64,000 bases of DNA from an uncultured Siphonobacter sp. (GTDB lineage Bacteria > Bacteroidota > Bacteroidia > Cytophagales > Spirosomataceae). Both the position numbers and the translations under genes were made by a program. Shown here piece after piece: positions 1 through 64,000 of this stretch; positions within the stretch are counted from its first letter, which is position 1, and every line of letters begins with the position of its first letter. Under the pieces are notes generated by a model, which saw only the letters and a list, made by a program, of their open reading frames with translations, was not told the origin of the DNA and made no database searches. Location of the stretch: the NCBI GenBank assembly GCA_913775095.1, contig CAJYIW010000001.1:116900-180899 (forward strand), given 5' to 3'.

Positions 1-1819
1 CGACCGCCCACATTTTTAATACGCGAACGGAACTTTGAATCACCTGAACCCGGGCGGCAATGGCACAGTACGCAGCCGTATTTTTATACCGGGCAAAGGC
101 AATGCCAATGCCTTCACTGGGGTTCTTCGGCTCATTTTTCAGCAATTCCTTTAGTTTCAGTAAAGTCGCCCGAGCCCGTTCGTCTTTCAGATGCATCAGC
201 CTGAATTCAAAAGGATCTTTGCAGGCTTTTTCGGCCAGCTCGTCCATGAACGATTCAATGGCAAATACATTTCCATATCCTCCCAGACTCCGCAGAGCCG
301 AGACCCGTAACGGTCCGTTGAAGCGGTGGGCCGTAATCTGAAGATTGGGAATGGCATAATACGGTTCTGAATTACGGGTCATGCCGCCATTTACTTCCAG
401 ACTTTTTTCCGGGAGAAATGGTTTTTCGAGGTACTGGGCGGGTAATAAATTTTCAGGATTACCGCCCGGTCGGGTGCTGTGCGTATCCGACCAGAGTTCG
501 AGTGTCCAGTCCTGAATGCGACCCTCTGGATCCAGTCGGGCTTCGGCTTCAAAAATCATCGCACTGCCGTAAGGTTCCCAGGCGTGTTCATCCTCCCGCG
601 ACCATTGCAGCCGTACGGGTGTACCCGGCAAAGCCATGGCCAGTAAGGCCGATTCGGCGGCTACATCATCCGCTCCGTTGTGACCATAACAGCCCGAACC
701 CGCCACCCCCTGCACGTGAATTCGTTCGGGTGGCAATGAAAGGAGTTTGTGCAGGGCTTCCCGCAAGGGGTATACTCCCTGCGAATGCGTCCAGATTTGT
801 AGTTTTTCGTTCTGATACCAGGCCACGGCACAGGAGGGACCGATGGAACCGTGCATCAGGTAAGGCTTGACGTAGCGGGCTTTCCAGGTAGCATTCGGAC
901 TGATCGTTCCGCGTTGCACCACGCTTTCACCCTTTCCGGCCATTGATTTCAGATACCCCACTAAATCTTTCCCGGCGGGTAAGGCCTTGCCCGCCGACCA
1001 GCGGATGTGTTCCTGCAACCACTGCTGAGCCTGCGTGACTTCGAATTCGTCCGGGCCCGTTATGCCAACAAAACTGCCCTGTATTACCAGTTTTTTCAGG
1101 TCGGGAAACTGCTTTCTGAAAGCTTTTTCATCGATTGACTCCAGGCGGGACCCGTACGAAGGCGGGCGGGCCACCCGGGCGTGTATCATGCCGGGCAAGC
1201 GAATATCCTGCACGTACCAGGCTTCGGCTCGAACCATCTTTTCAATTTCCGGCCGATGAATGGATTTGCCTACTAACTGATAACTGCCCTTGGGTTTCAG
1301 AGCTACCGGCATTTTTACGGCCTCGGTGATTTGCTTTCCCTCCAGAAGCTCTGAAAAACTTTTCCGCTGATTCCGGCACTCCACGTAGCCCTGTTTCAGT
1401 TTGAGTCGTTCGGGTTTCGTTTGAAACTGCTGAGCGGCTAATTGTATGAATTTCTCACGAGCCGCCGCCGCCGCGTATCGCACGGCAATGGCACTGTTTT
1501 CGATGGAAGCACTGCCAGCCGTATAGGTTTCGTTGGGACTGCGTTCGGTATCAGCCATCACCACTTCCACGTGATGCATGGGAAGGTCAAGCTCTTCCGC
1601 GGCCATCTGGGCAATGGCCGTTCGGATGCCCTGACCCAATTCTATCTTACCCGTAAAAACCCGGACTTTACCATCCGCCAGCACTTCCAGCCAGGCGTTG
1701 ATCGCAGGCGTTTTTTTTAAACTCCCCGGTAAGTCTTCGGCGGCAGAAACGGGTAAGGAGAATCCAATGGTCAGGATCCCCAACTTTTTCAGAAAGGTTC
1801 TTCTGGTCGGCTGGCTCAT
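1..1819 (-). CDS. Molybdopterin-binding hydroxylase large subunit, isoquinoline 1-oxidoreductase beta type (partial)
   Basis: Reads from an ATG at 1819 off the left edge, so about 606 residues are present and the C-terminus is missing. The N-terminus carries a twin-arginine signal (TRRTFLKK, then a hydrophobic stretch ending PVSA), so the enzyme is probably exported folded by Tat. Next comes IELGQGIRTAIAQMAAEEL, typical of the xanthine dehydrogenase/aldehyde oxidase Moco domain, and a second Moco domain (GVAGSGCYGHNGADD, about residue 370). The family hydroxylates N-heterocycles or aldehydes with water as oxygen donor; the substrate cannot be told here. It starts 10 bases after the 2Fe-2S subunit gene stops, so the two form a translationally close pair. 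The gene runs to the window edge, so its length cannot be checked. Confidence 0.85.
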   Translation of the reverse strand, partial: MSQPTRRTFLKKLGILTIGFSLPVSAAEDLPGSLKKTPAINAWLEVLADGKVRVFTGKIELGQGIRTAIAQMAAEELDLPMHHVEVVMADTERSPNETYTAGSASIENSAIAVRYAAAAAREKFIQLAAQQFQTKPERLKLKQGYVECRNQRKSFSELLEGKQITEAVKMPVALKPKGSYQLVGKSIHRPEIEKMVRAEAWYVQDIRLPGMIHARVARPPSYGSRLESIDEKAFRKQFPDLKKLVIQGSFVGITGPDEFEVTQAQQWLQEHIRWSAGKALPAGKDLVGYLKSMAGKGESVVQRGTISPNATWKARYVKPYLMHGSIGPSCAVAWYQNEKLQIWTHSQGVYPLREALHKLLSLPPERIHVQGVAGSGCYGHNGADDVAAESALLAMALPGTPVRLQWSREDEHAWEPYGSAMIFEAEARLDPEGRIQDWTLELWSDTHSTRPGGNPENLLPAQYLEKPFLPEKSLEVNGGMTRNSEPYYAIPNLQITAHRFNGPLRVSALRSLGGYGNVFAIESFMDELAEKACKDPFEFRLMHLKDERARATLLKLKELLKNEPKNPSEGIGIAFARYKNTAAYCAIAARVQVIQSSVRVLKMWAV

Positions 1820-1829
1820 GGCTTTGAGG

Positions 1830-2288
1830 TTATCGAATGACACGCTTGATGGCCCGCAGAAAACGAGCCTGAGTTCCGCAACGGCAAAGGACGCGTTCGA
1901 GGCCTTCCCGAATGGTTTGATCGTCTGCCTCTGGCGTTTCCTGTAATACGGAGACGGCCGACATGAGCATACCGTTCAGACAATAGCCGCACTGGGCCGC
2001 CTGTTCGTCAATAAAAGCCTGTTGCAGCGGATGAAGCCGATCACCGGAACTAATCCCTTCCAGCGTTGTAATTTCCTGGTTTTTAACGACATCCACGGCA
2101 ATCATGCAGCTGGGCTGGGCTTTCCCGTCCAGTAAAACCATGCAGGCCCCGCATTGCTGCAAACCACAGCCAAACCTGGGACCATTCAGTTGCAGGTCGT
2201 TGCGAAGTACGTACAGTAAGGGAGTAGCGGGATTAAGGCTAAGGGTATGCGTCGTTCCGTTGACTTTCAGGTGAAGCGTTGTCTTCAT
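1830..2288 (-). CDS. 2Fe-2S subunit of molybdenum hydroxylase (isoquinoline 1-oxidoreductase alpha / CoxS-like)
   Basis: 152 residues, the usual length for this small subunit. The N-terminal plant-type ferredoxin domain has the cluster ligands in CGLQQCGACMV (about residues 41-51) and one more Cys further on. The C-terminal all-helical domain holds the second cluster in AAQCGYCLNGM and LCRCGTQARF. It passes electrons from the molybdenum centre of the neighbouring large subunit. There is no signal peptide, so it is presumably carried across the membrane by the Tat signal of its partner. The order small-then-large matches iorAB-type operons. No FAD subunit lies nearby, also as in that type, where a cytochrome is usually the acceptor. 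Confidence 0.9.
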   Translation of the reverse strand: MKTTLHLKVNGTTHTLSLNPATPLLYVLRNDLQLNGPRFGCGLQQCGACMVLLDGKAQPSCMIAVDVVKNQEITTLEGISSGDRLHPLQQAFIDEQAAQCGYCLNGMLMSAVSVLQETPEADDQTIREGLERVLCRCGTQARFLRAIKRVIR

Positions 2289-2366
2289 AGGCTCAGAATT
2301 AATGGTACGCTTCGCTAAAATGATCGGGCCATGCGGGCTTCATCTGCCGCCGGATAGCGTATCTGA

Positions 2367-2948
2367 TTACCGCTGAGCGTCTACTACGACAAACGCTCCG
2401 AAATGTCCGTGGTGCGTGCAGGGAACCAGTAATTGTTGATGGGAAGAAGAAAAAGAAGTGATTCCCTGCGGTGTTTTATTGATAAGCCATGGCTCTGTGC
2501 ATTCAAAATGCTGAGTCAGGTAGCTCTGAATTCTTTGCAGCATGGTTTGATGCTGACATGGGTAACTGGTGTTTTCAAACGAAACTAGTATGGACTTTGC
2601 CCATTCATCCGTTACCGATGCATTGGTTACTACGTATTCACTGGTGATCAAAGACTGGGTCAGGTACGTCATTTCGCCCGTAGTTACCCGGCCCCAAACA
2701 GTTTCTGATGAACTGGAAATAATCTGACATTCAAGGGTTGAGGGAGCATAACGGCGTTTCTGGTTATGGGTCAGGGAAAGTTTATATACACTTTCTTTCA
2801 TGCTCCAGAGGATCCATACCATTCGGTCAGGGTCAGAAGACTGTAGAATCAGCTGCTGTTCCTGGGCGGAGAAAATCTTGAGAAGAAAGCCTTTCCTCCG
2901 CCAGTTACTTTCGGCTTTGGCCTGAGCCCAGTCCACCAGATCAATCAT
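2367..2948 (-). CDS. 4'-phosphopantetheinyl transferase superfamily protein
   Basis: 193 residues. The magnesium and CoA binding motifs are visible: IDLVDW near the N-terminus and the signature WSMKESVYKLS at about residues 48-58 (family pattern W-x-x-K-E-S/A-x-x-K). The enzyme moves the phosphopantetheine arm from CoA to a serine of an acyl carrier protein. It starts inside the stop codon of the ACP gene (ATGA overlap), so the ACP is its obvious substrate. It is the last gene of the seven-gene polyketide operon. The C-terminal half is poorly conserved and I cannot assign it further. Confidence 0.85.
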   Translation of the reverse strand: MIDLVDWAQAKAESNWRRKGFLLKIFSAQEQQLILQSSDPDRMVWILWSMKESVYKLSLTHNQKRRYAPSTLECQIISSSSETVWGRVTTGEMTYLTQSLITSEYVVTNASVTDEWAKSILVSFENTSYPCQHQTMLQRIQSYLTQHFECTEPWLINKTPQGITSFSSSHQQLLVPCTHHGHFGAFVVVDAQR

Positions 2949-3193
2949 GCCAGTTTTTCCCGGATGATGTCCATCGCTGCTCCAACGGTTAACATCCGTT
3001 CCATGGACTGATTATCAATCGTAATGTTATACACTTCCTCAACATCCAGTACGATGTCTACCAGATTAGCAGAATTGATTTTCAGATCTTTGATAAAATC
3101 GGTTTCGGGAGTGAGGTTTTCCCAGGCCTGCTCGTCCTGTACGTAAGGTTTGATGATGGATTTCAGTTGCTCCATTACTGCTACTTCGCTCAT
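2945..3193 (-). CDS. Acyl carrier protein
   Basis: 82 residues, a normal ACP size. The phosphopantetheine attachment serine lies in LKINSANLVDIV, where the common D-S-L is N-S-A; the serine itself is kept. The acidic helix that follows (VLDVEEVYNITID) is the usual partner-docking surface. It overlaps both neighbours by four bases (ATGA), between the ketosynthase and the phosphopantetheinyl transferase. A dedicated ACP next to its own transferase suggests that the starter or intermediate acyl chain of this pathway is held apart from fatty acid synthesis. Confidence 0.9.
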   Translation of the reverse strand: MSEVAVMEQLKSIIKPYVQDEQAWENLTPETDFIKDLKINSANLVDIVLDVEEVYNITIDNQSMERMLTVGAAMDIIREKLA

Positions 3194-4458
3194 GAGTATT
3201 TTTTTAAAATCAGGCAGGCATTCACGTCCCCGAAACCAAAATTGGCTTTGGCTATAGTAATAACCTCCTGACGAATCATTTGTTGAGGAATCCGGTCGGG
3301 CTCAATGAGAGCCGCCGTGTCGGGATGCAGGTCTTCGCTGTTGAGCGAAGGGTAAATAAATCCGTGATGTAACTCCAGCACGGCGGCCACACTTTCAATG
3401 GCACCGGCAGCACTCAGGCAGTGGCCCACCATTCCCTTAAGAGAATTCAGGTACGGGAACTCAAGCCCCCGCCGCCCCAGAGCCTGCGTCCAGGCCCGTA
3501 CTTCCGCCGCATCTTTGGTAGTAGCCGTTAAATGTCCGTCGATCAGATCAATTTCGGAAGCCTCGACTCCGGCATTTTCCAACGCTTTTTCGATGCAGCG
3601 ACGCACGGCGACGGGATTGGGAGCCGTGAGGCTTCCGCCCTGCCGCTGCCCGCCGGAATTAACATGTCCACCCAGGATTTCGGCGTAAATCGGGGCTTTT
3701 CGCTCGAGGGCACTTTCCAGACTTTCCAGCACTAAAGCCCCGGCTCCACTGCCCGGAACAAAGCCCGAAGCCGTGGCACTCAGGGGCCGGGAACCCTGTT
3801 CAGGAAAGTCGTTATGCTGATAGGTCATGACTCGCATGGCATCAAAGCCACCCCAGATGTAGGGACCGTGATCGTTGGAGCTACCCGCCACCATGCGGCT
3901 GGCCTGACCGCTGACAATCCGTTCGTAGGCCATCAAAATAGCTTCGGTTCCGGTAGCACAGGCCGAGGAATTAGCCGTAATCTGGTTACCCAGGCCCAGT
4001 CGGCCGCCCAGATAGGCACTGATGCCGCTGGCCATGGTCTGGGTAACCACCGTACTGCCCAGACGTCTGACCTGACCTTCGTCTACTTTATAGATCGCTT
4101 CCCTGAATTTATCAACGCCGAGCATGCCGGTACCAAAAACGATACCGCTTTCCCAGTCAGGCTCCTCGCCCGCCGGGGCCAGCCCTGCGTTTTGCCAGGC
4201 TTCCACGCCAGCCATCACTCCATACAGAATGCCACTGCTGCTGAGCTGCTTTAACTGTAGTTCCGTAAAATAATGGGCTTTGATGTCCCCGGTTACCGGA
4301 GGAATTCCTCCAATCTGACAGGAAAATTTCAGCTCGGCCAGCTCCGGCCGGAAGGTAATGCCACTTCTGCCCTGCTGGATAGCCTCGGTAAACGCAGGAA
4401 TACCTACGGCATTGGGAGCCGCTACTCCCAGTCCGGTAATGACCACTCGTTTACGCAT
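3190..4458 (-). CDS. Beta-ketoacyl-ACP synthase (FabF/KAS II-like) of the polyketide operon
   Basis: 422 residues from the ATG at 4458 (MRKRVVITGLG). A longer reading from a GTG at 4512 only adds an N-terminal tail overlapping the dehydratase gene and is not typical. The thiolase-fold catalytic triad is visible: Cys in NSSACATGTE (about residue 167), His in IDGHLTATTKDAAE (about 309) and His in KGMVGHCLSAAG (about 346). It would extend an acyl chain on the operon's own ACP. It overlaps the upstream dehydratase gene by 8 bases and the downstream ACP gene by 4. No ketoreductase or enoyl reductase is encoded here, so those steps would be borrowed from primary fatty acid synthesis or be absent. 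Confidence 0.9.
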   Translation of the reverse strand: MRKRVVITGLGVAAPNAVGIPAFTEAIQQGRSGITFRPELAELKFSCQIGGIPPVTGDIKAHYFTELQLKQLSSSGILYGVMAGVEAWQNAGLAPAGEEPDWESGIVFGTGMLGVDKFREAIYKVDEGQVRRLGSTVVTQTMASGISAYLGGRLGLGNQITANSSACATGTEAILMAYERIVSGQASRMVAGSSNDHGPYIWGGFDAMRVMTYQHNDFPEQGSRPLSATASGFVPGSGAGALVLESLESALERKAPIYAEILGGHVNSGGQRQGGSLTAPNPVAVRRCIEKALENAGVEASEIDLIDGHLTATTKDAAEVRAWTQALGRRGLEFPYLNSLKGMVGHCLSAAGAIESVAAVLELHHGFIYPSLNSEDLHPDTAALIEPDRIPQQMIRQEVITIAKANFGFGDVNACLILKKYS

Positions 4459-4894
4459 GTTCTTTCGCTTTAAACATTCCCGCAATGGATCCCCGGCACA
4501 AAAGCTCATCACGCTCGTTACGCATTTCTACCTGACACTTCAATTTCTGAAACCGAAAATACTCTTTCCGGGAAGTAACCGTCACGGTTTCGCCGGGGTA
4601 CACGGGCTGGTAAAAATCAACCTGCGAGGAGGTGAGAGCCACGGCTCCTTCTTCTACGTCGGGTTGCAGGTAAATCCCCAGGCATACCAGGCCAATCTGA
4701 GCCATGACTTCGGTCAGAATAACGCCCGGCGTTACCGGAAAATCTTTGAAATGTCCCTGATAATAAAAGGTATCTTCGGGAAAAGTGTACCGCCCGGTCA
4801 CGCCATTCCCGTCAATGCTGATTAATTCATCGACAAAGAGAAAGGACTTGCCATAGGGCAATTTCGCCAGAATAGCTTCCTGATTCATCACCAT
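4451..4894 (-). CDS. 3-hydroxyacyl-ACP dehydratase, FabZ/FabA-like hotdog protein
   Basis: 147 residues, single hotdog fold. The active-site stretch GHFKDFPVTPGVILTEVMAQ fits the FabZ pattern, with His in GHF and Glu in LTEVMAQ. It should dehydrate a beta-hydroxyacyl-ACP. The start at 4894 overlaps the PKS stop by 7 bases; a second ATG at 4888 would share only one base (TGATG) and is equally possible. Co-transcription with a ketosynthase and ACP suggests a partial fatty-acid-like loop making the starter chain for the type III synthase. Confidence 0.87.
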   Translation of the reverse strand: MVMNQEAILAKLPYGKSFLFVDELISIDGNGVTGRYTFPEDTFYYQGHFKDFPVTPGVILTEVMAQIGLVCLGIYLQPDVEEGAVALTSSQVDFYQPVYPGETVTVTSRKEYFRFQKLKCQVEMRNERDELLCRGSIAGMFKAKEHA

Positions 4895-5940
4895 TGCAGT
4901 AAGACCCGCTGGGCCGTGAAACCGGGACCGAAGCTGAGCATCAGTCCAATGGATCCCTTTTCGGGTTTTCGGTTCATAAAACGTTCCAGCACGTACAGCA
5001 CCGTGGCACTCGACATATTGCCAAACTGCCGCAGCACCTCACGCGTATCGTCCAGGTTTTTGCCCCACTGTCCGAATAACTCTTCCACGGTTTCCACTAT
5101 TTTCTTTCCTCCGGGGTGAAAAATCAGGTGTGATACATCCGCCGGAGTCAGGTTATGTTTCGCCAGAAAGGGTTCTACAATGTCCGAAAAGTGAGCCGCG
5201 ATGGTATCAGGAACGGATTTGTCCAGCACCATTTGCAAACCTGAATTGGTCAGATCAAAACCCATGATGTCGATGGAATCGTAAAAGTGATACATTTCTT
5301 CGGCGAGAATTCGAGGGCCTTCTTCACTGGAGTCCGAAGAAAGTAACACGCAGGCGGCTCCGTCGCCGAAAATAGCGGCACTCACAATATTCGCCATTGA
5401 ATAATCATCGAGCTGAAAGGTAGCCGTGGGAGCTTCAATGGCCAGCACCGCCGCCCGCTTGCCCGGGTTGGACTGCAGGAAATTTTTGGCGTAAATAATT
5501 CCCGAAACGCCTGCCACACAACCCATTTCCGTAACGGGCAGACGAATGACGTCCTGCCGCATTTGCAGTTTATTAATCAGAAACGCATCCACCGACGGAA
5601 TCATCATTCCGGTACAACTGACGGTGATGAAATAGTCAATGTCCGTGGCCTGCCAGTCGGCCTGACTCAGAGCTTTACGCACCACTTCCTCACCTAGCTT
5701 GACCACTTCACGGCGGTAGATCAGGTTTTTCTCTTCGAACGTGGTCTGCGTAAATACCTCTTCCGGGGCCATGATGGAATACCGCTGATCGACGGCCGCG
5801 TTCTCAAAAATCTTCACTACTTTCCGCTGAAAACGGGGTTCCTGCCCGGTTAGCCACTGGTCCAGAAAAGGTAAAATATCCTGCGTTGCCCGCGAATGCG
5901 GGGGTAACGCCTTGGCTACGGTCTTGATGGTTACACTCAT
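4888..5940 (-). CDS. Type III polyketide synthase (chalcone/stilbene/alkylresorcinol synthase family)
   Basis: 350 residues from the ATG at 5940, which overlaps the methyltransferase stop as ATGA and gives the standard family length; a GTG at 5982 would add 14 unsupported residues. The Cys-His-Asn triad is complete: Cys141 in EMGCVAGVSG, His275 in IFHPGGKK, Asn308 in FGNMSSATVLY. The C-terminal FGPGF loop is present. The family condenses a fatty acyl starter with malonyl units and cyclises the chain to resorcinols or pyrones. The neighbouring methyltransferase and FAD oxidoreductase resemble the Streptomyces srs phenolic-lipid operon in logic, so a methylated, possibly oxidised alkylresorcinol is the likeliest product (inference). 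Confidence 0.92.
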   Translation of the reverse strand: MSVTIKTVAKALPPHSRATQDILPFLDQWLTGQEPRFQRKVVKIFENAAVDQRYSIMAPEEVFTQTTFEEKNLIYRREVVKLGEEVVRKALSQADWQATDIDYFITVSCTGMMIPSVDAFLINKLQMRQDVIRLPVTEMGCVAGVSGIIYAKNFLQSNPGKRAAVLAIEAPTATFQLDDYSMANIVSAAIFGDGAACVLLSSDSSEEGPRILAEEMYHFYDSIDIMGFDLTNSGLQMVLDKSVPDTIAAHFSDIVEPFLAKHNLTPADVSHLIFHPGGKKIVETVEELFGQWGKNLDDTREVLRQFGNMSSATVLYVLERFMNRKPEKGSIGLMLSFGPGFTAQRVLLQW

Positions 5941-6650
5941 ATATTTTTCAGAATCCACTGGTACCGAAAGGCCCATTTCCACCGAATGCGAACGGAGGCA
6001 AAAGACACCTGTCGCGAAAACGTTTGTAGCTCGTGTTTTTTAAAGCCGCGTAGAATAGATAGCAAGCCATCTTCGCGGGTCATTTCTTTCAGACGGAATA
6101 CCCGGCACACCAGTTGAAAAAGGTAATACGCCAGCTTGCTTCGCTGCAGGTCATTAATGATCACACCGACGCGTGCCTGGGCATTAAACAGGTTAAGCAG
6201 ATATAGAATCTCCGTATCGCTAAAGTGGTGAAGCGTGAGCGTGGCCAGCACCAGATCATAGGTTTCTTCCGCAAACTCCGGACTAAACACATCGATCACT
6301 TCGTAAGAAATTTCCGGATAGGTTTTCGACAACTCCCCGGCGTGAGCAATGGTAAAGGCATTGGCATCCACGCCCCTCACCCGCAGGGATCGCTGGTGTT
6401 TTCGTCCCCATTCAGCTACGGCCCGGCACATATCGCCATTCCCGCAACCGATGTCCAGGACCGTGATGGTTTGCTGGGCCGGAAGCGATTGCATTACCTG
6501 AGCCAGTCCATCCAGCGTCACGGCGTTGCCACCCAGCCAGCGGTTAATGCCCGCGATCTGGTCCAGCGTTTCTCTTAATTCTTCACCCTCGAGTGAAAAA
6601 TCATCCATGACTTCAGCCTGCTGGCTTCGATTACGAGTATTGAGTGACAT
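5937..6650 (-). CDS. Class I SAM-dependent methyltransferase of the polyketide operon
   Basis: 237 residues. The SAM-binding motif I is clear (VLDIGCGNGDM, about residue 64), followed by the acidic VRGVDAN and the post-motif LVLATLTLHHF. Family knowledge says only that it methylates a small molecule; here the target is probably the aromatic product or an oxygen on it. It overlaps the upstream FAD oxidoreductase gene by 20 bases and the downstream PKS by 4, so the three are translated together. The C-terminal third (KWAFRYQWILK) is basic and aromatic and may touch the membrane or a lipid substrate, which is a guess. Confidence 0.88.
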   Translation of the reverse strand: MSLNTRNRSQQAEVMDDFSLEGEELRETLDQIAGINRWLGGNAVTLDGLAQVMQSLPAQQTITVLDIGCGNGDMCRAVAEWGRKHQRSLRVRGVDANAFTIAHAGELSKTYPEISYEVIDVFSPEFAEETYDLVLATLTLHHFSDTEILYLLNLFNAQARVGVIINDLQRSKLAYYLFQLVCRVFRLKEMTREDGLLSILRGFKKHELQTFSRQVSFASVRIRWKWAFRYQWILKNI

Positions 6651-7755
6651 AGGCAGGTTGAATCAAAGGTCCATGCGTTTGACGGATGACTTTGGGTATT
6701 AATCCGGGGATCAGAGGAGCTATTTTTAGCAGAAGCGAACTTAGTCCCGGTTGCTGTAAGACCTGCTGAACCACCCGACCGGCTTTAAGTCTGAGACTAA
6801 ATTGCTCTCTCCAGGCTTTTGTGTACTGATCTTCCAGTTGGGTTCGGTTTTTATGCTGATGATATTCCGTGATCGCCTCGGCAGCCAGCTTGGCACTGTG
6901 AATGGCCATGGCCATCCCATTTCCGCAAAGCGGATGAATTAATCCGGCGGTATCGCCACACCGCAAAATATGATTTTCGACCGTCGGTTTTGCTGCAAAG
7001 GAAACCTGACTGATCGCCATTGGTTTGTCGAAAACGGGCGTAGCCCTGGAAAAAAACGATTTCAGAAACGGGTTTTTTGCTAATACGGCGGCCTGAAATT
7101 CCTCCGGATTACGGTAGGGCTTAAACGTTTGGGTTTTTACCAGGTAACAGGCATTCACTACCTTATTCTCTACCTGAGACAGACCGCAATACCCACCGGG
7201 AAACGTATTCAGGGCGATGAGGTCGTCAGGGAAATGGGCCTGATAATGAGCCTTCACGGCCATCCAGGGTGAGGGAAGCAACTGTTTATCCAGTCCCGAT
7301 CGTTTTCCGTAGGCCGCAATAACCAGCGGGGACTCGTACTCCTCTTCGTGTTGGGTAGATACGTGAAACTGATCACGCCGAAACTGGATGTCAGTCACGG
7401 ATTCTTGGTGCAATTGCAGGCCCGCCGTCCGGGCCAGTTCGGCCAGTGCCTGATCCAGCCGATACCGACTCAGACCAAAACCACCCAGGGGTAATGAACT
7501 CTCCAACTGATGTCCAGAAGCCGTGGTGAGCAGGAAGTTGGAAATGGTTGAGGGTTTTAACCCCTCAATGGGAAGTCCCAGGGATTCCAGATAAGGCCGA
7601 ACTTCATTCGAAATATATTCCCCACAAACCTTATGGTGAGGATAGGCGTGCTTCTCAAATAAGTCTACCCGGAATCCCTGTCGGGCCAGGTGCAGTCCTG
7701 CCGTCAGCCCCGCCAGCCCACCGCCAATAATAATAATATCTGAACGAGTAGACAT
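6631..7755 (-). CDS. FAD-dependent oxidoreductase (geranylgeranyl reductase / aromatic hydroxylase fold)
   Basis: 374 residues. The N-terminal Rossmann motif IIIIGGGLAGLTAG binds FAD, followed by the Glu of FEKHAYPHHKVCGEY; the second FAD motif is CGDTAGLIHPLCGNGM at about residue 270. This is the PHBH/GGR-type fold used both for ring hydroxylation and for reduction of isoprenoid double bonds. Placed first in an operon with a type III PKS and a methyltransferase, a ring hydroxylase leading to a quinone is the better guess. It is the promoter-proximal gene: 290 non-coding bases lie upstream before the next gene. Confidence 0.85.
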   Translation of the reverse strand: MSTRSDIIIIGGGLAGLTAGLHLARQGFRVDLFEKHAYPHHKVCGEYISNEVRPYLESLGLPIEGLKPSTISNFLLTTASGHQLESSLPLGGFGLSRYRLDQALAELARTAGLQLHQESVTDIQFRRDQFHVSTQHEEEYESPLVIAAYGKRSGLDKQLLPSPWMAVKAHYQAHFPDDLIALNTFPGGYCGLSQVENKVVNACYLVKTQTFKPYRNPEEFQAAVLAKNPFLKSFFSRATPVFDKPMAISQVSFAAKPTVENHILRCGDTAGLIHPLCGNGMAMAIHSAKLAAEAITEYHQHKNRTQLEDQYTKAWREQFSLRLKAGRVVQQVLQQPGLSSLLLKIAPLIPGLIPKVIRQTHGPLIQPAYVTQYS

Positions 7756-8045
7756 GGGCTTCCCAAATTAGTTATCTATGCTGAATAAGAATTTTTCCGC
7801 TCAAAATGTTTTCGATTCATCAACACTGACTTTAGAAATTGCTGGCAAAGAAGCCTTTCGTTCCGAGTCATTTAATACGGATAAACCTTTGATAAATCTG
7901 AGTGAAATAATTCCTGTCATTACAGGCTGATCCAAACCGACTTAGCCTCCAGCTCTTTCCTAAATAAGGTTTTATTTCACAAGTATCTTAATGTGATTCG
8001 CCTAGAGAAATTAGCCATGAAGAAGGCTCTCCGGAAAGCTTTTTA

Positions 8046-9008
8046 CTAACGCAGTAAGGTGGGTAATACCTTCTCACCAAAGGCGTCAATAAACAAGTCC
8101 TGCTCGGTGTTAACGTTGTGAAGCATCAATCGCTCAAATCCTAATTCAGCGTACTGATTCAACCAGGCCGTATGCTGGGCAGTGTCTGCGGAGATATGAA
8201 TCATTTTCTCTACAACCGCCGGATTCACCTGATCTCCTAACGCATCGAACTGGTCAGGGTTTCGCAGTTCAGTTAACACATTATTGGGCAGGACATTGCT
8301 TTTCCACTGCTCGTAAGCCCGTTGTTTGGCTTCCTGTTCCGTTCGGGCGTAAGAAAGCTGGACTTTCAAAAACATCGGTTTGTCTTCGCCTCCGCCGCGT
8401 CGGAACGCTTCGATTACCTTTTTCAGGTCTTCCAGAGGCTGCGAAACCGTGATGAGAGCATCAGCCCAGCCGCCCAGCCATTGGGCCGTTTGGGGCGTAA
8501 TGGCGGCTCCTACAATGAGCGGGTTAACCGCTGGTCGGGTATAGAGCTTGGCCTCGTCCACCGTCACCAGTCCCTTATGAGTGACCGTTTCTCCGGCCCA
8601 TAAAGCCCGCATAATGTCCACACACTCTTTCAGCCGGGCGTTCCGGTCTTCTTTATGGGGCCATCGTTCTCCGGTAATGTGCTCATTGAGAGCCTGTCCG
8701 CTCCCAACGGCAATCCAGAAACGTTCGGGATACATTTCCGCCAGCGTAGCCGCGGCCTGAGCGATAATGGCCGGATGATACCGTTGCCCCGGAGCATTGA
8801 CGACTCCAAAATCAAGGGATGTCGCCTGCAGAGCCGCGGCCAGCCAGGACCAGGCAAACCCGCTTTCGCCCTGCCGGGTGGTCCAGGGGTGAAAGTGATC
8901 GGAACAGGACCCGGCGGTGAAACCCGCCTGTTCGGCTCGCTGCACCAGCGTTAATAAAGCACTGGGTTTGAATTGTTCGTGCGAAGAGTGATAACCAATT
9001 TTCAGCAT
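8046..9008 (-). CDS. LLM-class flavin-dependent oxidoreductase, non-F420 TIGR03885-like
   Basis: 320 residues, the usual size of luciferase-like TIM-barrel monooxygenases. The N-terminus MLKIGYHSSHEQF, the SCSDHFHPW stretch and IAVGSGQALNEHITGERWP match the bacterial subgroup annotated as probable non-F420 flavinoid oxidoreductase. FMN is the expected cofactor and the substrate is unknown. It stands alone, with 290 bases to the polyketide operon downstream and 631 bases to a MarR regulator upstream in the opposite direction. A TAnnTTTG box on the minus strand lies at 9109-9116, but without a clear -33 element. Confidence 0.82.
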   Translation of the reverse strand: MLKIGYHSSHEQFKPSALLTLVQRAEQAGFTAGSCSDHFHPWTTRQGESGFAWSWLAAALQATSLDFGVVNAPGQRYHPAIIAQAAATLAEMYPERFWIAVGSGQALNEHITGERWPHKEDRNARLKECVDIMRALWAGETVTHKGLVTVDEAKLYTRPAVNPLIVGAAITPQTAQWLGGWADALITVSQPLEDLKKVIEAFRRGGGEDKPMFLKVQLSYARTEQEAKQRAYEQWKSNVLPNNVLTELRNPDQFDALGDQVNPAVVEKMIHISADTAQHTAWLNQYAELGFERLMLHNVNTEQDLFIDAFGEKVLPTLLR

Positions 9009-9639
9009 AGATTCAGATCAGAAACGTGAGTATAGAAAATTTTGAAAAACACTCCACCCTCAGAAAAGGATTATGCCATTTGCTGATCTTACCATTTATT
9101 ATCTCGATCAAACGTAGTAGCTGAATCTAAAATTATAGTATCTTCGTCTTCTAAATAACCTCATAAATTAATCTATGAATAGGTCAAACTCAGCTGTTCG
9201 GTTTAGGCATGAACGTAGGGCTTATATGAAGCTTTTCAAAGCCCTTTATTGTAGAGTAGATCCGTCAGATTTAAAACATTCTCCATGCCTCTTTATTTAA
9301 TGCCGGTTACACGGGCTATAAAACGGAGCGTACCGGCCTTTATAAAGGCTGTTTCGCTCCTTATGGGTCTGAAAAGCAGATCAGTACTCCTTTCAGGGCT
9401 GGCGTAGTGCAGCGGATGAACTCACTCCCCTGGCCCTGTCATCGAAGACCCGCCTCTGATCCGGATTATTCGCTACGTTTTATAACATATGGCCATTATC
9501 CGAAACGGTTACCCGCGAGGTTCGCATCTGATGCTGACTCGCATGGTGACCTTACCCAGAAGCTTCTTCTCCCCACATCCGCCCGTCATTAAAACAGGTG
9601 GAAATTCTTTTCACTTTTTCCATCATTTAACTCCTACTT
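9009..9639. other. 631-base divergent intergenic region
   Basis: Lies between the LLM oxidoreductase (minus) and the MarR gene (plus). No convincing gene: the only open frame (9407-9592, plus) has no family features. It holds a minus-strand TACGTTTG box at 9109-9116 and a nested palindrome at 9325-9360 (see separate entry). Such a position is where a MarR-family repressor usually binds, but no clean MarR operator was seen next to the start. Confidence 0.5.
9325..9360. repeat. Nested inverted repeat
   Basis: Outer arms GGAGCG (9325-9330) and CGCTCC (9355-9360) enclose the perfect 14-base palindrome GCCTTTATAAAGGC (9336-9349). It could form a cruciform or a weak hairpin in RNA. There is no T-run after it, so a terminator is unlikely. 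It may be a protein-binding site. Confidence 0.5.
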
Positions 9640-10101
9640 ATGAAAGATGAAAATGCCATTACCCTGACCACTTTTAGTATGTCGGAAGAAAGTAATGGTT
9701 TTTTACTATGGAAGGTAAGTAATCTCTGGCAGCGGGAGCTGAAGGCTCAGCTCGATCCCTTTGATTTAACCCATACTCAATTTGCCCTGCTGGCCAGCGT
9801 AGGCTGGAATAGCCTCAGCAAAGACCAGGTTACTCAGGTTGATCTTTCCGAACATACCAAAGTCGACCCCATGACGACTTCAACCGTCGTTCGGACGCTT
9901 GAAATGAAAGGACTATTGACCCGGGCTCCGCACAAAACGGATACGCGTGCCAAGGTTATTACCCTGACCGCCGAAGGAAAATCAACGCTTGAATCTGCCA
10001 TTGAGCGGGTAGAAAACTTTGAGAATGAGTTTTTCGAATCGTTTAAAGATTCTGATGAACTCAAAAACAGCCTTCAGTTACTTCTAAGATACTCAAGGTA
10101 A
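9640..10101 (+). CDS. MarR-family transcriptional regulator
   Basis: 153 residues, the family's usual length. The winged-helix core is visible: helix pair around LTHTQFALLASVGW, the recognition segment VDPMTTSTVVRTLEMKGLL and the wing RAPHKTDTRAKVITLTAEGK with the conserved D-x-R. It would act as a ligand-responsive dimer. It is divergent from the LLM flavin oxidoreductase gene, a common arrangement when the regulator controls its neighbour. The next plus-strand gene is over 400 bases away behind a hairpin, so it is probably monocistronic. Confidence 0.88.
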   Translation: MKDENAITLTTFSMSEESNGFLLWKVSNLWQRELKAQLDPFDLTHTQFALLASVGWNSLSKDQVTQVDLSEHTKVDPMTTSTVVRTLEMKGLLTRAPHKTDTRAKVITLTAEGKSTLESAIERVENFENEFFESFKDSDELKNSLQLLLRYSR

Positions 10102-10526
10102 ACCATTGGGTTCTACTGACAGAACCACCCATTTCCCTAAACTGAACTAGTCCTATGCATGTGTCGGGTATCTTTTAATCAGGAAAAATACCCTGCGTAA
10201 GTCAAAACGGCGATAAGCCTTACTCAGCGAAGGCCTTTCCTTAATTTCCGGAAAGGCCTTCTCCCTGAAAATTCAGGGTTACTCCTTTTAAACTTCCCTC
10301 TGCCTCGGGTTCCCTATCCTCTCATATCTGGATTTAGTAGCCAAAATCCTCGCCTTTGGCGTTTTTCATTACGTTTTATTCATTCATACATTACCTTTAA
10401 AGTCAAAGGTAAAATCACTTTTTCGCAAACTTTTATTTTGAAAGAATAGGTTATATTGCCTTTTTATATGGTTTTTACCCCTAAATACCATCCCCTGTTC
10501 TTTTTCCCTACAATCATTATTCACTT
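10102..10526. other. 425-base intergenic region with two hairpins
   Basis: Holds a strong hairpin (10229-10261) and directly after it a small one, CCCTGAA-AA-TTCAGGG (10263-10278). The stretch 10380-10500 is AT-rich and probably contains the promoter of the M14 peptidase gene, though no full -33/-7 pair was found. No gene seen. Confidence 0.5.
10229..10261. terminator. Hairpin, probable terminator of marR
   Basis: Perfect 12-base stem GAAGGCCTTTCC (10229-10240) / GGAAAGGCCTTC (10250-10261) with a 9-base loop. No T-run follows, so the assignment rests on stem strength and position after the MarR gene. Confidence 0.55.
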
Positions 10527-13280
10527 ATGATCCGTCAAATTTTACTGGGTAGTGCCTTCTTTCTGGCGGTATCTGTGGCTCAGGCTCAGAACATTCCTAC
10601 CCCGAAAGAACATTTTGGCTTCAACATTGGCGACGATTACCATCTGTCTAACTATACGCAGACGGAAGCCTTTTTTAAAAAGCTTGCCACTTCCGACCGC
10701 GTTAAACTCGTAGACATCGGCATGACCGAAGAAGGCCGTCATCAGTATATGCTGGTGGTGACTTCTCCAGAAAATCACAAAAAACTGGATCGCTATAAAG
10801 AGATTTCTACGAAAATGGCCCGGGCGGAAGGTCTTTCGGAAGAACAGGCTCATGCTCTGTCGAACGAAGGCAAAGCCGTGGTCTGGATTGATGGAGGCTT
10901 GCACAGTACGGAGACGGTAGGAACCATGCAGCTCATCCAGATGGCTTATAATCTGGTTACGCGTACGGATCCGGAAACGATGCGAATTCTGGATAAAACG
11001 GTGGTTCTTCTGACGCACGCGAATCCCGATGGGCACGAACTGGTGGGAAACTGGTACATGCGTCAGTCTTCGCCCGAAAAGCGTTCGCAGAACTTTTTAC
11101 CCCGTTTGTATCAAAAATACATCGGTCACGATAACAACCGCGATTTCTTCATGCAACACATGAAAGAAACGCAAAATATTGGTCGTCAGTTGTTTGTAGA
11201 GTGGATTCCGCAAATCATGTACAACCACCACCAAACGGCTCCGGCGGGGGCCGTCGTGGCGGGTCCTCCGTACCGCGATCCCTTCAACTACGTGTTCGAC
11301 CCTCTGATGGTAACGGGGATTGATGCGGTGGGAGCAGCGATGATTAACCGCCTGAATACCGAAGACAAACCCGGATTTACCCGTTTGGGCGGTTCCGTGT
11401 TCTCGACCTGGTATAACGGTGGTTTACGGACGACGACGCACTTCCATAACATGATTGGTCTGCTGACGGAAATGATTGGTAACCCGACGCCCGCTTCGGT
11501 GCCTCTCGTTCCTAACCGTCTCATTCCGAATGGAAATACGCCTCTGCCGGTTACTCCTCAGGACTGGCATTTCAAGCAATCCATCGACTATTCTGTGTCG
11601 CTGAACTATGCCGTTCTGGATTATGCCGCCCGTCATGCCGATGAATTGCTGTATAATATTTACAAAATGGGCAAGAACTCCATTGATCGCGGCAGCAAGG
11701 ATTACTGGACCTTATCTCCCAAACGCATTGACGCGATTAATGAAGCCGTGAAGGCCGATCAGAGCAAAGAAGGCGGACGTTCCCGCGGACAGGCGGCGGG
11801 TCGGGAGTCAGGACTGCCCATCAAGTATTACAATGATGTCTTCCAGGATCCGACTCTTCGGGATGCCCGGGGATATATCATCCCGGCGGATCAGGCCGAT
11901 TTTGCTACGGCTACGAATTTCGTGAATGCCCTGATTCGTACGGGCATTCAGATTCAGCAGGCGACGGCTGATTTCAGCGTAAAAGGCAAGAAATATCCGG
12001 CGGGTTCTTACATCGTAAAAACGGATCAGTCGTTCCGTCCGCACGTGCTGGATATGTTCGAACCTCAGGATCACCCTAACGATTTTCAGTATCCCGGCGG
12101 CCCTCCGGTTCGTCCCTACGATGCCGCAGGCTGGACGCTGGCCTTCACCATGGGCGTGAAATTTGATCGTTTAGTGGATGCTTTCGACGGCCCTTTCAAG
12201 AAACTTCCCTACGGTGAATTACTGAAAGCCCCCGGTAAAGTAGACGCTTCTTCCGCGGGTGGCTATACGCTGACGGCGAAAGCCAACTATTCATTCATTG
12301 CCGTCAATGATCTGTTGAAAGCCGGCGTTGAAGTGTATCGTCTTCCCGGCGGAGCTTCGGGTAAAGATGCGGGCGTGTTCTACGTTCCTGCTTCTGCCAA
12401 AGCCAAACAGTTACTGGAGAAATCTTCCAAAGATTTAGGTATCACGGTAGAAGGGTTAGCCAAGAAACCCACGGGTACCATGACCAAAGTGGCTCCGATG
12501 CGAATTGCTCTCTGGGATACGTATGGTGGCTCGATGCCTTCGGGCTGGGTTCGCTGGCTGATGGAGCAATATCATTTCCCAATGGATGTGATTTATTCGC
12601 AGCAGGTAGACGCCGGAGATTTGAATAAGAAGTACGATGCCATCGTTTTCGTGACCCGTGCCATTCCTGCCAAGCGTGCGGAAAGTGCCGGAGAATACGG
12701 CGGTTACCGCATGCCTGAGCCCAAGAAAGAAGATATTCCGGCGGAATTTCATCCCTGGATGGGTCAGATCACGGCTGAAAAGTCGATTCCTCAACTGAAG
12801 AAATTCCTGGAAAATGGAGGTAAGGTCATTACGATTGGCACGAGTACGAACCTGGCCTATCACCTCGACCTGCCCGTGAAGAGTGCTCTCACCGAGATGA
12901 CTACCGCCGGAACCGAACGGGCGTTACCGAACGAAAAATACTTCATTCCCGGTAGCGTCTTACAGGTAACGCTGGACTCCACGCAGAGTGCCACCTACGG
13001 TATGCCTACGCTGACGGATGTGTATTTTGATTCAAGTCCGGTATTCAGGATTGCTCCGGAAGCCATTGCCAAAGGTACGGTCAAGCCACTGGCTTGGTTT
13101 GCTACCAATCGTCCGCTTCGCAGCGGTTGGGCCTGGGGTCAGTCGTACTTGCAAGATGGCGTAGCGGCTTTCGAAGCTCCCATTGGGAAAGGAAAACTAT
13201 ACGCCTTCGGACCGGAGATTACCTTCCGTACGCAGGCTCAGGGTACGTTTAAACTGTTGTTCAATCAGCTTTATAAGTAA
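10527..13280 (+). CDS. Secreted M14-family zinc carboxypeptidase-like protein
   Basis: 917 residues. A signal peptide ends at about residue 20 (AVSVAQA-QN). The M14 zinc site begins with H126-x-x-E129 in GGLHSTETVG; a later His cluster (MYNHHQTAPAG, about 232) can give the third ligand and TEMIGN (about 314) the catalytic Glu. The peptidase domain covers roughly residues 40-380. The long C-terminal part (400-917) is typical of the large secreted M14 proteins of Bacteroidota and includes a Rossmann-like segment around APMRIALWDTYGG. It probably digests peptides outside the cell or in the periplasm. Codon use is close to that of the neighbours, and it appears to stand alone. Confidence 0.88.
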   Translation: MIRQILLGSAFFLAVSVAQAQNIPTPKEHFGFNIGDDYHLSNYTQTEAFFKKLATSDRVKLVDIGMTEEGRHQYMLVVTSPENHKKLDRYKEISTKMARAEGLSEEQAHALSNEGKAVVWIDGGLHSTETVGTMQLIQMAYNLVTRTDPETMRILDKTVVLLTHANPDGHELVGNWYMRQSSPEKRSQNFLPRLYQKYIGHDNNRDFFMQHMKETQNIGRQLFVEWIPQIMYNHHQTAPAGAVVAGPPYRDPFNYVFDPLMVTGIDAVGAAMINRLNTEDKPGFTRLGGSVFSTWYNGGLRTTTHFHNMIGLLTEMIGNPTPASVPLVPNRLIPNGNTPLPVTPQDWHFKQSIDYSVSLNYAVLDYAARHADELLYNIYKMGKNSIDRGSKDYWTLSPKRIDAINEAVKADQSKEGGRSRGQAAGRESGLPIKYYNDVFQDPTLRDARGYIIPADQADFATATNFVNALIRTGIQIQQATADFSVKGKKYPAGSYIVKTDQSFRPHVLDMFEPQDHPNDFQYPGGPPVRPYDAAGWTLAFTMGVKFDRLVDAFDGPFKKLPYGELLKAPGKVDASSAGGYTLTAKANYSFIAVNDLLKAGVEVYRLPGGASGKDAGVFYVPASAKAKQLLEKSSKDLGITVEGLAKKPTGTMTKVAPMRIALWDTYGGSMPSGWVRWLMEQYHFPMDVIYSQQVDAGDLNKKYDAIVFVTRAIPAKRAESAGEYGGYRMPEPKKEDIPAEFHPWMGQITAEKSIPQLKKFLENGGKVITIGTSTNLAYHLDLPVKSALTEMTTAGTERALPNEKYFIPGSVLQVTLDSTQSATYGMPTLTDVYFDSSPVFRIAPEAIAKGTVKPLAWFATNRPLRSGWAWGQSYLQDGVAAFEAPIGKGKLYAFGPEITFRTQAQGTFKLLFNQLYK

Positions 13281-13580
13281 TGTTTTGAATTACCTTGTTT
13301 AGAGTTTAGAGTTTTGAGTTAGACCTGATTAAGCCCCGCCAGACCTTTTGAATGCTGTTCATTGGTTTGGTGGGGTTTCCCTTTTCCGAACGTTTCTACA
13401 GGGTTACCATCTCTAACCATCCGAATTGCCTTTTTTACGTACAGACGTCCATTGATGGCGTCTCTGCTGGGTAATGAAAATCATCGGAAGGTAACCAGAA
13501 CCTCCTCAAATCGACGTCTCTATATAGCCCAAGCTATTGACTGGGATTCAAAACCAGTAACCTCTTTCCTTCTCTCTTGC

Positions 13581-13612
13581 TCTGTCATCCAGAGCGAAGC
13601 GAAGGACCCTGC
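13581..13612 (+). repeat. Copy of a dispersed intergenic repeat (TCATCC-AGAGCGAAGCGAAGGACC type)
   Basis: The stretch contains TCATCCAGAGCGAAGCGAAG followed by GACCCTGC. Variants of this phrase are scattered in intergenic DNA of many Cytophagales. Only one copy was noticed in this window, so the repeat status comes from general knowledge, not from the window. Confidence 0.5.
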
Positions 13613-13676
13613 TTAGGAGATAAAAGCACTTTCAGGAACAGGAATTCTCCCCGGCCAGGTATCTGCTTCCTTACAA

Positions 13677-13731
13677 AAGGATAAGACCCCTGACCGTTCG
13701 ACCGTACCGAATGGACAGGGACCTTACCCTT
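13677..13731. terminator. Bidirectional terminator-like hairpin
   Basis: Arms AAGGATAAGACCCCTG (13677-13692) and CAGGGACCTTACCCTT (13716-13731) pair over 16 bases with two mismatches around a 23-base loop. It sits just downstream of the YycJ-like gene and between two convergent genes. Confidence 0.55.
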
Positions 13732-13750
13732 TTAGACTTTATAATCCGTT

Positions 13751-14551
13751 TTACTCAGCAGGTATTACTTCTACGCTGATCTTTTTTGCCGTAACCCGAT
13801 ACAGAGGAGTTTCCTCGTGACGGGAAGCCACCACCAGTTCGGTATCGTTCATGTGGGGATGAAACAAATCCCACGCAACTTGTGGGTGGTTATTCTCCTT
13901 GGATAAGTGAGACAGAATCAAATGGCTCATGAAGGCAGGTCGGTAATGCTGAAACAGAGCTAAGGCCTGCTGGTTCGATAAATGCCCCTTACCACCCCGG
14001 ATGCGTTCTTTGAGAAAATACGGATAACGACTCTGAGCCAGCATCCCTTCGTCGTAATTGGCCTCCAGGAAAGCGGCATGGCATTGCTCAAAGTGACTGA
14101 TCAGGCGATCGCAGGGAGCTCCAATATCCGTAAACACGCCGACATTGACCCCCTGATGCGAAACCATAAAACTGTGGGGGTCGGCGGCATCGTGCCATTT
14201 GGCGAACGATTTCACGCATAACTCACCAATCCAGACCGAATCGTTACTGGGTAGTATATAAATGGGAAAGCCCGTTTGGGGGTATTTGCAGTTTTGAAGG
14301 GTCTTCGCCGTAATATAAACCGGAATCTGATATTTGGCAGCCAGCATGGGCACCCCCGTGATGTGGTCACTGTGCTCGTGCGAAATAAAAATAGCTTTTA
14401 CTGTAGTAATGGACAGCCCTAAGCGTCGCATTCGAGACTCGATCTGACGGCAGGAGATCCCGACATCCACCAGAATCGCTTCTTCCTCGTTGCCAATATA
14501 ATAGCAATTTCCGTTGCTGCCCGAATTCAGGGAGGTAATAAAAAGTGACAT
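13751..14551 (-). CDS. MBL-fold metallo-hydrolase, YycJ/WalJ-like
   Basis: 266 residues. The N-terminus SLFITSLNSGSNGNCYYI and the metal motif HEHSDHITG (His-x-His-x-Asp-His, about residues 58-66) are those of the YycJ/WalJ group of the metallo-beta-lactamase superfamily. Further metal ligands are expected in GVFTDIG and in HLILSHLSKENN near the C-terminus. Members act on nucleic acids or are linked to the cell wall and to DNA repair; a precise role cannot be given. It lies 48 bases downstream of the UbiA-like gene on the same strand and may be co-transcribed with it. Confidence 0.85.
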   Translation of the reverse strand: MSLFITSLNSGSNGNCYYIGNEEEAILVDVGISCRQIESRMRRLGLSITTVKAIFISHEHSDHITGVPMLAAKYQIPVYITAKTLQNCKYPQTGFPIYILPSNDSVWIGELCVKSFAKWHDAADPHSFMVSHQGVNVGVFTDIGAPCDRLISHFEQCHAAFLEANYDEGMLAQSRYPYFLKERIRGGKGHLSNQQALALFQHYRPAFMSHLILSHLSKENNHPQVAWDLFHPHMNDTELVVASRHEETPLYRVTAKKISVEVIPAE

Positions 14552-14599
14552 CCTACAAAGTAACGGGTTTCGGATTATTTCTTCGCGTTAAATCTGCTT

Positions 14600-15496
14600 T
14601 TAACCACCAAAGTAACTACCCGCAATCCCACAGCAGGCTTTTACCAGCAACAATCCATCAATGACGACCAGGTAATACAAAATTTTCCGCCGGTGGTGCA
14701 GACCATAGGCTACGATTAATAAAGCCAGGTAAGGTAACGCATTGAAAATCATCCGAACATTTGACATGTGCTGGGAACTGGCAAAGACGAAAAAAGAAGA
14801 TATGCCGACCAGCAGCAACGGAATCAGGACATAATTGATGGTTCTCCGGAGGCCAAAACGAACCACGAAGGTCTTCAGCTGATGGTTCGCATCATCGGCG
14901 TAATCCTTCAGATCAAACATGATGGCGTTGACGGTGCAGAACATCCAGTTTTTAATGAAAAACCAGATTTGCAGTTGAGCGTTGGGCAATACATGTCCGT
15001 GTTCAAGCTGTACTTCGAAGACGGGCATCAGGCTTACGCAACCCGCCCAGACAAAACCAATAACAAAGGCTTTCAGCCAGCCCGTATTCCGCAAATTAAG
15101 CCTCGACGAACCTATTCCGTAATACAAGAGGCCCGCTACAGGTACCGATGCTACAAACACGTAATCAACGAGCGGTAAGGAAGTAAGATTTCTGCCATAC
15201 TGAACCAGCAAAGTCACCCCGGATCCGAGGCCGATCAGGGACAATACCATCTGGCTGACCCGGACGAAACGAGCGTGTTGCCGGTACCATTCGGTCCGGG
15301 GATTGCGGGATACGGGAGCCGTCGCCGGAATGGTGTACGCGATGGTGTAATAGACGATAACCGCCGTGACTATCAATACGTAATAGGCCGGGGAAGCGAA
15401 GGGCACATTCAGTTGAAAAGCCGTTTCCAACGAAAGCATCAGGGCCAGCAGCCCCAGGAAATAATTGGAAAAAAACAGAAATTCAATGATCCGCAT
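14600..15496 (-). CDS. UbiA-like polytopic membrane protein (degenerate prenyltransferase)
   Basis: 298 residues with about eight or nine hydrophobic segments. The second aspartate-rich motif of the UbiA family is present (MFDLKDYADD, about residue 198), followed by the usual KTFVVRFGLRRT. The first motif (N-D-x-x-D-x-x-x-D) that binds the prenyl diphosphate is not visible: the expected loop reads NPRTEWYRQHARF. Activity as a prenyltransferase is therefore doubtful. Many Bacteroidota carry such a divergent relative. Neighbours give no pathway hint. Confidence 0.65.
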   Translation of the reverse strand: MRIIEFLFFSNYFLGLLALMLSLETAFQLNVPFASPAYYVLIVTAVIVYYTIAYTIPATAPVSRNPRTEWYRQHARFVRVSQMVLSLIGLGSGVTLLVQYGRNLTSLPLVDYVFVASVPVAGLLYYGIGSSRLNLRNTGWLKAFVIGFVWAGCVSLMPVFEVQLEHGHVLPNAQLQIWFFIKNWMFCTVNAIMFDLKDYADDANHQLKTFVVRFGLRRTINYVLIPLLLVGISSFFVFASSQHMSNVRMIFNALPYLALLIVAYGLHHRRKILYYLVVIDGLLLVKACCGIAGSYFGG

Positions 15497-15542
15497 ACGT
15501 TCTTCTTAGGCTTTTCGAAAACCTAAAGGAAGGCAGGAATTT

Positions 15543-16289
15543 TCAGAATGAGGCAGGGGCGATTCCCAATTTTTTGAATCGGTACAGATACGGTGCCTTG
15601 TGGGCCTTCCCCGTGTAACTCTTTTCCAGCCGCTCCAGCAAACCTAGCTGAAGCATTCGCCGCTGAAAACTGGACCGATTGAGTTTTTCACCCAAAATCG
15701 TTTCGTATAAATTCTGCAAGGTTTGCATGGTGAAAGCTTCACCCAGTAACGAAAAACCAAGCAGTTCCTGATCCAGATTCGTTCGTAAATGCTGCATGGC
15801 AAACTGGAGAATCCGGGTATGATCCTGCATGAGCTGAGGCAGGCGTCCGTAGTCGTGCCACCCGCAACGGTCGGCGATCAGGTCGGGTTGTGGGCTTACT
15901 TTGGTGAAATCGACTAATGCATAGTAACCAACGGTAACAAACCGCTGGAGCAGCCAGTGGTGTTCTCCGGCGGCAAAACCCTTGCCTTCCAGAATGGCTT
16001 TCATGGATTCGGGATCTGATCGCTCGAGGCTGCCGAAGGTGTGAAATTGCTGTAAAAACAGATCGGTTAATCCGGTTCGCTCGCCCAACACGCGGCGAGC
16101 CGCTTCTTCCAGATCTTCATCCATTCGAATGAAGCCACCGGGCAATGCAAAAAGACTGGTGTTTTCATATTCCAGAATCAGAATTTTCAATTCCTGTTCG
16201 TGAAAACCGATGATGACAAAGTCCAGAGCCAGGTGTGGAATAAAGCCCGTCCCCGAAACCTCACTGATTAAATTAGAGTCCGTTACCAT
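15543..16289 (-). CDS. Nudix-derived transcriptional regulator (NrtR/AraR-like)
   Basis: 248 residues from the ATG at 16289; an upstream ATG at 16364 would put the palindrome at 16340-16370 over the start region and adds no recognisable sequence. N-terminal Nudix fold: the box reads GGFIRMDEDLEEAARRVLGERTGL in two parts, GGFIRMDEDLEEA and ARRVLGERTGL. The catalytic R-E-x-x-E-E glutamates are partly replaced (RVLGER), so it probably binds rather than cleaves a nucleotide-sugar-like ligand. The C-terminal part (SSFQRRMLQLGLLERLEK) looks like the winged helix of NrtR-type repressors. It is divergent from a secreted carboxylesterase, which it probably controls. Confidence 0.8.
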   Translation of the reverse strand: MVTDSNLISEVSGTGFIPHLALDFVIIGFHEQELKILILEYENTSLFALPGGFIRMDEDLEEAARRVLGERTGLTDLFLQQFHTFGSLERSDPESMKAILEGKGFAAGEHHWLLQRFVTVGYYALVDFTKVSPQPDLIADRCGWHDYGRLPQLMQDHTRILQFAMQHLRTNLDQELLGFSLLGEAFTMQTLQNLYETILGEKLNRSSFQRRMLQLGLLERLEKSYTGKAHKAPYLYRFKKLGIAPASF

Positions 16290-16339
16290 AAGATTACTAC
16301 TGAAATTACTCCCGTGTTTGGCAAAGTCAGCGGAAGCAT

Positions 16340-16370
16340 TTATTATTGTCGCACTATGCAACAATAATAA
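16340..16370. promoter_or_regulatory. Palindromic operator for the Nudix-type regulator
   Basis: Perfect 10-base arms TTATTATTGT (16340-16349) and ACAATAATAA (16361-16370) with an 11-base spacer, placed between the divergent regulator and esterase starts. Its size and symmetry fit a dimeric NrtR-family repressor. Binding is inferred. Confidence 0.6.
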
Positions 16371-16419
16371 GAATCAAATTAGTCTGTTCGGTATTTCTAC
16401 AAATAAATTTCCTCTACGA

Positions 16420-18039
16420 ATGAAAACGCTCAGTACTTTTTTACTGCTTGCCGGTATGGCCGCTTCGGCCTGGGCTCAAAAAGCTCCACAAGTTAAAATC
16501 AAAGAGGGCACGCTGGAAGGCATCAGCGAAACCAAGGGCGTTCGGACGTTCAAGGGCATTCCCTTTGCTCAGCCTCCGGTGGGCGACCTTCGCTGGAAAG
16601 AACCCCAGCCCCCGAAAAAATGGAGCGGTGTCTATAAAGCCGATCATTTCGGTCCTTCGGCCATGCAGCGGCCCATTTTTGGAGACATGAATTTTCGGTC
16701 CAAAGGCACCAACGAAGACTGCCTGTACCTGAATGTCTGGGCACCCGAAAACGCCGGCAAAAAAGCCTTACCCGTTCTGGTGTATTTCTACGGCGGCGGC
16801 TTTATGGCCGGTGACGGTTCCGAACCCCGTTATGATGGGGAAAGCATGGCTCAGAAGGGCATTGTCGCAGTAACGGTTAATTACCGCCTCAACGTTTTTG
16901 GCTTTCTGGCCCATCCGGAATTAACGAAAGAATCGCCCCACCACGCCTCAGGTAATTACGGCTTACTGGATCAGATGGCGGCCTTACGCTGGGTCAAGGA
17001 GAACATTGCGGCCTTCGGTGGAGATCCTTCGCAGGTAACCATTGCCGGAGAGTCCGCGGGTTCCATTTCGGTCAGTGCCCAGATGGCTTCCCCTCTCTCC
17101 AAGAACCTGTTTTCCAAAGCCATTGGAGAGAGCGGTTCGCTGTTAGGCACCTTACCTCCGGTATCGCTGGCCGAAGCCGAGAAAAAAGGCAGTGCTTTTG
17201 CGGCTACACTCGGAGCGAAATCACTGGCTGAGCTGCGGGCCTTACCTGCCTCGCAGGTACTGGAAGCAACGGCCAAAGCGGCTCCCGGCAGTTTTCCGCT
17301 GGTGATCGACGGGTATTTCCTGCCTAAATCCGCTCACGAAATTTTTGCCGCTGGCGAGCAGGCTCAGGTTCCCTTGTTAGCGGGTTGGAATTCAGAAGAA
17401 ATGAATTACCGGGCTTTCCTGGGCGGGCAGCAACCCACGGTTGAAAACTATAAACAAGCCGTCAGCAAACGATTTGGTGCTTCGGCGGATGCCATTCTGA
17501 AAGCGTATAATCCGGCCAGCGACGCGGAAGTAGAAGAGGTAGCCACGGCTTTAGCGGGCGATATGTTCATTGGTTACAGTACCTGGAAATGGATTGATTA
17601 CCAGGTCAAAACTGGTAAAAAACCCGTCTATCGTTATTACTATGCTCAGCCCCGTCCGGCGATGCGTCCCGAAATGGGGAATGCTACGCCCGGCCTTGCG
17701 GGAGGGGTTGTGAAAAGTGAAGGTCCGGCAACGGCGGCTCCAAAGCCCGCTAATAAAGGTGCGGTGCACTCCGCCGAGATTGAGTACGCGATGGGTAACC
17801 TGGGTAGTAATAAAGTGTACGCCTGGACCGAAGAAGATTATAAAGTTTCGAAAGTGATGCAGGAATACTTCGCCAATTTCATCAAAACAGGCAATCCCAA
17901 CGGAGCGGGCCTTCCCAACTGGTCTCCTGTTACTCCGGGCAAAGAGGCCGTTTTAGTAATTGATGCGAATACCAAAGAAATCATGGATCAACACCGCAAT
18001 CGCTACGAAACGATGGAAAAAGCTTCTTCAATGAAGTAG
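16420..18039 (+). CDS. Secreted carboxylesterase type B
   Basis: 539 residues from the ATG at 16420, whose product starts with a clean signal peptide (MKTLSTFLLLAGMAASAWAQ); earlier in-frame starts would bury that signal. The alpha/beta-hydrolase triad is visible: Ser212 in the nucleophile elbow GESAGS, an acidic residue in GWNSEEMNY (about 327) and His450 in AVHSAEIEY. The oxyanion loop VYFYGGGFMAGDG and the family marker EDCLYLNVW are present. It should hydrolyse esters in the periplasm or outside. A perfect terminator follows. The divergent Nudix-type regulator and the palindrome before the start point to ligand-dependent control. Confidence 0.92.
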   Translation: MKTLSTFLLLAGMAASAWAQKAPQVKIKEGTLEGISETKGVRTFKGIPFAQPPVGDLRWKEPQPPKKWSGVYKADHFGPSAMQRPIFGDMNFRSKGTNEDCLYLNVWAPENAGKKALPVLVYFYGGGFMAGDGSEPRYDGESMAQKGIVAVTVNYRLNVFGFLAHPELTKESPHHASGNYGLLDQMAALRWVKENIAAFGGDPSQVTIAGESAGSISVSAQMASPLSKNLFSKAIGESGSLLGTLPPVSLAEAEKKGSAFAATLGAKSLAELRALPASQVLEATAKAAPGSFPLVIDGYFLPKSAHEIFAAGEQAQVPLLAGWNSEEMNYRAFLGGQQPTVENYKQAVSKRFGASADAILKAYNPASDAEVEEVATALAGDMFIGYSTWKWIDYQVKTGKKPVYRYYYAQPRPAMRPEMGNATPGLAGGVVKSEGPATAAPKPANKGAVHSAEIEYAMGNLGSNKVYAWTEEDYKVSKVMQEYFANFIKTGNPNGAGLPNWSPVTPGKEAVLVIDANTKEIMDQHRNRYETMEKASSMK

Positions 18040-18086
18040 AGTTTGAATCGTTTGACTTTTGTTTGACTGGACTGTTCATTTACGCC

Positions 18087-18122
18087 AACGTCCCGGAAGA
18101 ATATCTTCCGGGACGTTTTTTA
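18087..18122. terminator. Rho-independent terminator after the carboxylesterase
   Basis: Perfect 14-base stem AACGTCCCGGAAGA (18087-18100) / TCTTCCGGGACGTT (18104-18117), 3-base loop, followed by a T-run. It ends the plus-strand esterase transcript. Confidence 0.9.
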
Positions 18123-18169
18123 TGGGAAGGCCGTATACGATGATGAGTCTCTTTTTCAGTATTACAAGT

Positions 18170-18188
18170 CCCCGGATCATATCCGGGG
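18170..18188. terminator. Hairpin downstream of the response regulator gene
   Basis: Stem CCCCGGAT (18170-18177) / ATCCGGGG (18181-18188) with a 3-base loop. It lies 85 bases downstream of the minus-strand nir regulator gene; there is no clear T-run on that strand, so it is only a possible terminator. Confidence 0.4.
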
Positions 18189-18273
18189 CTACTCATGTCT
18201 AACCCCTCTGGAGTCATTGGACGTCACATCTGTCAAACAAAATCAAATTTCACTCAAACGTACTCAAACGAAT

Positions 18274-18936
18274 TCAATCCGGCTGTTCTTTCATAGCCAG
18301 GCTGATCAGTTCCGCCGTATTTTTTACGCCCGCTTTTCGCATGATGCTGGCCCGCTGATTGGCTACGGTGTTCGGACTGGTATCAAAGCGGCGGGCGATG
18401 TCTACGTTGCTGAGGCCCTCGGTCAGGCAGTGCAATACCTGCACCTCCCGGCTGGTTAATTTATTCCAGACAGAACCCGAAGAAGAAACGGGATCGGATT
18501 TGGGACGGGGTTTGGCCAATACCAATTGTCGAATAATCACACTGGAGGCATTGGGCGGATAGTAGAGTTCTCCCGCCGCCACGGTTCGAATGGCATCAAT
18601 GATTTCGTCATCGTCCGTTTCCTTTAGCAGATACCCCGAAGCTCCCAGCTGTACGGCATTCAGGATGTAATCAGGGTGATTGTGCATGCTGAAAATCAAC
18701 ACCTTAATCTCTGGATGCAGCAGTGAAAGCTGACGGGTAACCTCAATACCGGAAAGCCGGGGCATGGTAATATCGAGCAAGAGTACATGCGGGGAAAGAT
18801 TACCGATGATGTCCAGTACCTCCTGACCGTCGGCCGCCTCGCCTACGATTTCCAGGTCTTCTTCATCTTCCAGTAAGGTCCGAATACCTTTCCTTACCAT
18901 GGAATGATCATCCGCAATTAAAATCCGTATCGGCAT
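18274..18936 (-). CDS. NarL/LuxR-type response regulator of the nitrate locus
   Basis: 220 residues. Receiver domain 1-120 with the acidic pair D9/D10, the phosphorylation site D55 in LLLDITMPRLSG and the Lys of LLKETDDDE. The C-terminal LuxR helix-turn-helix covers about 150-210 (LTSREVQVLHCLTEGLSNVD). It starts 5 bases after the stop of a NarX-like kinase, so they are a cognate pair. As the last gene of the nirB-nirD-kinase-regulator operon it most likely activates nitrate and nitrite assimilation when nitrate is present. Confidence 0.93.
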   Translation of the reverse strand: MPIRILIADDHSMVRKGIRTLLEDEEDLEIVGEAADGQEVLDIIGNLSPHVLLLDITMPRLSGIEVTRQLSLLHPEIKVLIFSMHNHPDYILNAVQLGASGYLLKETDDDEIIDAIRTVAAGELYYPPNASSVIIRQLVLAKPRPKSDPVSSSGSVWNKLTSREVQVLHCLTEGLSNVDIARRFDTSPNTVANQRASIMRKAGVKNTAELISLAMKEQPD

Positions 18937-18941
18937 CTTCT

Positions 18942-20360
18942 TTAAGAGTTAAGCAGCAGTATGACTTCAATCTGGGTTCCAGCCTGCCTCACGGACTGTA
19001 CATCGAGCGTAGCCCGAATCAGCTGAGCCCGCGTCTGCATATTTTCGAGTCCGGCACTTTGCCAGCTTGGGGCGTTTTCCAGATCAAAGCCCTGTCCATC
19101 ATCACTGATTTTCAGAATAATCTTTTTCGGTTGAAAATGGAGAATGATCTGTATTTCGGCGGCTTTGGCGTGTTTTAATGCATTGGTCAGGGCCTCCTGA
19201 GCAATGCGGTACAGGCCAATTTCCTGAGCCGGGGTCAGGCGTCTGGCTTCCCCGAAACACTGAAAATTCACGTCCGAAGCAGCCGTTGGCTGTACCTGAC
19301 TGGCCAGTAATTGCAAAGCCGCCGCCAGACCATAATCTTCCAGTAAAGATGGCATGAGATTATGCGAAATCTGCCGCGTAGACTGAATTATCTGCTGAAT
19401 ATACTCACTCAATTCCTCGACCCGCTGCTTCTGTTTTACCTCCTGAAAAGGTAGTTTTTTCAACTTGGCCGCGTGCAGGTGCAGTCCGGTTAACATTTGT
19501 CCGATGCCGTCGTGTAACTCCCGGGCAAAACGGCGGCGTTCTTCTTCCTGCCCTTCCATCAAGGCTGCCGAGCGAATCTGGGCTTCCATCCGCTCCCGCT
19601 GATACCGCTCTTCCTGCAATTGTAATACTTGCTGCTGACTCTGAGTCAGGGCCTCATTGGCCACGGCTAACTGCTGGTTCGACTCCTGCAACGCTTCTTC
19701 GGACTCTACGAGCTTGCGAACCGTCTGCCGGGTGTAACGGACCACGGGGCGGAAAACGAATAAGCCTTCCAGAAGTAAGGTCAGTAAAGTCGCGGACGTT
19801 AGCAGCGTTTCCATGCGTTCCAGCTCCTTCACCCGAGCCCGACTTTCGGCATCAAACTGAAACACAATGTCATTCATCTGATCCAGAAAACTGGACTCGG
19901 TAGCAAGCAGACTGATCAGAGCTTCTTGTCGAAGTTCAGGGGAAAGATCAGGATCGTTCAGTTGCCGGAAACTGCTATACATCGACTGAAAAACCGGCTC
20001 CAGTCGCTGGAATTTCCGGATCAGCTCCGGACTTTTCCGAACCGCGTATTCCTGCTCCATGTGAAGCAGGCCCGCCCGTAACTGCTGATGCGTGTGTTGC
20101 CAGCTCTGAAGTAGGGAATCAAATAACAGCGTGTCCCGGCTGGGTAACTGCTCCAGACGCAGCAAAGCCAGCTTCGTGAGTCGCTGGCTGAGCATTCGTT
20201 GCCTTCCGGCGACGTTGAGAACCCGACTATCGGCTTCGTGATTATGAATGGTATCGCGGATGAGCCATACCCCACCCAGACTCAGCAACGCGATGACGTG
20301 CAAAGCCACGAGGTAATAGCGGGTAAGGCGGCTGGCTACCTGCCGATCCAGTGGATTCAT
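18942..20360 (-). CDS. NarX-like sensor histidine kinase with PilJ-type nitrate-sensing domain
   Basis: 472 residues. A membrane helix at about 15-35 is followed by a periplasmic four-helix region whose start, SRVLNVAGRQRMLSQRL (residues 45-61), resembles the P-box of NarX/NarQ and the PilJ N-terminal domain that binds nitrate. A second helix lies at 185-205. A coiled coil (220-270) leads to the HisKA_3 phosphoacceptor His283 (ARELHDGIGQML), and the ATPase domain has SDDGQGFD. It lies 3 bases downstream of nirD and 5 bases upstream of the response regulator. Sensing nitrate is inferred from the P-box and from the operon. Confidence 0.88.
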   Translation of the reverse strand: MNPLDRQVASRLTRYYLVALHVIALLSLGGVWLIRDTIHNHEADSRVLNVAGRQRMLSQRLTKLALLRLEQLPSRDTLLFDSLLQSWQHTHQQLRAGLLHMEQEYAVRKSPELIRKFQRLEPVFQSMYSSFRQLNDPDLSPELRQEALISLLATESSFLDQMNDIVFQFDAESRARVKELERMETLLTSATLLTLLLEGLFVFRPVVRYTRQTVRKLVESEEALQESNQQLAVANEALTQSQQQVLQLQEERYQRERMEAQIRSAALMEGQEEERRRFARELHDGIGQMLTGLHLHAAKLKKLPFQEVKQKQRVEELSEYIQQIIQSTRQISHNLMPSLLEDYGLAAALQLLASQVQPTAASDVNFQCFGEARRLTPAQEIGLYRIAQEALTNALKHAKAAEIQIILHFQPKKIILKISDDGQGFDLENAPSWQSAGLENMQTRAQLIRATLDVQSVRQAGTQIEVILLLNS

Positions 20361-20363
20361 AGG

Positions 20364-20714
20364 CTACACTTCTACATAGACAACCCCACCTCTGATTTCG
20401 ATGGGATACGTGGCGATGCTGTACTGCTCATCATTGAGACAGGAGCCGTCACGCAGGGAAAAGGTTTTTTTATGGAACGGGCAGGCGACTTTGGGTTCTT
20501 CACCCTGACTGCCGATGATGCCCCGGGACAGCACCATCTGATGGCGGTGCGGGCATTGGTTATCCGTAGCAAACCATTCGTTGCGACGGGAAAAGTTGAA
20601 AATAGCGATCTGACGCCCTTCGATCAAAACGCAGGCTCCGCCATCCGCCGGAATATCTTCGACAGTACAGGCCTGATGCCAGGTAGTAGTGGTGGTAGAA
20701 TGCAGAACTTCCAT
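20364..20714 (-). CDS. nirD: Nitrite reductase small subunit NirD, Rieske type
   Basis: 116 residues, a normal NirD length. The Rieske 2Fe-2S ligands are in NQCPHRHQ (C-x-H) and ACPFHKKTF (C-x-x-H). It assembles with NirB to form the NADH-dependent assimilatory nitrite reductase in the cytoplasm. It lies 50 bases downstream of nirB and only 3 bases upstream of the sensor kinase gene. Confidence 0.95.
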   Translation of the reverse strand: MEVLHSTTTTTWHQACTVEDIPADGGACVLIEGRQIAIFNFSRRNEWFATDNQCPHRHQMVLSRGIIGSQGEEPKVACPFHKKTFSLRDGSCLNDEQYSIATYPIEIRGGVVYVEV

Positions 20715-20764
20715 GGAAAGAAAATGCTTTAAAATGATTGATTAAAACTCAATGATTTAGAATG

Positions 20765-23287
20765 TTAACTAACCGTTTTCCAGTCACGGGCTTTTGTTTG
20801 ATTTCGCATGGAATCAAACTGAACCGTTGGATCTTTTTGCTCAGGCACGTTCACAAAGTGCGAGAAGCGTTTCCGCAATTCCGGATTCTCCACCACTTCT
20901 TTCCACTCGCAATGATACGTGTCTACCAGTAACTGCATCTCTTTTTCCAGATCCGCTACAATTCCTAACACATCGTCTACGACCACGGCTTTCAGATAGC
21001 TCATGCCGCCTTCCAGCTTATTAAGCCAGGTAGCGGTGCGGGTCAGGGGATCGGCGGTTTTGATGTAAAACATCAGGAAGCGATCAATCAGCCGCGTACA
21101 GGTTTCTTTATCCACATCAGCCGCCAATAACTGGGCATGCTGAGGTTTTGAACCCCCATTGCCGCCGACGTATAAATTCCAGCCCTTTTCGGTAGCAATG
21201 ACGCCAAAATCTTTACTCTGAGCTTCGGCACATTCGCGAATACATCCCGACACGCCGGACTTGAATTTATGCGGTGCCCGGATGCCTTTGTATCGTTCTT
21301 CGAGTTCAATGGCAAAACTGACCGAATCCTGCACCCCGAAGCGGCACCAGGTGGAACCTACGCAGCTTTTCACCGTCCGCAGGGCTTTTCCATAGGCATG
21401 GCCGCTCTCAAATCCTGCCTCAATGAGCTCTTCCCAGATGAGGGGTAAATCACTTACGTGAGCCCCGAACATATCTATTCGCTGACCACCCGTGATTTTG
21501 GTATACAAACCGTAGCGTTTCGCTACCTGACCAATGGTGATGAGCTTATCCGGCGTAATTTCGCCACCCGGAATGCGGGGAACGACGGAATACGTACCGC
21601 CTTTCTGAATATTAGCCAGGTACCGGTCATTCGAATCCTGAATCACCGCCCGGTCTTTCTGCAAAATGTTTTCATTCCATAAACTTGCCAGAACCGAACC
21701 TACCAGTGGTTTACAGGTTTCACAGCCATCGCCTTTGCCCAGATGATTGAGTACTTCGTTGTACGTCGTTAACTGATTGATTTTAATCAGATCCAATACT
21801 TCCTGACGGGTATAATCGAAATGTTCGCAGATGGTATTCCGAACGTACAGTCCCTGCTGCTTCATCACGCCCTGAATCAGATCCTTAACCAGCGGCGTAC
21901 ATCCTCCGCAACCCGTACAGGCCTTGGTTGATTTTTTGAGAGCCTCTACGGTATTCTGGCCATTTTCGGAGATTTCGTGGCACAACTGGCCTTTGGTTAA
22001 GGCCTCGCAGGAACAGATCAGAGCTTCATCGGGTAAGCCCATCACCCCGACTCCGGCTTCCTCCCCTCCCCGGCTTCCTAAAATCAGATCTTCAGGATTT
22101 GGTGGCAGAATGGTCAGGTTTTTGCAGGTTTGCAGGAGCATGTTATACTGCTCGGCATCACCCACCAGAATTCCGCCCAGAAGCGTTTTTCCGTCGGAGC
22201 TAACGTTGATACGTTTATATACGCCTTTGGCCTTATTGTCGTAGGTAATCGTGCGGCAATCGGGCTCCTGAGCGAAAGGGTTACCAAAACTGGCCACGTC
22301 TACCCCAATGAGTTTAAGCTTCGTGGACATGTCAAAGGGCTTGAAGCTCCTGGCATTCCCGATTAACTGACTGGCTACAACCTCCGCCATTTCATAGCCC
22401 GGAGCCACCAGTCCGTAAATCATCTGATGCACCAGAGCACACTCGCCAATGGCAAAAATGGATGGATCAGACGTTTGTAACTGATCGTTGACCATAATTC
22501 CTCCGCGGGGATGCGTTTCCAGTCCGGCAATCTTTGCCAACTCGTCGCGGGGACGAATACCCGCCGAAATAATCAGCATGTCCACCGGAAGCTCGGTGCC
22601 ATCGGCAAACTGTAGTCCTTCGATACGATCCGTTCCCTGAATGAGCTGGGTGGATTTATTGAGATGAATCTGTAAGCCCAGCGATTCCAGCTGACGTTGC
22701 AGAATCCCCGAACCGGCGTCATCAATCTGACGGGGCATCAGTCGGGAAGCAAATTCAACGACGTGAGCTTCCTCTACTCCTAAATCAAGTAACGCTTTGG
22801 CGGCTTCGAGTCCCAGCAATCCACCCCCGATCACCGCTCCCTTGCGGGCCTTACGGGCATAAGACTGAATCAAATCCAGATCTTCCAGCGTTCGGTAGAC
22901 GAAAACACCATCTTTTTCTACGCCATCCACCGGCGGGACAAAAGCCCCCGAACCCGTAGCCAGAATCAGGTAATCATACCCCACTACCAGCCCGTGGTGG
23001 GAACGAACCTGCTTGCGTTCACGGTCAATATCCACGACGGGATCTCCCGTATATAACTCTATTCCATTTTCAGAATACCAGTCGCGGGGAGCCATTAATA
23101 AGTCATCGGCTGATTTTCCGGCAAAGTATTCACTTAAATGTACGCGGTCGTAGGCTACCTGAGACTCTTCGCCAAAAACGGTCAGGCGAAAGTGTGTTTT
23201 TTCTTTGGCTATCAGTTTTTCACAAAACTTATAACCTACCATGCCATTCCCAATGACAACAACTCTGGTTTCTGTGGATGTGCTCAT
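20765..23287 (-). CDS. nirB: Nitrite reductase [NAD(P)H] large subunit NirB
   Basis: 840 residues, full length. Order: FAD/NAD-binding domain (VVIGNGMVGYKFCEKL at the N-terminus, second Rossmann motif AVIGGGLLGLEAAKAL at about 155), a rubredoxin-reductase C-terminal domain, BFD-type 2Fe-2S motifs (CSCEALTKGQ, CTGCGGCTP; then CETCKPLVG) at about 425-540, and the sirohaem/4Fe-4S reductase half with CVGSTWCRFG and SGVSGCIRECAEAQ (C-x5-C and C-x3-C). It reduces nitrite to ammonium with six electrons from NAD(P)H. First gene of the nirB-nirD-kinase-regulator operon. The 271-base region upstream is shared with divergent cobA, which makes the sirohaem precursor. Confidence 0.96.
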   Translation of the reverse strand: MSTSTETRVVVIGNGMVGYKFCEKLIAKEKTHFRLTVFGEESQVAYDRVHLSEYFAGKSADDLLMAPRDWYSENGIELYTGDPVVDIDRERKQVRSHHGLVVGYDYLILATGSGAFVPPVDGVEKDGVFVYRTLEDLDLIQSYARKARKGAVIGGGLLGLEAAKALLDLGVEEAHVVEFASRLMPRQIDDAGSGILQRQLESLGLQIHLNKSTQLIQGTDRIEGLQFADGTELPVDMLIISAGIRPRDELAKIAGLETHPRGGIMVNDQLQTSDPSIFAIGECALVHQMIYGLVAPGYEMAEVVASQLIGNARSFKPFDMSTKLKLIGVDVASFGNPFAQEPDCRTITYDNKAKGVYKRINVSSDGKTLLGGILVGDAEQYNMLLQTCKNLTILPPNPEDLILGSRGGEEAGVGVMGLPDEALICSCEALTKGQLCHEISENGQNTVEALKKSTKACTGCGGCTPLVKDLIQGVMKQQGLYVRNTICEHFDYTRQEVLDLIKINQLTTYNEVLNHLGKGDGCETCKPLVGSVLASLWNENILQKDRAVIQDSNDRYLANIQKGGTYSVVPRIPGGEITPDKLITIGQVAKRYGLYTKITGGQRIDMFGAHVSDLPLIWEELIEAGFESGHAYGKALRTVKSCVGSTWCRFGVQDSVSFAIELEERYKGIRAPHKFKSGVSGCIRECAEAQSKDFGVIATEKGWNLYVGGNGGSKPQHAQLLAADVDKETCTRLIDRFLMFYIKTADPLTRTATWLNKLEGGMSYLKAVVVDDVLGIVADLEKEMQLLVDTYHCEWKEVVENPELRKRFSHFVNVPEQKDPTVQFDSMRNQTKARDWKTVS

Positions 23288-23459
23288 AGTTGATTTTAAC
23301 TATTTAACTAGTACAAGCCTGGGTTGATCTATAACTAATTCAAGAAAAACCCCCATTCTTCTTGATTTGATCGATTCAAAAATAAAACCTCAAAAACACA
23401 TTTCCTAATATTTTATTTGTCAAACATCATTTTTTGAAACATATTTTTATTGTTTTTCA

Positions 23460-23489
23460 TTGTTTTTTAAAATTATGACTCTACTTTTG
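23460..23489 (+). promoter_or_regulatory. Bacteroidota-type promoter of cobA
   Basis: TTG at 23460-23462 and TACTTTTG at 23482-23489 are 19 bases apart, a good match to the TTG/TAnnTTTG pattern of this phylum. It lies in a very AT-rich divergent region (23288-23558) between nirB and cobA. On the other strand a TATTTTTG box is read at 23384-23377, which may serve nirB, but no -33 partner is visible. Confidence 0.6.
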
Positions 23490-23558
23490 AACTACATATT
23501 TACAATAGTTACATTTTATTATTTATAGTACATTAGTCACACCATCCATATTCTTTCT

Positions 23559-24320
23559 ATGAATAGGCGAGCAAGATTAACTTTGATAGGAGCTGGACCC
23601 GGAGATGCTGAATTAATTACTTTAAAAGGCATCCGGGCGTTAAAGCAGGCAGACGTCGTATTGTATGACGATCTGGCGAATCAGGAGTTACTGGAATATG
23701 CACCGGCGGGAGTGCCTACCTATTACGTAGGTAAACGCATCGGGAAAGCCTCGCATACGCAGGAAGAAATTAATGCAATGATTGTGGCGATGGCTCACGA
23801 ATACGGTCACGTGGTTCGCCTGAAGGGCGGAGACTCGTACGTCTTTGGCCGGGGACATGAGGAATCGACTTACGCTCAGGAAAAGGGGATTCCCTGTCAG
23901 GTTATTCCCGGCGTTTCGAGTTGCATTGCGGTTCCTGCATCGCAGGACATTCCCGTGACGCGTCGCGGGGTGAGTGAAAGCTTCTGGGTCATTACCGGAA
24001 CCACCCGCCACGGTGAACTTTCGGAGGATCTGAAACTGGCCGCTCAGTCTAAAGCGACCGTGGTCGTGTTGATGGGCTTACACAAAATCAGCGAATTATG
24101 TGCGTTGTACGAAACCTACGGTCGCGGAGATTTACCCATGGCGGTGATTCAAAACGGAACACGCCCGGATGAACGCTGCCTACTGGGTACGGTGAGCGAA
24201 ATGCCCCAATTAGTAGCCGAAAACGGCGTTGGGGCTCCGGCCATTCTGGTGATTGGAGAAGTGGTTACGCTTCATCCAGACTATATTCAGGAGTATTTAC
24301 AAAGCGTAAGCGTATCATAA
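23559..24320 (+). CDS. cobA: Uroporphyrinogen-III C-methyltransferase (SUMT)
   Basis: 253 residues, the length of a stand-alone SUMT. Family motifs: LIGAGPGDAELITLKG at the N-terminus, YVGKRIGKASHTQEEI (about 53), VVRLKGGDSYVFGRG (about 85) and VIPGVSSCIAVPA (about 115). It methylates uroporphyrinogen III at C2 and C7 to precorrin-2, the first step to the sirohaem required by NirB. No dehydrogenase/ferrochelatase (CysG/Met8) lies here, so those steps must be encoded elsewhere. Divergent from nirB, so both can share one control region. Confidence 0.94.
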   Translation: MNRRARLTLIGAGPGDAELITLKGIRALKQADVVLYDDLANQELLEYAPAGVPTYYVGKRIGKASHTQEEINAMIVAMAHEYGHVVRLKGGDSYVFGRGHEESTYAQEKGIPCQVIPGVSSCIAVPASQDIPVTRRGVSESFWVITGTTRHGELSEDLKLAAQSKATVVVLMGLHKISELCALYETYGRGDLPMAVIQNGTRPDERCLLGTVSEMPQLVAENGVGAPAILVIGEVVTLHPDYIQEYLQSVSVS

Positions 24321-24325
24321 AAAAA

Positions 24326-24359
24326 GCCGATCCGGTGTGGGGGCACCTGATGGATCGGC
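24326..24359. terminator. Hairpin after cobA
   Basis: Outer stem GCCGATCC (24326-24333) / GGATCGGC (24352-24359), with an inner stem GGTG/CACC. It begins 5 bases after the cobA stop. A run of A before it would act as a T-run on the minus strand. Confidence 0.65.
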
Positions 24360-24527
24360 CTGGCTTGTTCATGTTGCACATAAACGTATCAAAGAAAATG
24401 TAAATCTACCGGTCCCGCAAATCTTCCTGCGTTCGCTTCGCCGAACAACGTCCTTCGTTCTGATCCTGCCGCAGATCAGCCTTCATGCTTATTGCCTGTT
24501 TTTCAGTAATATGTCTTTCCATTTTTT

Positions 24528-26054
24528 ATGAAAAATAAGTACGTATTCCGACTGCTGGGACTGGTGGGCGGACTGGCCGGAACTATATCCGCACAGGCAC
24601 AGCTTACCCTGACCGGGCAACTCCGAACCCGCACCGAACTGCGGGACGGGTATGGTAACTTACTTCCCAAAGACGCACCTGCGGCAGCGTTTACTTCCCA
24701 GCGAACCCGATTATCCGTAGGGTATAAAGTGGATCGGTTAAGTTTTGGCTTTACCGCTCAGGACGTTCGGGTCTGGGGTCAGGATGCTTCTACGATTACC
24801 GCAGCCGATGGCAATCGCTTTTCCGTACACGAAGCCTGGGCCGAGCTACAGTTACTCAACAAAGCCGACACCAGTATTCACCTGAAAGGACTGGATCAGT
24901 TAAGCGTAAAAGTGGGACGGCAGGAGCTGGATTATGACGGCAGTCGCCTGCTGGGCAATCTGGACTGGCTGCAACAGGGACGGCGTTTTGATGCCGCTTT
25001 AATCAAAGCCCGTCATCGGGGCTGGGCCATGGATCTGGGGGGCGGCTTTAATCAGAATTCGGACGCCTTTGGCTTAACCGGAACCGCTTACACCCCGGGC
25101 AACGTCGCTACCACGGCTTTATCTACCAGGAATGAGCTCCTTTCGGTCCCTACTGGTTTTATTCCAACTTCCGGGAAAAACGGGGCTCCGATTTTAGTAA
25201 ATACCGTCAGCACCAACGGGCAGAATCAGCAGTTCAAAGCCTTTCAAATGGCTCATCTGACGAAAGCATTCAAAGGACATACGCTGACCGGACTTTTCTT
25301 CAAAGATGATTTTTCCAGGTATCGTATAGATAGTACCGGTAGTATTTCCAATGGATACGTCTATGGTCGTAGATACGATGTCAGAGGGGTAAACTCGCGA
25401 GTTACTTACGGAGCCATGCTGACCGGATTACTGGCAAAAACAGCCCGGGGCAAATTCAGTTACCTGGCTTTTGCCTACGCCCAAAGTGGCCGTGACCGTG
25501 ATGGACTGGCCATTAATGGGGCTCATTATTACGGGATCAACCTGGCTTACCTTCAAAATCGTTTCACCGTAACGTCTGGATACGAGACTCTTACGGGTAA
25601 TCAACCCAATCAGCCTGCGGGCACCACTCGCCGATTTGATCCGCTGTACGGCACGCCTCATAAATACTGGGGTACGATGGATTACTTCTACGTTGGAACA
25701 GGCTCCCCCGTGGGAGGTCTTCAGGATGCTTTCCTGAAAGTAAAATATACCGCCAGACGATTCACGGCCGGACTTGATGTACACTACTTCGCTCTGGAAT
25801 CCCCCATCGTAAATCGGCTATCGGAGGTACCCGGTACCTTCCGGGGTCATCTGGGTAATGAGTATGATTTCATGGCAAGTTATGCTCTTAACAAGTTCAC
25901 TGCCATCGAATTAGGTTACAGTCTTATGCAGGGCAGTAACCAGCTGGAATACGCCAAACAGAATACGCTTAATCAAAAAGAGAAGTTGGGTCAGTGGGGC
26001 TATCTGATGTTAAACATTCGTCCCGATTTCCTGGCGAAATCGGCTAAACCTTAA
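24528..26054 (+). CDS. Outer-membrane beta-barrel protein, alginate-export-like
   Basis: 508 residues with a signal peptide (ending AGTISAQAQ) and the alternating amphipathic strands of a large barrel, e.g. LTLTGQLRTRTELRDGYG and KVGRQELDYDGSRLLGNLDW, the latter typical of the Alginate_exp family. It ends with an aromatic-rich last strand (WGYLMLNIRPDF). It lies 4 bases before the nitrate transporter gene. By position it is probably the outer-membrane channel for nitrate or nitrite; the family name reflects homology only. Confidence 0.8.
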   Translation: MKNKYVFRLLGLVGGLAGTISAQAQLTLTGQLRTRTELRDGYGNLLPKDAPAAAFTSQRTRLSVGYKVDRLSFGFTAQDVRVWGQDASTITAADGNRFSVHEAWAELQLLNKADTSIHLKGLDQLSVKVGRQELDYDGSRLLGNLDWLQQGRRFDAALIKARHRGWAMDLGGGFNQNSDAFGLTGTAYTPGNVATTALSTRNELLSVPTGFIPTSGKNGAPILVNTVSTNGQNQQFKAFQMAHLTKAFKGHTLTGLFFKDDFSRYRIDSTGSISNGYVYGRRYDVRGVNSRVTYGAMLTGLLAKTARGKFSYLAFAYAQSGRDRDGLAINGAHYYGINLAYLQNRFTVTSGYETLTGNQPNQPAGTTRRFDPLYGTPHKYWGTMDYFYVGTGSPVGGLQDAFLKVKYTARRFTAGLDVHYFALESPIVNRLSEVPGTFRGHLGNEYDFMASYALNKFTAIELGYSLMQGSNQLEYAKQNTLNQKEKLGQWGYLMLNIRPDFLAKSAKP

Positions 26055-26058
26055 TCCC

Positions 26059-27363
26059 ATGCCAAATACGCCTTTACAATCCCTGCCTTTGTTTCAGTTC
26101 CGTGGCGTGCAGATGCGTACGTTCCACCTGACCTGGATGACCTTCTTTGTGTGTTTCTTCGGCTGGTTCGGTCTGGCTCCCCTGATGCCCGCCATTCGGG
26201 CCGATCTGGGTCTGAGTAAGGCTCAGGTTGGTAATACGATTATTGCGGCGGTTTCGGCCACCATTTTTGCCCGCCTGATCATCGGTAAGCTTTGCGATAC
26301 CTGGGGACCCCGTAAAACCTATACGGCCTTACTCGTGATTGGTTCCCTACCCGTCATGCTGGTAGGACTGGCTCACGACTACCTTACTTTTCTCCTCTTT
26401 CGATTAGCCATTGGGGTAATTGGGGCTTCGTTTGTGATTACTCAGTTTCACACCTCCATGATGTTTGCTCCCCAAATCAAAGGAACGGCCAATGCCGTAG
26501 CCGGAGGTTGGGGTAACCTCGGCGGCGGCGTTACCCAGATGGCGATGCCTCTGATCATGACGCTTATGATGGGTTTCGGTTTCATTAAATCAGACGCCTG
26601 GCGGTTAGCCATGATCGTCCCCGGTTTGATGATGCTGGTGATGGCTTTTCTGTATTACCGTTACACGACGGATACCCCCGAAGGTAATTTTGAAGACATC
26701 AATCGTCAGAAAGTAAAATCGACTGTTAGCTGGGGTGAAGCCAGTGCGGATATTCGGGTCTGGGCCTTGGCTCTGGCCTACGCCTGCTGCTTTGGCATGG
26801 AGATTACCTTTGATGGCGTAGCGGCTCTGTATTTCTTTGATAACTACAAACTTCCCGAAACCGAAGCCGGATTCTGGGCCATGTTGTTTGGCTTTATGAA
26901 TCTCTTTGCCCGGGCCATGGGTGGTGTTCTGGCGGATAAAGTGGGGAAAACCTACGGCATGCGGGGCAAAGGTGTATTACTGGCTGGTTTATTAGTACTG
27001 GAAGGTCTGGGCATCCTGCTGTTCGCTCAGGCCGGAAGTCTGACCATGGCCATTGTGTCGATGCTTTCGTTTGCTTTATTCCTGAAAATGGCGAATGGCA
27101 GTACGTATGCCATTGTTCCTTTCGTGAATCCGAAAGCTTTGGGTATTATTTCCGGAATCGTCGGTGCGGGTGGCAATATTGGAGGTATGCTCATGGGCTT
27201 TCTCTTCAAGTCTCAGAACATTAGTTACGCTCAGGCCTTTTTCTACATCGGTATCGGCGTAGCTCTGACGGGAGGTCTATTATTCCTGATCAATTTTGCC
27301 AGGGCTTCCGTAACTGAAGAACCCACTTCGGCTCTTGCCCCTTCTTTACAGTCTGCTGAATAA
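26059..27363 (+). CDS. Nitrate/nitrite MFS transporter (NarK/NasA type)
   Basis: 434 residues with about 12 membrane helices. Family markers: GWFGLAPLMPAIRADLGLSKAQ in the first helix region, here quoted as GWFGLAPLMP and ADLGLSKAQ; the nitrate signature GWGNLGGGVTQ at about 153; and GAGGNIGGMLMGF in the second half (about 373). It imports nitrate across the inner membrane, supplying the reductase encoded 21 bases downstream. It sits 4 bases after the outer-membrane barrel gene. Confidence 0.93.
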   Translation: MPNTPLQSLPLFQFRGVQMRTFHLTWMTFFVCFFGWFGLAPLMPAIRADLGLSKAQVGNTIIAAVSATIFARLIIGKLCDTWGPRKTYTALLVIGSLPVMLVGLAHDYLTFLLFRLAIGVIGASFVITQFHTSMMFAPQIKGTANAVAGGWGNLGGGVTQMAMPLIMTLMMGFGFIKSDAWRLAMIVPGLMMLVMAFLYYRYTTDTPEGNFEDINRQKVKSTVSWGEASADIRVWALALAYACCFGMEITFDGVAALYFFDNYKLPETEAGFWAMLFGFMNLFARAMGGVLADKVGKTYGMRGKGVLLAGLLVLEGLGILLFAQAGSLTMAIVSMLSFALFLKMANGSTYAIVPFVNPKALGIISGIVGAGGNIGGMLMGFLFKSQNISYAQAFFYIGIGVALTGGLLFLINFARASVTEEPTSALAPSLQSAE

Positions 27364-27384
27364 GTTTTTAAAGTTGCCATTCCT

Positions 27385-30300
27385 ATGAGTACGACCCATC
27401 AAACCACGTGTTGCTATTGCGGTGTAGGTTGCGGCATTGTCGTTAAAAAAGAAGCTACGGGTGCTTTATCCGTACAGGGCGACCCGCAGCATCCTTCCAA
27501 TCGCGGCATGCTATGCTCCAAAGGCATGAACCTGCATTATACCGTGATGGATCAGTCCGACCGCTTGCTGTATCCTCAGATGCGGTACGGTCGTTCGGCT
27601 CCGATGCAACGCGTGAGTTGGGATACGGCACTGGAACGCACGGCGGCAGTTTTCAAAACGCTGATTGAAAAGTACGGCCCTGACTCCGTCGCATTTTACG
27701 TTTCGGGTCAGTGCCTTACCGAAGAATATTACCTGGTTAACAAGCTCATCAAGGGTTTCATTGGCTCGAACAACATTGATACCAATTCCCGGCTTTGCAT
27801 GAGTTCGGCAGTGGCGGGTTATAAGCTCAGTCTCGGGGAAGACTCCGTCCCCATTTGTTACGACGACATTGAAGAAGCCGATGTGTTTTACGTACAGGGG
27901 GCCAATCCGGCCTGGTGCCATCCCATTTTGTGGCGACGGATTGAAGCTCATAAGGCCGCTAATCCGCACGTAAAGATTATTTGCATTGATCCCCGAACAA
28001 CCGATACGGCCCGCTCGGCGGATTTGCATCTACCCCTGAACCCGGGAACGGACATTGTGCTTAACCACGCCATTGGCCGCATTCTCATTGAACGCGATTA
28101 CCTGGACACCAGCTTTGTGCTGGATCACACGGACGGGTTTCAGGCGTATCGCGAACTGGTTTTTCAGAGAAGTCTGGAAGAATCTGCCGAACTGTGCGGA
28201 CTCTCTTCCCGCGATATTATTCAGGCTGCCGAGTGGATTGGTACGTCCAGGGGGTTTCTCTCCCTTTGGACGATGGGAATGAACCAGTCGGTGGTGGGGG
28301 TTAACAAAAACCTGTCACTCATTAATTTACACCTCATTACCGGACGCATTGGCACACCCGGCAATGGGCCTTTTTCCTTAACCGGGCAACCGAATGCGAT
28401 GGGTGGCCGGGAAGTGGGCGGCCTGGCCAATGCCCTCCCCGCTCACCGGGAGGTTACCAATGCCCAGCACCGGGCCGAAGTCGAGGCGTTCTGGCAATCG
28501 CCCGTTTCTATTTCTGACAAGCCCGGATTAACGGCTACGGAATTATTTAAAGCACTGGAGGAAGATCGACTGAAAGCCGTCTGGATTATCAATACGAATC
28601 CCATGGTAAGTATGCCCGATATGAATGCCGTGGAGTCTGCTCTGAAAAAAGCCCGTTTTGTTGTGGTGCAGGATATTTCCAATCGGTCCGATACGGTCGC
28701 TTTTGCCGACGTTGTTTTACCGGCTTCGGGATGGCTGGAGAAAGAAGGTACCATGACCAACGCCGAACGGCGAATTACCTATTTACCCAAAATTCTGGAA
28801 GCTCCCGGCGAAACTCTGCCCGACGCGGAAATCATCTGGCGTTTTGCTCAGAAAATGGGATTTCAAGAGGCCTTTACGTACCGGAATGCTTCGGAAGTCT
28901 ACGCAGAATACGCCCAATTAACCAAGGGCACGAACGTAGACATTACGGGAGTTACGTATGAATTATTACAGCAGAAACGAAGCATCCAATGGCCCTATCC
29001 TACTCACGCTCAGGACTCAACTAAACGTTTATTCTCCGATCACCGTTTCTATACCCCTAACCAGAAAGCTCAGATTCGGGCTGTTCCCGATGGGAATGCC
29101 TCGGAACCAGTAAATGAAGATTTCCCCTTGATATTAACCACGGGTCGCATCCGCGATCAGTGGCACACCATGACGAAGACGGGCCGGGTGGCTAAACTGA
29201 ATCAGCACATTCCGCAGGCTTTCCTGCAGATCCATCCGAACGATGCCGCTCAGCGTACGATCAGCGATGGTCAACTGGTCATCGTTCGTAGCCGCCGGGG
29301 CGAAGTGCGGGTCAAAGCTCAGCTCAGCGAAGAGGTCCGCCCCGGGGTTTGTTTTTTGCCCATGCACTGGGGAAAAATTCTTCAGTCAAACCTTCACCGG
29401 GCCAATAATCTGACCAATTCCCTGGTCGATCCCATTTCCAAAGAACCCGATTTCAAGTTTTCAGCGATTGAAGTAAAAGCTTATGAAAAGCCGCGTGAGA
29501 AGATCATTATCATCGGAGCGGGTTCGGCTGGACTGGGTTTTGTTCAATCCTACCGGGCTTTAAATCAGGACGATGAAATACACGTTTTTTCAAAAGAAGA
29601 ACACCCCTTTTACAACCGCGTCTTATTACCCGACTACATCAGTGGAGCCCAAACCTGGTCGCAGTTAGTCAAATTAACTCCTGAAGAATTTGAAAAGCAG
29701 GGTATTACCGTTCATACGGGCATCAGCATTGAACATATAGACCGCACCCACCGCGTCGTTACCGACAGTCTGGGCCGCGAACATTCATACGATAAGCTGA
29801 TTCTGGGTATGGGCAGTCGCTCCTTTCGCCCCAAAGGGGTTCCTAACCTACCCGGTATTTTCAACCTGCGATCCCGCATGGATGCCGATACCCTTCAGCC
29901 TTACCTGGACCGGCCTGACGCCCGAATCGTAGTGGTGGGAGGCGGATTATTAGGACTTGAATTAGCGGCTTCTTTACGCCACATGGGTTTGCAGGTAACG
30001 GTTATTCAGCGATCGGGCCGTTTCATGGAACGCCAGCTGGATCCCCTCGCCAGCGAAATGCTGTATCAGGAGCTTCGGGAACGCGGTATTGATATTTACT
30101 TTAACGAAGAAGTACAAACGTATTCGGGTTCCACTGAGCTTGACGGTATTCAGCTGAAATCCGGCAAAAAAATCGATTGTCAGGCCGTTGTCCTAGCCAT
30201 TGGCACAACGCCCAATCTGGAATTGGCTCAGGCGTCGGGACTGGACTGTGGTCGGGGCGTCATCGTCAATGATTACCTGCAAACCTCTGATCCTGCCATT

Positions 30301-30876
30301 TTTGCGGCCGGAGAAATTGCCCAGTGGCAGGGCCAGATGTGGGGCATCACCCGGGCTGCCGAACAGCAGGCGGAAGTAATGGCCCGTTTCATCTTCGGAG
30401 ATATTTCCCAGCCCTACCGCGGCAGTTTGTCCATGAATATTCTGAAAATGGAAGGCCTGCATTTGTGCAGCATGGGTCTGGCCGAAGCTCCTGATTCTAC
30501 GTACGAGGAAATCGTTTTTGTGGATAAAGCCAAGCGGTATTACAAGAAGTGCATTGTGCACCAGGATCGCCTCGTGGGAGCTATTCTGATTGGCGATAAA
30601 AATGAGTTTCTGGAATTCCGGGAGCTCATTGCCAACCGAACCGAACTTTCCGAAAAACGCCTGCAACTCCTTCGATCCAGTCAGCAGGCAGACCCCCTCG
30701 AAGGCCGGTTAGTGTGCTCCTGCAATAGTGTAGGCGAAGGCAATCTGAAAAAAGCTATTCACTCGGGCTGTACTGATTTTCAGAAACTTTGTCAGCAAAC
30801 CGGAGCCGGAACTGGCTGTGGTTCCTGCCGTCCGGAAGTCAAGAGTATTCTTCAGCAAATGCTGGTAACTGTGTAA
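27385..30876 (+). CDS. Assimilatory nitrate reductase fused to a NirB-like FAD/BFD electron-transfer module
   Basis: 1163 residues. N-terminal 4Fe-4S motif CCYCGVGCGIV...GMLCSKG (residues 9-50), molybdopterin oxidoreductase core (about 55-480), Moco dinucleotide-binding domain (about 575-695, LILTTGRIRDQWHT). From about residue 705 a complete FAD/NAD(P) pyridine-nucleotide reductase follows (KIIIIGAGSAGLGF; second motif VVVGGGLLGLELAASL). The last 55 residues are a BFD-like 2Fe-2S domain (CSCNSVGEG ... GTGCGSC). One chain thus joins NasC-like catalysis to NasB-like electron input, so NAD(P)H could drive nitrate reduction directly. It is 3 bases upstream of the rubredoxin-fusion gene. Confidence 0.93.
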   Translation: MSTTHQTTCCYCGVGCGIVVKKEATGALSVQGDPQHPSNRGMLCSKGMNLHYTVMDQSDRLLYPQMRYGRSAPMQRVSWDTALERTAAVFKTLIEKYGPDSVAFYVSGQCLTEEYYLVNKLIKGFIGSNNIDTNSRLCMSSAVAGYKLSLGEDSVPICYDDIEEADVFYVQGANPAWCHPILWRRIEAHKAANPHVKIICIDPRTTDTARSADLHLPLNPGTDIVLNHAIGRILIERDYLDTSFVLDHTDGFQAYRELVFQRSLEESAELCGLSSRDIIQAAEWIGTSRGFLSLWTMGMNQSVVGVNKNLSLINLHLITGRIGTPGNGPFSLTGQPNAMGGREVGGLANALPAHREVTNAQHRAEVEAFWQSPVSISDKPGLTATELFKALEEDRLKAVWIINTNPMVSMPDMNAVESALKKARFVVVQDISNRSDTVAFADVVLPASGWLEKEGTMTNAERRITYLPKILEAPGETLPDAEIIWRFAQKMGFQEAFTYRNASEVYAEYAQLTKGTNVDITGVTYELLQQKRSIQWPYPTHAQDSTKRLFSDHRFYTPNQKAQIRAVPDGNASEPVNEDFPLILTTGRIRDQWHTMTKTGRVAKLNQHIPQAFLQIHPNDAAQRTISDGQLVIVRSRRGEVRVKAQLSEEVRPGVCFLPMHWGKILQSNLHRANNLTNSLVDPISKEPDFKFSAIEVKAYEKPREKIIIIGAGSAGLGFVQSYRALNQDDEIHVFSKEEHPFYNRVLLPDYISGAQTWSQLVKLTPEEFEKQGITVHTGISIEHIDRTHRVVTDSLGREHSYDKLILGMGSRSFRPKGVPNLPGIFNLRSRMDADTLQPYLDRPDARIVVVGGGLLGLELAASLRHMGLQVTVIQRSGRFMERQLDPLASEMLYQELRERGIDIYFNEEVQTYSGSTELDGIQLKSGKKIDCQAVVLAIGTTPNLELAQASGLDCGRGVIVNDYLQTSDPAIFAAGEIAQWQGQMWGITRAAEQQAEVMARFIFGDISQPYRGSLSMNILKMEGLHLCSMGLAEAPDSTYEEIVFVDKAKRYYKKCIVHQDRLVGAILIGDKNEFLEFRELIANRTELSEKRLQLLRSSQQADPLEGRLVCSCNSVGEGNLKKAIHSGCTDFQKLCQQTGAGTGCGSCRPEVKSILQQMLVTV

Positions 30877-30879
30877 GCC

Positions 30880-32310
30880 ATGAGAGATTATTATACGCTG
30901 AAAATCAATGCACCCGCGGGTATTTATTCCCCCGGAAATTTACTTCGGATTCTGACCATGGCCTACGAGTCAGGCATCCGCAAAGTGCGGTTTGGGGCTC
31001 GTCAGCAGTTACTAATGACCGTTCACTACGAGGAACTACCGAGTCTCCAGAAGGCCCTTACGCAGGAATCCATTGCCCATGAGATCAATACAGACCTCTA
31101 CCCTAACCTGATTAGTTCGTATTGTGGGGAAGACGTATTTCGCAGCGGCGACTGGCTGCGGGAAAGTGAGTATCATTCGATTCTGGATCAGTTTGAGAAA
31201 CCAAGCCGTCTGAAGGTAAACCTCTCGGATTCGGGGCAGAGTTTTACCCCCTTCTTTACGGGTCACGTGAATTTTATCGCCTCGGATGAACCACACTTCT
31301 GGCACGCGTACCTTCGACTGCCTAAAAGCAATCAGCTCATTCGTTTTCAACAGTTGCTCTACAGTAGCGATCTGGGCCGTTTTGTTTATGTACTGGAAGA
31401 GTTACTGAACCAGTCCGTGACAGATTGGCTCGATCAGTTGCAACAAACCCCTTTCATTGCCCAGCCCTCTTTGCAGGAAGTTGAGCTTCCCGAGTTTTCG
31501 CTTCCCTACTACGAAGGATTTAATCGGTACGGCTCACGGACCTGGCTCGGGCTTTACCGGCGGGATGAATGGTTCAGCGTCTCCTTTCTGATGGACGTCT
31601 GTAATTTGTGTCTCCAGACCCGGGTTGGTGAACTTTGCAGCACTCCCTGGAAATCGCTGATTATCAAAAATATTCAGGAAAAAGATCGTATCTACTGGTC
31701 CCATTTACTGGGTAAGCATAACATCAGTGTTCGCCATGCGTCGCATGAACTGGCCTGGCAAACCGAAGATCATTCAGAGGAGGGCTCCCGTTTAAAACAG
31801 GAGGTGATTCAGCACTTCAATCGGGAAGATACCCGGACGTTTGGATTATGCTTTGGCATTCAGACGCAACCCAAATCAGAAGTTTTTGGCTCGGTACTGA
31901 TCAAACAACGGCCCTGGATTAAGCTAGGGCCCCTGGCCCTGGGTAAACGGTACGATCTGTATCTGGCCGATCAGTATAACCCCAACAGCCGCACATTCAG
32001 GCGAGTGGAAAAAGGATTATTTCGTTTCCACGTTCCGCTACAGGTCGAACGCATCTGTCGCAACTTCAGTGCTCAGCGGATGACGCCTACCGCAGAACTT
32101 CACCTGAAGCCGGAGGAAGAATCTTCCCCCCGGGCGGATAGCCGCGTGTATCAGTGTCCCGACTGCCTGTCTCAGTACGATGAAAGGTACGGTGATGTTA
32201 CGCAGGGAATCTCCGCTCAGACTCCTTTTGAAGCTTTACCCGAGCATTACTGCTGCCCACTTTGCGAGGCTACGAAAACTCAATTCATGAAAGTGGTACA
32301 GGCCTCCTAA
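30880..32310 (+). CDS. Degenerate sirohaem-reductase-like protein fused to rubredoxin
   Basis: 476 residues. Residues 1-70 look like a nitrite/sulfite reductase ferredoxin-like half domain (KINAPAGIYSPGNLLRILTM, then VRFGARQQLLMTV), and a second half appears around 230-300. The Cys pairs that hold 4Fe-4S and sirohaem in real reductases are missing: the expected places read NLISSYCGEDVF (one Cys) and VNLSDSGQSFTPF (none). The last 55 residues are a rubredoxin with CPDC and CPLC. Best reading: a catalytically inert reductase relative carrying an iron centre for electron transfer to nitrate reductase (inference). Its stop overlaps the convergent rep gene by 4 bases. Confidence 0.75.
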   Translation: MRDYYTLKINAPAGIYSPGNLLRILTMAYESGIRKVRFGARQQLLMTVHYEELPSLQKALTQESIAHEINTDLYPNLISSYCGEDVFRSGDWLRESEYHSILDQFEKPSRLKVNLSDSGQSFTPFFTGHVNFIASDEPHFWHAYLRLPKSNQLIRFQQLLYSSDLGRFVYVLEELLNQSVTDWLDQLQQTPFIAQPSLQEVELPEFSLPYYEGFNRYGSRTWLGLYRRDEWFSVSFLMDVCNLCLQTRVGELCSTPWKSLIIKNIQEKDRIYWSHLLGKHNISVRHASHELAWQTEDHSEEGSRLKQEVIQHFNREDTRTFGLCFGIQTQPKSEVFGSVLIKQRPWIKLGPLALGKRYDLYLADQYNPNSRTFRRVEKGLFRFHVPLQVERICRNFSAQRMTPTAELHLKPEEESSPRADSRVYQCPDCLSQYDERYGDVTQGISAQTPFEALPEHYCCPLCEATKTQFMKVVQAS

Positions 32311-33212
32311 ACACCAAACGTTTTGGCCGTGTAGCTGCCGATATTCTTGATTTCGTTATTGGCCGCCCTTACCTCAATCTCGTAGAGGGTTTTGTTGATG
32401 CGTTCAATGCTGAAGGATTGAATGATTTCTTCGGCCTGGTCCTGCCGTAATTTAAATCGATTGATCAGCCGGTCCATGATTGGGGTGACGTCGATGGCAC
32501 TGGATTTACTGGCGTAGGACACTTCAAACACCACGTTCTCGACGGGCTTACGTCCCCTGCCCTCTTTTTCCCCGTAAACGGGTGTGTAGGTGAACGTTAA
32601 ATCCGTATTACCGTTGATTTCCCGCATCGCTACTTCCAGCACTTCCCGATTGAAATGAGTCCATTTGGGGTATTTGTCCTTCCCCGTTTTAGGGTCAATG
32701 ATGGCCAGCATGGATTTCAGCTCCACGACGCTGCGGGTGAAGGTTTTGTTCTTCATGTTTTTATACATGCAGAGCAATTCGTAAATCCGCTTGGCGTGAA
32801 TGGATTGCAAGGCCATGGCTGCCTGGAGCTGAATTTTGGTAAACTTCTCCTTCAGTTCCACGTAAAAGGGCCGAATTCTTCGGGAAAGCTCAATTTCAAT
32901 AATGCCCGTGCCTTTTTTGTAAGTAGCAGAAGCGGCAAAAGTCGTTTGCAGAAAATCGCCGTTGGGTAAATATCCTTCGACCAGACGGGTTACAATCTTG
33001 GCCGTAGCTTTTTTGTAAGCATCGTAGTACAACTCTTCGCTCCCCATGATGGAAGCAATTTCTTTTATCGAAACCTGGTAGACTTTGTTCAGCGGATCAT
33101 CGGGCCGAACCTGAGAAATGACCATGTACATGATGTTCCGCTCGGTCTCCGACATTTCATAACGGGCTTCGGTGATGAAGTTATCCTGGTATAATTCAAT
33201 CTGCTTTTTCAT
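32307..33212 (-). CDS. Replication initiator protein, Rep_3 superfamily
   Basis: 301 residues from the ATG at 33212; the frame extends only to a TTG at 33239. Two winged-helix domains of the Rep_3/RepB type are recognisable: the N-terminal NFITEARYEMSETERNIMYM, the stretch FAASATYKKGTGIIEIELSR, and the linker motif LQSIHAKRIYELLCMYKN. It should bind the 22-base iterons located directly upstream and open the origin. Iterons upstream of its start also suggest autoregulation. A TATATTTG box lies at 33244-33237 on the minus strand. This gene marks the replicon as a plasmid or chromid. Confidence 0.93.
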   Translation of the reverse strand: MKKQIELYQDNFITEARYEMSETERNIMYMVISQVRPDDPLNKVYQVSIKEIASIMGSEELYYDAYKKATAKIVTRLVEGYLPNGDFLQTTFAASATYKKGTGIIEIELSRRIRPFYVELKEKFTKIQLQAAMALQSIHAKRIYELLCMYKNMKNKTFTRSVVELKSMLAIIDPKTGKDKYPKWTHFNREVLEVAMREINGNTDLTFTYTPVYGEKEGRGRKPVENVVFEVSYASKSSAIDVTPIMDRLINRFKLRQDQAEEIIQSFSIERINKTLYEIEVRAANNEIKNIGSYTAKTFGV

Positions 33213-33236
33213 AGCGTTAGGTTGCTGACTGTTAAC

Positions 33237-33244
33237 CAAATATA
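33237..33244 (-). promoter_or_regulatory. Candidate -7 box of rep
   Basis: Read on the minus strand the sequence is TATATTTG, a perfect TAnnTTTG, 25 bases before the rep ATG. No TTG lies at the right distance upstream; the half iteron at 33279-33293 and the full iterons behind it occupy the area where Rep binding could repress. Confidence 0.45.
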
Positions 33245-33278
33245 GAAAAGAATTTAAATTAGTTGTACATTAAATTCT

Positions 33279-33403
33279 AAAACACAACTTTTTACCGATC
33301 AAAACACAACTTTTACCACCCGTTTCACCGATCAAAACGCAACTTTTAAAGGCATTTTCACCGATCAAAACACAACTTTCTACCGATCAAAATACAACTT
33401 TTA
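33279..33403 (+). repeat. Proximal iteron cluster: four full copies plus a half copy
   Basis: 22-base repeats with core GATCAAAACACAACTTTT preceded by ACC. Full copies start at 33294, 33327, 33360 and 33382; the last two are directly adjacent (22-base period) and the first three are 33 bases apart. A half copy (AAAACACAACTTTT) lies at 33279-33293. All have the same orientation. Variation is small (ACGCAAC or ATACAAC in some). They are the likely Rep-binding sites for initiation and rep autoregulation. Confidence 0.92.
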
Positions 33404-33407
33404 AAAG

Positions 33408-33416
33408 TTATCCACA
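33408..33416 (+). promoter_or_regulatory. DnaA box
   Basis: TTATCCACA, a perfect consensus DnaA box, five bases after the last proximal iteron and just before the AT-rich segment. The same nonamer also occurs at 34691-34699 inside parB, where it may be chance. Confidence 0.75.
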
Positions 33417-33420
33417 GGAT

Positions 33421-33610
33421 AAAATTCTCAAAATCAGCTACTTATTTTTGAAAAATTTTGCTTCAAGAGTATATCAAGAGTATTTGAAATACACAAACTC
33501 TTGATTTCCCGAAAATCCCCTCTCCCACCGCACTTTTTTTATCATTGAAAGAAAAACTGATCAATCAGAAAAATCAAAAAACAAAAGCGGGGGAAAATTA
33601 ATATAAACTC
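33421..33610. other. AT-rich segment, possible DNA unwinding element
   Basis: Mostly A/T with runs such as TTTTTGAAAAATTTTG. It contains a direct repeat TCAAGAGT (33463-33470 and 33474-33481) and its inverse ACTCTTGA (33497-33504). Position directly next to iterons and DnaA box fits the melting site of an iteron origin. Confidence 0.55.
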
Positions 33611-33814
33611 AGGCCGTGAACTAAAAAATTAGTTAATACTCAGTCTGACCAGGCTGTTCTTTTACGCACAGGCTGCTAAAATCTCTTTGATACCAGATAG
33701 TATCATCGACTTAGAGAAAACGTCTTAGAGTGGCTTAAAATAACTATCCTGCCCGTACTGCCTCTATCATGCCGGTTAGAGTTACATCATTCCAAACCCA
33801 CATGCTCTTTCTTT

Positions 33815-34323
33815 ACCGATCAAAACACAACTTTTAGGGGTAGTGAGAGCTTAAAACTATCCACTGACCTGGTCGACCAATGCTCAGAAGCACGAATCAG
33901 GGTAGATTTACCTTCCCTACATCCAGAAACGAAAGACTCATCATCCATCAGACCAGACTCACCAATCAAAACGCAACTTTTAATTACTCATTAATACTGT
34001 ATTCCATTGATTAGTAGCTTCTTGCCTTCACGAGTCGACCGATCAAAACACAACTTTTAAACCCATTATCGTGTACATTTCATTACTTGCAGATGGATTA
34101 GGCATCCTTTAAAAGTACGAGTAAACTGACCGATTAAAACACAACTTATTTACCCACTGAAACAACTGTATACCCTTTCTTAACTTTGCAAGTTTCTGAT
34201 AATCAATCCATCTGACATCCATTTTTGCATCATGAAATGACCGATCAAAACACAACTTTTAAGATGCTCCTTTTTCCCCTCATTACTGGGACGGACTCCT
34301 TACCAATCAAAACGCAACTTTTA
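33815..34323 (+). repeat. Distal iterons: six spread copies
   Basis: Full 22-base copies at 33815-33836, 33961-33982, 34038-34059, 34129-34150, 34240-34261 and 34302-34323, same orientation as the proximal cluster, 62 to 146 bases apart. Two carry ACCAATC with ACGCAAC instead of ACCGATC with ACACAAC, and one has ACCGATT and ends in ATT. The wide spacing suggests a copy-control or handcuffing role rather than initiation. Confidence 0.9.
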
Positions 34324-34338
34324 AAAACCATACAACAG

Positions 34339-34375
34339 AAAAGGCAACACCCGAACTATATCGATGTTGCCTTTT
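34339..34375. terminator. Terminator after parB
   Basis: Perfect 11-base stem AAAAGGCAACA (34339-34349) / TGTTGCCTTTT (34365-34375) with a 15-base loop, 24 bases beyond the parB stop. The A-run at the left acts as a T-run on the minus strand. Confidence 0.7.
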
Positions 34376-34398
34376 AGTTAGCTTAATCCTTCTTTAAT

Positions 34399-35358
34399 TT
34401 ATCGCAGTGTTTTCAATTGCCTGGCCAGTTTGATGATCGCATTGAGCAATTCATCCGAGGGTACTTCTACTTTTGTCAGCTGCGTCAGTTTTTTTCGAAG
34501 CTGATTTTTTATTTCCTCCGCCGATTCTTCCACAGAACCGGAAGCCTTTTCAGGTACTTTCCGGAGAGCCTGACTGATCGCTTCTGCGGAAGATAGATTT
34601 TCTACTTCCAGACTGGCTAATTGCTGAATATCACTCTTGCTGACTTTTACTTTACCGCTTAATACTTCCTTTCTCAATTCAGGACTAAGCTTATCCACAC
34701 CCCTTGAAAATTCCGCATCCCGTTTGATCGTCTTTTCACTTACATTGAATCGTTCGGCCAGACGTTCCGAAGTACTGGTTTTTTCATAAGGGACATTTTG
34801 TCCTTTATGGTCATTCTCTGCATAAGGGTCAGAATGTCCCTTATGCTTTTCGCCTCCTGAATTTTCATAAAGGTCATTTTGTCCTTTATGGCTGAGACGA
34901 TCGTATTTCCCCCTCTCCAAACGTTCCGTACGATACCGCAGTCCTCGTAAATAAGAAGCTTGTTCAGGAGTTAAATTTCTTCTTCCCAGCTGATTTTCAA
35001 TCATAAAAGCGTACACCGCCTCTTTGTCTGAAAACTGAACCAGATGTATCTTATAATCAATGTGATGAGTCTTGCAGATGGAATATCGGTTGTGTCCATC
35101 AATAAGAATATAGGCCGGTTCCGGACTATTCGTCTCTCGGGCAATGCCTTCCGTAGTTTCCCAAATCAACAGAGCTTCGCGACATCCTTCCCGCTGGATG
35201 TTGGCTTCCAGCTGAGCAAATTCTTCGGGTAAAAGCGGAGGAATGAATGCTTCCAGTTCTGGTAAAATCTGAATCCGGTTTTTGATTTCTTCGTGTCGAA
35301 GCAGGCTCTGATCCTTAATGATCTTTTTATCCGTTAAACCGATTTGATATTTTTTCAT
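34399..35358 (-). CDS. parB: ParB-family partition protein
   Basis: 319 residues. N-terminal ParB/Srx domain with LIDGHNRYSIC (about 85-95) and the ENQLGRRNLTPEQ motif (121-133); central helix-turn-helix TSERLAERFNVSEKTIKRD (195-213); a charged C-terminal region for dimerisation. Residues 157-194 hold three copies of an HKGQN-x-x-YE phrase in a flexible linker, encoded by three 25-base palindromes (separate entries). It starts 11 bases after the parA stop and should bind the centromere and stimulate ParA for segregation of the replicon. Confidence 0.88.
   Translation of the reverse strand: MKKYQIGLTDKKIIKDQSLLRHEEIKNRIQILPELEAFIPPLLPEEFAQLEANIQREGCREALLIWETTEGIARETNSPEPAYILIDGHNRYSICKTHHIDYKIHLVQFSDKEAVYAFMIENQLGRRNLTPEQASYLRGLRYRTERLERGKYDRLSHKGQNDLYENSGGEKHKGHSDPYAENDHKGQNVPYEKTSTSERLAERFNVSEKTIKRDAEFSRGVDKLSPELRKEVLSGKVKVSKSDIQQLASLEVENLSSAEAISQALRKVPEKASGSVEESAEEIKNQLRKKLTQLTKVEVPSDELLNAIIKLARQLKTLR
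34785..34809. repeat. Palindrome 1 inside parB, candidate parS
   Basis: 25 bases: arm CATAAGGGACA, centre TTT, arm TGTCCTTTATG. Ten of eleven base pairs match. Confidence 0.6.
34821..34845. repeat. Palindrome 2 inside parB, candidate parS
   Basis: 25 bases: arm CATAAGGGTCA, centre GAA, arm TGTCCCTTATG. Ten of eleven pairs match. It begins 36 bases after palindrome 1. Confidence 0.6.
34866..34890. repeat. Palindrome 3 inside parB, candidate parS
   Basis: 25 bases: arm CATAAAGGTCA, centre TTT, arm TGTCCTTTATG. Ten of eleven pairs match. It begins 45 bases after palindrome 2; all three are in the same reading frame. Confidence 0.6.
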
Positions 35359-35369
35359 AGGTAAGAGAC

Positions 35370-36320
35370 TTAGACTCGGGATTGAATGAATTCAGTAGCC
35401 AGGTTTTTGTAATCAGTCGCTCCATTGGAATCTTTCTGGTACGTAAAAATATCCTGCTGAGCTACCTGCGATTCCTTCAGGGCTACATTGGTCCGAATCT
35501 CCGTTTTGAAAATGCGGAAGTTGCTTAGAGCTTCATGGATGTTATGAATCATGTCCCGGTGAACATTCAGTCGTTTATCGACCATCGTCAGTAGTATGCC
35601 CTCTACTTTTAATTCGTAGTTGATGCGATCCCGAACCTGAGCAACCCGGTCAAACAAATGATTCACTCCTTTCATGGAAGAGGCTTCGGGTTGCAGGGTG
35701 ACCAGACAACTGTGGGAAGCAACCAGCGAAGAATTGGTAAAGATGTTAAGGGCCGGGGGACAGTCAATGAAGATGAAATCGTAATTTCCTCGCACCGGAG
35801 CCAGGGCGTTTTTCAACTGGTTAACCCCACCCACAGCCTGCACCAATTCCAGATCTGCGTAAGCCAGTTCCAGATCACTGGGAGCCAGATCCAGATTCGT
35901 ATCAATGGTAACAATGGGAAGGGGTTCATTTTTTAATAAGGCATGAACCACCTGTTTCTCCAGCTCATCCAGACCAAGCGACTGAGTAAGGTTTCCCTGG
36001 GAGTCCATATCCACCAGCAGAACCCGGTAGCCAGCCAGAGCCAGGGCCTTTCCTAAATTTAAGGTCGTCGTCGTTTTGCCTACGCCACCCTTGTGGTTAA
36101 CCACTGAAATAATTCGAGCCTTCCGTTCTGCCATTTCGGCGTAACCATAGTCCCGCAGAATGGGGTATAAGGCCGACAAATGTTTTTCGTTGAGCGTCCG
36201 ATCGCCAGAAATGGCTTTAGCCAAAGTCCCTGACGGTAAACCGGCCTGCTTTTCAATAGCAGATACCGAAAGAGCAGGTTTGCGGCGAAAGAATGAAAGA
36301 GCTTCTTCGTGAGTCAGCAT
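35370..36320 (-). CDS. parA: ParA partition ATPase with N-terminal DNA-binding domain
   Basis: 316 residues. A short N-terminal helix-turn-helix (ALSVSAIEKQAGLPSGTLAK, residues 16-35) precedes the ATPase, as in type Ia ParA proteins that repress their own promoter. The deviant Walker A is KGGVGKTT (77-84); Walker B is FIFIDCPPAL and LVDMDSQGN contains the A' region. It forms the nucleoid-based gradient that positions the plasmid. First gene of a parAB operon; a long inverted repeat upstream (36342-36376) is the likely operator. Confidence 0.94.
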   Translation of the reverse strand: MLTHEEALSFFRRKPALSVSAIEKQAGLPSGTLAKAISGDRTLNEKHLSALYPILRDYGYAEMAERKARIISVVNHKGGVGKTTTTLNLGKALALAGYRVLLVDMDSQGNLTQSLGLDELEKQVVHALLKNEPLPIVTIDTNLDLAPSDLELAYADLELVQAVGGVNQLKNALAPVRGNYDFIFIDCPPALNIFTNSSLVASHSCLVTLQPEASSMKGVNHLFDRVAQVRDRINYELKVEGILLTMVDKRLNVHRDMIHNIHEALSNFRIFKTEIRTNVALKESQVAQQDIFTYQKDSNGATDYKNLATEFIQSRV

Positions 36321-36341
36321 AGCCTAAGGTCGTTTGGAATA

Positions 36342-36376
36342 ATATTAGGACAAATAAATACACTTTGTCTTAATAT
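36342..36376. promoter_or_regulatory. Inverted repeat upstream of parA, probable ParA operator
   Basis: Arms ATATTAGGACAAA (36342-36354) and TTTGTCTTAATAT (36364-36376), 12 of 13 pairs, 9-base spacer, 22 bases before the parA ATG. Binding by the N-terminal domain of ParA is inferred. Confidence 0.6.
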
Positions 36377-36475
36377 ACGGACTTTTTAGGTAAGAAATTT
36401 TGTAAGAATCAGGATAAGCAGCTGATCAACAGTGGGTACTGCTGAAGATAAGTAAAAACAGTATGAACAAATTTC

Positions 36476-36497
36476 ACCGATCAAAACACAACTTATT
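36476..36497 (+). repeat. Iteron upstream of parA
   Basis: Full 22-base copy ending in ATT, same orientation as the oriV iterons but more than 2.1 kb away, beyond parB and parA. Confidence 0.88.
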
Positions 36498-36588
36498 GTA
36501 ATGTCGCCGGGTTATGACAAGTATATAAATTTCTGTAAATGAGTAATTTATGAATGAAAAGAACATTGGAAATGAGTCACTGGCGGAG

Positions 36589-36610
36589 ACCAATCAAAAC
36601 ACAACTTTTA
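36589..36610 (+). repeat. Iteron overlapping the stop codon of the SRAP-like gene
   Basis: Full 22-base copy (ACCAATC variant). Its last three bases (36608-36610) are the stop codon of the minus-strand SRAP-like gene. Confidence 0.88.
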
Positions 36611-37279
36611 ATCAAACAACGATAGTTGCTCGGTATGGGTAAGTCTCAGGGCTTTCATTTGCGTTTCGTCAAAAGGCTGAAGCGAACTTGTTACCGTGGG
36701 ATCATCGAAGGGGCGATCCGAAAGCCAGATATGCTCATGATCGGGATCAATGATCACGGGCATTTGATCCGAAGTATTGTTGATGAACTTCAGTAAGGGA
36801 TTACTTTCCGTAGTCAGGAGCGTGAACGTAGGAATAACCTGATCATCATTCTGCCAGGTTTCATAAATGCCAGCCAGAGCAAAAAGCTGGTTGTACCGAA
36901 GCGAAATCTGATAAAGTACCTGGTGAGCCCCTTCTTTTCGGTGCACAAAAAAGCGATCGGCCAGAATCAGGCAGCGTTGTCCTTTTCGAAAGGGTTCCCG
37001 GGCAAACGCTTTGGCGGTCAGATCCGCCTGGGGAATCAGCAGACGACGCAGCGGCGTGGACTGTAACTGTTCGGTTTTTGTTGAAGCACTCAACAGGCCC
37101 CACCTGAACTGCTGCAACGCATGGGGTACCCCGGCGGTAATGAGGGGCCAGAAGGGAAGCTCATTACCATCAGCCTGAGCCACAGGAGCGTATTTTTTCG
37201 ATTGAGAAGGGGGTTTCTCAAGGTTGAACCGCTGCTGAATGTCCTTTAATTTCTTGCTGATGCCTAAGCCAAGGTACAT
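36608..37279 (-). CDS. SRAP (YedK/HMCES)-fold protein lacking the catalytic residues
   Basis: 223 residues from the ATG at 37279; the frame opens at a TTG (37315) but MYLGLGISKKLKDIQQRFN aligns with the canonical MCGRF start. SRAP proteins form a thiazolidine link to abasic sites through Cys2 with Asn, Glu and His helpers. Here the Cys is Tyr; the I-N-A-R-x-E-T stretch reads IPQADLTA; the F-E-W Glu is Val (DRFFVHRK); and the I-H-D-R-M-P His reads TSDQMPVII. The fold is still clear (RCLILADRFF, FTLLTTESNPLL). It may bind DNA without crosslinking. It lies between the iterons and an unknown small gene. Confidence 0.75.
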   Translation of the reverse strand: MYLGLGISKKLKDIQQRFNLEKPPSQSKKYAPVAQADGNELPFWPLITAGVPHALQQFRWGLLSASTKTEQLQSTPLRRLLIPQADLTAKAFAREPFRKGQRCLILADRFFVHRKEGAHQVLYQISLRYNQLFALAGIYETWQNDDQVIPTFTLLTTESNPLLKFINNTSDQMPVIIDPDHEHIWLSDRPFDDPTVTSSLQPFDETQMKALRLTHTEQLSLFD

Positions 37280-37351
37280 GAAATAGAGAGTATCAGGTAC
37301 TTTAATTAATTGCAAAGGTAAGCCGGGATGGGTGATCCCGGCGAAAATGAC

Positions 37352-37708
37352 TTAGGAAAGACGCTGAAAATAAAGTGAAATAACAGATCGCAGTGCTTCA
37401 GGAAGCAAATCGGGCTTTTTCACCTGAAGCGTTTCTGTATCAAACGAATCCAGATCCGTATAAAGAGCCTGTTCCTGATTAAAATGCAAAAGACCTTCTT
37501 CAAAAACCCGCTCCTCTGAATCGGATGAGACCTGCATGGAGACAAAATGTAATCGCTCCATTGCTCCGCTGGCCTCGTGATACGTTAACCAATAGTAACG
37601 TTGATTTCTGTCCGTTTCCTGCGGCAAATCCAGTCTTTTAATTTCAATGATACTGGTATTTTCATTACTGAAATAAAAAAGTACCTGAAAATCGATAGTT
37701 TTATTCAT
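37352..37708 (-). CDS. Small hypothetical protein
   Basis: 118 residues from the ATG at 37708 (MNKTIDFQVLFYFSNEN); the frame runs back to a TTG at 37735. No signal peptide or membrane segment. It is acidic and looks like a compact beta-rich fold. I do not recognise the family. It lies 72 bases upstream of the SRAP-like gene on the same strand and may be transcribed with it as part of the plasmid backbone. Confidence 0.6.
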   Translation of the reverse strand: MNKTIDFQVLFYFSNENTSIIEIKRLDLPQETDRNQRYYWLTYHEASGAMERLHFVSMQVSSDSEERVFEEGLLHFNQEQALYTDLDSFDTETLQVKKPDLLPEALRSVISLYFQRLS

Positions 37709-38080
37709 TTGAATGATGCGTGAATGTATAAACAAAGTAATCTTGTTTAATAAATATTTTTTAAGTATTAATCATCATAATTGTACTAAATAATCGCTAC
37801 TAATTAATTTTAGTTCAATAAAATTAATTTTATGATCAGCGGGTTATACAAACGCGGTACCGGGTTTCAATGCATTGGTAAATAGGTGATTATAAAACTA
37901 TTTATACTGACTTAAGATAGTAAAGCAGTTAGTAGTTTCTATAATTACTCACCCGTTGATTCAGAAAAAATTAAATAACACCTGAATGCTTCAGTTTAGG
38001 TGTTTGTTCATTTATTAGTAAATTTACACTCTTATTAAAGTAAAAGCACTAATTAATTCCCCCACCTGAATTAGTAGTTT
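37709..38080. other. 372-base AT-rich divergent region
   Basis: No gene. Strongly AT-rich, starting a low-GC stretch that continues through the following lipoprotein gene. It must hold the promoter of the caspase/tubulin operon; a TAAATTTA near 38022 is the closest thing to a -7 box, without a good -33 partner. Confidence 0.45.
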
Positions 38081-39421
38081 ATGAATCTACATTTACCCCT
38101 GATTAAGGGCTCTTTCTGGAGTTTTTCCTTCGTTTTCCTTGCATTCCTTGTCATTTCCAGTTGCCGCCCGGATGATTACCCCAAGCGGCAGTTTGCTACC
38201 TGTGACACTCTTGGAGCCGAATTAACGTACACTTCGGATAAGTTAGCCTGCGTGTTTAAGCTAACTTCAGTTACAGGGACGCTGGAATCCATTGAATGGG
38301 ATTTTGGAGATGGAAGCAAGCAGACGGGATTGGAAACGACTGCAAATCATACGTATCTTCAAAACAATAATTATACTGTCAGGGTAACCCTTACGGATAA
38401 ATGCAAGAAAACTGCATTAAAAACAATAAATATAACCGTCCCCAAGCTAACACCTCCAAGTATTGATGCCTTAGCTGCCACAAACATTACTGATCATCAG
38501 GCAACTTTGGGAATACAGCTTACTAATAGAGGACTGCCTGAAGCCACAAGGTATGGTATATGTTATTCTTATTTAAATTCTGATCCTTTTATTGGGGGAC
38601 TAAATGTTTCAGTTGTATTCTTTGATAGTGAAGCAGGTCTAAAATCCATTGAGGGATTACAGGCTAATTCAACGTATTACTATAGAGCATTTGCTATTAG
38701 CTCTACTGATACAGCTTATTCGGTAATGTTAACGTTTAAAACGCTTCATGAAATATCAGAAGGACTGGTAGCCCATTTAACGTTTGACAATGGAGCTTGG
38801 GATGCAACCAGTAATGTGAATCATGGAAAAATTGAGGGAAATAATATTCCTACTGCAGATCATAGGAACCAACCGAATAAAGCTTTATACTTTGATGGGG
38901 CTACCTTCGTGAAAGTACCAGATCATGTTTCACTAAGACCTTCAAAGTTGTCGATTAGCTTTTGGTTTAAAGCTCAGGAATTGCCTAGTCCGTCAAATTT
39001 ATTCATGCAATTTTATTACAAAGCTAACTATGAGCTGGATAACAGTAAGCAGTATAGTTCATCAATAGATTGGAATAACGGAAGCATCAGGTTCAAGGCG
39101 GATGTAATGCAAAACAGTGGCTGTAATCCAAACATTCAATGGATAACGTCACCTAGCAATATTAATCTGACTACTCAATGGTATCATGCTGTAATTGTAT
39201 ATGCTAACAAAAAAATGCTAGTATATATAAATGGCAATAGTACGCCATTCTCTACTTGGGACTTACCTAATGATTCAATCGATAATTGTAGCGGGGGGAG
39301 TCTGAATATCGGAGCACAATCTAAATCTCTTCCTAACTACTTCAGAGGGGCCATGGATGATTTCCGTGTCTACAATATTGCTCTCACTCCGGATCAGGTA
39401 TCAGCACTATATAAACTATAA
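38081..39421 (+). CDS. Lipoprotein with PKD and LamG-like domains
   Basis: 446 residues. The signal peptide ends in a lipobox (VISSC, Cys at about 28), so it is anchored in a membrane. Residues 40-125 are a PKD-type Ig domain (ESIEWDFGDGSKQTG), 127-225 look like a fibronectin-III-like domain, and 228-446 are a LamG/concanavalin-like domain (GLVAHLTFDNGAWDATSN, KLSISFWFKAQ). Such proteins bind glycans or surfaces. It is the first gene of the 12-gene operon, 4 bases before the next start. It is visibly richer in A+T than the rest of the operon, which hints at a later insertion. Confidence 0.85.
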   Translation: MNLHLPLIKGSFWSFSFVFLAFLVISSCRPDDYPKRQFATCDTLGAELTYTSDKLACVFKLTSVTGTLESIEWDFGDGSKQTGLETTANHTYLQNNNYTVRVTLTDKCKKTALKTINITVPKLTPPSIDALAATNITDHQATLGIQLTNRGLPEATRYGICYSYLNSDPFIGGLNVSVVFFDSEAGLKSIEGLQANSTYYYRAFAISSTDTAYSVMLTFKTLHEISEGLVAHLTFDNGAWDATSNVNHGKIEGNNIPTADHRNQPNKALYFDGATFVKVPDHVSLRPSKLSISFWFKAQELPSPSNLFMQFYYKANYELDNSKQYSSSIDWNNGSIRFKADVMQNSGCNPNIQWITSPSNINLTTQWYHAVIVYANKKMLVYINGNSTPFSTWDLPNDSIDNCSGGSLNIGAQSKSLPNYFRGAMDDFRVYNIALTPDQVSALYKL

Positions 39422-39425
39422 TTTC

Positions 39426-40184
39426 ATGTTACCATTTGTACCCAAGTGCCTGATCACTTTATTATTGTTTGTAACGCTTGCAACGGCAAGTAGGGCTCAG
39501 TCGATTATTACCAATATTCGTACCGATTATACTGCTGATCGGATGAAGATTACCTATGATCTGGAAAAAGTAAATCCGGAAGATTCACTTTTCATCAAAG
39601 TGGAAAGCCGAATGAAGGGTACGCTTCCCGTTAAAACGGTAACCGGAGAGGTAGGTAAAAACATGACCGCAGGAACCAATAAGGTAATTTACTGGGACTA
39701 TAAACTGGACGGCATCAAAATTACGGATCATCAGGTGCGTGTACACATTCTGGCCTTGAATTCTGGGGGAATTGGAGAGCCAGGCAGAGGTCCGGCGAGT
39801 GCACTGGCTTCCCTGGTTTTACCCGGCGTTGGAAATATGCTGGTGAATCGTAAGATTGGTCTTCGTCCATTGATTTCCGTATCATACCTTGGATTAATCG
39901 CCTATGGTCTATCCCAGCGTACGAAGGGCAATGAGCAGTTTGCCCTCTATAATCTTCCGGAATTTCAATACAATCCAGAGGCGGCTGAGACCCACTATCA
40001 ACAGGCTAACCAGCATCGCAGACAGTTTTATTACGCAGCTCAGGGAGCTGTCCTGATCCTGGCAGCGGATGTCATTTACAGTGCCGTTAAAGGAACCCAG
40101 AATGCTCGCAAGCGTTCGCAGTCCCAGATTTCTCTTCATTATATCAGCAATACTCCAGCTTTAGCCTATCAATTAACTTTTTAA
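39426..40184 (+). CDS. Exported protein with C-terminal membrane segments, unknown family
   Basis: 252 residues from the ATG at 39426, which begins a signal peptide (LLLFVTLATASRAQS); earlier in-frame starts overlap the previous gene. Residues 25-115 form a beta-sandwich-like part (MKITYDLEKVNPEDSLFIK). After GEPGRGPASALASLVLPGVG come two or three hydrophobic segments (about 125-160 and 210-230). Function unknown. It lies 4 bases from both neighbours, so it is tightly operonic with the lipoprotein and the first caspase-like gene. Confidence 0.75.
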   Translation: MLPFVPKCLITLLLFVTLATASRAQSIITNIRTDYTADRMKITYDLEKVNPEDSLFIKVESRMKGTLPVKTVTGEVGKNMTAGTNKVIYWDYKLDGIKITDHQVRVHILALNSGGIGEPGRGPASALASLVLPGVGNMLVNRKIGLRPLISVSYLGLIAYGLSQRTKGNEQFALYNLPEFQYNPEAAETHYQQANQHRRQFYYAAQGAVLILAADVIYSAVKGTQNARKRSQSQISLHYISNTPALAYQLTF

Positions 40185-40188
40185 GTGT

Positions 40189-41289
40189 ATGAAGAAAATT
40201 CTATTTTTAGGTGTACTGATGCTGGTTCGGCCCTGGCTGGTATCGGCTCAACCCATTCAGGATTTTAAAACGCCCTGGGAAACGCCCAAGATTCCGGAAA
40301 AAGCCCCTGTAATTACCTGGCAGAGTCCATCCGCCGGGGAACTGACGGTTGACAAACCGATTCTCAAGGCAAGCGTTTGCGTTCAGTCCGCTTTGGAATT
40401 GATTCGATACCATTTCGTGGTCAATGGAAAAAAAGTCGGCGGAATTGAACGCGGGTTCCGTAAGCAGACGACATGTGGTCAGGAAATACTCCATGATCTG
40501 ACGCTGGAGGAAGGGAGTAATGAAATCCGTTTCATTGCTGAAAACAAAGCGGGTTCTACGACAACCGAATCGCATTACATCACTTACAGAGCAGGAGGGA
40601 GCCACATTGCCCGCTCAGCTTTGATCCTCGCTAATAATACATACAGCATTCCACTGAAAAACCCCGTTAATGACGGACGGGCTTTACAGAGTCAGCTTAA
40701 AAAGCTGGGATATGAGGTCACACTGGTTGAAAACCAGAACCTGAAAGACTTAAAAACTGCGATTGATAAATACACGGAAAACCTTTCGGATAAAAGCATC
40801 AGCCTGTTTTTCTACGCTGGCCACGGCCTTATGGTGAAACGTGAGAACTACATTGTTCCCACCACCGCTCACATCAAGAGCGAATCGGACGTCGAATACG
40901 AATGTTTTGCTTTATCCAGGCTCGTTGATCGCATGAAAGAGAAAAACCCCAATGGTTCCAATCTGGTACTTTGGGATGCGTGCCGTAATAATCCCTACCG
41001 TTCCTGGACGCGTGGAGTCGAAGGAGCCGTTCATACCAATATCAATCCGCCCGTAGGTACCATGATCATCTATGCCACGGAGCCGGGTAAAACCGCTATT
41101 GATAATGCAGAAGGATCCAACGGATTGTTTACGGGGGAACTCGTTCGTCACATTGAAACGCCTGATATTGACATTTATGAATTGATGCGTCGGATCGACA
41201 AAGGGCTTTCGGATCGCAATACGCCCCAAACCCCTTATCCGGAAGGTACCTTCCGGACGCAGTTCATGTTTAATCCTACGCTGAAATGA
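40189..41289 (+). CDS. Secreted caspase-like peptidase (C14) 1
   Basis: 366 residues. Signal peptide to about residue 21 (WLVSAQP), an Ig-like domain at 35-135 (PVITWQSPSAGELTVDKP), then a caspase domain at about 140-360. The dyad is complete: His212 in FFYAGHG and Cys265 in LWDACRNNP. The start of the p20-like part, ALILANNTYSIPLKNPVNDG, is characteristic. Bacterial caspase-like enzymes cut after basic or acidic residues; specificity here is unknown. Its stop overlaps the next gene by four bases (ATGA). A signal peptide on a caspase implies action in the periplasm or outside. Confidence 0.92.
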   Translation: MKKILFLGVLMLVRPWLVSAQPIQDFKTPWETPKIPEKAPVITWQSPSAGELTVDKPILKASVCVQSALELIRYHFVVNGKKVGGIERGFRKQTTCGQEILHDLTLEEGSNEIRFIAENKAGSTTTESHYITYRAGGSHIARSALILANNTYSIPLKNPVNDGRALQSQLKKLGYEVTLVENQNLKDLKTAIDKYTENLSDKSISLFFYAGHGLMVKRENYIVPTTAHIKSESDVEYECFALSRLVDRMKEKNPNGSNLVLWDACRNNPYRSWTRGVEGAVHTNINPPVGTMIIYATEPGKTAIDNAEGSNGLFTGELVRHIETPDIDIYELMRRIDKGLSDRNTPQTPYPEGTFRTQFMFNPTLK

Positions 41290-42395
41290 GAGGGTCGGGC
41301 TTTATACTGGCTCTTGGCCTTTGGGTCCTCGTGCTGACTGGACAGGCCCAGAGCCTGCACGCCATTCTGGTAGCGGACACGAAAGATCCAATCCTGGCTA
41401 CGGCCTGTGAGCGTGATCTGGAAGTGGTGCATCACCAACTGTCGCAGGCCGCTGCGGCGATGTCTTACGAGCTGAAAGAACAGACCGTTTCCAGGGACCT
41501 TTTTACTGCTCAGCAACTATCGCTGGTGCTAAACAATCTCCAGGTAAAGCCCGAGGATGTGGTCTTCTTTTATTATACGGGTCACGGATATAATCTTCAG
41601 CACCGGCAGGATCTGTTTCCTCTGCTGCATATTCAAAAGAATGAAGCACTCGTGGCTCAAAATCCGGCCCTGCTGGAGATCCATGAAGTCCTTAAAAAGA
41701 AAAAAGCCCGCCTTTGCATTACCCTGGGCGATTGCTGTAATAATCTGTCGCTTAATACCCGGGGCATGATCAGCCGGAAACCCTACATACGCGGGTTGAT
41801 GCTGAATAACGATTCTCTGAATGCGGCGTATCGTAAATTATTTCTGGAGAGTAGGGGGGATGTCCTCATCACCAGTAGTAAGCCCCCCCAAAGTTCATGT
41901 GCTCATCCTGATTCGGGCAGCTACTACACCCGGGCGTTTAACGAAGCCCTGGAACTCGCCAGTCAGTATAACCGAAGCATTACCTGGGAAACGCTGCTGA
42001 AAGATACCCAGCGACGCATGGAACAGCACTCCGCTACTAAAGAAAAAGAATCGGTGTACCGGATCAATCTTCGCACGGAGGAAACCATTGTCAGACAGAA
42101 TCCTGACTTTGAACGGATTAACCAATATTTGAATGCCTTGTCTGACCAGCATCTGCCAGCGAATGAGCGACAGCAGTTGTTAGGTAATCTGAAGGAATAT
42201 TTTACCCATAAGGCCCGGATTGATATCTATGTGAATTCAACACTCGGCGAAGTACAACCCATTGAACAGGTCGTGAAGCGGCTGTATCTGAACGCTGGTA
42301 AAATTCAGCGGATTAATTTAATTGAGCGACTTTCCACGCTTTCTGCTGATGGAAAATATTACCAGCGGGCGGCCATTCAGGAAATTTGGGAGTGA
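41286..42395 (+). CDS. Secreted caspase-like peptidase 2 with a C-terminal module shared in the operon
   Basis: 369 residues. Signal peptide ending at TGQAQ (about 22). Caspase-like domain 24-260 with His100 in YYTGHGYN and Cys150 in LGDCCNN. The first caspase has WDACRNN at this place, so the active-site loop differs. Residues 275-369 (FERINQYLNALSDQHLP, ARIDIYVNSTLG) form a separate module resembling parts of the secreted proteins that follow. It is translationally coupled to caspase 1. Whether it is active or acts as a partner or regulator of caspase 1 cannot be told. Confidence 0.85.
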   Translation: MRGSGFILALGLWVLVLTGQAQSLHAILVADTKDPILATACERDLEVVHHQLSQAAAAMSYELKEQTVSRDLFTAQQLSLVLNNLQVKPEDVVFFYYTGHGYNLQHRQDLFPLLHIQKNEALVAQNPALLEIHEVLKKKKARLCITLGDCCNNLSLNTRGMISRKPYIRGLMLNNDSLNAAYRKLFLESRGDVLITSSKPPQSSCAHPDSGSYYTRAFNEALELASQYNRSITWETLLKDTQRRMEQHSATKEKESVYRINLRTEETIVRQNPDFERINQYLNALSDQHLPANERQQLLGNLKEYFTHKARIDIYVNSTLGEVQPIEQVVKRLYLNAGKIQRINLIERLSTLSADGKYYQRAAIQEIWE

Positions 42396-42457
42396 GTTGA
42401 TAACCTTTTCACAAACTTGCCTATAAGTCCATTGAGAAATGGCTTTTTCCACACCTT

Positions 42458-43081
42458 ATGAAAACTTACCTAGTGTTCCTTTCCGGCCTTTTATTTCTGG
42501 CCTTATCAGCAAAAGCTCAGCAAAAGCCAGTTTCCAAAAATCTGGTGGTGAAGGATGATACTCTGACGGCAGAAAAACTCAGGGACTTTCAGACGCTTAC
42601 CCAACAGAAAGTAACGGAATTTCAGCGGTATCTATCTATTATTTCGGATCCTACCCAGTCGGACGCCATCAGGGAACTAGCCATTGAAAATGCTCAGATG
42701 CTCTTTTTGCCCGATGCCCGAATGCAGGTTGGGATGGTAAAAAAACAGACGCTGGTGAAAGAGTATCCCCTGGCTATTTACCTGCGTCGGTTGAAAAATC
42801 TGGAGAAAAAATATTTCGATGTCTCCATAACCTTTTACGATCTGGCTTTAGTCGGCGACTGGGAAAAAACGCAGGCCGGATACGTAACTACTGCCACGTA
42901 TTTTCAGCATTTCAAGGGCAAAGGTAAAGATGGACGTCTGGCTTACGAAGACAAAACCATCAAGCAACTAGACGTTGATTTACGCAACCGGAAAGACCCT
43001 TTCTACGAAGAACACCGCTGGACCGTTTTTCTGGGCAACATTCGGGTAACGGAGGTGGAGCCTAAAAAGTCAGCTTTGTAG
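42458..43081 (+). CDS. Secreted protein of unknown family (module-only type)
   Basis: 207 residues with a signal peptide (LLFLALSAKAQQ). Residues 40-120 (FQRYLSIISDPTQSDA, DARMQVGMVKKQ) resemble the C-terminal module of caspase-like protein 2, and the rest is beta-rich (FDVSITFYDLALVGDWE), together suggesting an NTF2-like or similar cone fold. No catalytic motif. A 62-base gap precedes it, the largest in the operon, and the next gene starts directly after its stop. Confidence 0.7.
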   Translation: MKTYLVFLSGLLFLALSAKAQQKPVSKNLVVKDDTLTAEKLRDFQTLTQQKVTEFQRYLSIISDPTQSDAIRELAIENAQMLFLPDARMQVGMVKKQTLVKEYPLAIYLRRLKNLEKKYFDVSITFYDLALVGDWEKTQAGYVTTATYFQHFKGKGKDGRLAYEDKTIKQLDVDLRNRKDPFYEEHRWTVFLGNIRVTEVEPKKSAL

Positions 43082-43921
43082 ATGTGGAAATACCTTTGCC
43101 TTTTTCTGGGGCTGTTTCCCAGCGTGACTCAGGCCCAGGAGACGGATTCCCTTTTTTTTCAGGAAAGTAGTCAGTCGGGTACTTCGCTGATCAAACACTA
43201 CCGAAAACCCGCTGAGCCGTTTATGAAAACGCGGCTTCACCTGGTCAGCGATTTTCTGAAAAAATTCAATGATACTACTCTGACGGAAGAGTATCCAACC
43301 GCCGAAACGGCCCGTGCCATTCGACTGGGGGAGCTGTTCAGTCCCACATCACTATCCATCAGGGCTGACCTAAAGAATTCCTTTATAGAAGCGATGGGAC
43401 TGAAGTTACAGGAACAGCCCCAGGAAAATTTATACGCTGAGGTATTGGTACTAGTGCAGACGAAAGGGCAACAGAGAACGCATAAACTTTACCTGAAAAA
43501 GCAGAAAATGAATACCAACTGGTCCTGGCAACTGGTGGGATCAGGGTCCGTTACGGGGCTGGAAAACCAACCTGGCGGGGTAGTAGATTCGACGCAGTTT
43601 ATTCCCCCCAATGCCCACGAGTTAAATTTCATGAGTTTACCTCAGTTATTGCAGAAAGACCTTCGTCCATTCGTTGCTCAGCAGGCGGCTGGTATTCCTG
43701 AATTACAAAGTCTGGTATCCAGCGTATATATCGGGGAGTTAAAACTACTGCAATCCCTGGCGACGACGCTCTATCTGGATACGCGACTGGGGTGGTATCT
43801 GAAGCTTCGCCAGTTCAGTCAGGAGTCGGAATACTCGGGCTGGCTTATTGAGGATCTGCTGAACCAGCCTGAAGCATTGCCGGAACCTCTTCGGAACGTC
43901 CTTCAACTTGATACGAAATGA
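43082..43921 (+). CDS. Secreted protein of unknown family
   Basis: 279 residues; signal peptide (LCLFLGLFPSVTQAQ). The first part (FLKKFNDTTLTEEYP, GELFSPTSLSIRADL) again has the pattern of a helix followed by strands seen in its neighbours, more weakly. The C-terminal third is helical and Leu-rich. No motif of a known enzyme. The start immediately follows the previous stop, and its own stop overlaps the next gene (ATGA). Confidence 0.65.
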   Translation: MWKYLCLFLGLFPSVTQAQETDSLFFQESSQSGTSLIKHYRKPAEPFMKTRLHLVSDFLKKFNDTTLTEEYPTAETARAIRLGELFSPTSLSIRADLKNSFIEAMGLKLQEQPQENLYAEVLVLVQTKGQQRTHKLYLKKQKMNTNWSWQLVGSGSVTGLENQPGGVVDSTQFIPPNAHELNFMSLPQLLQKDLRPFVAQQAAGIPELQSLVSSVYIGELKLLQSLATTLYLDTRLGWYLKLRQFSQESEYSGWLIEDLLNQPEALPEPLRNVLQLDTK

Positions 43922-44886
43922 AAGCAGTACTTTACTTACTGGGCTTACTTCTGGCCTTAACCTCCGCCACAAAGGCTCAGACGGACGGCTCAAGTCAACA
44001 AGCCAAGCAGTTTCTGGCGGAGTATGGGCAGCGGGTCAATCAGTTGAGTCAGAAACCCCTGCCTGAAGGCGTGGCCAGGATACGGGAATGCTTCAGTCAC
44101 GATACGGTACGCATGCCCTCCATTTTATTACCGTTTCCTTTGTATCAGGCATCCCGGGCTGAAGAAACGGTCCATTCCTGGCTTGGTCAGCTACCGAATT
44201 ACTTCTGGGAAGGGTTTACGTATCGTCTCGATACGAGCCATGTGCAGTGCGAAACCTTACCTCATGATAAAAATCAGATCCGGTTCCGACTGATCCTGCC
44301 CGTAGGATTACACGGGTTGACTCAGCGAACACGGAAGCGTCACAGCTATCAGGAAGATCAGGCCTTTATCGTGTCGGCATCCAAAAATGATACCCGCTCC
44401 TGGAAGATCGAAGAGATAAGAGGAACGGGTGAGGGCATCAGAGAAACTCCCATGAATGCCCGACAATTGCTGGATTACCATGAAGAGTTGCAGTCCTCCT
44501 TAATGCAGCTGGTTTTCGAGAAAACATCCGATGAGCATAAACAGAAGTTACTGAAAAAACTAAAGTCATACGTCCCACTGGATGAACGCATTTTTGAATG
44601 GAAGAAATTTCCGGGTAAAAAAATGACTCTTGCAGAAATTGCTGAACTACGCCTTCCGGCCGAAGAGGCGGCTCGCTATCACCTCGATGCCTTTGATTTA
44701 CATTATCAGGGAAATTTTTATCAGGATCGTGACGGAAGCTGGCAGTCGGACGTGATAACCTTACGGGGCATTTCGGTATGGATAGATGGAAAGCTGAATT
44801 ACCAGAACCGACAAACGGATACGATTCCCGGTGAGCCTCCTTTCCAGGAAAAAATCAGTCTGACGTATTTAGCTTTTACTTTATAA
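43918..44886 (+). CDS. Secreted protein of unknown family, probably two repeated modules
   Basis: 322 residues; signal peptide (LLLALTSATKAQT). Two similar halves can be read: YGQRVNQLSQKPLPEGVARI followed by a beta-rich part, and YHEELQSSLMQLVFEKTSD with LKSYVPLDERIFEWKK followed by strands (HLDAFDLHYQGNFYQ). This is compatible with a duplicated module of the kind seen at the C-terminus of caspase-like protein 2. No enzymatic motif. It overlaps its neighbours by 4 and 1 bases. Confidence 0.65.
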   Translation: MKAVLYLLGLLLALTSATKAQTDGSSQQAKQFLAEYGQRVNQLSQKPLPEGVARIRECFSHDTVRMPSILLPFPLYQASRAEETVHSWLGQLPNYFWEGFTYRLDTSHVQCETLPHDKNQIRFRLILPVGLHGLTQRTRKRHSYQEDQAFIVSASKNDTRSWKIEEIRGTGEGIRETPMNARQLLDYHEELQSSLMQLVFEKTSDEHKQKLLKKLKSYVPLDERIFEWKKFPGKKMTLAEIAELRLPAEEAARYHLDAFDLHYQGNFYQDRDGSWQSDVITLRGISVWIDGKLNYQNRQTDTIPGEPPFQEKISLTYLAFTL

Positions 44887-45416
44887 TGCCCCTTACTACA
44901 AAATTTATATTCTGGCTTCTCTTCCCTATAGCCCTGCAAGCTCAGCAGAAAGAGGTCATTCACTGGCCGATTGATTCAAAACTGGACTCATTGATGAAGG
45001 TGCTCAACTATCCTGTACTTACCAAGGGCGTTGCCCTGCAGCAGACCCGGAAGCAATGCGAAATGCTGTTCGCTCCAACCGGGTATATTGTGCTGGTACG
45101 ATCCAATCAGTCAGAAAAGTGGATTCCGGCCTCGCAATTTTTAGCCAGTCGTGCCCCCGGAAGTCGATATGAGCTGGAATCAGCAAAGGTTATTCATTTC
45201 CAGAATGTCAAAAAGATAAAAGAAGGCGAATACACCAGTCAGGCTACCATTTATTTTGATGTCAGGCATTTTGATGAACATATTCCGGTTACTAAAAGTG
45301 TCTCAAAAGTAACGATTCCTTTTACGAAAGTGCCGCCTGCTACGGACTACTGGCAGATTTACGAACTTCGATTGACAGAAACCAGCAGTCGGCCGTCTGC
45401 AAGCCCCCATCCCTGA
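44886..45416 (+). CDS. Small secreted protein of unknown family
   Basis: 176 residues; signal peptide (FWLLFPIALQAQQ). Residues 35-160 form one module (RKQCEMLFAPTGYIVLVRSN, then TIYFDVRHFDEHIPV) like those of the previous genes. Its first base is the last base of the previous stop codon (TAATG). The papain-like gene follows after 8 bases. Confidence 0.65.
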   Translation: MPLTTKFIFWLLFPIALQAQQKEVIHWPIDSKLDSLMKVLNYPVLTKGVALQQTRKQCEMLFAPTGYIVLVRSNQSEKWIPASQFLASRAPGSRYELESAKVIHFQNVKKIKEGEYTSQATIYFDVRHFDEHIPVTKSVSKVTIPFTKVPPATDYWQIYELRLTETSSRPSASPHP

Positions 45417-45424
45417 TCAACTTT

Positions 45425-46855
45425 ATGAAAAAAACCTTTACTATTCTGCTAATTTTTGCGGGAATTATACACGCTGCGATGGCCCAGAAATCGTATCCAC
45501 GGGGTCTGGTATTTGATGATGAAGCCTACGAGAAAATGCCGATGAAAGCGGTATTGACCAAGGGGAGTTATGACAATCTGGAAAAACAGATTTCCTACGA
45601 ACGTTATTGCCCGCCCGTCATGGATCAGGCCCGGTATCAAACCTGCGTAGGCTTTGCCAGTACGTATTACATGCGATCCATCCTCGAAAAAATCAGCCGG
45701 AAGCAATCCCCAGGGACGGCGGTTGCTTTTTCACCGAGTTATACCTACGACAAAATCAAACAGATTTCGGATCTTGAATGCCAGCAGGGAAGTAGCCTGA
45801 TGGATGCCCTGTATAGTTTAAAAACGGCTGGAGCTCCCTTGTACGAAGACTTTCCGTATCCTAATTGCGGAACCATCAGTATGGAATTGGATCAGCAGGC
45901 CTCGGCTCACCGCATCGGAGATGTGATCCGCTTATTTGGCCTATTGGCTCCGGCAGAACTGAAGATCAAGTCCCTTAAAAAAGCATTGAGCGACGGCTAT
46001 CCGGTTGTTATTGGTATGCGAACGCCCCTGTCTTTTTTTGCCACTCAGCAGGTGTGGCAGCCAGCTCCCGGCGATGAACATACGCCGCTGGAAGGCACCG
46101 GCCACGCTCTGTGCGTCATTGGATACGATGACAGCAAATTTGGCGGAGCCTTTCGCGTCGTGAACAGCTGGGGTAACCAGTGGGCAGAAGAGGGCTTTTG
46201 CTGGGTACGTTATCAGGACATGGCTCGCTATACCTACCATGCCTTTCAGGCCTTTCCCGATTTTAATGCTCCGGTGCCGGTTGCAAAAGTCGAGAACCTG
46301 AAGGGGAAGCTGAACCTGCAACTTCGGGAGGGTTCTTTGATGCCGTCAAGTCAGCTATTGCAGAAAGGCCTGGTGGTCAGCAATGATCATCCACGGGATA
46401 TCATGATGTATCAGTTGTCGGAAAGCTATTCTGCCGGAACCGCTTTCAAGGCTTTCATTACTGCCAGTGAATCCGCTTACGTGTATATGATTGGTACCGA
46501 CACTACGTTTCAGATGAATGCTCTGTTTCCTTATACTGCTGGAGTGAGTCCTCTGCTGGGTCCCCATACGACCGTTGCTTACCCTTCCGACAACAAATCT
46601 ATAACGCTGGATCAGGCCAGTGGAACCGACTACCTGATTGTTCTTTTTTCCAGAAAGCCTCTGGCCTTTTCCCAGATTCTTCAGCAATTGCAGCAACGTT
46701 CCGGCGATCTTTCCACGCGACTGACGGCGGTCCTGAAAGAAGATCTCATTCCGGGTCAATCCATCCGCTATCAACCCAATGAACCTGCTTTTGAGGTAAA
46801 GTCCGGGGCTTCTGGTTCTGTTGTACCTCTGGTGGTAGCCATTGAACACCGGTAA
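45425..46855 (+). CDS. Secreted papain-like (C1A) cysteine peptidase 1
   Basis: 476 residues; signal peptide to about 20 (IIHAAMAQK). The catalytic set is complete: oxyanion Gln68 and Cys74 in MDQARYQTCVGFAS, His227 in GHALCVIGYDD, Asn247 in VVNSWGNQWAEEGF. Peptidase domain about 45-285. The C-terminal 190 residues resemble the surface-sensing or scaffold domain of other operon members (YQLSESYSAGTAFKAFITAS, then YPSDNKSITLD) and look DUF4384-like. A paralogue with the same N-terminal DDEAYE phrase sits at the far end of the locus. It is 3 bases upstream of the next gene. Confidence 0.92.
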   Translation: MKKTFTILLIFAGIIHAAMAQKSYPRGLVFDDEAYEKMPMKAVLTKGSYDNLEKQISYERYCPPVMDQARYQTCVGFASTYYMRSILEKISRKQSPGTAVAFSPSYTYDKIKQISDLECQQGSSLMDALYSLKTAGAPLYEDFPYPNCGTISMELDQQASAHRIGDVIRLFGLLAPAELKIKSLKKALSDGYPVVIGMRTPLSFFATQQVWQPAPGDEHTPLEGTGHALCVIGYDDSKFGGAFRVVNSWGNQWAEEGFCWVRYQDMARYTYHAFQAFPDFNAPVPVAKVENLKGKLNLQLREGSLMPSSQLLQKGLVVSNDHPRDIMMYQLSESYSAGTAFKAFITASESAYVYMIGTDTTFQMNALFPYTAGVSPLLGPHTTVAYPSDNKSITLDQASGTDYLIVLFSRKPLAFSQILQQLQQRSGDLSTRLTAVLKEDLIPGQSIRYQPNEPAFEVKSGASGSVVPLVVAIEHR

Positions 46856-46858
46856 GTT

Positions 46859-48346
46859 ATGCGAACGTTTTTGTTAGTAATCAATCTGATCTGGCTCTTC
46901 CTGCAAACGGGAAGAGCTCAGACTTTTTCGGCTCAGGAGCAGGAGATTATTATTGCCAATGCCCGTAAACTACTGGATACCGGGTATCTGCAAAATCTGG
47001 AAATATTGACCCATTATGAAGTTAATCAACCCTTTGAAGCTCTGGACCCGCAGTTGAAGGCATTTGTAAAATCAGCATTTCGGGATGCGGATGTGCAGGT
47101 GTTCAACGAATTTCGTGAACCTCTGGGAACGCTTACCTCTATTGAAGAATACATCAAAGATTGCCACATTTTTTTTAAACAAAAACCCATCATCAATACG
47201 CTGGACTGGACCCAGGCCCGGTATCAGTTTCATCACACCCCGGATCAAAAGCCTTACCTCAACGTGTACGTAATCAAGAAGATGCAGGGGATTGAGAAAA
47301 AATCCCAGAATTACGCAAACGTAGTGGAGTGCCGGATTTACTTTGCTCAGAACGAACGATTGAAATCCTTTTATGACTTCAGAATTGCGGGAATTACCCG
47401 AGCTGAAAAGTATCCGGCGGGAGCTTTTACCCAGTCAGATTTAAAGCCGGAGGAAAAAACCAATGATCTGTTTTCGGCACTGGATACGCTGACTGCTCAA
47501 CTACAGGAGCGGATTGCGGGAACCACTCCGGAGCTGATCCTGGAACGGTTCACTTATCGGAACTGCGGAGTCAACGACGCCCTTTCCGACCAGATGTTTG
47601 CTACGCTGAATGCCTGTCTGCAACGCCGGGTGAAGATACCTATCCGTTCCGTAGCCGAGGATGCCAGTACCTCTCCGGTGATTCGGGGTTTTTATGAAGA
47701 ACAAGGAAATTACTTACGAATTCGGGTAGAATTACGGGAATCAGGCAGTGGCAAACTGGTAAAAACGCTGGAAAATACGAGCCTGCCGCTGCAATGGTTA
47801 CAGGAGCAGAATATTTCCGTAATTCCGGATAATTACCAGGAAGTAAAGGTCGTGCAGGATACCCTGCGACAGATCACCGCTGTGACACCGCCTTCGGTAT
47901 TAAAAATTGAAATCCGCACCGACCGTGGCAGAACGGGCGTCGAATACTGGGCGGGACAGCAAATGATGCTGGAAGCAAAAGCGAATCGCCCCTGCCACAT
48001 TCGATTGCTGTACCGATTAGCCGATGGTACGCAGACGCTGCTGGAAAACGATTTTGTCATACGACCCGGTCAGGAAAACAAGCTGGTGCGTATTGCCCCT
48101 GAAGCTTCATTCATCTGCTCGGCTCCTTTCGGCACGGAATACCTGCTGGCTTATGCCTCTGAACAGCCCTTCTGCCCCCTGCCCACCCGCCCTAACCGGG
48201 AAGGATACTTCAGACAGGAAGGTGATTATCAGATATACGTAGGCTCACTGGCCGTTTTCAATACGCTGATGAAATGCTCAAAAAGCGGAGGAATCACCGA
48301 AGATCATATTCAGATTACCACGCGTGAAGCAAGTAGTACGAAATAA
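46859..48346 (+). CDS. Secreted protein with C-terminal DUF4384-like domain
   Basis: 495 residues; signal peptide (LFLQTGRAQT). Residues 30-170 contain the operon-shared type of module (FVKSAFRDADVQVFNE, TSIEEYIKDCHIFFKQ). The C-terminal 130 residues (VEYWAGQQMMLEAKANRPC, HIRLLYRLADGTQTLL) look like DUF4384, a beta-domain often fused to kinases, caspases and other signalling proteins. The middle part (TLRQITAVTPPSVLKI) is a linker. It may be a structural adaptor for the peptidases. A 27-base gap separates it from the tubulin-like gene. Confidence 0.7.
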   Translation: MRTFLLVINLIWLFLQTGRAQTFSAQEQEIIIANARKLLDTGYLQNLEILTHYEVNQPFEALDPQLKAFVKSAFRDADVQVFNEFREPLGTLTSIEEYIKDCHIFFKQKPIINTLDWTQARYQFHHTPDQKPYLNVYVIKKMQGIEKKSQNYANVVECRIYFAQNERLKSFYDFRIAGITRAEKYPAGAFTQSDLKPEEKTNDLFSALDTLTAQLQERIAGTTPELILERFTYRNCGVNDALSDQMFATLNACLQRRVKIPIRSVAEDASTSPVIRGFYEEQGNYLRIRVELRESGSGKLVKTLENTSLPLQWLQEQNISVIPDNYQEVKVVQDTLRQITAVTPPSVLKIEIRTDRGRTGVEYWAGQQMMLEAKANRPCHIRLLYRLADGTQTLLENDFVIRPGQENKLVRIAPEASFICSAPFGTEYLLAYASEQPFCPLPTRPNREGYFRQEGDYQIYVGSLAVFNTLMKCSKSGGITEDHIQITTREASSTK

Positions 48347-48373
48347 TTCAAAAATTAACCCCCATTTCCAGTT

Positions 48374-51300
48374 ATGGAAAATCATTTACTCATCGTTGCC
48401 GGAGGAACCGGAGGAAAAATAGTAAGGGCTTACAAAAAACTGGTATATCAGCAATTTCGTAATGATTCCCCTAAAAACATTGAATACCTATACATTGACT
48501 CCAGCCGTGATGAATGGAATAAGGATTCGGAATGGGAAGTTCTGGGAGATTCCATTGCCCTGGGTAACAGTAACTTTCTGGAGTTACAATCGCAGGGGCT
48601 GGCTGAGAAATTTCAGGAAATTGAGCAATATCCGGGCGTAAAGGAATTCATTGGTGAAAAGCAGCAATGGATCGACCTGATGAACAACGCTCAGGGACAG
48701 AAAACGGCGGGGATGCAGCGTCGGCGGATGGGGCGAATTCTTTTTGCCAGTAATGCCAGTAATTTCAATAAAGCATTAGCCGATCGGGTCCAGAAACTTC
48801 GTCAGGAAACCAATCAGACCGACGTCACCTTTCACGTCTGTGCTGGCCTGGCGGGTGGAACGGGTAGTGGTTCAATCATCGATATTATCACCCAGATTCG
48901 GAATCAGTTTCCAGCCAGCAACAATTCTTTCCGGATTCTGCTGTATGTCTACTTGCCCGAGGACGTAAGCAACTGGAACACGCCCCTGGATTTCTATCAT
49001 GCCAATGGATATGCCGCCCTTACCGAATTAAACGCTCTGAGTACAGGAGCTTTGAAGCCCTTTGATGTAACGGGAGAAAAAGGTCAGCTGGACGTTCAGA
49101 CGCCTTTTACGGGTTGTTATGTGTTTACCAATCAGAACGAAAATGGGGTTACCGTTGATAAAGAAACCGAACTGCCCGCCATTGTCGCGGATTTTCTGTA
49201 TCAGAAAACGGTTGCGTTAAAGGTAATTACCTCTGAGCTGGAGCGACTGGAAAACGGGGAAAACGGAGATCCATCCCCGGAGATGCTGAAGGGAAGCAAA
49301 GTGGGCGAGCGGAGCAAGCGTTTCCTGAGTTTTGGCATTAAAAGAATTGCTATTCCCGAACAGGAAATTAAAGAATACCTGACGTTTAATCTGGCCCGTC
49401 AGGCAGCCTTGCAATTACGTTTTAACAATTGGACGGATGCGGCTGGCTTTGTAGAAGAACCCCGAAATATGGGCTTCAACGAATACGTTCAACAGAAGGA
49501 TAAACTTCAGGGCTGGCACCTGACGCTCAACCACTTGATGTTATCCGAACCCGTTCTGATTGATGAAAGCAGTAAGCGGTGGAAGAAATTTGAAAACCAC
49601 TGGAATGATAAAATAGACTTCTTCAAGCCACTGGCCCTGGAAAAAGACAAGAAAGAATGGGTCGACGCCCTTAAGATGCTTATCAGCCGGGAGTTCGACG
49701 AAGATTTCCGTAAGTCAGGGGGCGTGAATCGGTTTTTCGAAGCCAAACGTAAAGACAAGCGGGACATGGCCCGTGAAATCCGTAAACGCATTGAAGCCGA
49801 GTTTTTCGGAGAGTGGAGAAATGGTGATTTATCCATTTCGGATTTGAGTCGAAAACTGAATGCTCTGCTGGATTTCCTGCGAACGGATGTGACACGTCAG
49901 ATTAATGAGAAAATTGAGTCATATCACCGTCTGGAAGAAAAGGCTAAAGCAGATGTACGTGAATTAGACAAAGAATGGGCTCAGATGGGCGTTATAGGCA
50001 AATGGTTTGGCAAACGTAGTGAGCTGTTTGATACCCAGAGGCTGGCCCTTCAGGACGAATACATCATCCGTACTCAACTACGGGGAGCTCAGTTTGCCCG
50101 GGAGTTCATGCCCGAAATTCTGGAGCAACTGGAATTATTTAATCAGGAGTTAACTCAGGCGGGGGCAACGATTAATGAAGGAATCCTTTTGTTCGAAAAA
50201 AATATTAACTCTCGCTGTGAAGACGCGGACTGGATTACTCAGCCCGAGCAAATTCAAAAGGATGTCTTTAAACAGCAACTTATTCCTTTTTATGAGTCGA
50301 CTCAGGTAAAGCAGTCCGTTCGGTTTTTCAATCATGACAGTAAAATACAAAACCAGCAGACGGCAAAAGTACGCGAAGCTATAACGAAAGTGCTCGGCGA
50401 GGATCGCATGAACTTTGCTGATTTTAACAGCAGGCTCTCCAAACACGCCTTTGCCACTGAGCTGGAAAAAGTTTGTTTGCAAAATGCTCTGATTTTGGAG
50501 AAGGATCAAAGCAAACAGGATCGTTTGCTGGGAATGAGTGTAATTGAAAAACTGCAACGCCATTACCAGGACAATACGCAGGAATTGCGATCACTGGTGG
50601 GTCAGCTGATGCGTTTTGCCGGATGTTATGTAGAATTCAATCCCAATGAAGTAACTAAAGCCGGTGATGGCTTTTCTACCGGAGCGGTTTCCCGAACATT
50701 GTTGATCATTCTGCCTCAGAATTCAACGGCTCAGTATCCGCAATTCGTTGAACAGTTGAAACAGGCCTTTGAGTTTAACAAAGATTCTCAGGTATCGCTG
50801 AAATTCCTCGAAGCCGATGCCAATGAATACCAGATTACGCTGATGACCATTACGAGTCTGTTTCCTCTTCGTTACTTATCCAGTACAGACCGTTTGCGGG
50901 AAAAATACCAGTTACGCCTTCAGAAATCCGATGGCGAAAAAGCCCGCATGCTGCTTCACCTGCAAAACGATAGCGGAAAGCTTCCCAAACTCTTTGCCGC
51001 TACGCAACAGGAACGGGAAGGCGAGTTACTGGATCAGCAGAAGCGAGCCATTCCTCAGCTGTTATTAGGGTACGCCATGGGGAAGATTAAACTTACAAAA
51101 AATGAAGACGGCTATACAAAACTGGCCTTAATCGAACTCAACCGTTTTGATGATGAAGAGCCGGTAGTGTGGATGGATCCGTCCTTACCTAAAGCCTGGA
51201 AAAGTTTATCTTCGGATGAGCTGGATAAGCTAAACGTATCAATAGATCAGGAAGTAAAGGTTAATTTTCGGCATAAGGAAAAGAAAGCGGAGCTGGTGAC

Positions 51301-51415
51301 GAATATCGTAAAAACCATGAAAGGCTTACAGGCTGAGCACGCCGGAACTCCGGAATATAAGCTCCTGAGTGATGCCGGTAAACAACTGATAGAAACCCTG
51401 GAAAAAGAAGCCTGA
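48374..51415 (+). CDS. Large tubulin/FtsZ-like GTPase (Tubulin_2 type)
   Basis: 1013 residues without signal peptide, so cytoplasmic. The N-terminal Rossmann strand LLIVAGGTGGKIVRAYKKL and the tubulin signature AGLAGGTGSGSIID (about 157-170) place it in the tubulin superfamily; YLYIDSSRDEWN and LYVYLPEDVSNWN fit the sugar- and base-contacting loops. The GTPase part covers about 1-350. Residues 380-720 are highly charged and predicted coiled coil (EKIESYHRLEEKAKADVREL). The C-terminal 250 residues are globular and unassigned. Large members of this family have been proposed to act in membrane remodelling. It is followed after 2 bases by a membrane zinc-ribbon protein that may recruit it. Confidence 0.85.
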   Translation: MENHLLIVAGGTGGKIVRAYKKLVYQQFRNDSPKNIEYLYIDSSRDEWNKDSEWEVLGDSIALGNSNFLELQSQGLAEKFQEIEQYPGVKEFIGEKQQWIDLMNNAQGQKTAGMQRRRMGRILFASNASNFNKALADRVQKLRQETNQTDVTFHVCAGLAGGTGSGSIIDIITQIRNQFPASNNSFRILLYVYLPEDVSNWNTPLDFYHANGYAALTELNALSTGALKPFDVTGEKGQLDVQTPFTGCYVFTNQNENGVTVDKETELPAIVADFLYQKTVALKVITSELERLENGENGDPSPEMLKGSKVGERSKRFLSFGIKRIAIPEQEIKEYLTFNLARQAALQLRFNNWTDAAGFVEEPRNMGFNEYVQQKDKLQGWHLTLNHLMLSEPVLIDESSKRWKKFENHWNDKIDFFKPLALEKDKKEWVDALKMLISREFDEDFRKSGGVNRFFEAKRKDKRDMAREIRKRIEAEFFGEWRNGDLSISDLSRKLNALLDFLRTDVTRQINEKIESYHRLEEKAKADVRELDKEWAQMGVIGKWFGKRSELFDTQRLALQDEYIIRTQLRGAQFAREFMPEILEQLELFNQELTQAGATINEGILLFEKNINSRCEDADWITQPEQIQKDVFKQQLIPFYESTQVKQSVRFFNHDSKIQNQQTAKVREAITKVLGEDRMNFADFNSRLSKHAFATELEKVCLQNALILEKDQSKQDRLLGMSVIEKLQRHYQDNTQELRSLVGQLMRFAGCYVEFNPNEVTKAGDGFSTGAVSRTLLIILPQNSTAQYPQFVEQLKQAFEFNKDSQVSLKFLEADANEYQITLMTITSLFPLRYLSSTDRLREKYQLRLQKSDGEKARMLLHLQNDSGKLPKLFAATQQEREGELLDQQKRAIPQLLLGYAMGKIKLTKNEDGYTKLALIELNRFDDEEPVVWMDPSLPKAWKSLSSDELDKLNVSIDQEVKVNFRHKEKKAELVTNIVKTMKGLQAEHAGTPEYKLLSDAGKQLIETLEKEA

Positions 51416-51417
51416 TC

Positions 51418-51975
51418 ATGACCCGTTACGGAAAATGTACCAATATTGAAGACTGCCCGAAAGCTAAATCGGGAGAAGTGATTGTTATAAACGGAACAAA
51501 GGAATTTATCTGTCCTTCGTGCCACGAGCCTTTGTTTGAAGTATCGGCTCCAAAACTAAAACGACCCGTTTGGCAGAAAGCGGCCCTGATTACCGCTGGC
51601 GTTCTGGCTTTAGCTGGAGCGGCGGCATGGATGTTAAACTACCCACGTAAACCTGGAGACCCTATAGGAGATTGTGACAGCAGTTGTGTGACCGTTGAAG
51701 GATCTTCAGGTACAGATAGCGTATATAATTATGAACCCCCTGAGAAGGTGGTAGCCACCAAAGGCACTACCATCAAAAACAGTGAATACTGTGTAGATTG
51801 TGAGTCGTTCTATCTGGTTGCGGATGGCAAGGGAGGAACCGAAATCAGGACGGAGGGCTACAACACCAGATGTTGTAAATGCGGCTCCAAAGTTGCGTTC
51901 AAAGATGGGTATTACTACAACATCATTTGCGAAGATGACCGCATCAAAGCCGTAATGGCAGAGAAAGTCGAGTAA
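51418..51975 (+). CDS. Zinc-ribbon protein with a single membrane helix
   Basis: 185 residues. N-terminal zinc ribbon C-x5-C ... C-x2-C (GKCTNIEDCPKA and FICPSCHEPLF, residues 7-43), one membrane helix at about 58-78 (KAALITAGVLALAGAAAW) and a C-terminal part with further Cys pairs (YCVDCESF, TRCCKCGSK), probably a second ribbon. Positive residues before the helix put the first ribbon in the cytoplasm, next to the tubulin-like GTPase encoded 2 bases upstream. A membrane anchor or adaptor linking that GTPase to the exported proteins is a reasonable inference. Last gene of the operon. Confidence 0.75.
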   Translation: MTRYGKCTNIEDCPKAKSGEVIVINGTKEFICPSCHEPLFEVSAPKLKRPVWQKAALITAGVLALAGAAAWMLNYPRKPGDPIGDCDSSCVTVEGSSGTDSVYNYEPPEKVVATKGTTIKNSEYCVDCESFYLVADGKGGTEIRTEGYNTRCCKCGSKVAFKDGYYYNIICEDDRIKAVMAEKVE

Positions 51976-51985
51976 GCAAACGGGC

Positions 51986-52035
51986 TTAATGAAGAAGACC
52001 ACGAAAGCCTGGGCTTTCGTGGTCTTCTTCATTAA
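51986..52035. terminator. Bidirectional terminator, 24-base perfect hairpin
   Basis: Left arm 51986-52009 (begins TTAATGAAGAAGACC, ends GAAAGCC) and right arm 52012-52035 are perfect reverse complements around a 2-base loop. It lies between the convergent ends of the tubulin operon and the sigma-factor operon. Confidence 0.88.
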
Positions 52036-52066
52036 ATAACCAGTAACGAACAACCAATAACTAAAA

Positions 52067-52909
52067 TTACCCCTCATTCACCACAAAGCCATACCGCACA
52101 AAGCGGGCCATGTCCCGGTAGGTGATCCAGCAGAAGCCCTGGTCGGCCCAGGTTTTGCCGAAGCTGTTGATAACCCGGAAAGCTCCCCCAAACTGGTGAT
52201 CATCGTAACCGATGATGCAAAGGGCGTGACCTTTCAGCTCCTTATTTTTCGGGTCATCGCCGGGAGCGGGTTGCCAGACTTTCTTGGTGTAGTAAAAAGA
52301 GGCAGGAATGACCATTCCAATGACGACCGGACTACCCGCGGCCAGGGACTGCCTCATGGAAAGGAGCTTGGTTGATTCCGGATCCTGAACTTTAAAAATC
52401 CGCTCATATCCTTTGATTCGGAATCGATTCGCAATGGGATCGACTTTAGCCGTTTTTTCACCGCAGGCCGGGTACGGGAAATGTTGCCAGGACGTATTTC
52501 CCACCTGCTGCATCAGCTGCAGTACTTTGGCCAGATATACCCCCTGTGAGCAGTTGTAATCACCATCCAGCTTGGCCTTTTCGTAAAGATAACCCGGTGA
52601 AAAAGCAATTTTTGTAATGGCCACCGGATTTTTCAGCCCTCTCCGTTTAGCTTCCAGAATGGTTTGCAGGTAATAACCGCAGGCAAAACTCACACAGGTG
52701 CTGAAAGGTCCCTGAGCCTGAACGGCTGGACAATACGATTCGAAGCTGATACGGGAGGGTAGGGGAGCTTTGGTTAGTACCTGCTCAAAGGGTAATTGCT
52801 CATACGCTTCATCGTCCAGCAGCATTCCCGTTTGGGGAAGGGGTTGAGCTAATAATTTACTGGAGATCAGAATGACGAGTCCGATGAATCCGAAACGTAA
52901 AAAAGGCAT
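52067..52909 (-). CDS. Secreted papain-like (C1A) cysteine peptidase 2
   Basis: 280 residues; signal peptide (IGLVILISSKLLAQP). Catalytic residues: Gln66 and Cys72 in QAQGPFSTCVSFACG, His228 in KGHALCIIGYDD, Asn248 in RVINSFGKTWADQGF. It is a clear paralogue of peptidase 1 (DDEAYE at the N-terminus, WQPAPGDD before the His, GAFRV before the Asn) but lacks its 190-residue C-terminal extension. It is the last gene of the sigma/anti-sigma operon and overlaps the anti-sigma gene by one base. A role in signal processing for that sigma factor is possible. Confidence 0.92.
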   Translation of the reverse strand: MPFLRFGFIGLVILISSKLLAQPLPQTGMLLDDEAYEQLPFEQVLTKAPLPSRISFESYCPAVQAQGPFSTCVSFACGYYLQTILEAKRRGLKNPVAITKIAFSPGYLYEKAKLDGDYNCSQGVYLAKVLQLMQQVGNTSWQHFPYPACGEKTAKVDPIANRFRIKGYERIFKVQDPESTKLLSMRQSLAAGSPVVIGMVIPASFYYTKKVWQPAPGDDPKNKELKGHALCIIGYDDHQFGGAFRVINSFGKTWADQGFCWITYRDMARFVRYGFVVNEG

Positions 52910-53685
52910 TACTTGCTTTCATTTTTAAGTAGCTCACTACTTAACTGCTGAGCTTCAGACTGGTAAGGATGTCCACTTTGGTTTTCAATGGTTTGTAACA
53001 ACGTACGGGCCTGATCGGGTTGACTATTTTTCAGATACGCCAGAGCGAGGTACCACTGAGCAGAAGCGTCCCAATGATTACGCACCTCCTCAGTCAGACT
53101 GCGTAATTCCGTAATTGCCTGCCGGGTTTGATCTTTTTCCAGCAACTGCAAAGCCTGATAAAGCTGTACCGAATCACGGGTGGTCTGGCTTTCTTCATTA
53201 CTGGCTCCCAACAGGTCCGGATCGTCTTCTGCCACAGGAGTTAACTTGACGGGTTTACTCATAAAACGCTCGGCTAACTGCTCGCCAGGCGTCGCACCGG
53301 ATCCATTGAATTGGGGCGTTTGCCATACAAACCAGCCTGTTCCCAGAAGAATGACCAGACTGGCCGCCACCGCGAGAGGATACCAGCGATTACGTTTGAG
53401 CGTGGGCGTAACCGGAAAATCGATGACCTGAGGGTCGGGCTTTGCCAACGCTGGAGAAGGCTGGGACAGCTGGCCCTGTTCCGTTAATTGCTGGTGAATC
53501 TGGCGGAACTTATCCTTGGTAGCCAGTACCTCAAAACCTTTTTTTAATTCCTTCTGCAACAATACTTCCTGACGTAGCTCAGGGTTCTGCTGAACCTGAT
53601 GTTCAAAACGCTGACGTTCGGATTCAGACATCTGATTCGTTAGATATGCTCCTATCTGGGCAATAATATCTTCTGTAAGTTCCAT
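52909..53685 (-). CDS. Membrane anti-sigma-like protein with periplasmic TPR-like domain
   Basis: 258 residues. The cytoplasmic N-terminus (IIAQIGAYLTNQMSESERQ, then a charged helical segment to about 60) looks like an anti-sigma domain without the zinc motif. One membrane helix lies at about 102-122 (WYPLAVAASLVILLGTGWFV). The periplasmic C-terminus (170-255) has TPR-like helix pairs (HWDASAQWYLALAYLKNSQ, PDQARTLLQTIENQ). It sits 4 bases after the sigma factor gene, the standard order for a cognate pair. The TPR part could sense a partner or unfolded protein. Confidence 0.8.
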   Translation of the reverse strand: MELTEDIIAQIGAYLTNQMSESERQRFEHQVQQNPELRQEVLLQKELKKGFEVLATKDKFRQIHQQLTEQGQLSQPSPALAKPDPQVIDFPVTPTLKRNRWYPLAVAASLVILLGTGWFVWQTPQFNGSGATPGEQLAERFMSKPVKLTPVAEDDPDLLGASNEESQTTRDSVQLYQALQLLEKDQTRQAITELRSLTEEVRNHWDASAQWYLALAYLKNSQPDQARTLLQTIENQSGHPYQSEAQQLSSELLKNESK

Positions 53686-53689
53686 AACC

Positions 53690-54361
53690 TTATTTTTTAC
53701 GATACATAAAATATAAATCTTTCAATCGCTGAAAGCAGCGGAAGCGTTTCACTTTAGCAGAGCCTTCCTGAATACCCAGCAACTGACCGCATTCGGCAAG
53801 GGATTTTTCCTGAACGTAGAAGTAGTCCATCAAAAGCTGGCAATTGCGTCCGATTTCCTTACGAGCCCGTTCCAGGGCTTCATAGTCAGCGTCCTGCTCT
53901 TCGTCACCCCAGATGCTTTGCACATCCGCTATTTCTGGTTCTGAGTGATGTTCATCGTATTCATGTTCATCAATCAGATCAATCACCATTTCCTCTTCTT
54001 CAGCGGAAGGCTCCTGATATGATTTAAGATGAACGCTTTTGTTTTTGCGAAGTCGGGTTAACCATTGACGGTGGCAGATGGCACTCGCATAAGCCACGAT
54101 GGATTTTCCCTGAAAAACAAATTTTCCGTCCCTCAGATTAACAATACAGATGGACAGACCTTCCTGAAGAAGATCGTAGGCATCGTCAGTCGAGAGAGCA
54201 CTTTTGCTCAAAGTCTGAGGAATGAAGGAATCACTTACTCTACGATAGAGCATTTCCCAGGCTTTGGGATCTTCGGCGAGTAGAGCGTAATAGAACGATT
54301 CTTCTTCAAGGAAACGGGGATCATTCGGTTTCGATGAACGGGAAGGTTGATAATCGGGCAT
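53690..54361 (-). CDS. ECF-like RNA polymerase sigma factor
   Basis: 223 residues. Region 2 at about 25-105 (AWEMLYRRVSDSFIPQ, DLLQEGLSICIVNLRDGKF) and region 4 at about 155-215 (GRNCQLLMDYFYVQEKSL, AECGQLLGIQEGSAKVKRF), joined by an unusually acidic linker (SAEEEEMVIDLIDEHEYDE). It should direct transcription of a small regulon; the adjacent operons are natural candidates. First gene of a three-gene operon with an anti-sigma-like protein and a papain-like peptidase. No autoregulated promoter motif could be defined by eye. Confidence 0.87.
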   Translation of the reverse strand: MPDYQPSRSSKPNDPRFLEEESFYYALLAEDPKAWEMLYRRVSDSFIPQTLSKSALSTDDAYDLLQEGLSICIVNLRDGKFVFQGKSIVAYASAICHRQWLTRLRKNKSVHLKSYQEPSAEEEEMVIDLIDEHEYDEHHSEPEIADVQSIWGDEEQDADYEALERARKEIGRNCQLLMDYFYVQEKSLAECGQLLGIQEGSAKVKRFRCFQRLKDLYFMYRKK

Positions 54362-54581
54362 AAGGGCAAACAGGTAGTCATCCTAAAATTACTTATGATT
54401 TGGTGAAATAATAATTTTTTGCACGTGGATTGTGATAGTTACCGCTCCGAAGCAGCAGCTTACCTCTATATACACCAGGTCCCTGAAAGGTTATCACCAG
54501 CAATCGAAAATTGGTTTTTATTTCAGGAAAGGGAAGTATAGGACTGAAAATCAGAACGAAGTCAGCGGCATAGGGCAAAAA

Positions 54582-54614
54582 AATAACCTCAGATGAGCGG
54601 CATCTGAGGTTATT
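54582..54614 (-). terminator. Rho-independent terminator of the diadenylate cyclase gene
   Basis: Stem AATAACCTCAGATG (54582-54595) / CATCTGAGGTTATT (54601-54614), 5-base loop, followed on the minus strand by a run of seven T. It is 18 bases beyond the stop. Confidence 0.9.
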
Positions 54615-54632
54615 AAATAACTATTTATAGAA

Positions 54633-55757
54633 TCAAAGTAATAAGGCATCAATTTGATGGGCGTGAACCATATCCTGAGATTGCGACCAGGTAAAAACCG
54701 TATAACGACCGTCCTGCGAAGCAATCAGAGCAATGGCGTCCCGCTGATCGTGCACGAACTGGGCGGCGGATAAATGCCGGGTTCCCCAGGTATGCGTAGG
54801 ATGAACAATGGTAGCGACCTGATCCAGAATAGGTTCAGAAACCAGAATTTGTTCCACCCGGCTGCTGTGGTCCGAACGACCAATTTTGGCACCAAAGCCC
54901 AGCAATTCATACTGATCATTAATAATGGTAGCTCCATCCACGGCTGTCAGTCCCGCCATGCTCTCCACGGCCAGTCCCAGTGAACTTTTCCAGGGTGTAG
55001 CCGTATCCGTTCCCTGCTTCATAAGATTAGCCAGATGCGAATAGGTGGGAACAATGGGGTAGGTGATGGGTTCAATGATGGATTCCCGCCAGGTGCGGCT
55101 TTCCGAAGGAACAATCAGCAGGGAACCGCCCCGGCCATGAGCTCGCATGGAAACCGCCAGCTGGACAAGCACATTCTTGGCATCGGCAGACTGGAATCCC
55201 GTCAGAGAGGTCAATCCAGCCAGGTAATCCGGTAAATCCGTAATGGTATGATCCACAATTTTGACCTGATCGCCCTTTAAGATGGCTACGTTCACAAACT
55301 TTCCGTACCCTGACAGACGTCGGTGCTTGACAATCAGTAAGCCAGGCTCAATGACTTCCAGTACAAAACAGTTACCAGGAATTTCACGCGTAGTGCCCCA
55401 GATGAACAGATCATCGTTTTCGAACCCAATGCCCAGGTGTATACCCGGCCGCTCCACGGCAGGAGCCAGCTTGGTGAGAATGGCGGGGGTGAGAGGTAAT
55501 TTTTTTTCAAAGAGCAGGGGCTGGTCAGCCATGTCCGCTGAGATGAAAGCCAGGGATATCTTCGGTGAATATCCTTCTTCGTGCCGAAGGCTGGCCCAGA
55601 AGGCCGCGTCAATCATGGCTTCAATAATGCGGGCACTGGGCGTAGGAGCCATCGGCTGACACTTGGCCCGGCAGGTAGAGCTGAGTTGTTGAGAAAAATG
55701 ATTTTCAAGCGTTTCGGCTACTAATCGGGCTGCCTGATAAGTAGGATCGAGAATCAT
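54633..55757 (-). CDS. Diadenylate cyclase with N-terminal sensor domain (DACNV-like)
   Basis: 374 residues from the ATG at 55757 (MILDPTYQAARLVAETLE); the frame extends to a GTG at 55805. The N-terminal domain (about 1-225) resembles the variable sensor domains described for DisA_N-containing proteins in conflict and signalling systems. The C-terminal DAC domain has the catalytic motifs DGATII (about 278) and GTRHLSAAQF (about 328), matching the DGA and RHR signatures of c-di-AMP synthases. It should make c-di-AMP from ATP in response to an unknown signal. It is monocistronic, 270 bases away from the sigma factor gene. Confidence 0.85.
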   Translation of the reverse strand: MILDPTYQAARLVAETLENHFSQQLSSTCRAKCQPMAPTPSARIIEAMIDAAFWASLRHEEGYSPKISLAFISADMADQPLLFEKKLPLTPAILTKLAPAVERPGIHLGIGFENDDLFIWGTTREIPGNCFVLEVIEPGLLIVKHRRLSGYGKFVNVAILKGDQVKIVDHTITDLPDYLAGLTSLTGFQSADAKNVLVQLAVSMRAHGRGGSLLIVPSESRTWRESIIEPITYPIVPTYSHLANLMKQGTDTATPWKSSLGLAVESMAGLTAVDGATIINDQYELLGFGAKIGRSDHSSRVEQILVSEPILDQVATIVHPTHTWGTRHLSAAQFVHDQRDAIALIASQDGRYTVFTWSQSQDMVHAHQIDALLL

Positions 55758-56100
55758 AGGGGTATATTTAGCGGGGGTGCCCAAACGGCTTAAAGGTCGA
55801 TGCACAGTCGTAGAGTTGAATCATCTGTAAGTTAGCTACGGATGTTCGGGTAACGAGAACCAGCGGTGGATCGTTCGCTCTGCTAAAATCAAAAATTTTA
55901 TTCAATTGTTTTGGACATACGTATCAGGATCATTTCCAGCCCGGCAGTTTTGGAGAATCTCCGTTACGACGCAGTGAGCCACCAGTAATAGAATAAGCTA
56001 TATACGTTTACCTAATGATAAGTAACTAACAAATTAAGGTTTATTAAAAAATATGAGTTACCTTAGTCCCCCGCACACCTGACACTTTTTGAATTCATCT
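55758..56100. other. 343-base divergent intergenic region
   Basis: Between the diadenylate cyclase and the hybrid kinase. No gene, repeat or clear promoter pair was found. Confidence 0.45.
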
Positions 56101-59100
56101 ATGAAAATAGGCTGGAGTTTAGTATTACTCCTTTTGTTTGGGATACCCGCTAGTTCTCAGCAAATTCCTATCCGATTTTCACACATCACAACCGATCACG
56201 GACTTTCCGAGAGTAACGTTTTGTGTATGATTCAGGATAGCGAAGGCTTTATCTGGGTCGGTACGTACGATGGTCTTAACAAGTATGATGGACACCGGAT
56301 GGTCGTTTATCGAAACCAGCCCCGGGACCCTGAAAGTCTTAGCGACAACAACATACGCAGTATTTACGAAGATCACGAGCATAACATCTGGGTCGGTACG
56401 CCCAACGGTCTTAATAAATACAATCGGGCTACTAACTCCTTCACTCGCTACCTCCATAACTCCACTGATCCTAAGTCGATTAGCAGCGATAATATCTTTT
56501 TTATCTACGAAGATTATGCTCATACCCTCTGGGTGGGCACGTACGGCGGGGGCATCAATCGTTTGGATACGGCTACAGGTACGTTTACCCGCTACCGTCA
56601 CAATCCCGTTACGGGCACAGGAATCAGCGATGATCGCATTACGTATATACTGGAAGATCAGCAGCGACAGTTGTGGGTCAGTACCCATCAGGGCCTGAAT
56701 CGGCTGGATCGGAAAAAGAATGAATTTACTTCGGTCGCTTCCGAAATGGGTGCGGACTCTCCGCTTTCGCAGGAACACATTCGTACGCTGGCCATAGACG
56801 CGGAAGGGAAGTTATGGATCGGATCCGCCACCAGTGGCCTTTACGTCTGGAATTCCCGGTCACGAGAGCTCAGAAATTTCAGGCATAGTGCCACGGATCC
56901 AGCCAGCCTTGGCGGCGATGTCATCATGAGTCTGTTCGTGGATCGGCAGAAACAACTCTGGATCGGAACCGAGAATAACGGGTTGAACGTGTACCACCCG
57001 GAAAAGGAAACCTTCGATCAGTATCAGTTTGATTATACCAATACCCTCAGCATTTCCAATAACACCGTTACCTGCCTCATGCAGGATCACTCCGGCAATA
57101 TTTGGGCGGGTGTCCAGCGGGGCGGACTCAACGTGTTCAACCCCCAGTCCAGTACCTTCGATTTTTATTACCGCACTTCGTCTCCCCAAAGTCTGGGACA
57201 CAACGAAGTCAAGGCCTTTTATCAGGACCGGGAAGGCATCGTGTGGCTGGGGCTGGATGGGGGTGGACTGGATCGGTTTGACCCGGTTACCCGTACGTTT
57301 ACCCATTACCGTCATAACGAGCTTGATCCCAGAAGCCTGGGCAGTAACTCGGTACTGGATATTCTCGAAGACAGCCGGGGAAACCTCTGGATTGGCACCT
57401 GGGCGGGTGGCTTGAATCTGATGGATCGGAAAACGGGAACTTTCACCCGCTACCTGAAAGATGCGGCCCACCCGGAAAAATCCCTGAGTTCTAATAACAT
57501 CTGGAAGATTTTTGAGGATCATGAGGGTACCTTATGGCTGGGAACGTACTTTGGGGGCCTGTGTCGGATGGATCCTGACAAACGAACGTTTTCCCGCCTA
57601 ACGAAAGACAGTAAAGGATATCCTTTTTTTGGCGAAAATGTTACCTGCATCGAAGAGGATAAGGGCGGGAATCTTTGGATTGGCACCACCGAAGATGGGC
57701 TGAATAAGTACAACCTTCACACGCAGAAGCTGACTCATTACGTCTCCTATAGTCCCATTGATGAAGCCGCAGATCGGTACATCAAAGCCATCTTTTGTGA
57801 CGATAAAAACCGCGTCTGGGTAGGTCAGAAAACGCTCAGCCTGTTTCTCCCGGACCGGAAGATCTTCCAGCGAATTTCCCTTCAGGGATTAACCAAAATT
57901 CAGTCGATTCAGCAGGACAACCAGGGAAATCTATGGATGGGAACGCTCGCCGGGCTGGTCAAATACAATCCCGACCTGAATACCATTCAGAAGCTGACCA
58001 AATATGACGGTCTGGTAAGTAATGAATTCATTCAGAATGCCCGTCTGAAGGGAAAAGATGGAACCTTATTTTTTGGCAGCAGCAAAGGTTTCGTTATGTT
58101 CGATCCCAGGCGGGTGGTGGTGAACCGTTTTGTTCCGCCGGTTTACCTGACTTCGTTTTCACTCTTCAATAAACCAGTTGAAGTAGGCGATGCCAGCCGT
58201 ATTTTACCAGTATCACTGAATAAGCTGGAAGAGATTCGGTTAAATCATGATCAGTCGACGTTTGCCCTTGAATTTGCTGCTCTGGATTATACCGCCGTCC
58301 GCAAAAACCAGTATGCCTATAAACTGATTGGTTTTGATGAAGACTGGAACTACGTAGGAAATACCAACAAAGCCTCCTACACGAATCTGGATCCGGGGGA
58401 ATACGTATTTCAGGTAATTGCTTCCAATAATAATGACGTCTGGAACCGGCTGGGCCGTTCAATCAGAATTACCATTGTTCCTGCTTTTTACCAGACCTGG
58501 TGGTTCCGCCTGCTCGTCATCCTGAGCGGAGCGGCAGGGCTCTACGGGCTGTATCTCTTACGGATTCGCCAGATCCGGCAGAATCAGAAAAAACTGGAAG
58601 ATAAGGTTCAGTTACAAACCAAAGCTTTGTGGGACCGAAACGAAGAAATGCTTCAGCAGAAGGAAGAGCTGGTTCTGCTAACGGACGGACTGCATTCGCT
58701 CAATGAAGAACTGCGGGAACAGAAAGAACAGGAACGCAACGCCCGCAAGGAAGCGGAAAAGGCCAACCAATCCAAAAGTATATTTCTGGCGACGATGAGC
58801 CACGAAATCCGTACGCCCCTGAACGGGGTGCTGGGCATGACGGCACTATTGCAGGAAACGAGCTTATCCACGGAGCAGGCGGAGTACACGCATACCATTC
58901 ACCAGTGCGGTGTCAACCTGCTGGGAGTGATTAACGATATTCTGGATTTTTCAAAAATTGAATCGGGTAATCTGGAAATTGAACGTGAAGAAGTAGACCT
59001 GCGGCAATGTATAGAAGAAACGCTCGATCTATTTGCCAGTAAAGCCTCAGAGAAAAAGCTGGATCTGATCTATCAGATTGAGTATAACGTTCCGGCGTTT

Positions 59101-60315
59101 ATTAAAAGCGATAGTCTGCGGTTGAAGCAGATTCTGATTAATCTCGTAGGTAACGCCTTGAAATTTACGCACCGGGGCGAAGTGTTTGTGCAGGTATCAG
59201 TAGCCGAACACTTACCCGACTCACATCTGATGCTCCATTTTCAGGTAATCGATACGGGTATTGGCATTCCGGAGGACAAGCTCCAGCGATTATTTAAAGC
59301 CTTTTCGCAGGTCGATTCTTCGACGACCCGGAAATACGGAGGAACGGGACTGGGACTGGCCATCACGAAGCGGCTGGTCGAATTGATGGGCGGAAGTATT
59401 TCGGTCACCAGCAGGGAAGACGTAGGGACGGTCTTCGCGTTTGATATCAGCACCCAGGTGAGTATGAAATCCAAGCGGCAGTACGTAGTCTTCAATACGA
59501 GTGGAAATAAAGACAAGCGGGTGCTGGTGGTGGATGATAATCAGACGAATCTTCTGATCCTTCGGTCGCAGCTTGAGCAATGGAAACTCCAGCCCGTTCT
59601 GGCTGCTTCGGCTGAAGAAGCCCTGGTTTTACTGCAGTCGGGAGAACAGTTTGATCTGATGATAACGGATCGACAAATGCCGGGAATGGATGGCATTGAA
59701 CTGGCTCGTAAGGTTAGAACCCAGCACGCTCAGTTGCCCATGATTCTGCTCAGTTCAATCGGAGACGAGACGCGTCATAGTCTTGAAGATTTATCCATAG
59801 GTATACTGACTAAACCCGTCAAGCAGGATCAGCTATACCAGGCCATTCAGGAACAATTGAAGTGGTCCATTCAACCCCTGGCTTCTGCCAAAATTATTCC
59901 CCAGTTACTGGATGTCGACTTTTCCCGGCAGTATCCGGCCCGTATTCTCATTGCGGAGGATAACGTCTTCAACCAGAAAGTGGCTATGCGAACCTTAAGT
60001 AAGCTAGGTTACCAAATTGACCTGGTCACGAATGGTCGGGAAGCCGTAGAATACGTAAGAAACATTCCCGTGGATATCGTATTCATGGACGTGCAAATGC
60101 CGGAAATGGACGGATTGGAAGCCACTTACCAAATCAGGCAACTGCTCGTTAAACAGCCGCAGATCGTAGCCATGACGGCCAATGCCTTATCCGGCGACCG
60201 GGAAATGTGCCTGCAGGCCGGAATGGATGACTATGTCTCCAAACCCATTCAGATAGCCGAACTGAAAAACAGTTTGATCCGGGCTATTGGAAATCAGAGG
60301 CAGATTCTGAACTAA
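56101..60315 (+). CDS. Hybrid sensor histidine kinase with two-component propeller and two receivers
   Basis: 1404 residues from the ATG at 56101, which starts a signal peptide ([15 protein letters not shown]); the frame itself opens at a TTG 12 bases earlier. Periplasmic part: about 14 propeller repeats (pattern [17 protein letters not shown]) over 40-680, then a Y_Y_Y domain (690-775). Membrane helix about 795-815, coiled coil to 890, HisKA with His901 ([11 protein letters not shown]), HATPase (about 1010-1130, [12 protein letters not shown]) and two receivers: [10 protein letters not shown] (from about 1140, Asp in [12 protein letters not shown]) and [10 protein letters not shown] (from about 1280, Asp in [12 protein letters not shown]). 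No AraC output domain, unlike classic glycan-sensing HTCS proteins. Ligand unknown. Confidence 0.93.
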
Positions 60316-60456
60316 ATTTTTCGCGGGGAAGTTTCGGACAACAGGAGTAACAAATCCTTAATTAACAGGAATCAATAACCTTTCGAAGATTGGCATTAAC
60401 TTGCCTTTTTAAAGAAGTAAAAGTTAGAAAACACCTGTCCTAAGAAACGTTCATTT

Positions 60457-61710
60457 ATGATTGAACCTGCAATTCCGTCGAACGAAACGCAGCGTTTAGC
60501 GGCCCTCAAAGAATACGATATTCTGGATTCTTTACCCGAATCAGCGTATGATGCCATTACCCGTCTGGCTTCGCAAATCTGCGAAACGCCCATCAGTCTG
60601 ATTACGCTGTTAGACCAGCACCGGCAATGGTTCAAGTCCAATATAGGTCTAGAGGGTCAGGAGACGCCGCGTAACGAGTCCTTTTGTGCTCATGCCATTT
60701 TAGATCCCCAAACCCCCCTGATCGTAGAAGATGCCCGGCTCGACGACCGCTTCAAGTATAACCCCCTTACGACTGGAGATCCTCATATAGTTTTTTACGC
60801 AGGTATTCCACTGGTGACGCCCGCTGGATATCCCATGGGTACGCTCTGCGTGATTGATCGTCGGCCTAAACAGCTTAGCAGTGGGCAGTTACAGTCCCTG
60901 CGGGATTTATCCCAGCAGGTAATTCTGTTGCTTGAGTTACGCAAACAAAACCTCGAGGCCCATAAGGCCAGAACCGAAGCCATCCAGGCTCGTGAAGATA
61001 AAGCCCGGTTTCTGGCTACGATGAGTCACGAGATCCGGAATGCCCTTAGTCCAATCATTGGCTGTAGTGGCTTGCTGGCCATGGAAGTGCTTTCCTCTCA
61101 GCAAAAAGAGCTGGTAGATATCCTGGAGTTCTCTTCCACGTCTTTGCAGACTCTGCTCAATGACGTACTGGATTACAGCAAGCTTGAAGCCGGGAAAGTC
61201 TACCTGGAAGAGATTGTGTTTAGTCCCGGAGAGCTGGTAGAAAAGATCATCCGGATTCATCAGCCCATGGTCCAGCAAAAAAATCTGTTGCTGGAGGCTT
61301 TTGTTTCGGAAGAACTGCCAGCCAGCGTTCTGGGAGATCCCACCCGGCTGACTCAGATCATCAGTAACTTACTGACCAATGCCATCAAGTTTACGCCAAA
61401 GGGTATGGTGCGGGTTAATCTGACCAAACAAAGGGAATCCGACCGTTCCATCACGGTTCGGTTTGAAGTGATGGATACCGGAATTGGCATGTCTCAGGAT
61501 TCGTTGAAACACGTTTTTGAAGAGTTTTCTCAGGCTACTCCGGAGACCAGCCGTACCTATAAAGGAACGGGCTTAGGGCTGGCTATTGTCGATTTATTAT
61601 TGTCGCTGCACGACAGTCGTATTTACGTGGAAAGTGAGCTCGGAAAAGGCACCCGATTTTACTTTGATATTGAATTTTCGAAAGTAAAAGAGGCAAGCAT
61701 AATTGCATAA
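60457..61710 (+). CDS. GAF-domain sensor histidine kinase
   Basis: 417 residues, cytoplasmic. GAF domain about 20-165 ([39 protein letters not shown]), HisKA with His191 in [13 protein letters not shown], HATPase about 280-410 with [11 protein letters not shown] and [12 protein letters not shown]. The usual R-T-P-L after HEI is R-N-A-L, a mild variation. No receiver is fused. It lies 141 bases after the hybrid kinase on the same strand; whether they act together is unknown. Confidence 0.9.
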
Positions 61711-62412
61711 AACGTATTTTGCCGATAGGTTACTTCCCGGCTTAATGGCGGGGTAATTCTTCAAAATGTTATAAATAAATAGTAGTCAGAATGCCTTCCA
61801 AAATCAGCTGAATGCGTTGTTTTGCTGTCTTTTTGTTAATCAATTTGAGTACATTAAATCATTTTTGCTAAAGTAAAACTTTAGAGTATTCCCATTTTTC
61901 AGGCAAAAGATTGCGATTGATAAAAGAAAATAAATAAAGCTAACTTATTAATTATTAAAGTAATAGAGAAGATAAGCTGATTATCTTACTTATAGATTCA
62001 AAACACAATCCTAAGCAATTCAGCAAACATTTGAGGTTACGGACTTTCATTTTACAAATCAGCAGCTTTCGAAAATCTTTTTCAGAGCTGCTGATTTATA
62101 AAATGTGTTTCAGGTACATTCCTTTGAAATGTTAAATTTTCGTTTCTATTCTTTTCTATGCAGGAAAAAGTATATTTTTGCTACGTATCCATTGAATATG
62201 GAACATGATTTTTATAAAACCTAACGTATCAACCAAACCTGATTATGACGAAAAATGTACATTCTGCGGTAGATTGACGCTTTTTGGATCGTTTACGATC
62301 ATCTTTAAATCACGGTTCAGTTGTCCATAAATGAGAACCGTTTCCTCCATAGAAACTATCAGTATAAACCATACCTGGCACCCTGAGTGCTGGCGTATGG
62401 CCCCCATAACCC
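61711..62412. other. 702-base intergenic region, AT-rich
   Basis: No gene of normal size. It contains a hairpin AAATCAGCAGCT (62056-62067) / AGCTGCTGATTT (62086-62097), a TATTTTTG box at 62173-62180, a palindrome GATCGTTTACGATC (62287-62300) and an inverted repeat ACGGTTC/GAACCGT (62312-62318, 62335-62341). A tiny frame MTKNVHSAVD starts at 62246, not supported as a gene. Confidence 0.5.
62173..62180 (+). promoter_or_regulatory. Candidate -7 box for the lipoprotein hydrolase gene
   Basis: TATTTTTG, a perfect TAnnTTTG, followed by C. No TTG at the proper distance. If used, it leaves a leader of about 225 bases containing two inverted repeats. Confidence 0.4.
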
Positions 62413-63660
62413 ATGTCATCAGTCGTTATCCGGCCTTTGATTCAAAAGGTCAGTGCTTCAGTAAAGCGTGCCTTATTTCCTGGAATATTCGCTCTGCTTA
62501 GTCTTGTTCTAGCCTCCTGTCATCATACTCCGCTGGAACCTTCTCCCGTATACTGGCTCGAGAGCACGCTCCTGGCGGATTATTCCAATACCGTGCTTAA
62601 AACCTTACGTACTACCCACGATTCACTGGTATACACACCGGGAGATTTTGAGGTAAAGGTGTATCAGATCACGTACAAAACGAAAGTGAACAGTAAACCT
62701 GTCATTGCTTCCGGAGTGATCTATGTTCCTAAATCAATTGCTGACACCACAAAAACCTTCCCTCTGCTGAGTTTTCAGCACGCTACGATTTATTCGCAGA
62801 ATGATGCTCCTTCCGGTAGTCACGTAATTACGCCTAGTTTCTCTTATCCCCTTTATTTTGCTACTAATGGTTACGTCGTTCTATGTCCGGATTACATTGG
62901 ATATGGCAGTGCCAGCGGAGTCGCTCACGGCTATGAACACCGGGAAACGCTGGCTCAGGCATCCATGGATATGCTGTTAGCAACCAGGGAATTTATGACC
63001 AAGAAAAAAATGGGTCATCAGAACAACGTGTATCTGGCGGGATATTCAGAAGGAGGATATGCTACGCTTTCCCTCCAAAAAATGATTCAGGACTCTGGCT
63101 TAAAGGATATATCCGTAACGGAATCCAGTTGTGGAGCCGGACCTTATGCTACACAGGCCTTTTTTGAATACCTGACAGAAAATAAAACGGAAGGAAGACT
63201 GGCTAACTATCTGTACGTATGGCAGACCCTGACGTACAATCAGATGTATGACATAAATAAGGCTACGAGTTATTACTTTAAATCGCCTTATGCCGAGCAA
63301 ATCGCTCAATCGATGACGAATGCTCAGAAAATCACCGCCAGTTTTGATGAAATTTGTACGGATGAGTTCAAGAAAGACATTCGGGATGCGAATTCTAAGT
63401 TTAATAATGCTCTGAAGGACAATGATATTTCATCCTGGAGTCCGACCAGTTCCTTACACTTGTTACACGGCAATACCGATGAATACATTCCTTACCTGAA
63501 TACCCAGAAAGCGTATCAGGCAATGAAGGAAAGAAATGGCAAGGTTTCCATTACATCGATTAACAAAGGGACCCACATTCCTACGGAAATCGTTTTCATG
63601 CGTCGCACGATGGAATGGTTCAATGGGGCTAAAAAGCGGACCAGTGTAGCGGTTCAATAA
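62413..63660 (+). CDS. Lipoprotein alpha/beta hydrolase (secretory-lipase-like)
   Basis: 415 residues. A long signal region ends in a lipobox (LVLASC, Cys at about 36). The nucleophile elbow is GYSEGG with Ser212; the late LLHGNTDEYIP gives the acid and KGTHIPTEI the His. The fold and the LLSFQHATIYSQNDAPSG stretch resemble secretory lipases and similar esterases. It is likely membrane-bound in the periplasm or on the surface, and stands alone with a terminator behind it. Confidence 0.87.
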   Translation: MSSVVIRPLIQKVSASVKRALFPGIFALLSLVLASCHHTPLEPSPVYWLESTLLADYSNTVLKTLRTTHDSLVYTPGDFEVKVYQITYKTKVNSKPVIASGVIYVPKSIADTTKTFPLLSFQHATIYSQNDAPSGSHVITPSFSYPLYFATNGYVVLCPDYIGYGSASGVAHGYEHRETLAQASMDMLLATREFMTKKKMGHQNNVYLAGYSEGGYATLSLQKMIQDSGLKDISVTESSCGAGPYATQAFFEYLTENKTEGRLANYLYVWQTLTYNQMYDINKATSYYFKSPYAEQIAQSMTNAQKITASFDEICTDEFKKDIRDANSKFNNALKDNDISSWSPTSSLHLLHGNTDEYIPYLNTQKAYQAMKERNGKVSITSINKGTHIPTEIVFMRRTMEWFNGAKKRTSVAVQ

Positions 63661-63687
63661 TCAGGTAACAGTATCTTAAGAACAAAG

Positions 63688-63718
63688 AAGCCCGTAGTGA
63701 ACAACTGCGGGCTTTTTT
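63688..63718 (+). terminator. Rho-independent terminator after the hydrolase gene
   Basis: Stem AAGCCCGTAGT (63688-63698) / ACTGCGGGCTT (63704-63714) with one wobble pair and a 5-base loop, then a run of T. Confidence 0.88.
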
Positions 63719-63855
63719 AGGTCTACTTTGAAATATTGGGCAGATGTCTCTATTTTGCATCGTTTTTACCAATATGAAGCATGGATTTTGAAGCGAGCCA
63801 GTGGCATCGTGTCAGTATCCATGCTTCTTTGTTTTCACCGTTTGTAGTAATTCTG

Positions 63856-64000
63856 ATGAAAAAAATTGTAGTACTCGCAGGCCTTGTATCGCTGCTGTCG
63901 GGTTCAGCCCAGGCCCAGCAGCTGCTTTTAAGCAGGTACACCTACGAAAGCCATAACTCCCTGGTGGGCACCATCTCCGCTCCGGGGGGCTCCGTCTCTG
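63856..64000 (+). CDS. Exported protein, partial at the right edge
   Basis: Only the first 48 codons are in the window. They encode a signal peptide (MKKIVVLAGLVSLLSGSAQA, cut before QQ) followed by LLLSRYTYESHNSLVGT. No family can be named from this fragment. It follows the terminator of the hydrolase gene by 137 bases. Confidence 0.7.
   Translation, partial: MKKIVVLAGLVSLLSGSAQAQQLLLSRYTYESHNSLVGTISAPGGSVS

Follow-up and report, generated by a model that had tools for sequence, protein, structure and literature searches.

A conserved cluster of exported caspase-like and papain-like peptidases in Siphonobacter, with a probably optional FtsZl1 tubulin-like GTPase

In the window, the whole 64,000-nt stretch of uncultured Siphonobacter DNA analysed here, the ORF list places 12 plus-strand reading frames between 38081 and 51975 and three minus-strand frames between 52067 and 54361 (Table 1). 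The re-derived ORFs fall at the places and on the strands given in a first-pass annotation of the sequence, and its tally of 12 plus-strand genes also holds, but only 11 of these were itemised, the second gene (tm275) having been omitted. Intergenic distances along the plus strand are, in order, −65, 4, −4, 62, 0, −4, −1, 8, 3, 27, and 2 nt; the 65-nt overlap of lipo and tm275 hinges on the start chosen for tm275, and an alternative ATG at 39426 turns it into a gap of +4.

Table 1. Genes and promoter-like elements of the locus (window coordinates).
Feature	Position	Strand	Description
lipo	38081..39421	+	lipoprotein, PKD + Laminin_G_3 (ConA-like); lipobox ISSC, residues 25-28
tm275	39357..40184	+	exported/membrane protein; adjoins casp1 in 4 relatives
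casp1	40189..41289	+	exported caspase-like peptidase, PF00656, GHG/DAC
casp2	41286..42395	+	exported caspase-like peptidase, PF00656, GHG/DCC; C-terminal domain related to e207
TGATAACCTTT, promoter-like element	42398..42408	+	casp2-e207 gap; identical to element upstream of sig
e207	42458..43081	+	exported, single domain, predicted NTF2-like fold
e279	43082..43921	+	exported protein
e322	43918..44886	+	exported; related to e495 N-terminus
e176	44886..45416	+	exported; related to e207
papA	45425..46855	+	exported papain-like peptidase (C1 family), C-terminal DUF4384
e495	46859..48346	+	exported; e207-like N-terminal domain + C-terminal DUF4384
tub	48374..51415	+	1013 aa, FtsZl1/Tubulin_2 GTPase family; GGTGGK and GLAGGTGSGS motifs
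znr	51418..51975	+	zinc ribbon in the cytoplasm, single TM helix (55-73), CxxC/CCxC domain in the periplasm
papB	52067..52909	-	exported papain-like peptidase without DUF4384
anti	52909..53685	-	anti-sigma-like membrane protein, TM 103-121, periplasmic TPR
sig	53690..54361	-	ECF-type sigma factor, TIGR02937
TGATAACCTTT	54486..54496	-	precedes sig here and in G060, G072, G020

The Pfam caspase model PF00656 matches the products of genes 3 and 4, casp1 and casp2 (100.6 and 39 bits, cut-off 21.4), and the papain model PF00112 matches those of gene 9, papA, and the convergent papB (36.6 and 33.9 bits, cut-off 20.7). Pattern matching locates a His-Cys dyad in both caspase homologues (GHG...DAC in casp1, GHG...DCC in casp2), which together with PF00656 places them in C14 (metacaspase/orthocaspase), and Cys/His/Asn catalytic residues in both papains; the catalytic residues of all four predicted peptidases thus appear intact. 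DUF4384 is matched in genes 9 and 10, papA and e495 (39.9 and 27.6 bits, cut-off 27), and Laminin_G_3 and PKD domains in gene 1, lipo. No Pfam model matches tm275 above cut-off, and a local profile detects a distant relative of it at a locus in another genome (L118). Exported N-termini, the lipobox, and transmembrane helices are hydropathy estimates made without a dedicated predictor; by these, the caspases and papains look exported.

Five further exported proteins had been listed as of unknown family, which understates their kinship, several of them sharing a domain of the e207 type. Profile comparison with hhalign relates e176 to e207 (91.8%), the C-terminal domain of casp2 to e207 (93.3%), and e322 to the N-terminus of e495 (95.4%; 53.3% against e207), and e279 reached 43% at best among the profiles compared; signal peptides were included in the profiles and have perhaps raised some of these scores. 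The comparisons suggest that one domain, predicted to be NTF2-like, is common to most of the exported accessory proteins and is also fused to a caspase.

The product of sig scores 48.0 bits against NCBIfam TIGR02937 (cut-off 42.9), with all Pfam sigma models below cut-off (Sigma70_r4, 15.4 against 24.1), and its neighbour anti reaches 39.1 bits with NF052375 (cut-off 100). We assign sig to the ECF type on the TIGR02937 match together with the adjacent anti-sigma-like protein and its single transmembrane helix (103–121). Of the two promoter-like elements, the one in the casp2–e207 gap has one mismatch in G060 and was not found in G072 and G020. Genome-wide, TGATAACCTTTC occurs at seven sites against none for the reversed control; five of the seven lie inside ORFs, which makes a genome-wide TGATAACCTTTC regulon doubtful. 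It is likely that sig controls the neighbouring protease cluster. In the SigmaE–RseA system, the gene for an envelope-stress ECF sigma factor lies beside that of a one-TM anti-sigma factor with a periplasmic domain. The arrangement of sig and anti is similar, except that the operon here adds an exported papain, papB.

Both PF00656 matches in the window genome (2 of 2) lie in this locus. The exported protease cluster is present in four of the five other genomes of the genus, three times at the same chromosomal site, and its gene order recurs in all four; a looser form occurs in other genera. The view of a single conserved multi-gene locus, as opposed to a chance pile-up, is borne out by the retained order and by the presence here of both caspases of the genome. 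What did not survive this comparison is the placing of tub among the core parts, since it is absent from all four cluster-bearing relatives in the genus and from all 16 papain loci inspected outside the genus, on gene maps drawn by longest-ORF picking, in which short genes may hide under longer antisense ORFs. Because the four related genomes hold the same cluster without it, tub is likely an optional add-on. The comparison divides the locus into an exported protease cluster and an FtsZl1 (Tubulin_2) module made up of a membrane protein, tub, and znr.

The match of tub to Tubulin_2 (PF13809) is strong (188.3 bits, cut-off 27), and residues G10, G11, T12, G13, K15, G158–G164, and G166 are invariant in a 50-sequence alignment, indicating that the GTP-binding glycine loop is present; the T7 NxDxxD motif was not found in tub. 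A profile search against solved structures returned tubulin beta as the best match (E 0.025), with none below E 0.02. In the predicted structure, a complete tubulin fold carries a helical insertion at about 350–770 (roughly 400 residues), with long helices at 451–612 and C-terminal helices at 938–1011. The C-terminal piece matches neither FtsZ_C nor Tubulin_C in Pfam, so the C-terminal domain is a feature of the predicted model only. FtsZl1 proteins were described as about 1000 aa long, with a central coiled-coil, and encoded beside membrane and OmpA-type genes (Makarova and Koonin, 2010; PMC2875224). The length of tub, its Tubulin_2 match, and its central helical region agree with that description; the tubulin-type C-terminal domain of the model is one that the same study could not detect by sequence, and FtsZl1 proteins were later characterised as without the FtsZ_C and Tubulin_C Pfam domains (2023; PMC9871819). 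A vWA-domain protein is frequent, though not universal, in FtsZl1 operons (PMC2875224), and none was matched by Pfam among 20 window proteins scanned. In the model favoured below, the tub product would polymerise beneath the inner membrane. FtsZl1 proteins are widespread, with at least 2329 relatives at E ≤ 0.001 among 7996 candidates scored; the open-access literature searched yielded no functional study of them. No tub relative was found in phages, none was encoded in 92 pattern-matched stretches of viral contigs, and the plasmid search gave one distant match (30%, Paraburkholderia); with a GC content of 0.458 for tub against 0.482 for the window, a mobile-element or phage origin seems improbable on these grounds.

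Within the family, tub is present in seven of 222 genomes. The membrane protein of the module (C1) lies upstream of tub in the six other tub-bearing genomes and was not found in the window genome by a search with controls; in a distant Bacteroidia genome (G867) the C1 query had no match, and a 224-aa ORF occupies the corresponding place. The usual neighbour of tub is znr, in the Bacteroidota, Methylacidiphilum, deltaproteobacterial, and Paraburkholderia loci fetched (L030 and L032 were left out of the multi-locus profile comparison); on longest-ORF maps it was not seen at L027, L031, and the contig-cut L023. The Methylacidiphilum zinc-ribbon protein carries PBP_like_2 and OmpA domains in the same chain, and its deltaproteobacterial counterpart falls into one cluster with it; both observations fit a link from cytoplasm to envelope. 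A PF13809 scan of 395 genomes of the phylum gave 13 with a match, 10 of them above cut-off, and eight loci were fetched out of the nine above-cut-off matches besides that of the window. Local profiles detect the tub–znr pair at two of the eight (L116, L118) and a caspase at one (L118); the other six have a weak or no tub-profile match and no znr, some being cut by contig ends. Caspase and tub also lie together in Telluribacter (L020) and in the distant Bacteroidia genome (G867, L118); in the latter, a DUF4384 protein, a zf-HC2 anti-sigma factor, and a tm275 relative join them. Two local-profile candidates were not counted: a caspase at the Bacteroidaceae tub locus L031, which Pfam shows to be PEGA plus FGE-sulfatase, and a papain beside tub in Paraburkholderia (L103), for which Pfam shows DUF4384 only.

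All four tub-less relatives keep the znr gene; the zinc ribbon itself is retained in two and lost in two sister genomes, which speaks against a simple co-dependence of the ribbon on tub. Because znr was otherwise seen only beside a tubulin in the loci fetched, we prefer loss of tub in the relatives over its separate gain in the window genome; at the same junction, about three losses or two gains would be needed. The locus tree joins the window genome to G060 (support 100) and both to G072/G020 (87); outside these, Telluribacter (G042) and G046 branch in an order supported at 48, and single-gene trees disagree on the placement of these last two. The FtsZl1 module looks to be eroding in the genus, where, among six genomes, C1 was found in none and tub in one, and two have a znr without its zinc ribbon.

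The statement that no such system had been described was too strong, given the published FtsZl1 operons (PMC2875224) and operons of metacaspases with sigma-70 genes, for example in Myxococcus xanthus (Asplund-Samuelsson et al., 2012; PMC3501461). In the latter, as here, a caspase homologue is grouped with a sigma factor; an N-terminal signal peptide or TM helix is frequent, OmpA occurs in 14 operons, and one metacaspase lies beside mreBCD in Alcanivorax. The word tubulin is absent from the available text of that paper, and papains and NTF2-like accessory proteins from its relevant section. Conversely, the FtsZl1 operons of PMC2875224 differ from the present one in that the genes around tub here encode exported caspases and papains and include a sigma operon; caspase, protease, peptidase, sigma, and zinc go unmentioned in the portion of that text available. 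The joint set was not found in the open-access literature searched.

We favour, at a confidence just short of an even chance, a conserved exported protease cluster, likely under the neighbouring ECF sigma/anti-sigma pair, to which an optional FtsZl1 is added that would position the protease assembly in the envelope via znr. The best-placed alternative, possible but somewhat unlikely, is that two unrelated units are neighbours: a sigma-controlled cluster of exported proteases, and a tub that acts elsewhere and merely shares transcription. The cluster persists without tub in four relatives of the genus, a caspase is missing from the tub cluster in five of the eight genomes that carry tub (in one of the five, G118, tub is at a contig end and its surroundings are partly unseen), and the tub neighbours in Larkinella and Spirosoma are mostly different accessory genes. 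Yet e207- and e495-type proteins are common to caspase loci and to the Larkinella and Spirosoma tub loci, which contain no caspase; in the distant genome a caspase, a DUF4384 protein, a zf-HC2 anti-sigma factor, and a tm275 relative stand beside tub; and within the operon 27 and 2 nt separate tub from its neighbours. Developmental or programmed lysis, in which the sigma factor governs exported caspases and papains that break down the cell's own envelope or that of its neighbours, seems improbable: the proteases carry catalytic motifs, and a surface or fratricidal role was suggested for metacaspase–sigma-70 operons of Myxococcus and relatives (PMC3501461), but lysozyme, amidase, and holin have no Pfam match among the 15 genes, several of which match nothing, and no immunity gene was recognised.

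Bacterial conflict systems are known to include caspases and papain-like effectors. A defence role had been raised by the first-pass annotation. An anti-phage or abortive-infection system, with sigma factor or filament triggered by infection and the cell then killed by its caspases, could draw on this precedent (PMC8195603) and on the patchy distribution of tub, but is more improbable still, since PADLOC gives only 22–23 bits (generic 'caspase' model) and nothing for seven other proteins scanned, the proteases look exported, the chromosomal site is the same in the window genome and three relatives, and no tub relative was found in phages or viral contigs. The EACC1-associated caspases (NF047832; PMC8195603) share the caspase fold; unlike them, casp1 and casp2 are apparently exported and not cytosolic, score 43.9 and 42.8 bits against a cut-off of 140, and lack matches to the partner domains at this locus.

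For the protease cluster with an optional, positioning FtsZl1, a sequence of events can be proposed. On an envelope signal, the anti-sigma factor would be cleaved or released, perhaps by papB, which is suggested because it belongs to the same operon. The freed sigma factor would then activate both its own operon and the unit from e207 to znr, via two putative TGATAACC sites. NTF2-like and DUF4384 proteins would form a periplasmic scaffold holding the caspases and papains, which may process proteins of the envelope and cell surface or take them apart, and FtsZl1, by binding the zinc ribbon of znr on the cytoplasmic side, would determine where they act. The idea of a trans-envelope apparatus, put forward in the earlier annotation, is plausible. 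Its most specific form, in which FtsZl1, as a complete tubulin with a coiled-coil insertion of roughly 400 residues, assembles into a filament at the membrane's inner face and via znr places the sigma-switched scaffold with its caspases and papains, we regard as unlikely in full.

The locus offers a natural test bed, as clusters with and without tub occupy the same site within one genus and the exported proteases give a read-out that can be measured. A complete tubulin fold interrupted by an insertion, as predicted here, would also bear on whether FtsZl1 proteins can form canonical protofilaments.

The gene layout proposed in the first-pass annotation, twelve plus-strand genes and a convergent three-gene operon, is present as described, with intergenic gaps of −65 to 62 nt among the locus genes. 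Pfam and NCBIfam matches identify two caspase-like and two papain-like peptidases, a PKD/Laminin-G lipoprotein (lipo), a Tubulin_2 protein (tub) and an ECF sigma factor (sig), with a weak match only for the anti-sigma factor (anti); DUF4384 occurs in two proteins, one of them a papain. The catalytic motifs that had been reported were found in all four proteases, while export and membrane topology are estimates from hydropathy. The two caspases of the locus are the only PF00656 proteins in the window genome, and close relatives of the papain papA and the exported protein e207 were found in Siphonobacter. Next to the sigma operon, here and in three relatives, lies a gene for a DACNV sensor domain protein that weakly matches DisA/DAC and is a possible nucleotide-signalling neighbour.

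Features located in the window and in fetched loci
Feature	Source	Position	Strand
TGATAACCTTT, promoter-like element	Window	42398..42408	+
TGATAACCTTT, promoter-like element	Window	54486..54496	-
DACNV sensor domain protein	Window	54633-55805	-
FtsZl1 locus convergent to, and adjoining, division cluster	G105 (L018 and L019, joined)	4842-14943	
Sigma/anti-sigma pair (local profile)	L023 (Runella MAG)	571-1972	-
FtsZl1 gene split into two ORFs that overlap in different frames	L025 (Spirosoma telluris; same place as G531)	9974-12990	
TssN and papain	L082	5941-11101	

The expectation that the neighbourhood would recur held for the protease cluster. Four genus relatives share the order lipo-tm275-casp1-casp2-e207-(e279)-(e322)-e176-papA-e495-znr // papB-anti-(sig), with the bracketed genes absent from one or two of these genomes. 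Three of the four also match the window in their flanking genes on both sides. With the window genome counted, casp2 and papA are each present in five of six genus genomes and tub in one; the remaining genome, G083, lacks all three. The tubulin part of the expectation failed: in the four relatives with the cluster the zinc-ribbon gene znr lies directly 3′ of e495 (gaps of 36, 15, 15 and 3 nt), and tblastn detected no remnant at this junction of tub or of C1, a membrane protein that precedes tub elsewhere. Neither blastp nor tblastn detects e322 in two sister genomes (L077, L078), where only a short e322-like stretch, TGATAACCTTA, is left between e279 and e176.

Matches to papA (E ≤ 1e-10) occur in 99 of 222 family genomes. 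From the better ones, 16 loci outside the genus, one per genome, were hand-picked for variety and tallied with local profiles. Caspase-profile matches were present in 10 (one of which, L094, is without His-Cys motifs in a pattern search), e207 and e495 in 7 each, sig in 5 and anti in 4; tub and znr were found in none. Six loci (L082, L080, L084-L087) carry a papA-like papain with DUF4384 and no caspase set, and in L082, the sole locus scanned for it, TssN (type VI secretion) ends ~2.8 kb upstream of the papain. Locus L090 is a caspase expansion, with nine caspase-profile ORFs, one lacking either catalytic motif by pattern search, around papA, e207, e495, sigma and anti-sigma genes.

The tubulin itself, a 1013-aa FtsZl1/Tubulin_2 protein, is rare: 7 of the 222 family genomes have it (window included), as do 4 of the 390 genomes that make up the order sample. 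It is followed by znr in 12 of 15 tallied loci, again counting the window, and preceded by C1 (~254 aa) in the six other tub-bearing family genomes; C1 was not found in any of the six genus genomes, nor in G867, which belongs to a different family of the class. In Methylacidiphilum, PBP_like_2 and OmpA domains are part of the zinc-ribbon protein; in Paraburkholderia that protein has TPRs, and a DUF4384 protein lies immediately upstream of tub. The MurG-, MurC-, FtsA- and FtsZ-like ORFs of the G105 division cluster were assigned by eye. The split Spirosoma telluris gene reflects either decay or an assembly error. The Runella sigma/anti-sigma pair lies ~5 kb from C1-tub at a contig end, which could be chance because such pairs are common.

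Linkage of caspase and tubulin extends in part beyond the window genome. Telluribacter has the order lipo-tm275-casp-e207-e279-e495-C1-tub-znr, with neither papain nor sigma operon within the fetched 29 kb. In G867, an operon divergent from tub-znr encodes a zf-HC2 anti-sigma factor, a DUF4384 protein, a relative of tm275 recognised by a local profile (E 9e-6), a protein with a weak match to a sigma factor model (PF08281, 16.1 bits against a cut-off of 25.7) and that genome's sole caspase (PF00656, 61.5 bits), ~6 kb from tub; the chance of a caspase within 10 kb is ~0.004 for one such locus and ~0.03 across the eight inspected, this one included. Tubulin and caspases are found together in two or more separate lineages. 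Against this, the tub cluster includes no caspase in five of the eight tub-bearing genomes examined; among these five, the tub contig of G118 is cut, leaving the surroundings of the gene partly unseen, G105 is caspase-free, and G107 has one caspase ~13 kb away on the opposite strand. Proteins of the e207 and e495 types are also encoded in Larkinella and Spirosoma tub loci that have no caspase, which ties the protease and tubulin systems together.

The presence of znr in tub-less genus genomes and its absence from the 16 non-genus papain loci suggest that C1-tub-znr was once present in the genus. That C1 was not found in any genus genome, that tub is missing from all but one, and that the zinc ribbon of znr is lost in G072 and G020 (it is kept in G060 and G046) suggests that the module is eroding. 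A separate gain of tub in the window genome is a possible alternative. In a locus tree of casp1, e207, e495 and tm275, the window branches with G060 at support 100, and G072 and G020 join this pair at 87; Telluribacter and G046 fall outside in a poorly supported order (48), and the single-gene trees conflict with one another.

The element TGATAACCTTT precedes sig in the window, G060, G072 and G020. The casp2-e207 gap also holds it, as an exact copy in the window and a one-mismatch copy in G060; G072 and G020 have no copy there. The chance of an exact match in this gap is ~1.5e-5, rising to ~1.3e-4 when all non-coding bases of the operon are counted, for a motif chosen post hoc; allowing one mismatch gives three sites in the window, the third within e322, a number reached in 15 of 100 shuffles. 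The genome-wide site list shows no regulon. If this candidate site is real, the sigma-dependent unit would be e207-znr, not the caspase genes.

The claim that no such system had been described needs narrowing, as each half has a precedent in print. For the tubulin half, Makarova and Koonin describe the FtsZl1 family with its coiled-coil, and its OmpA and vWA neighbours (PMC2875224); the terms caspase, protease, peptidase, sigma and zinc do not appear in the available text of that paper. For the protease half, metacaspase-sigma operons are known from Myxococcus and others (PMC3501461). No account of the joint set was found in the open-access papers searched. The proposal of one fixed apparatus stands for the exported protease cluster but not for the tubulin, absent from four cluster-bearing relatives: the former is the conserved core of the locus and the latter an optional module.
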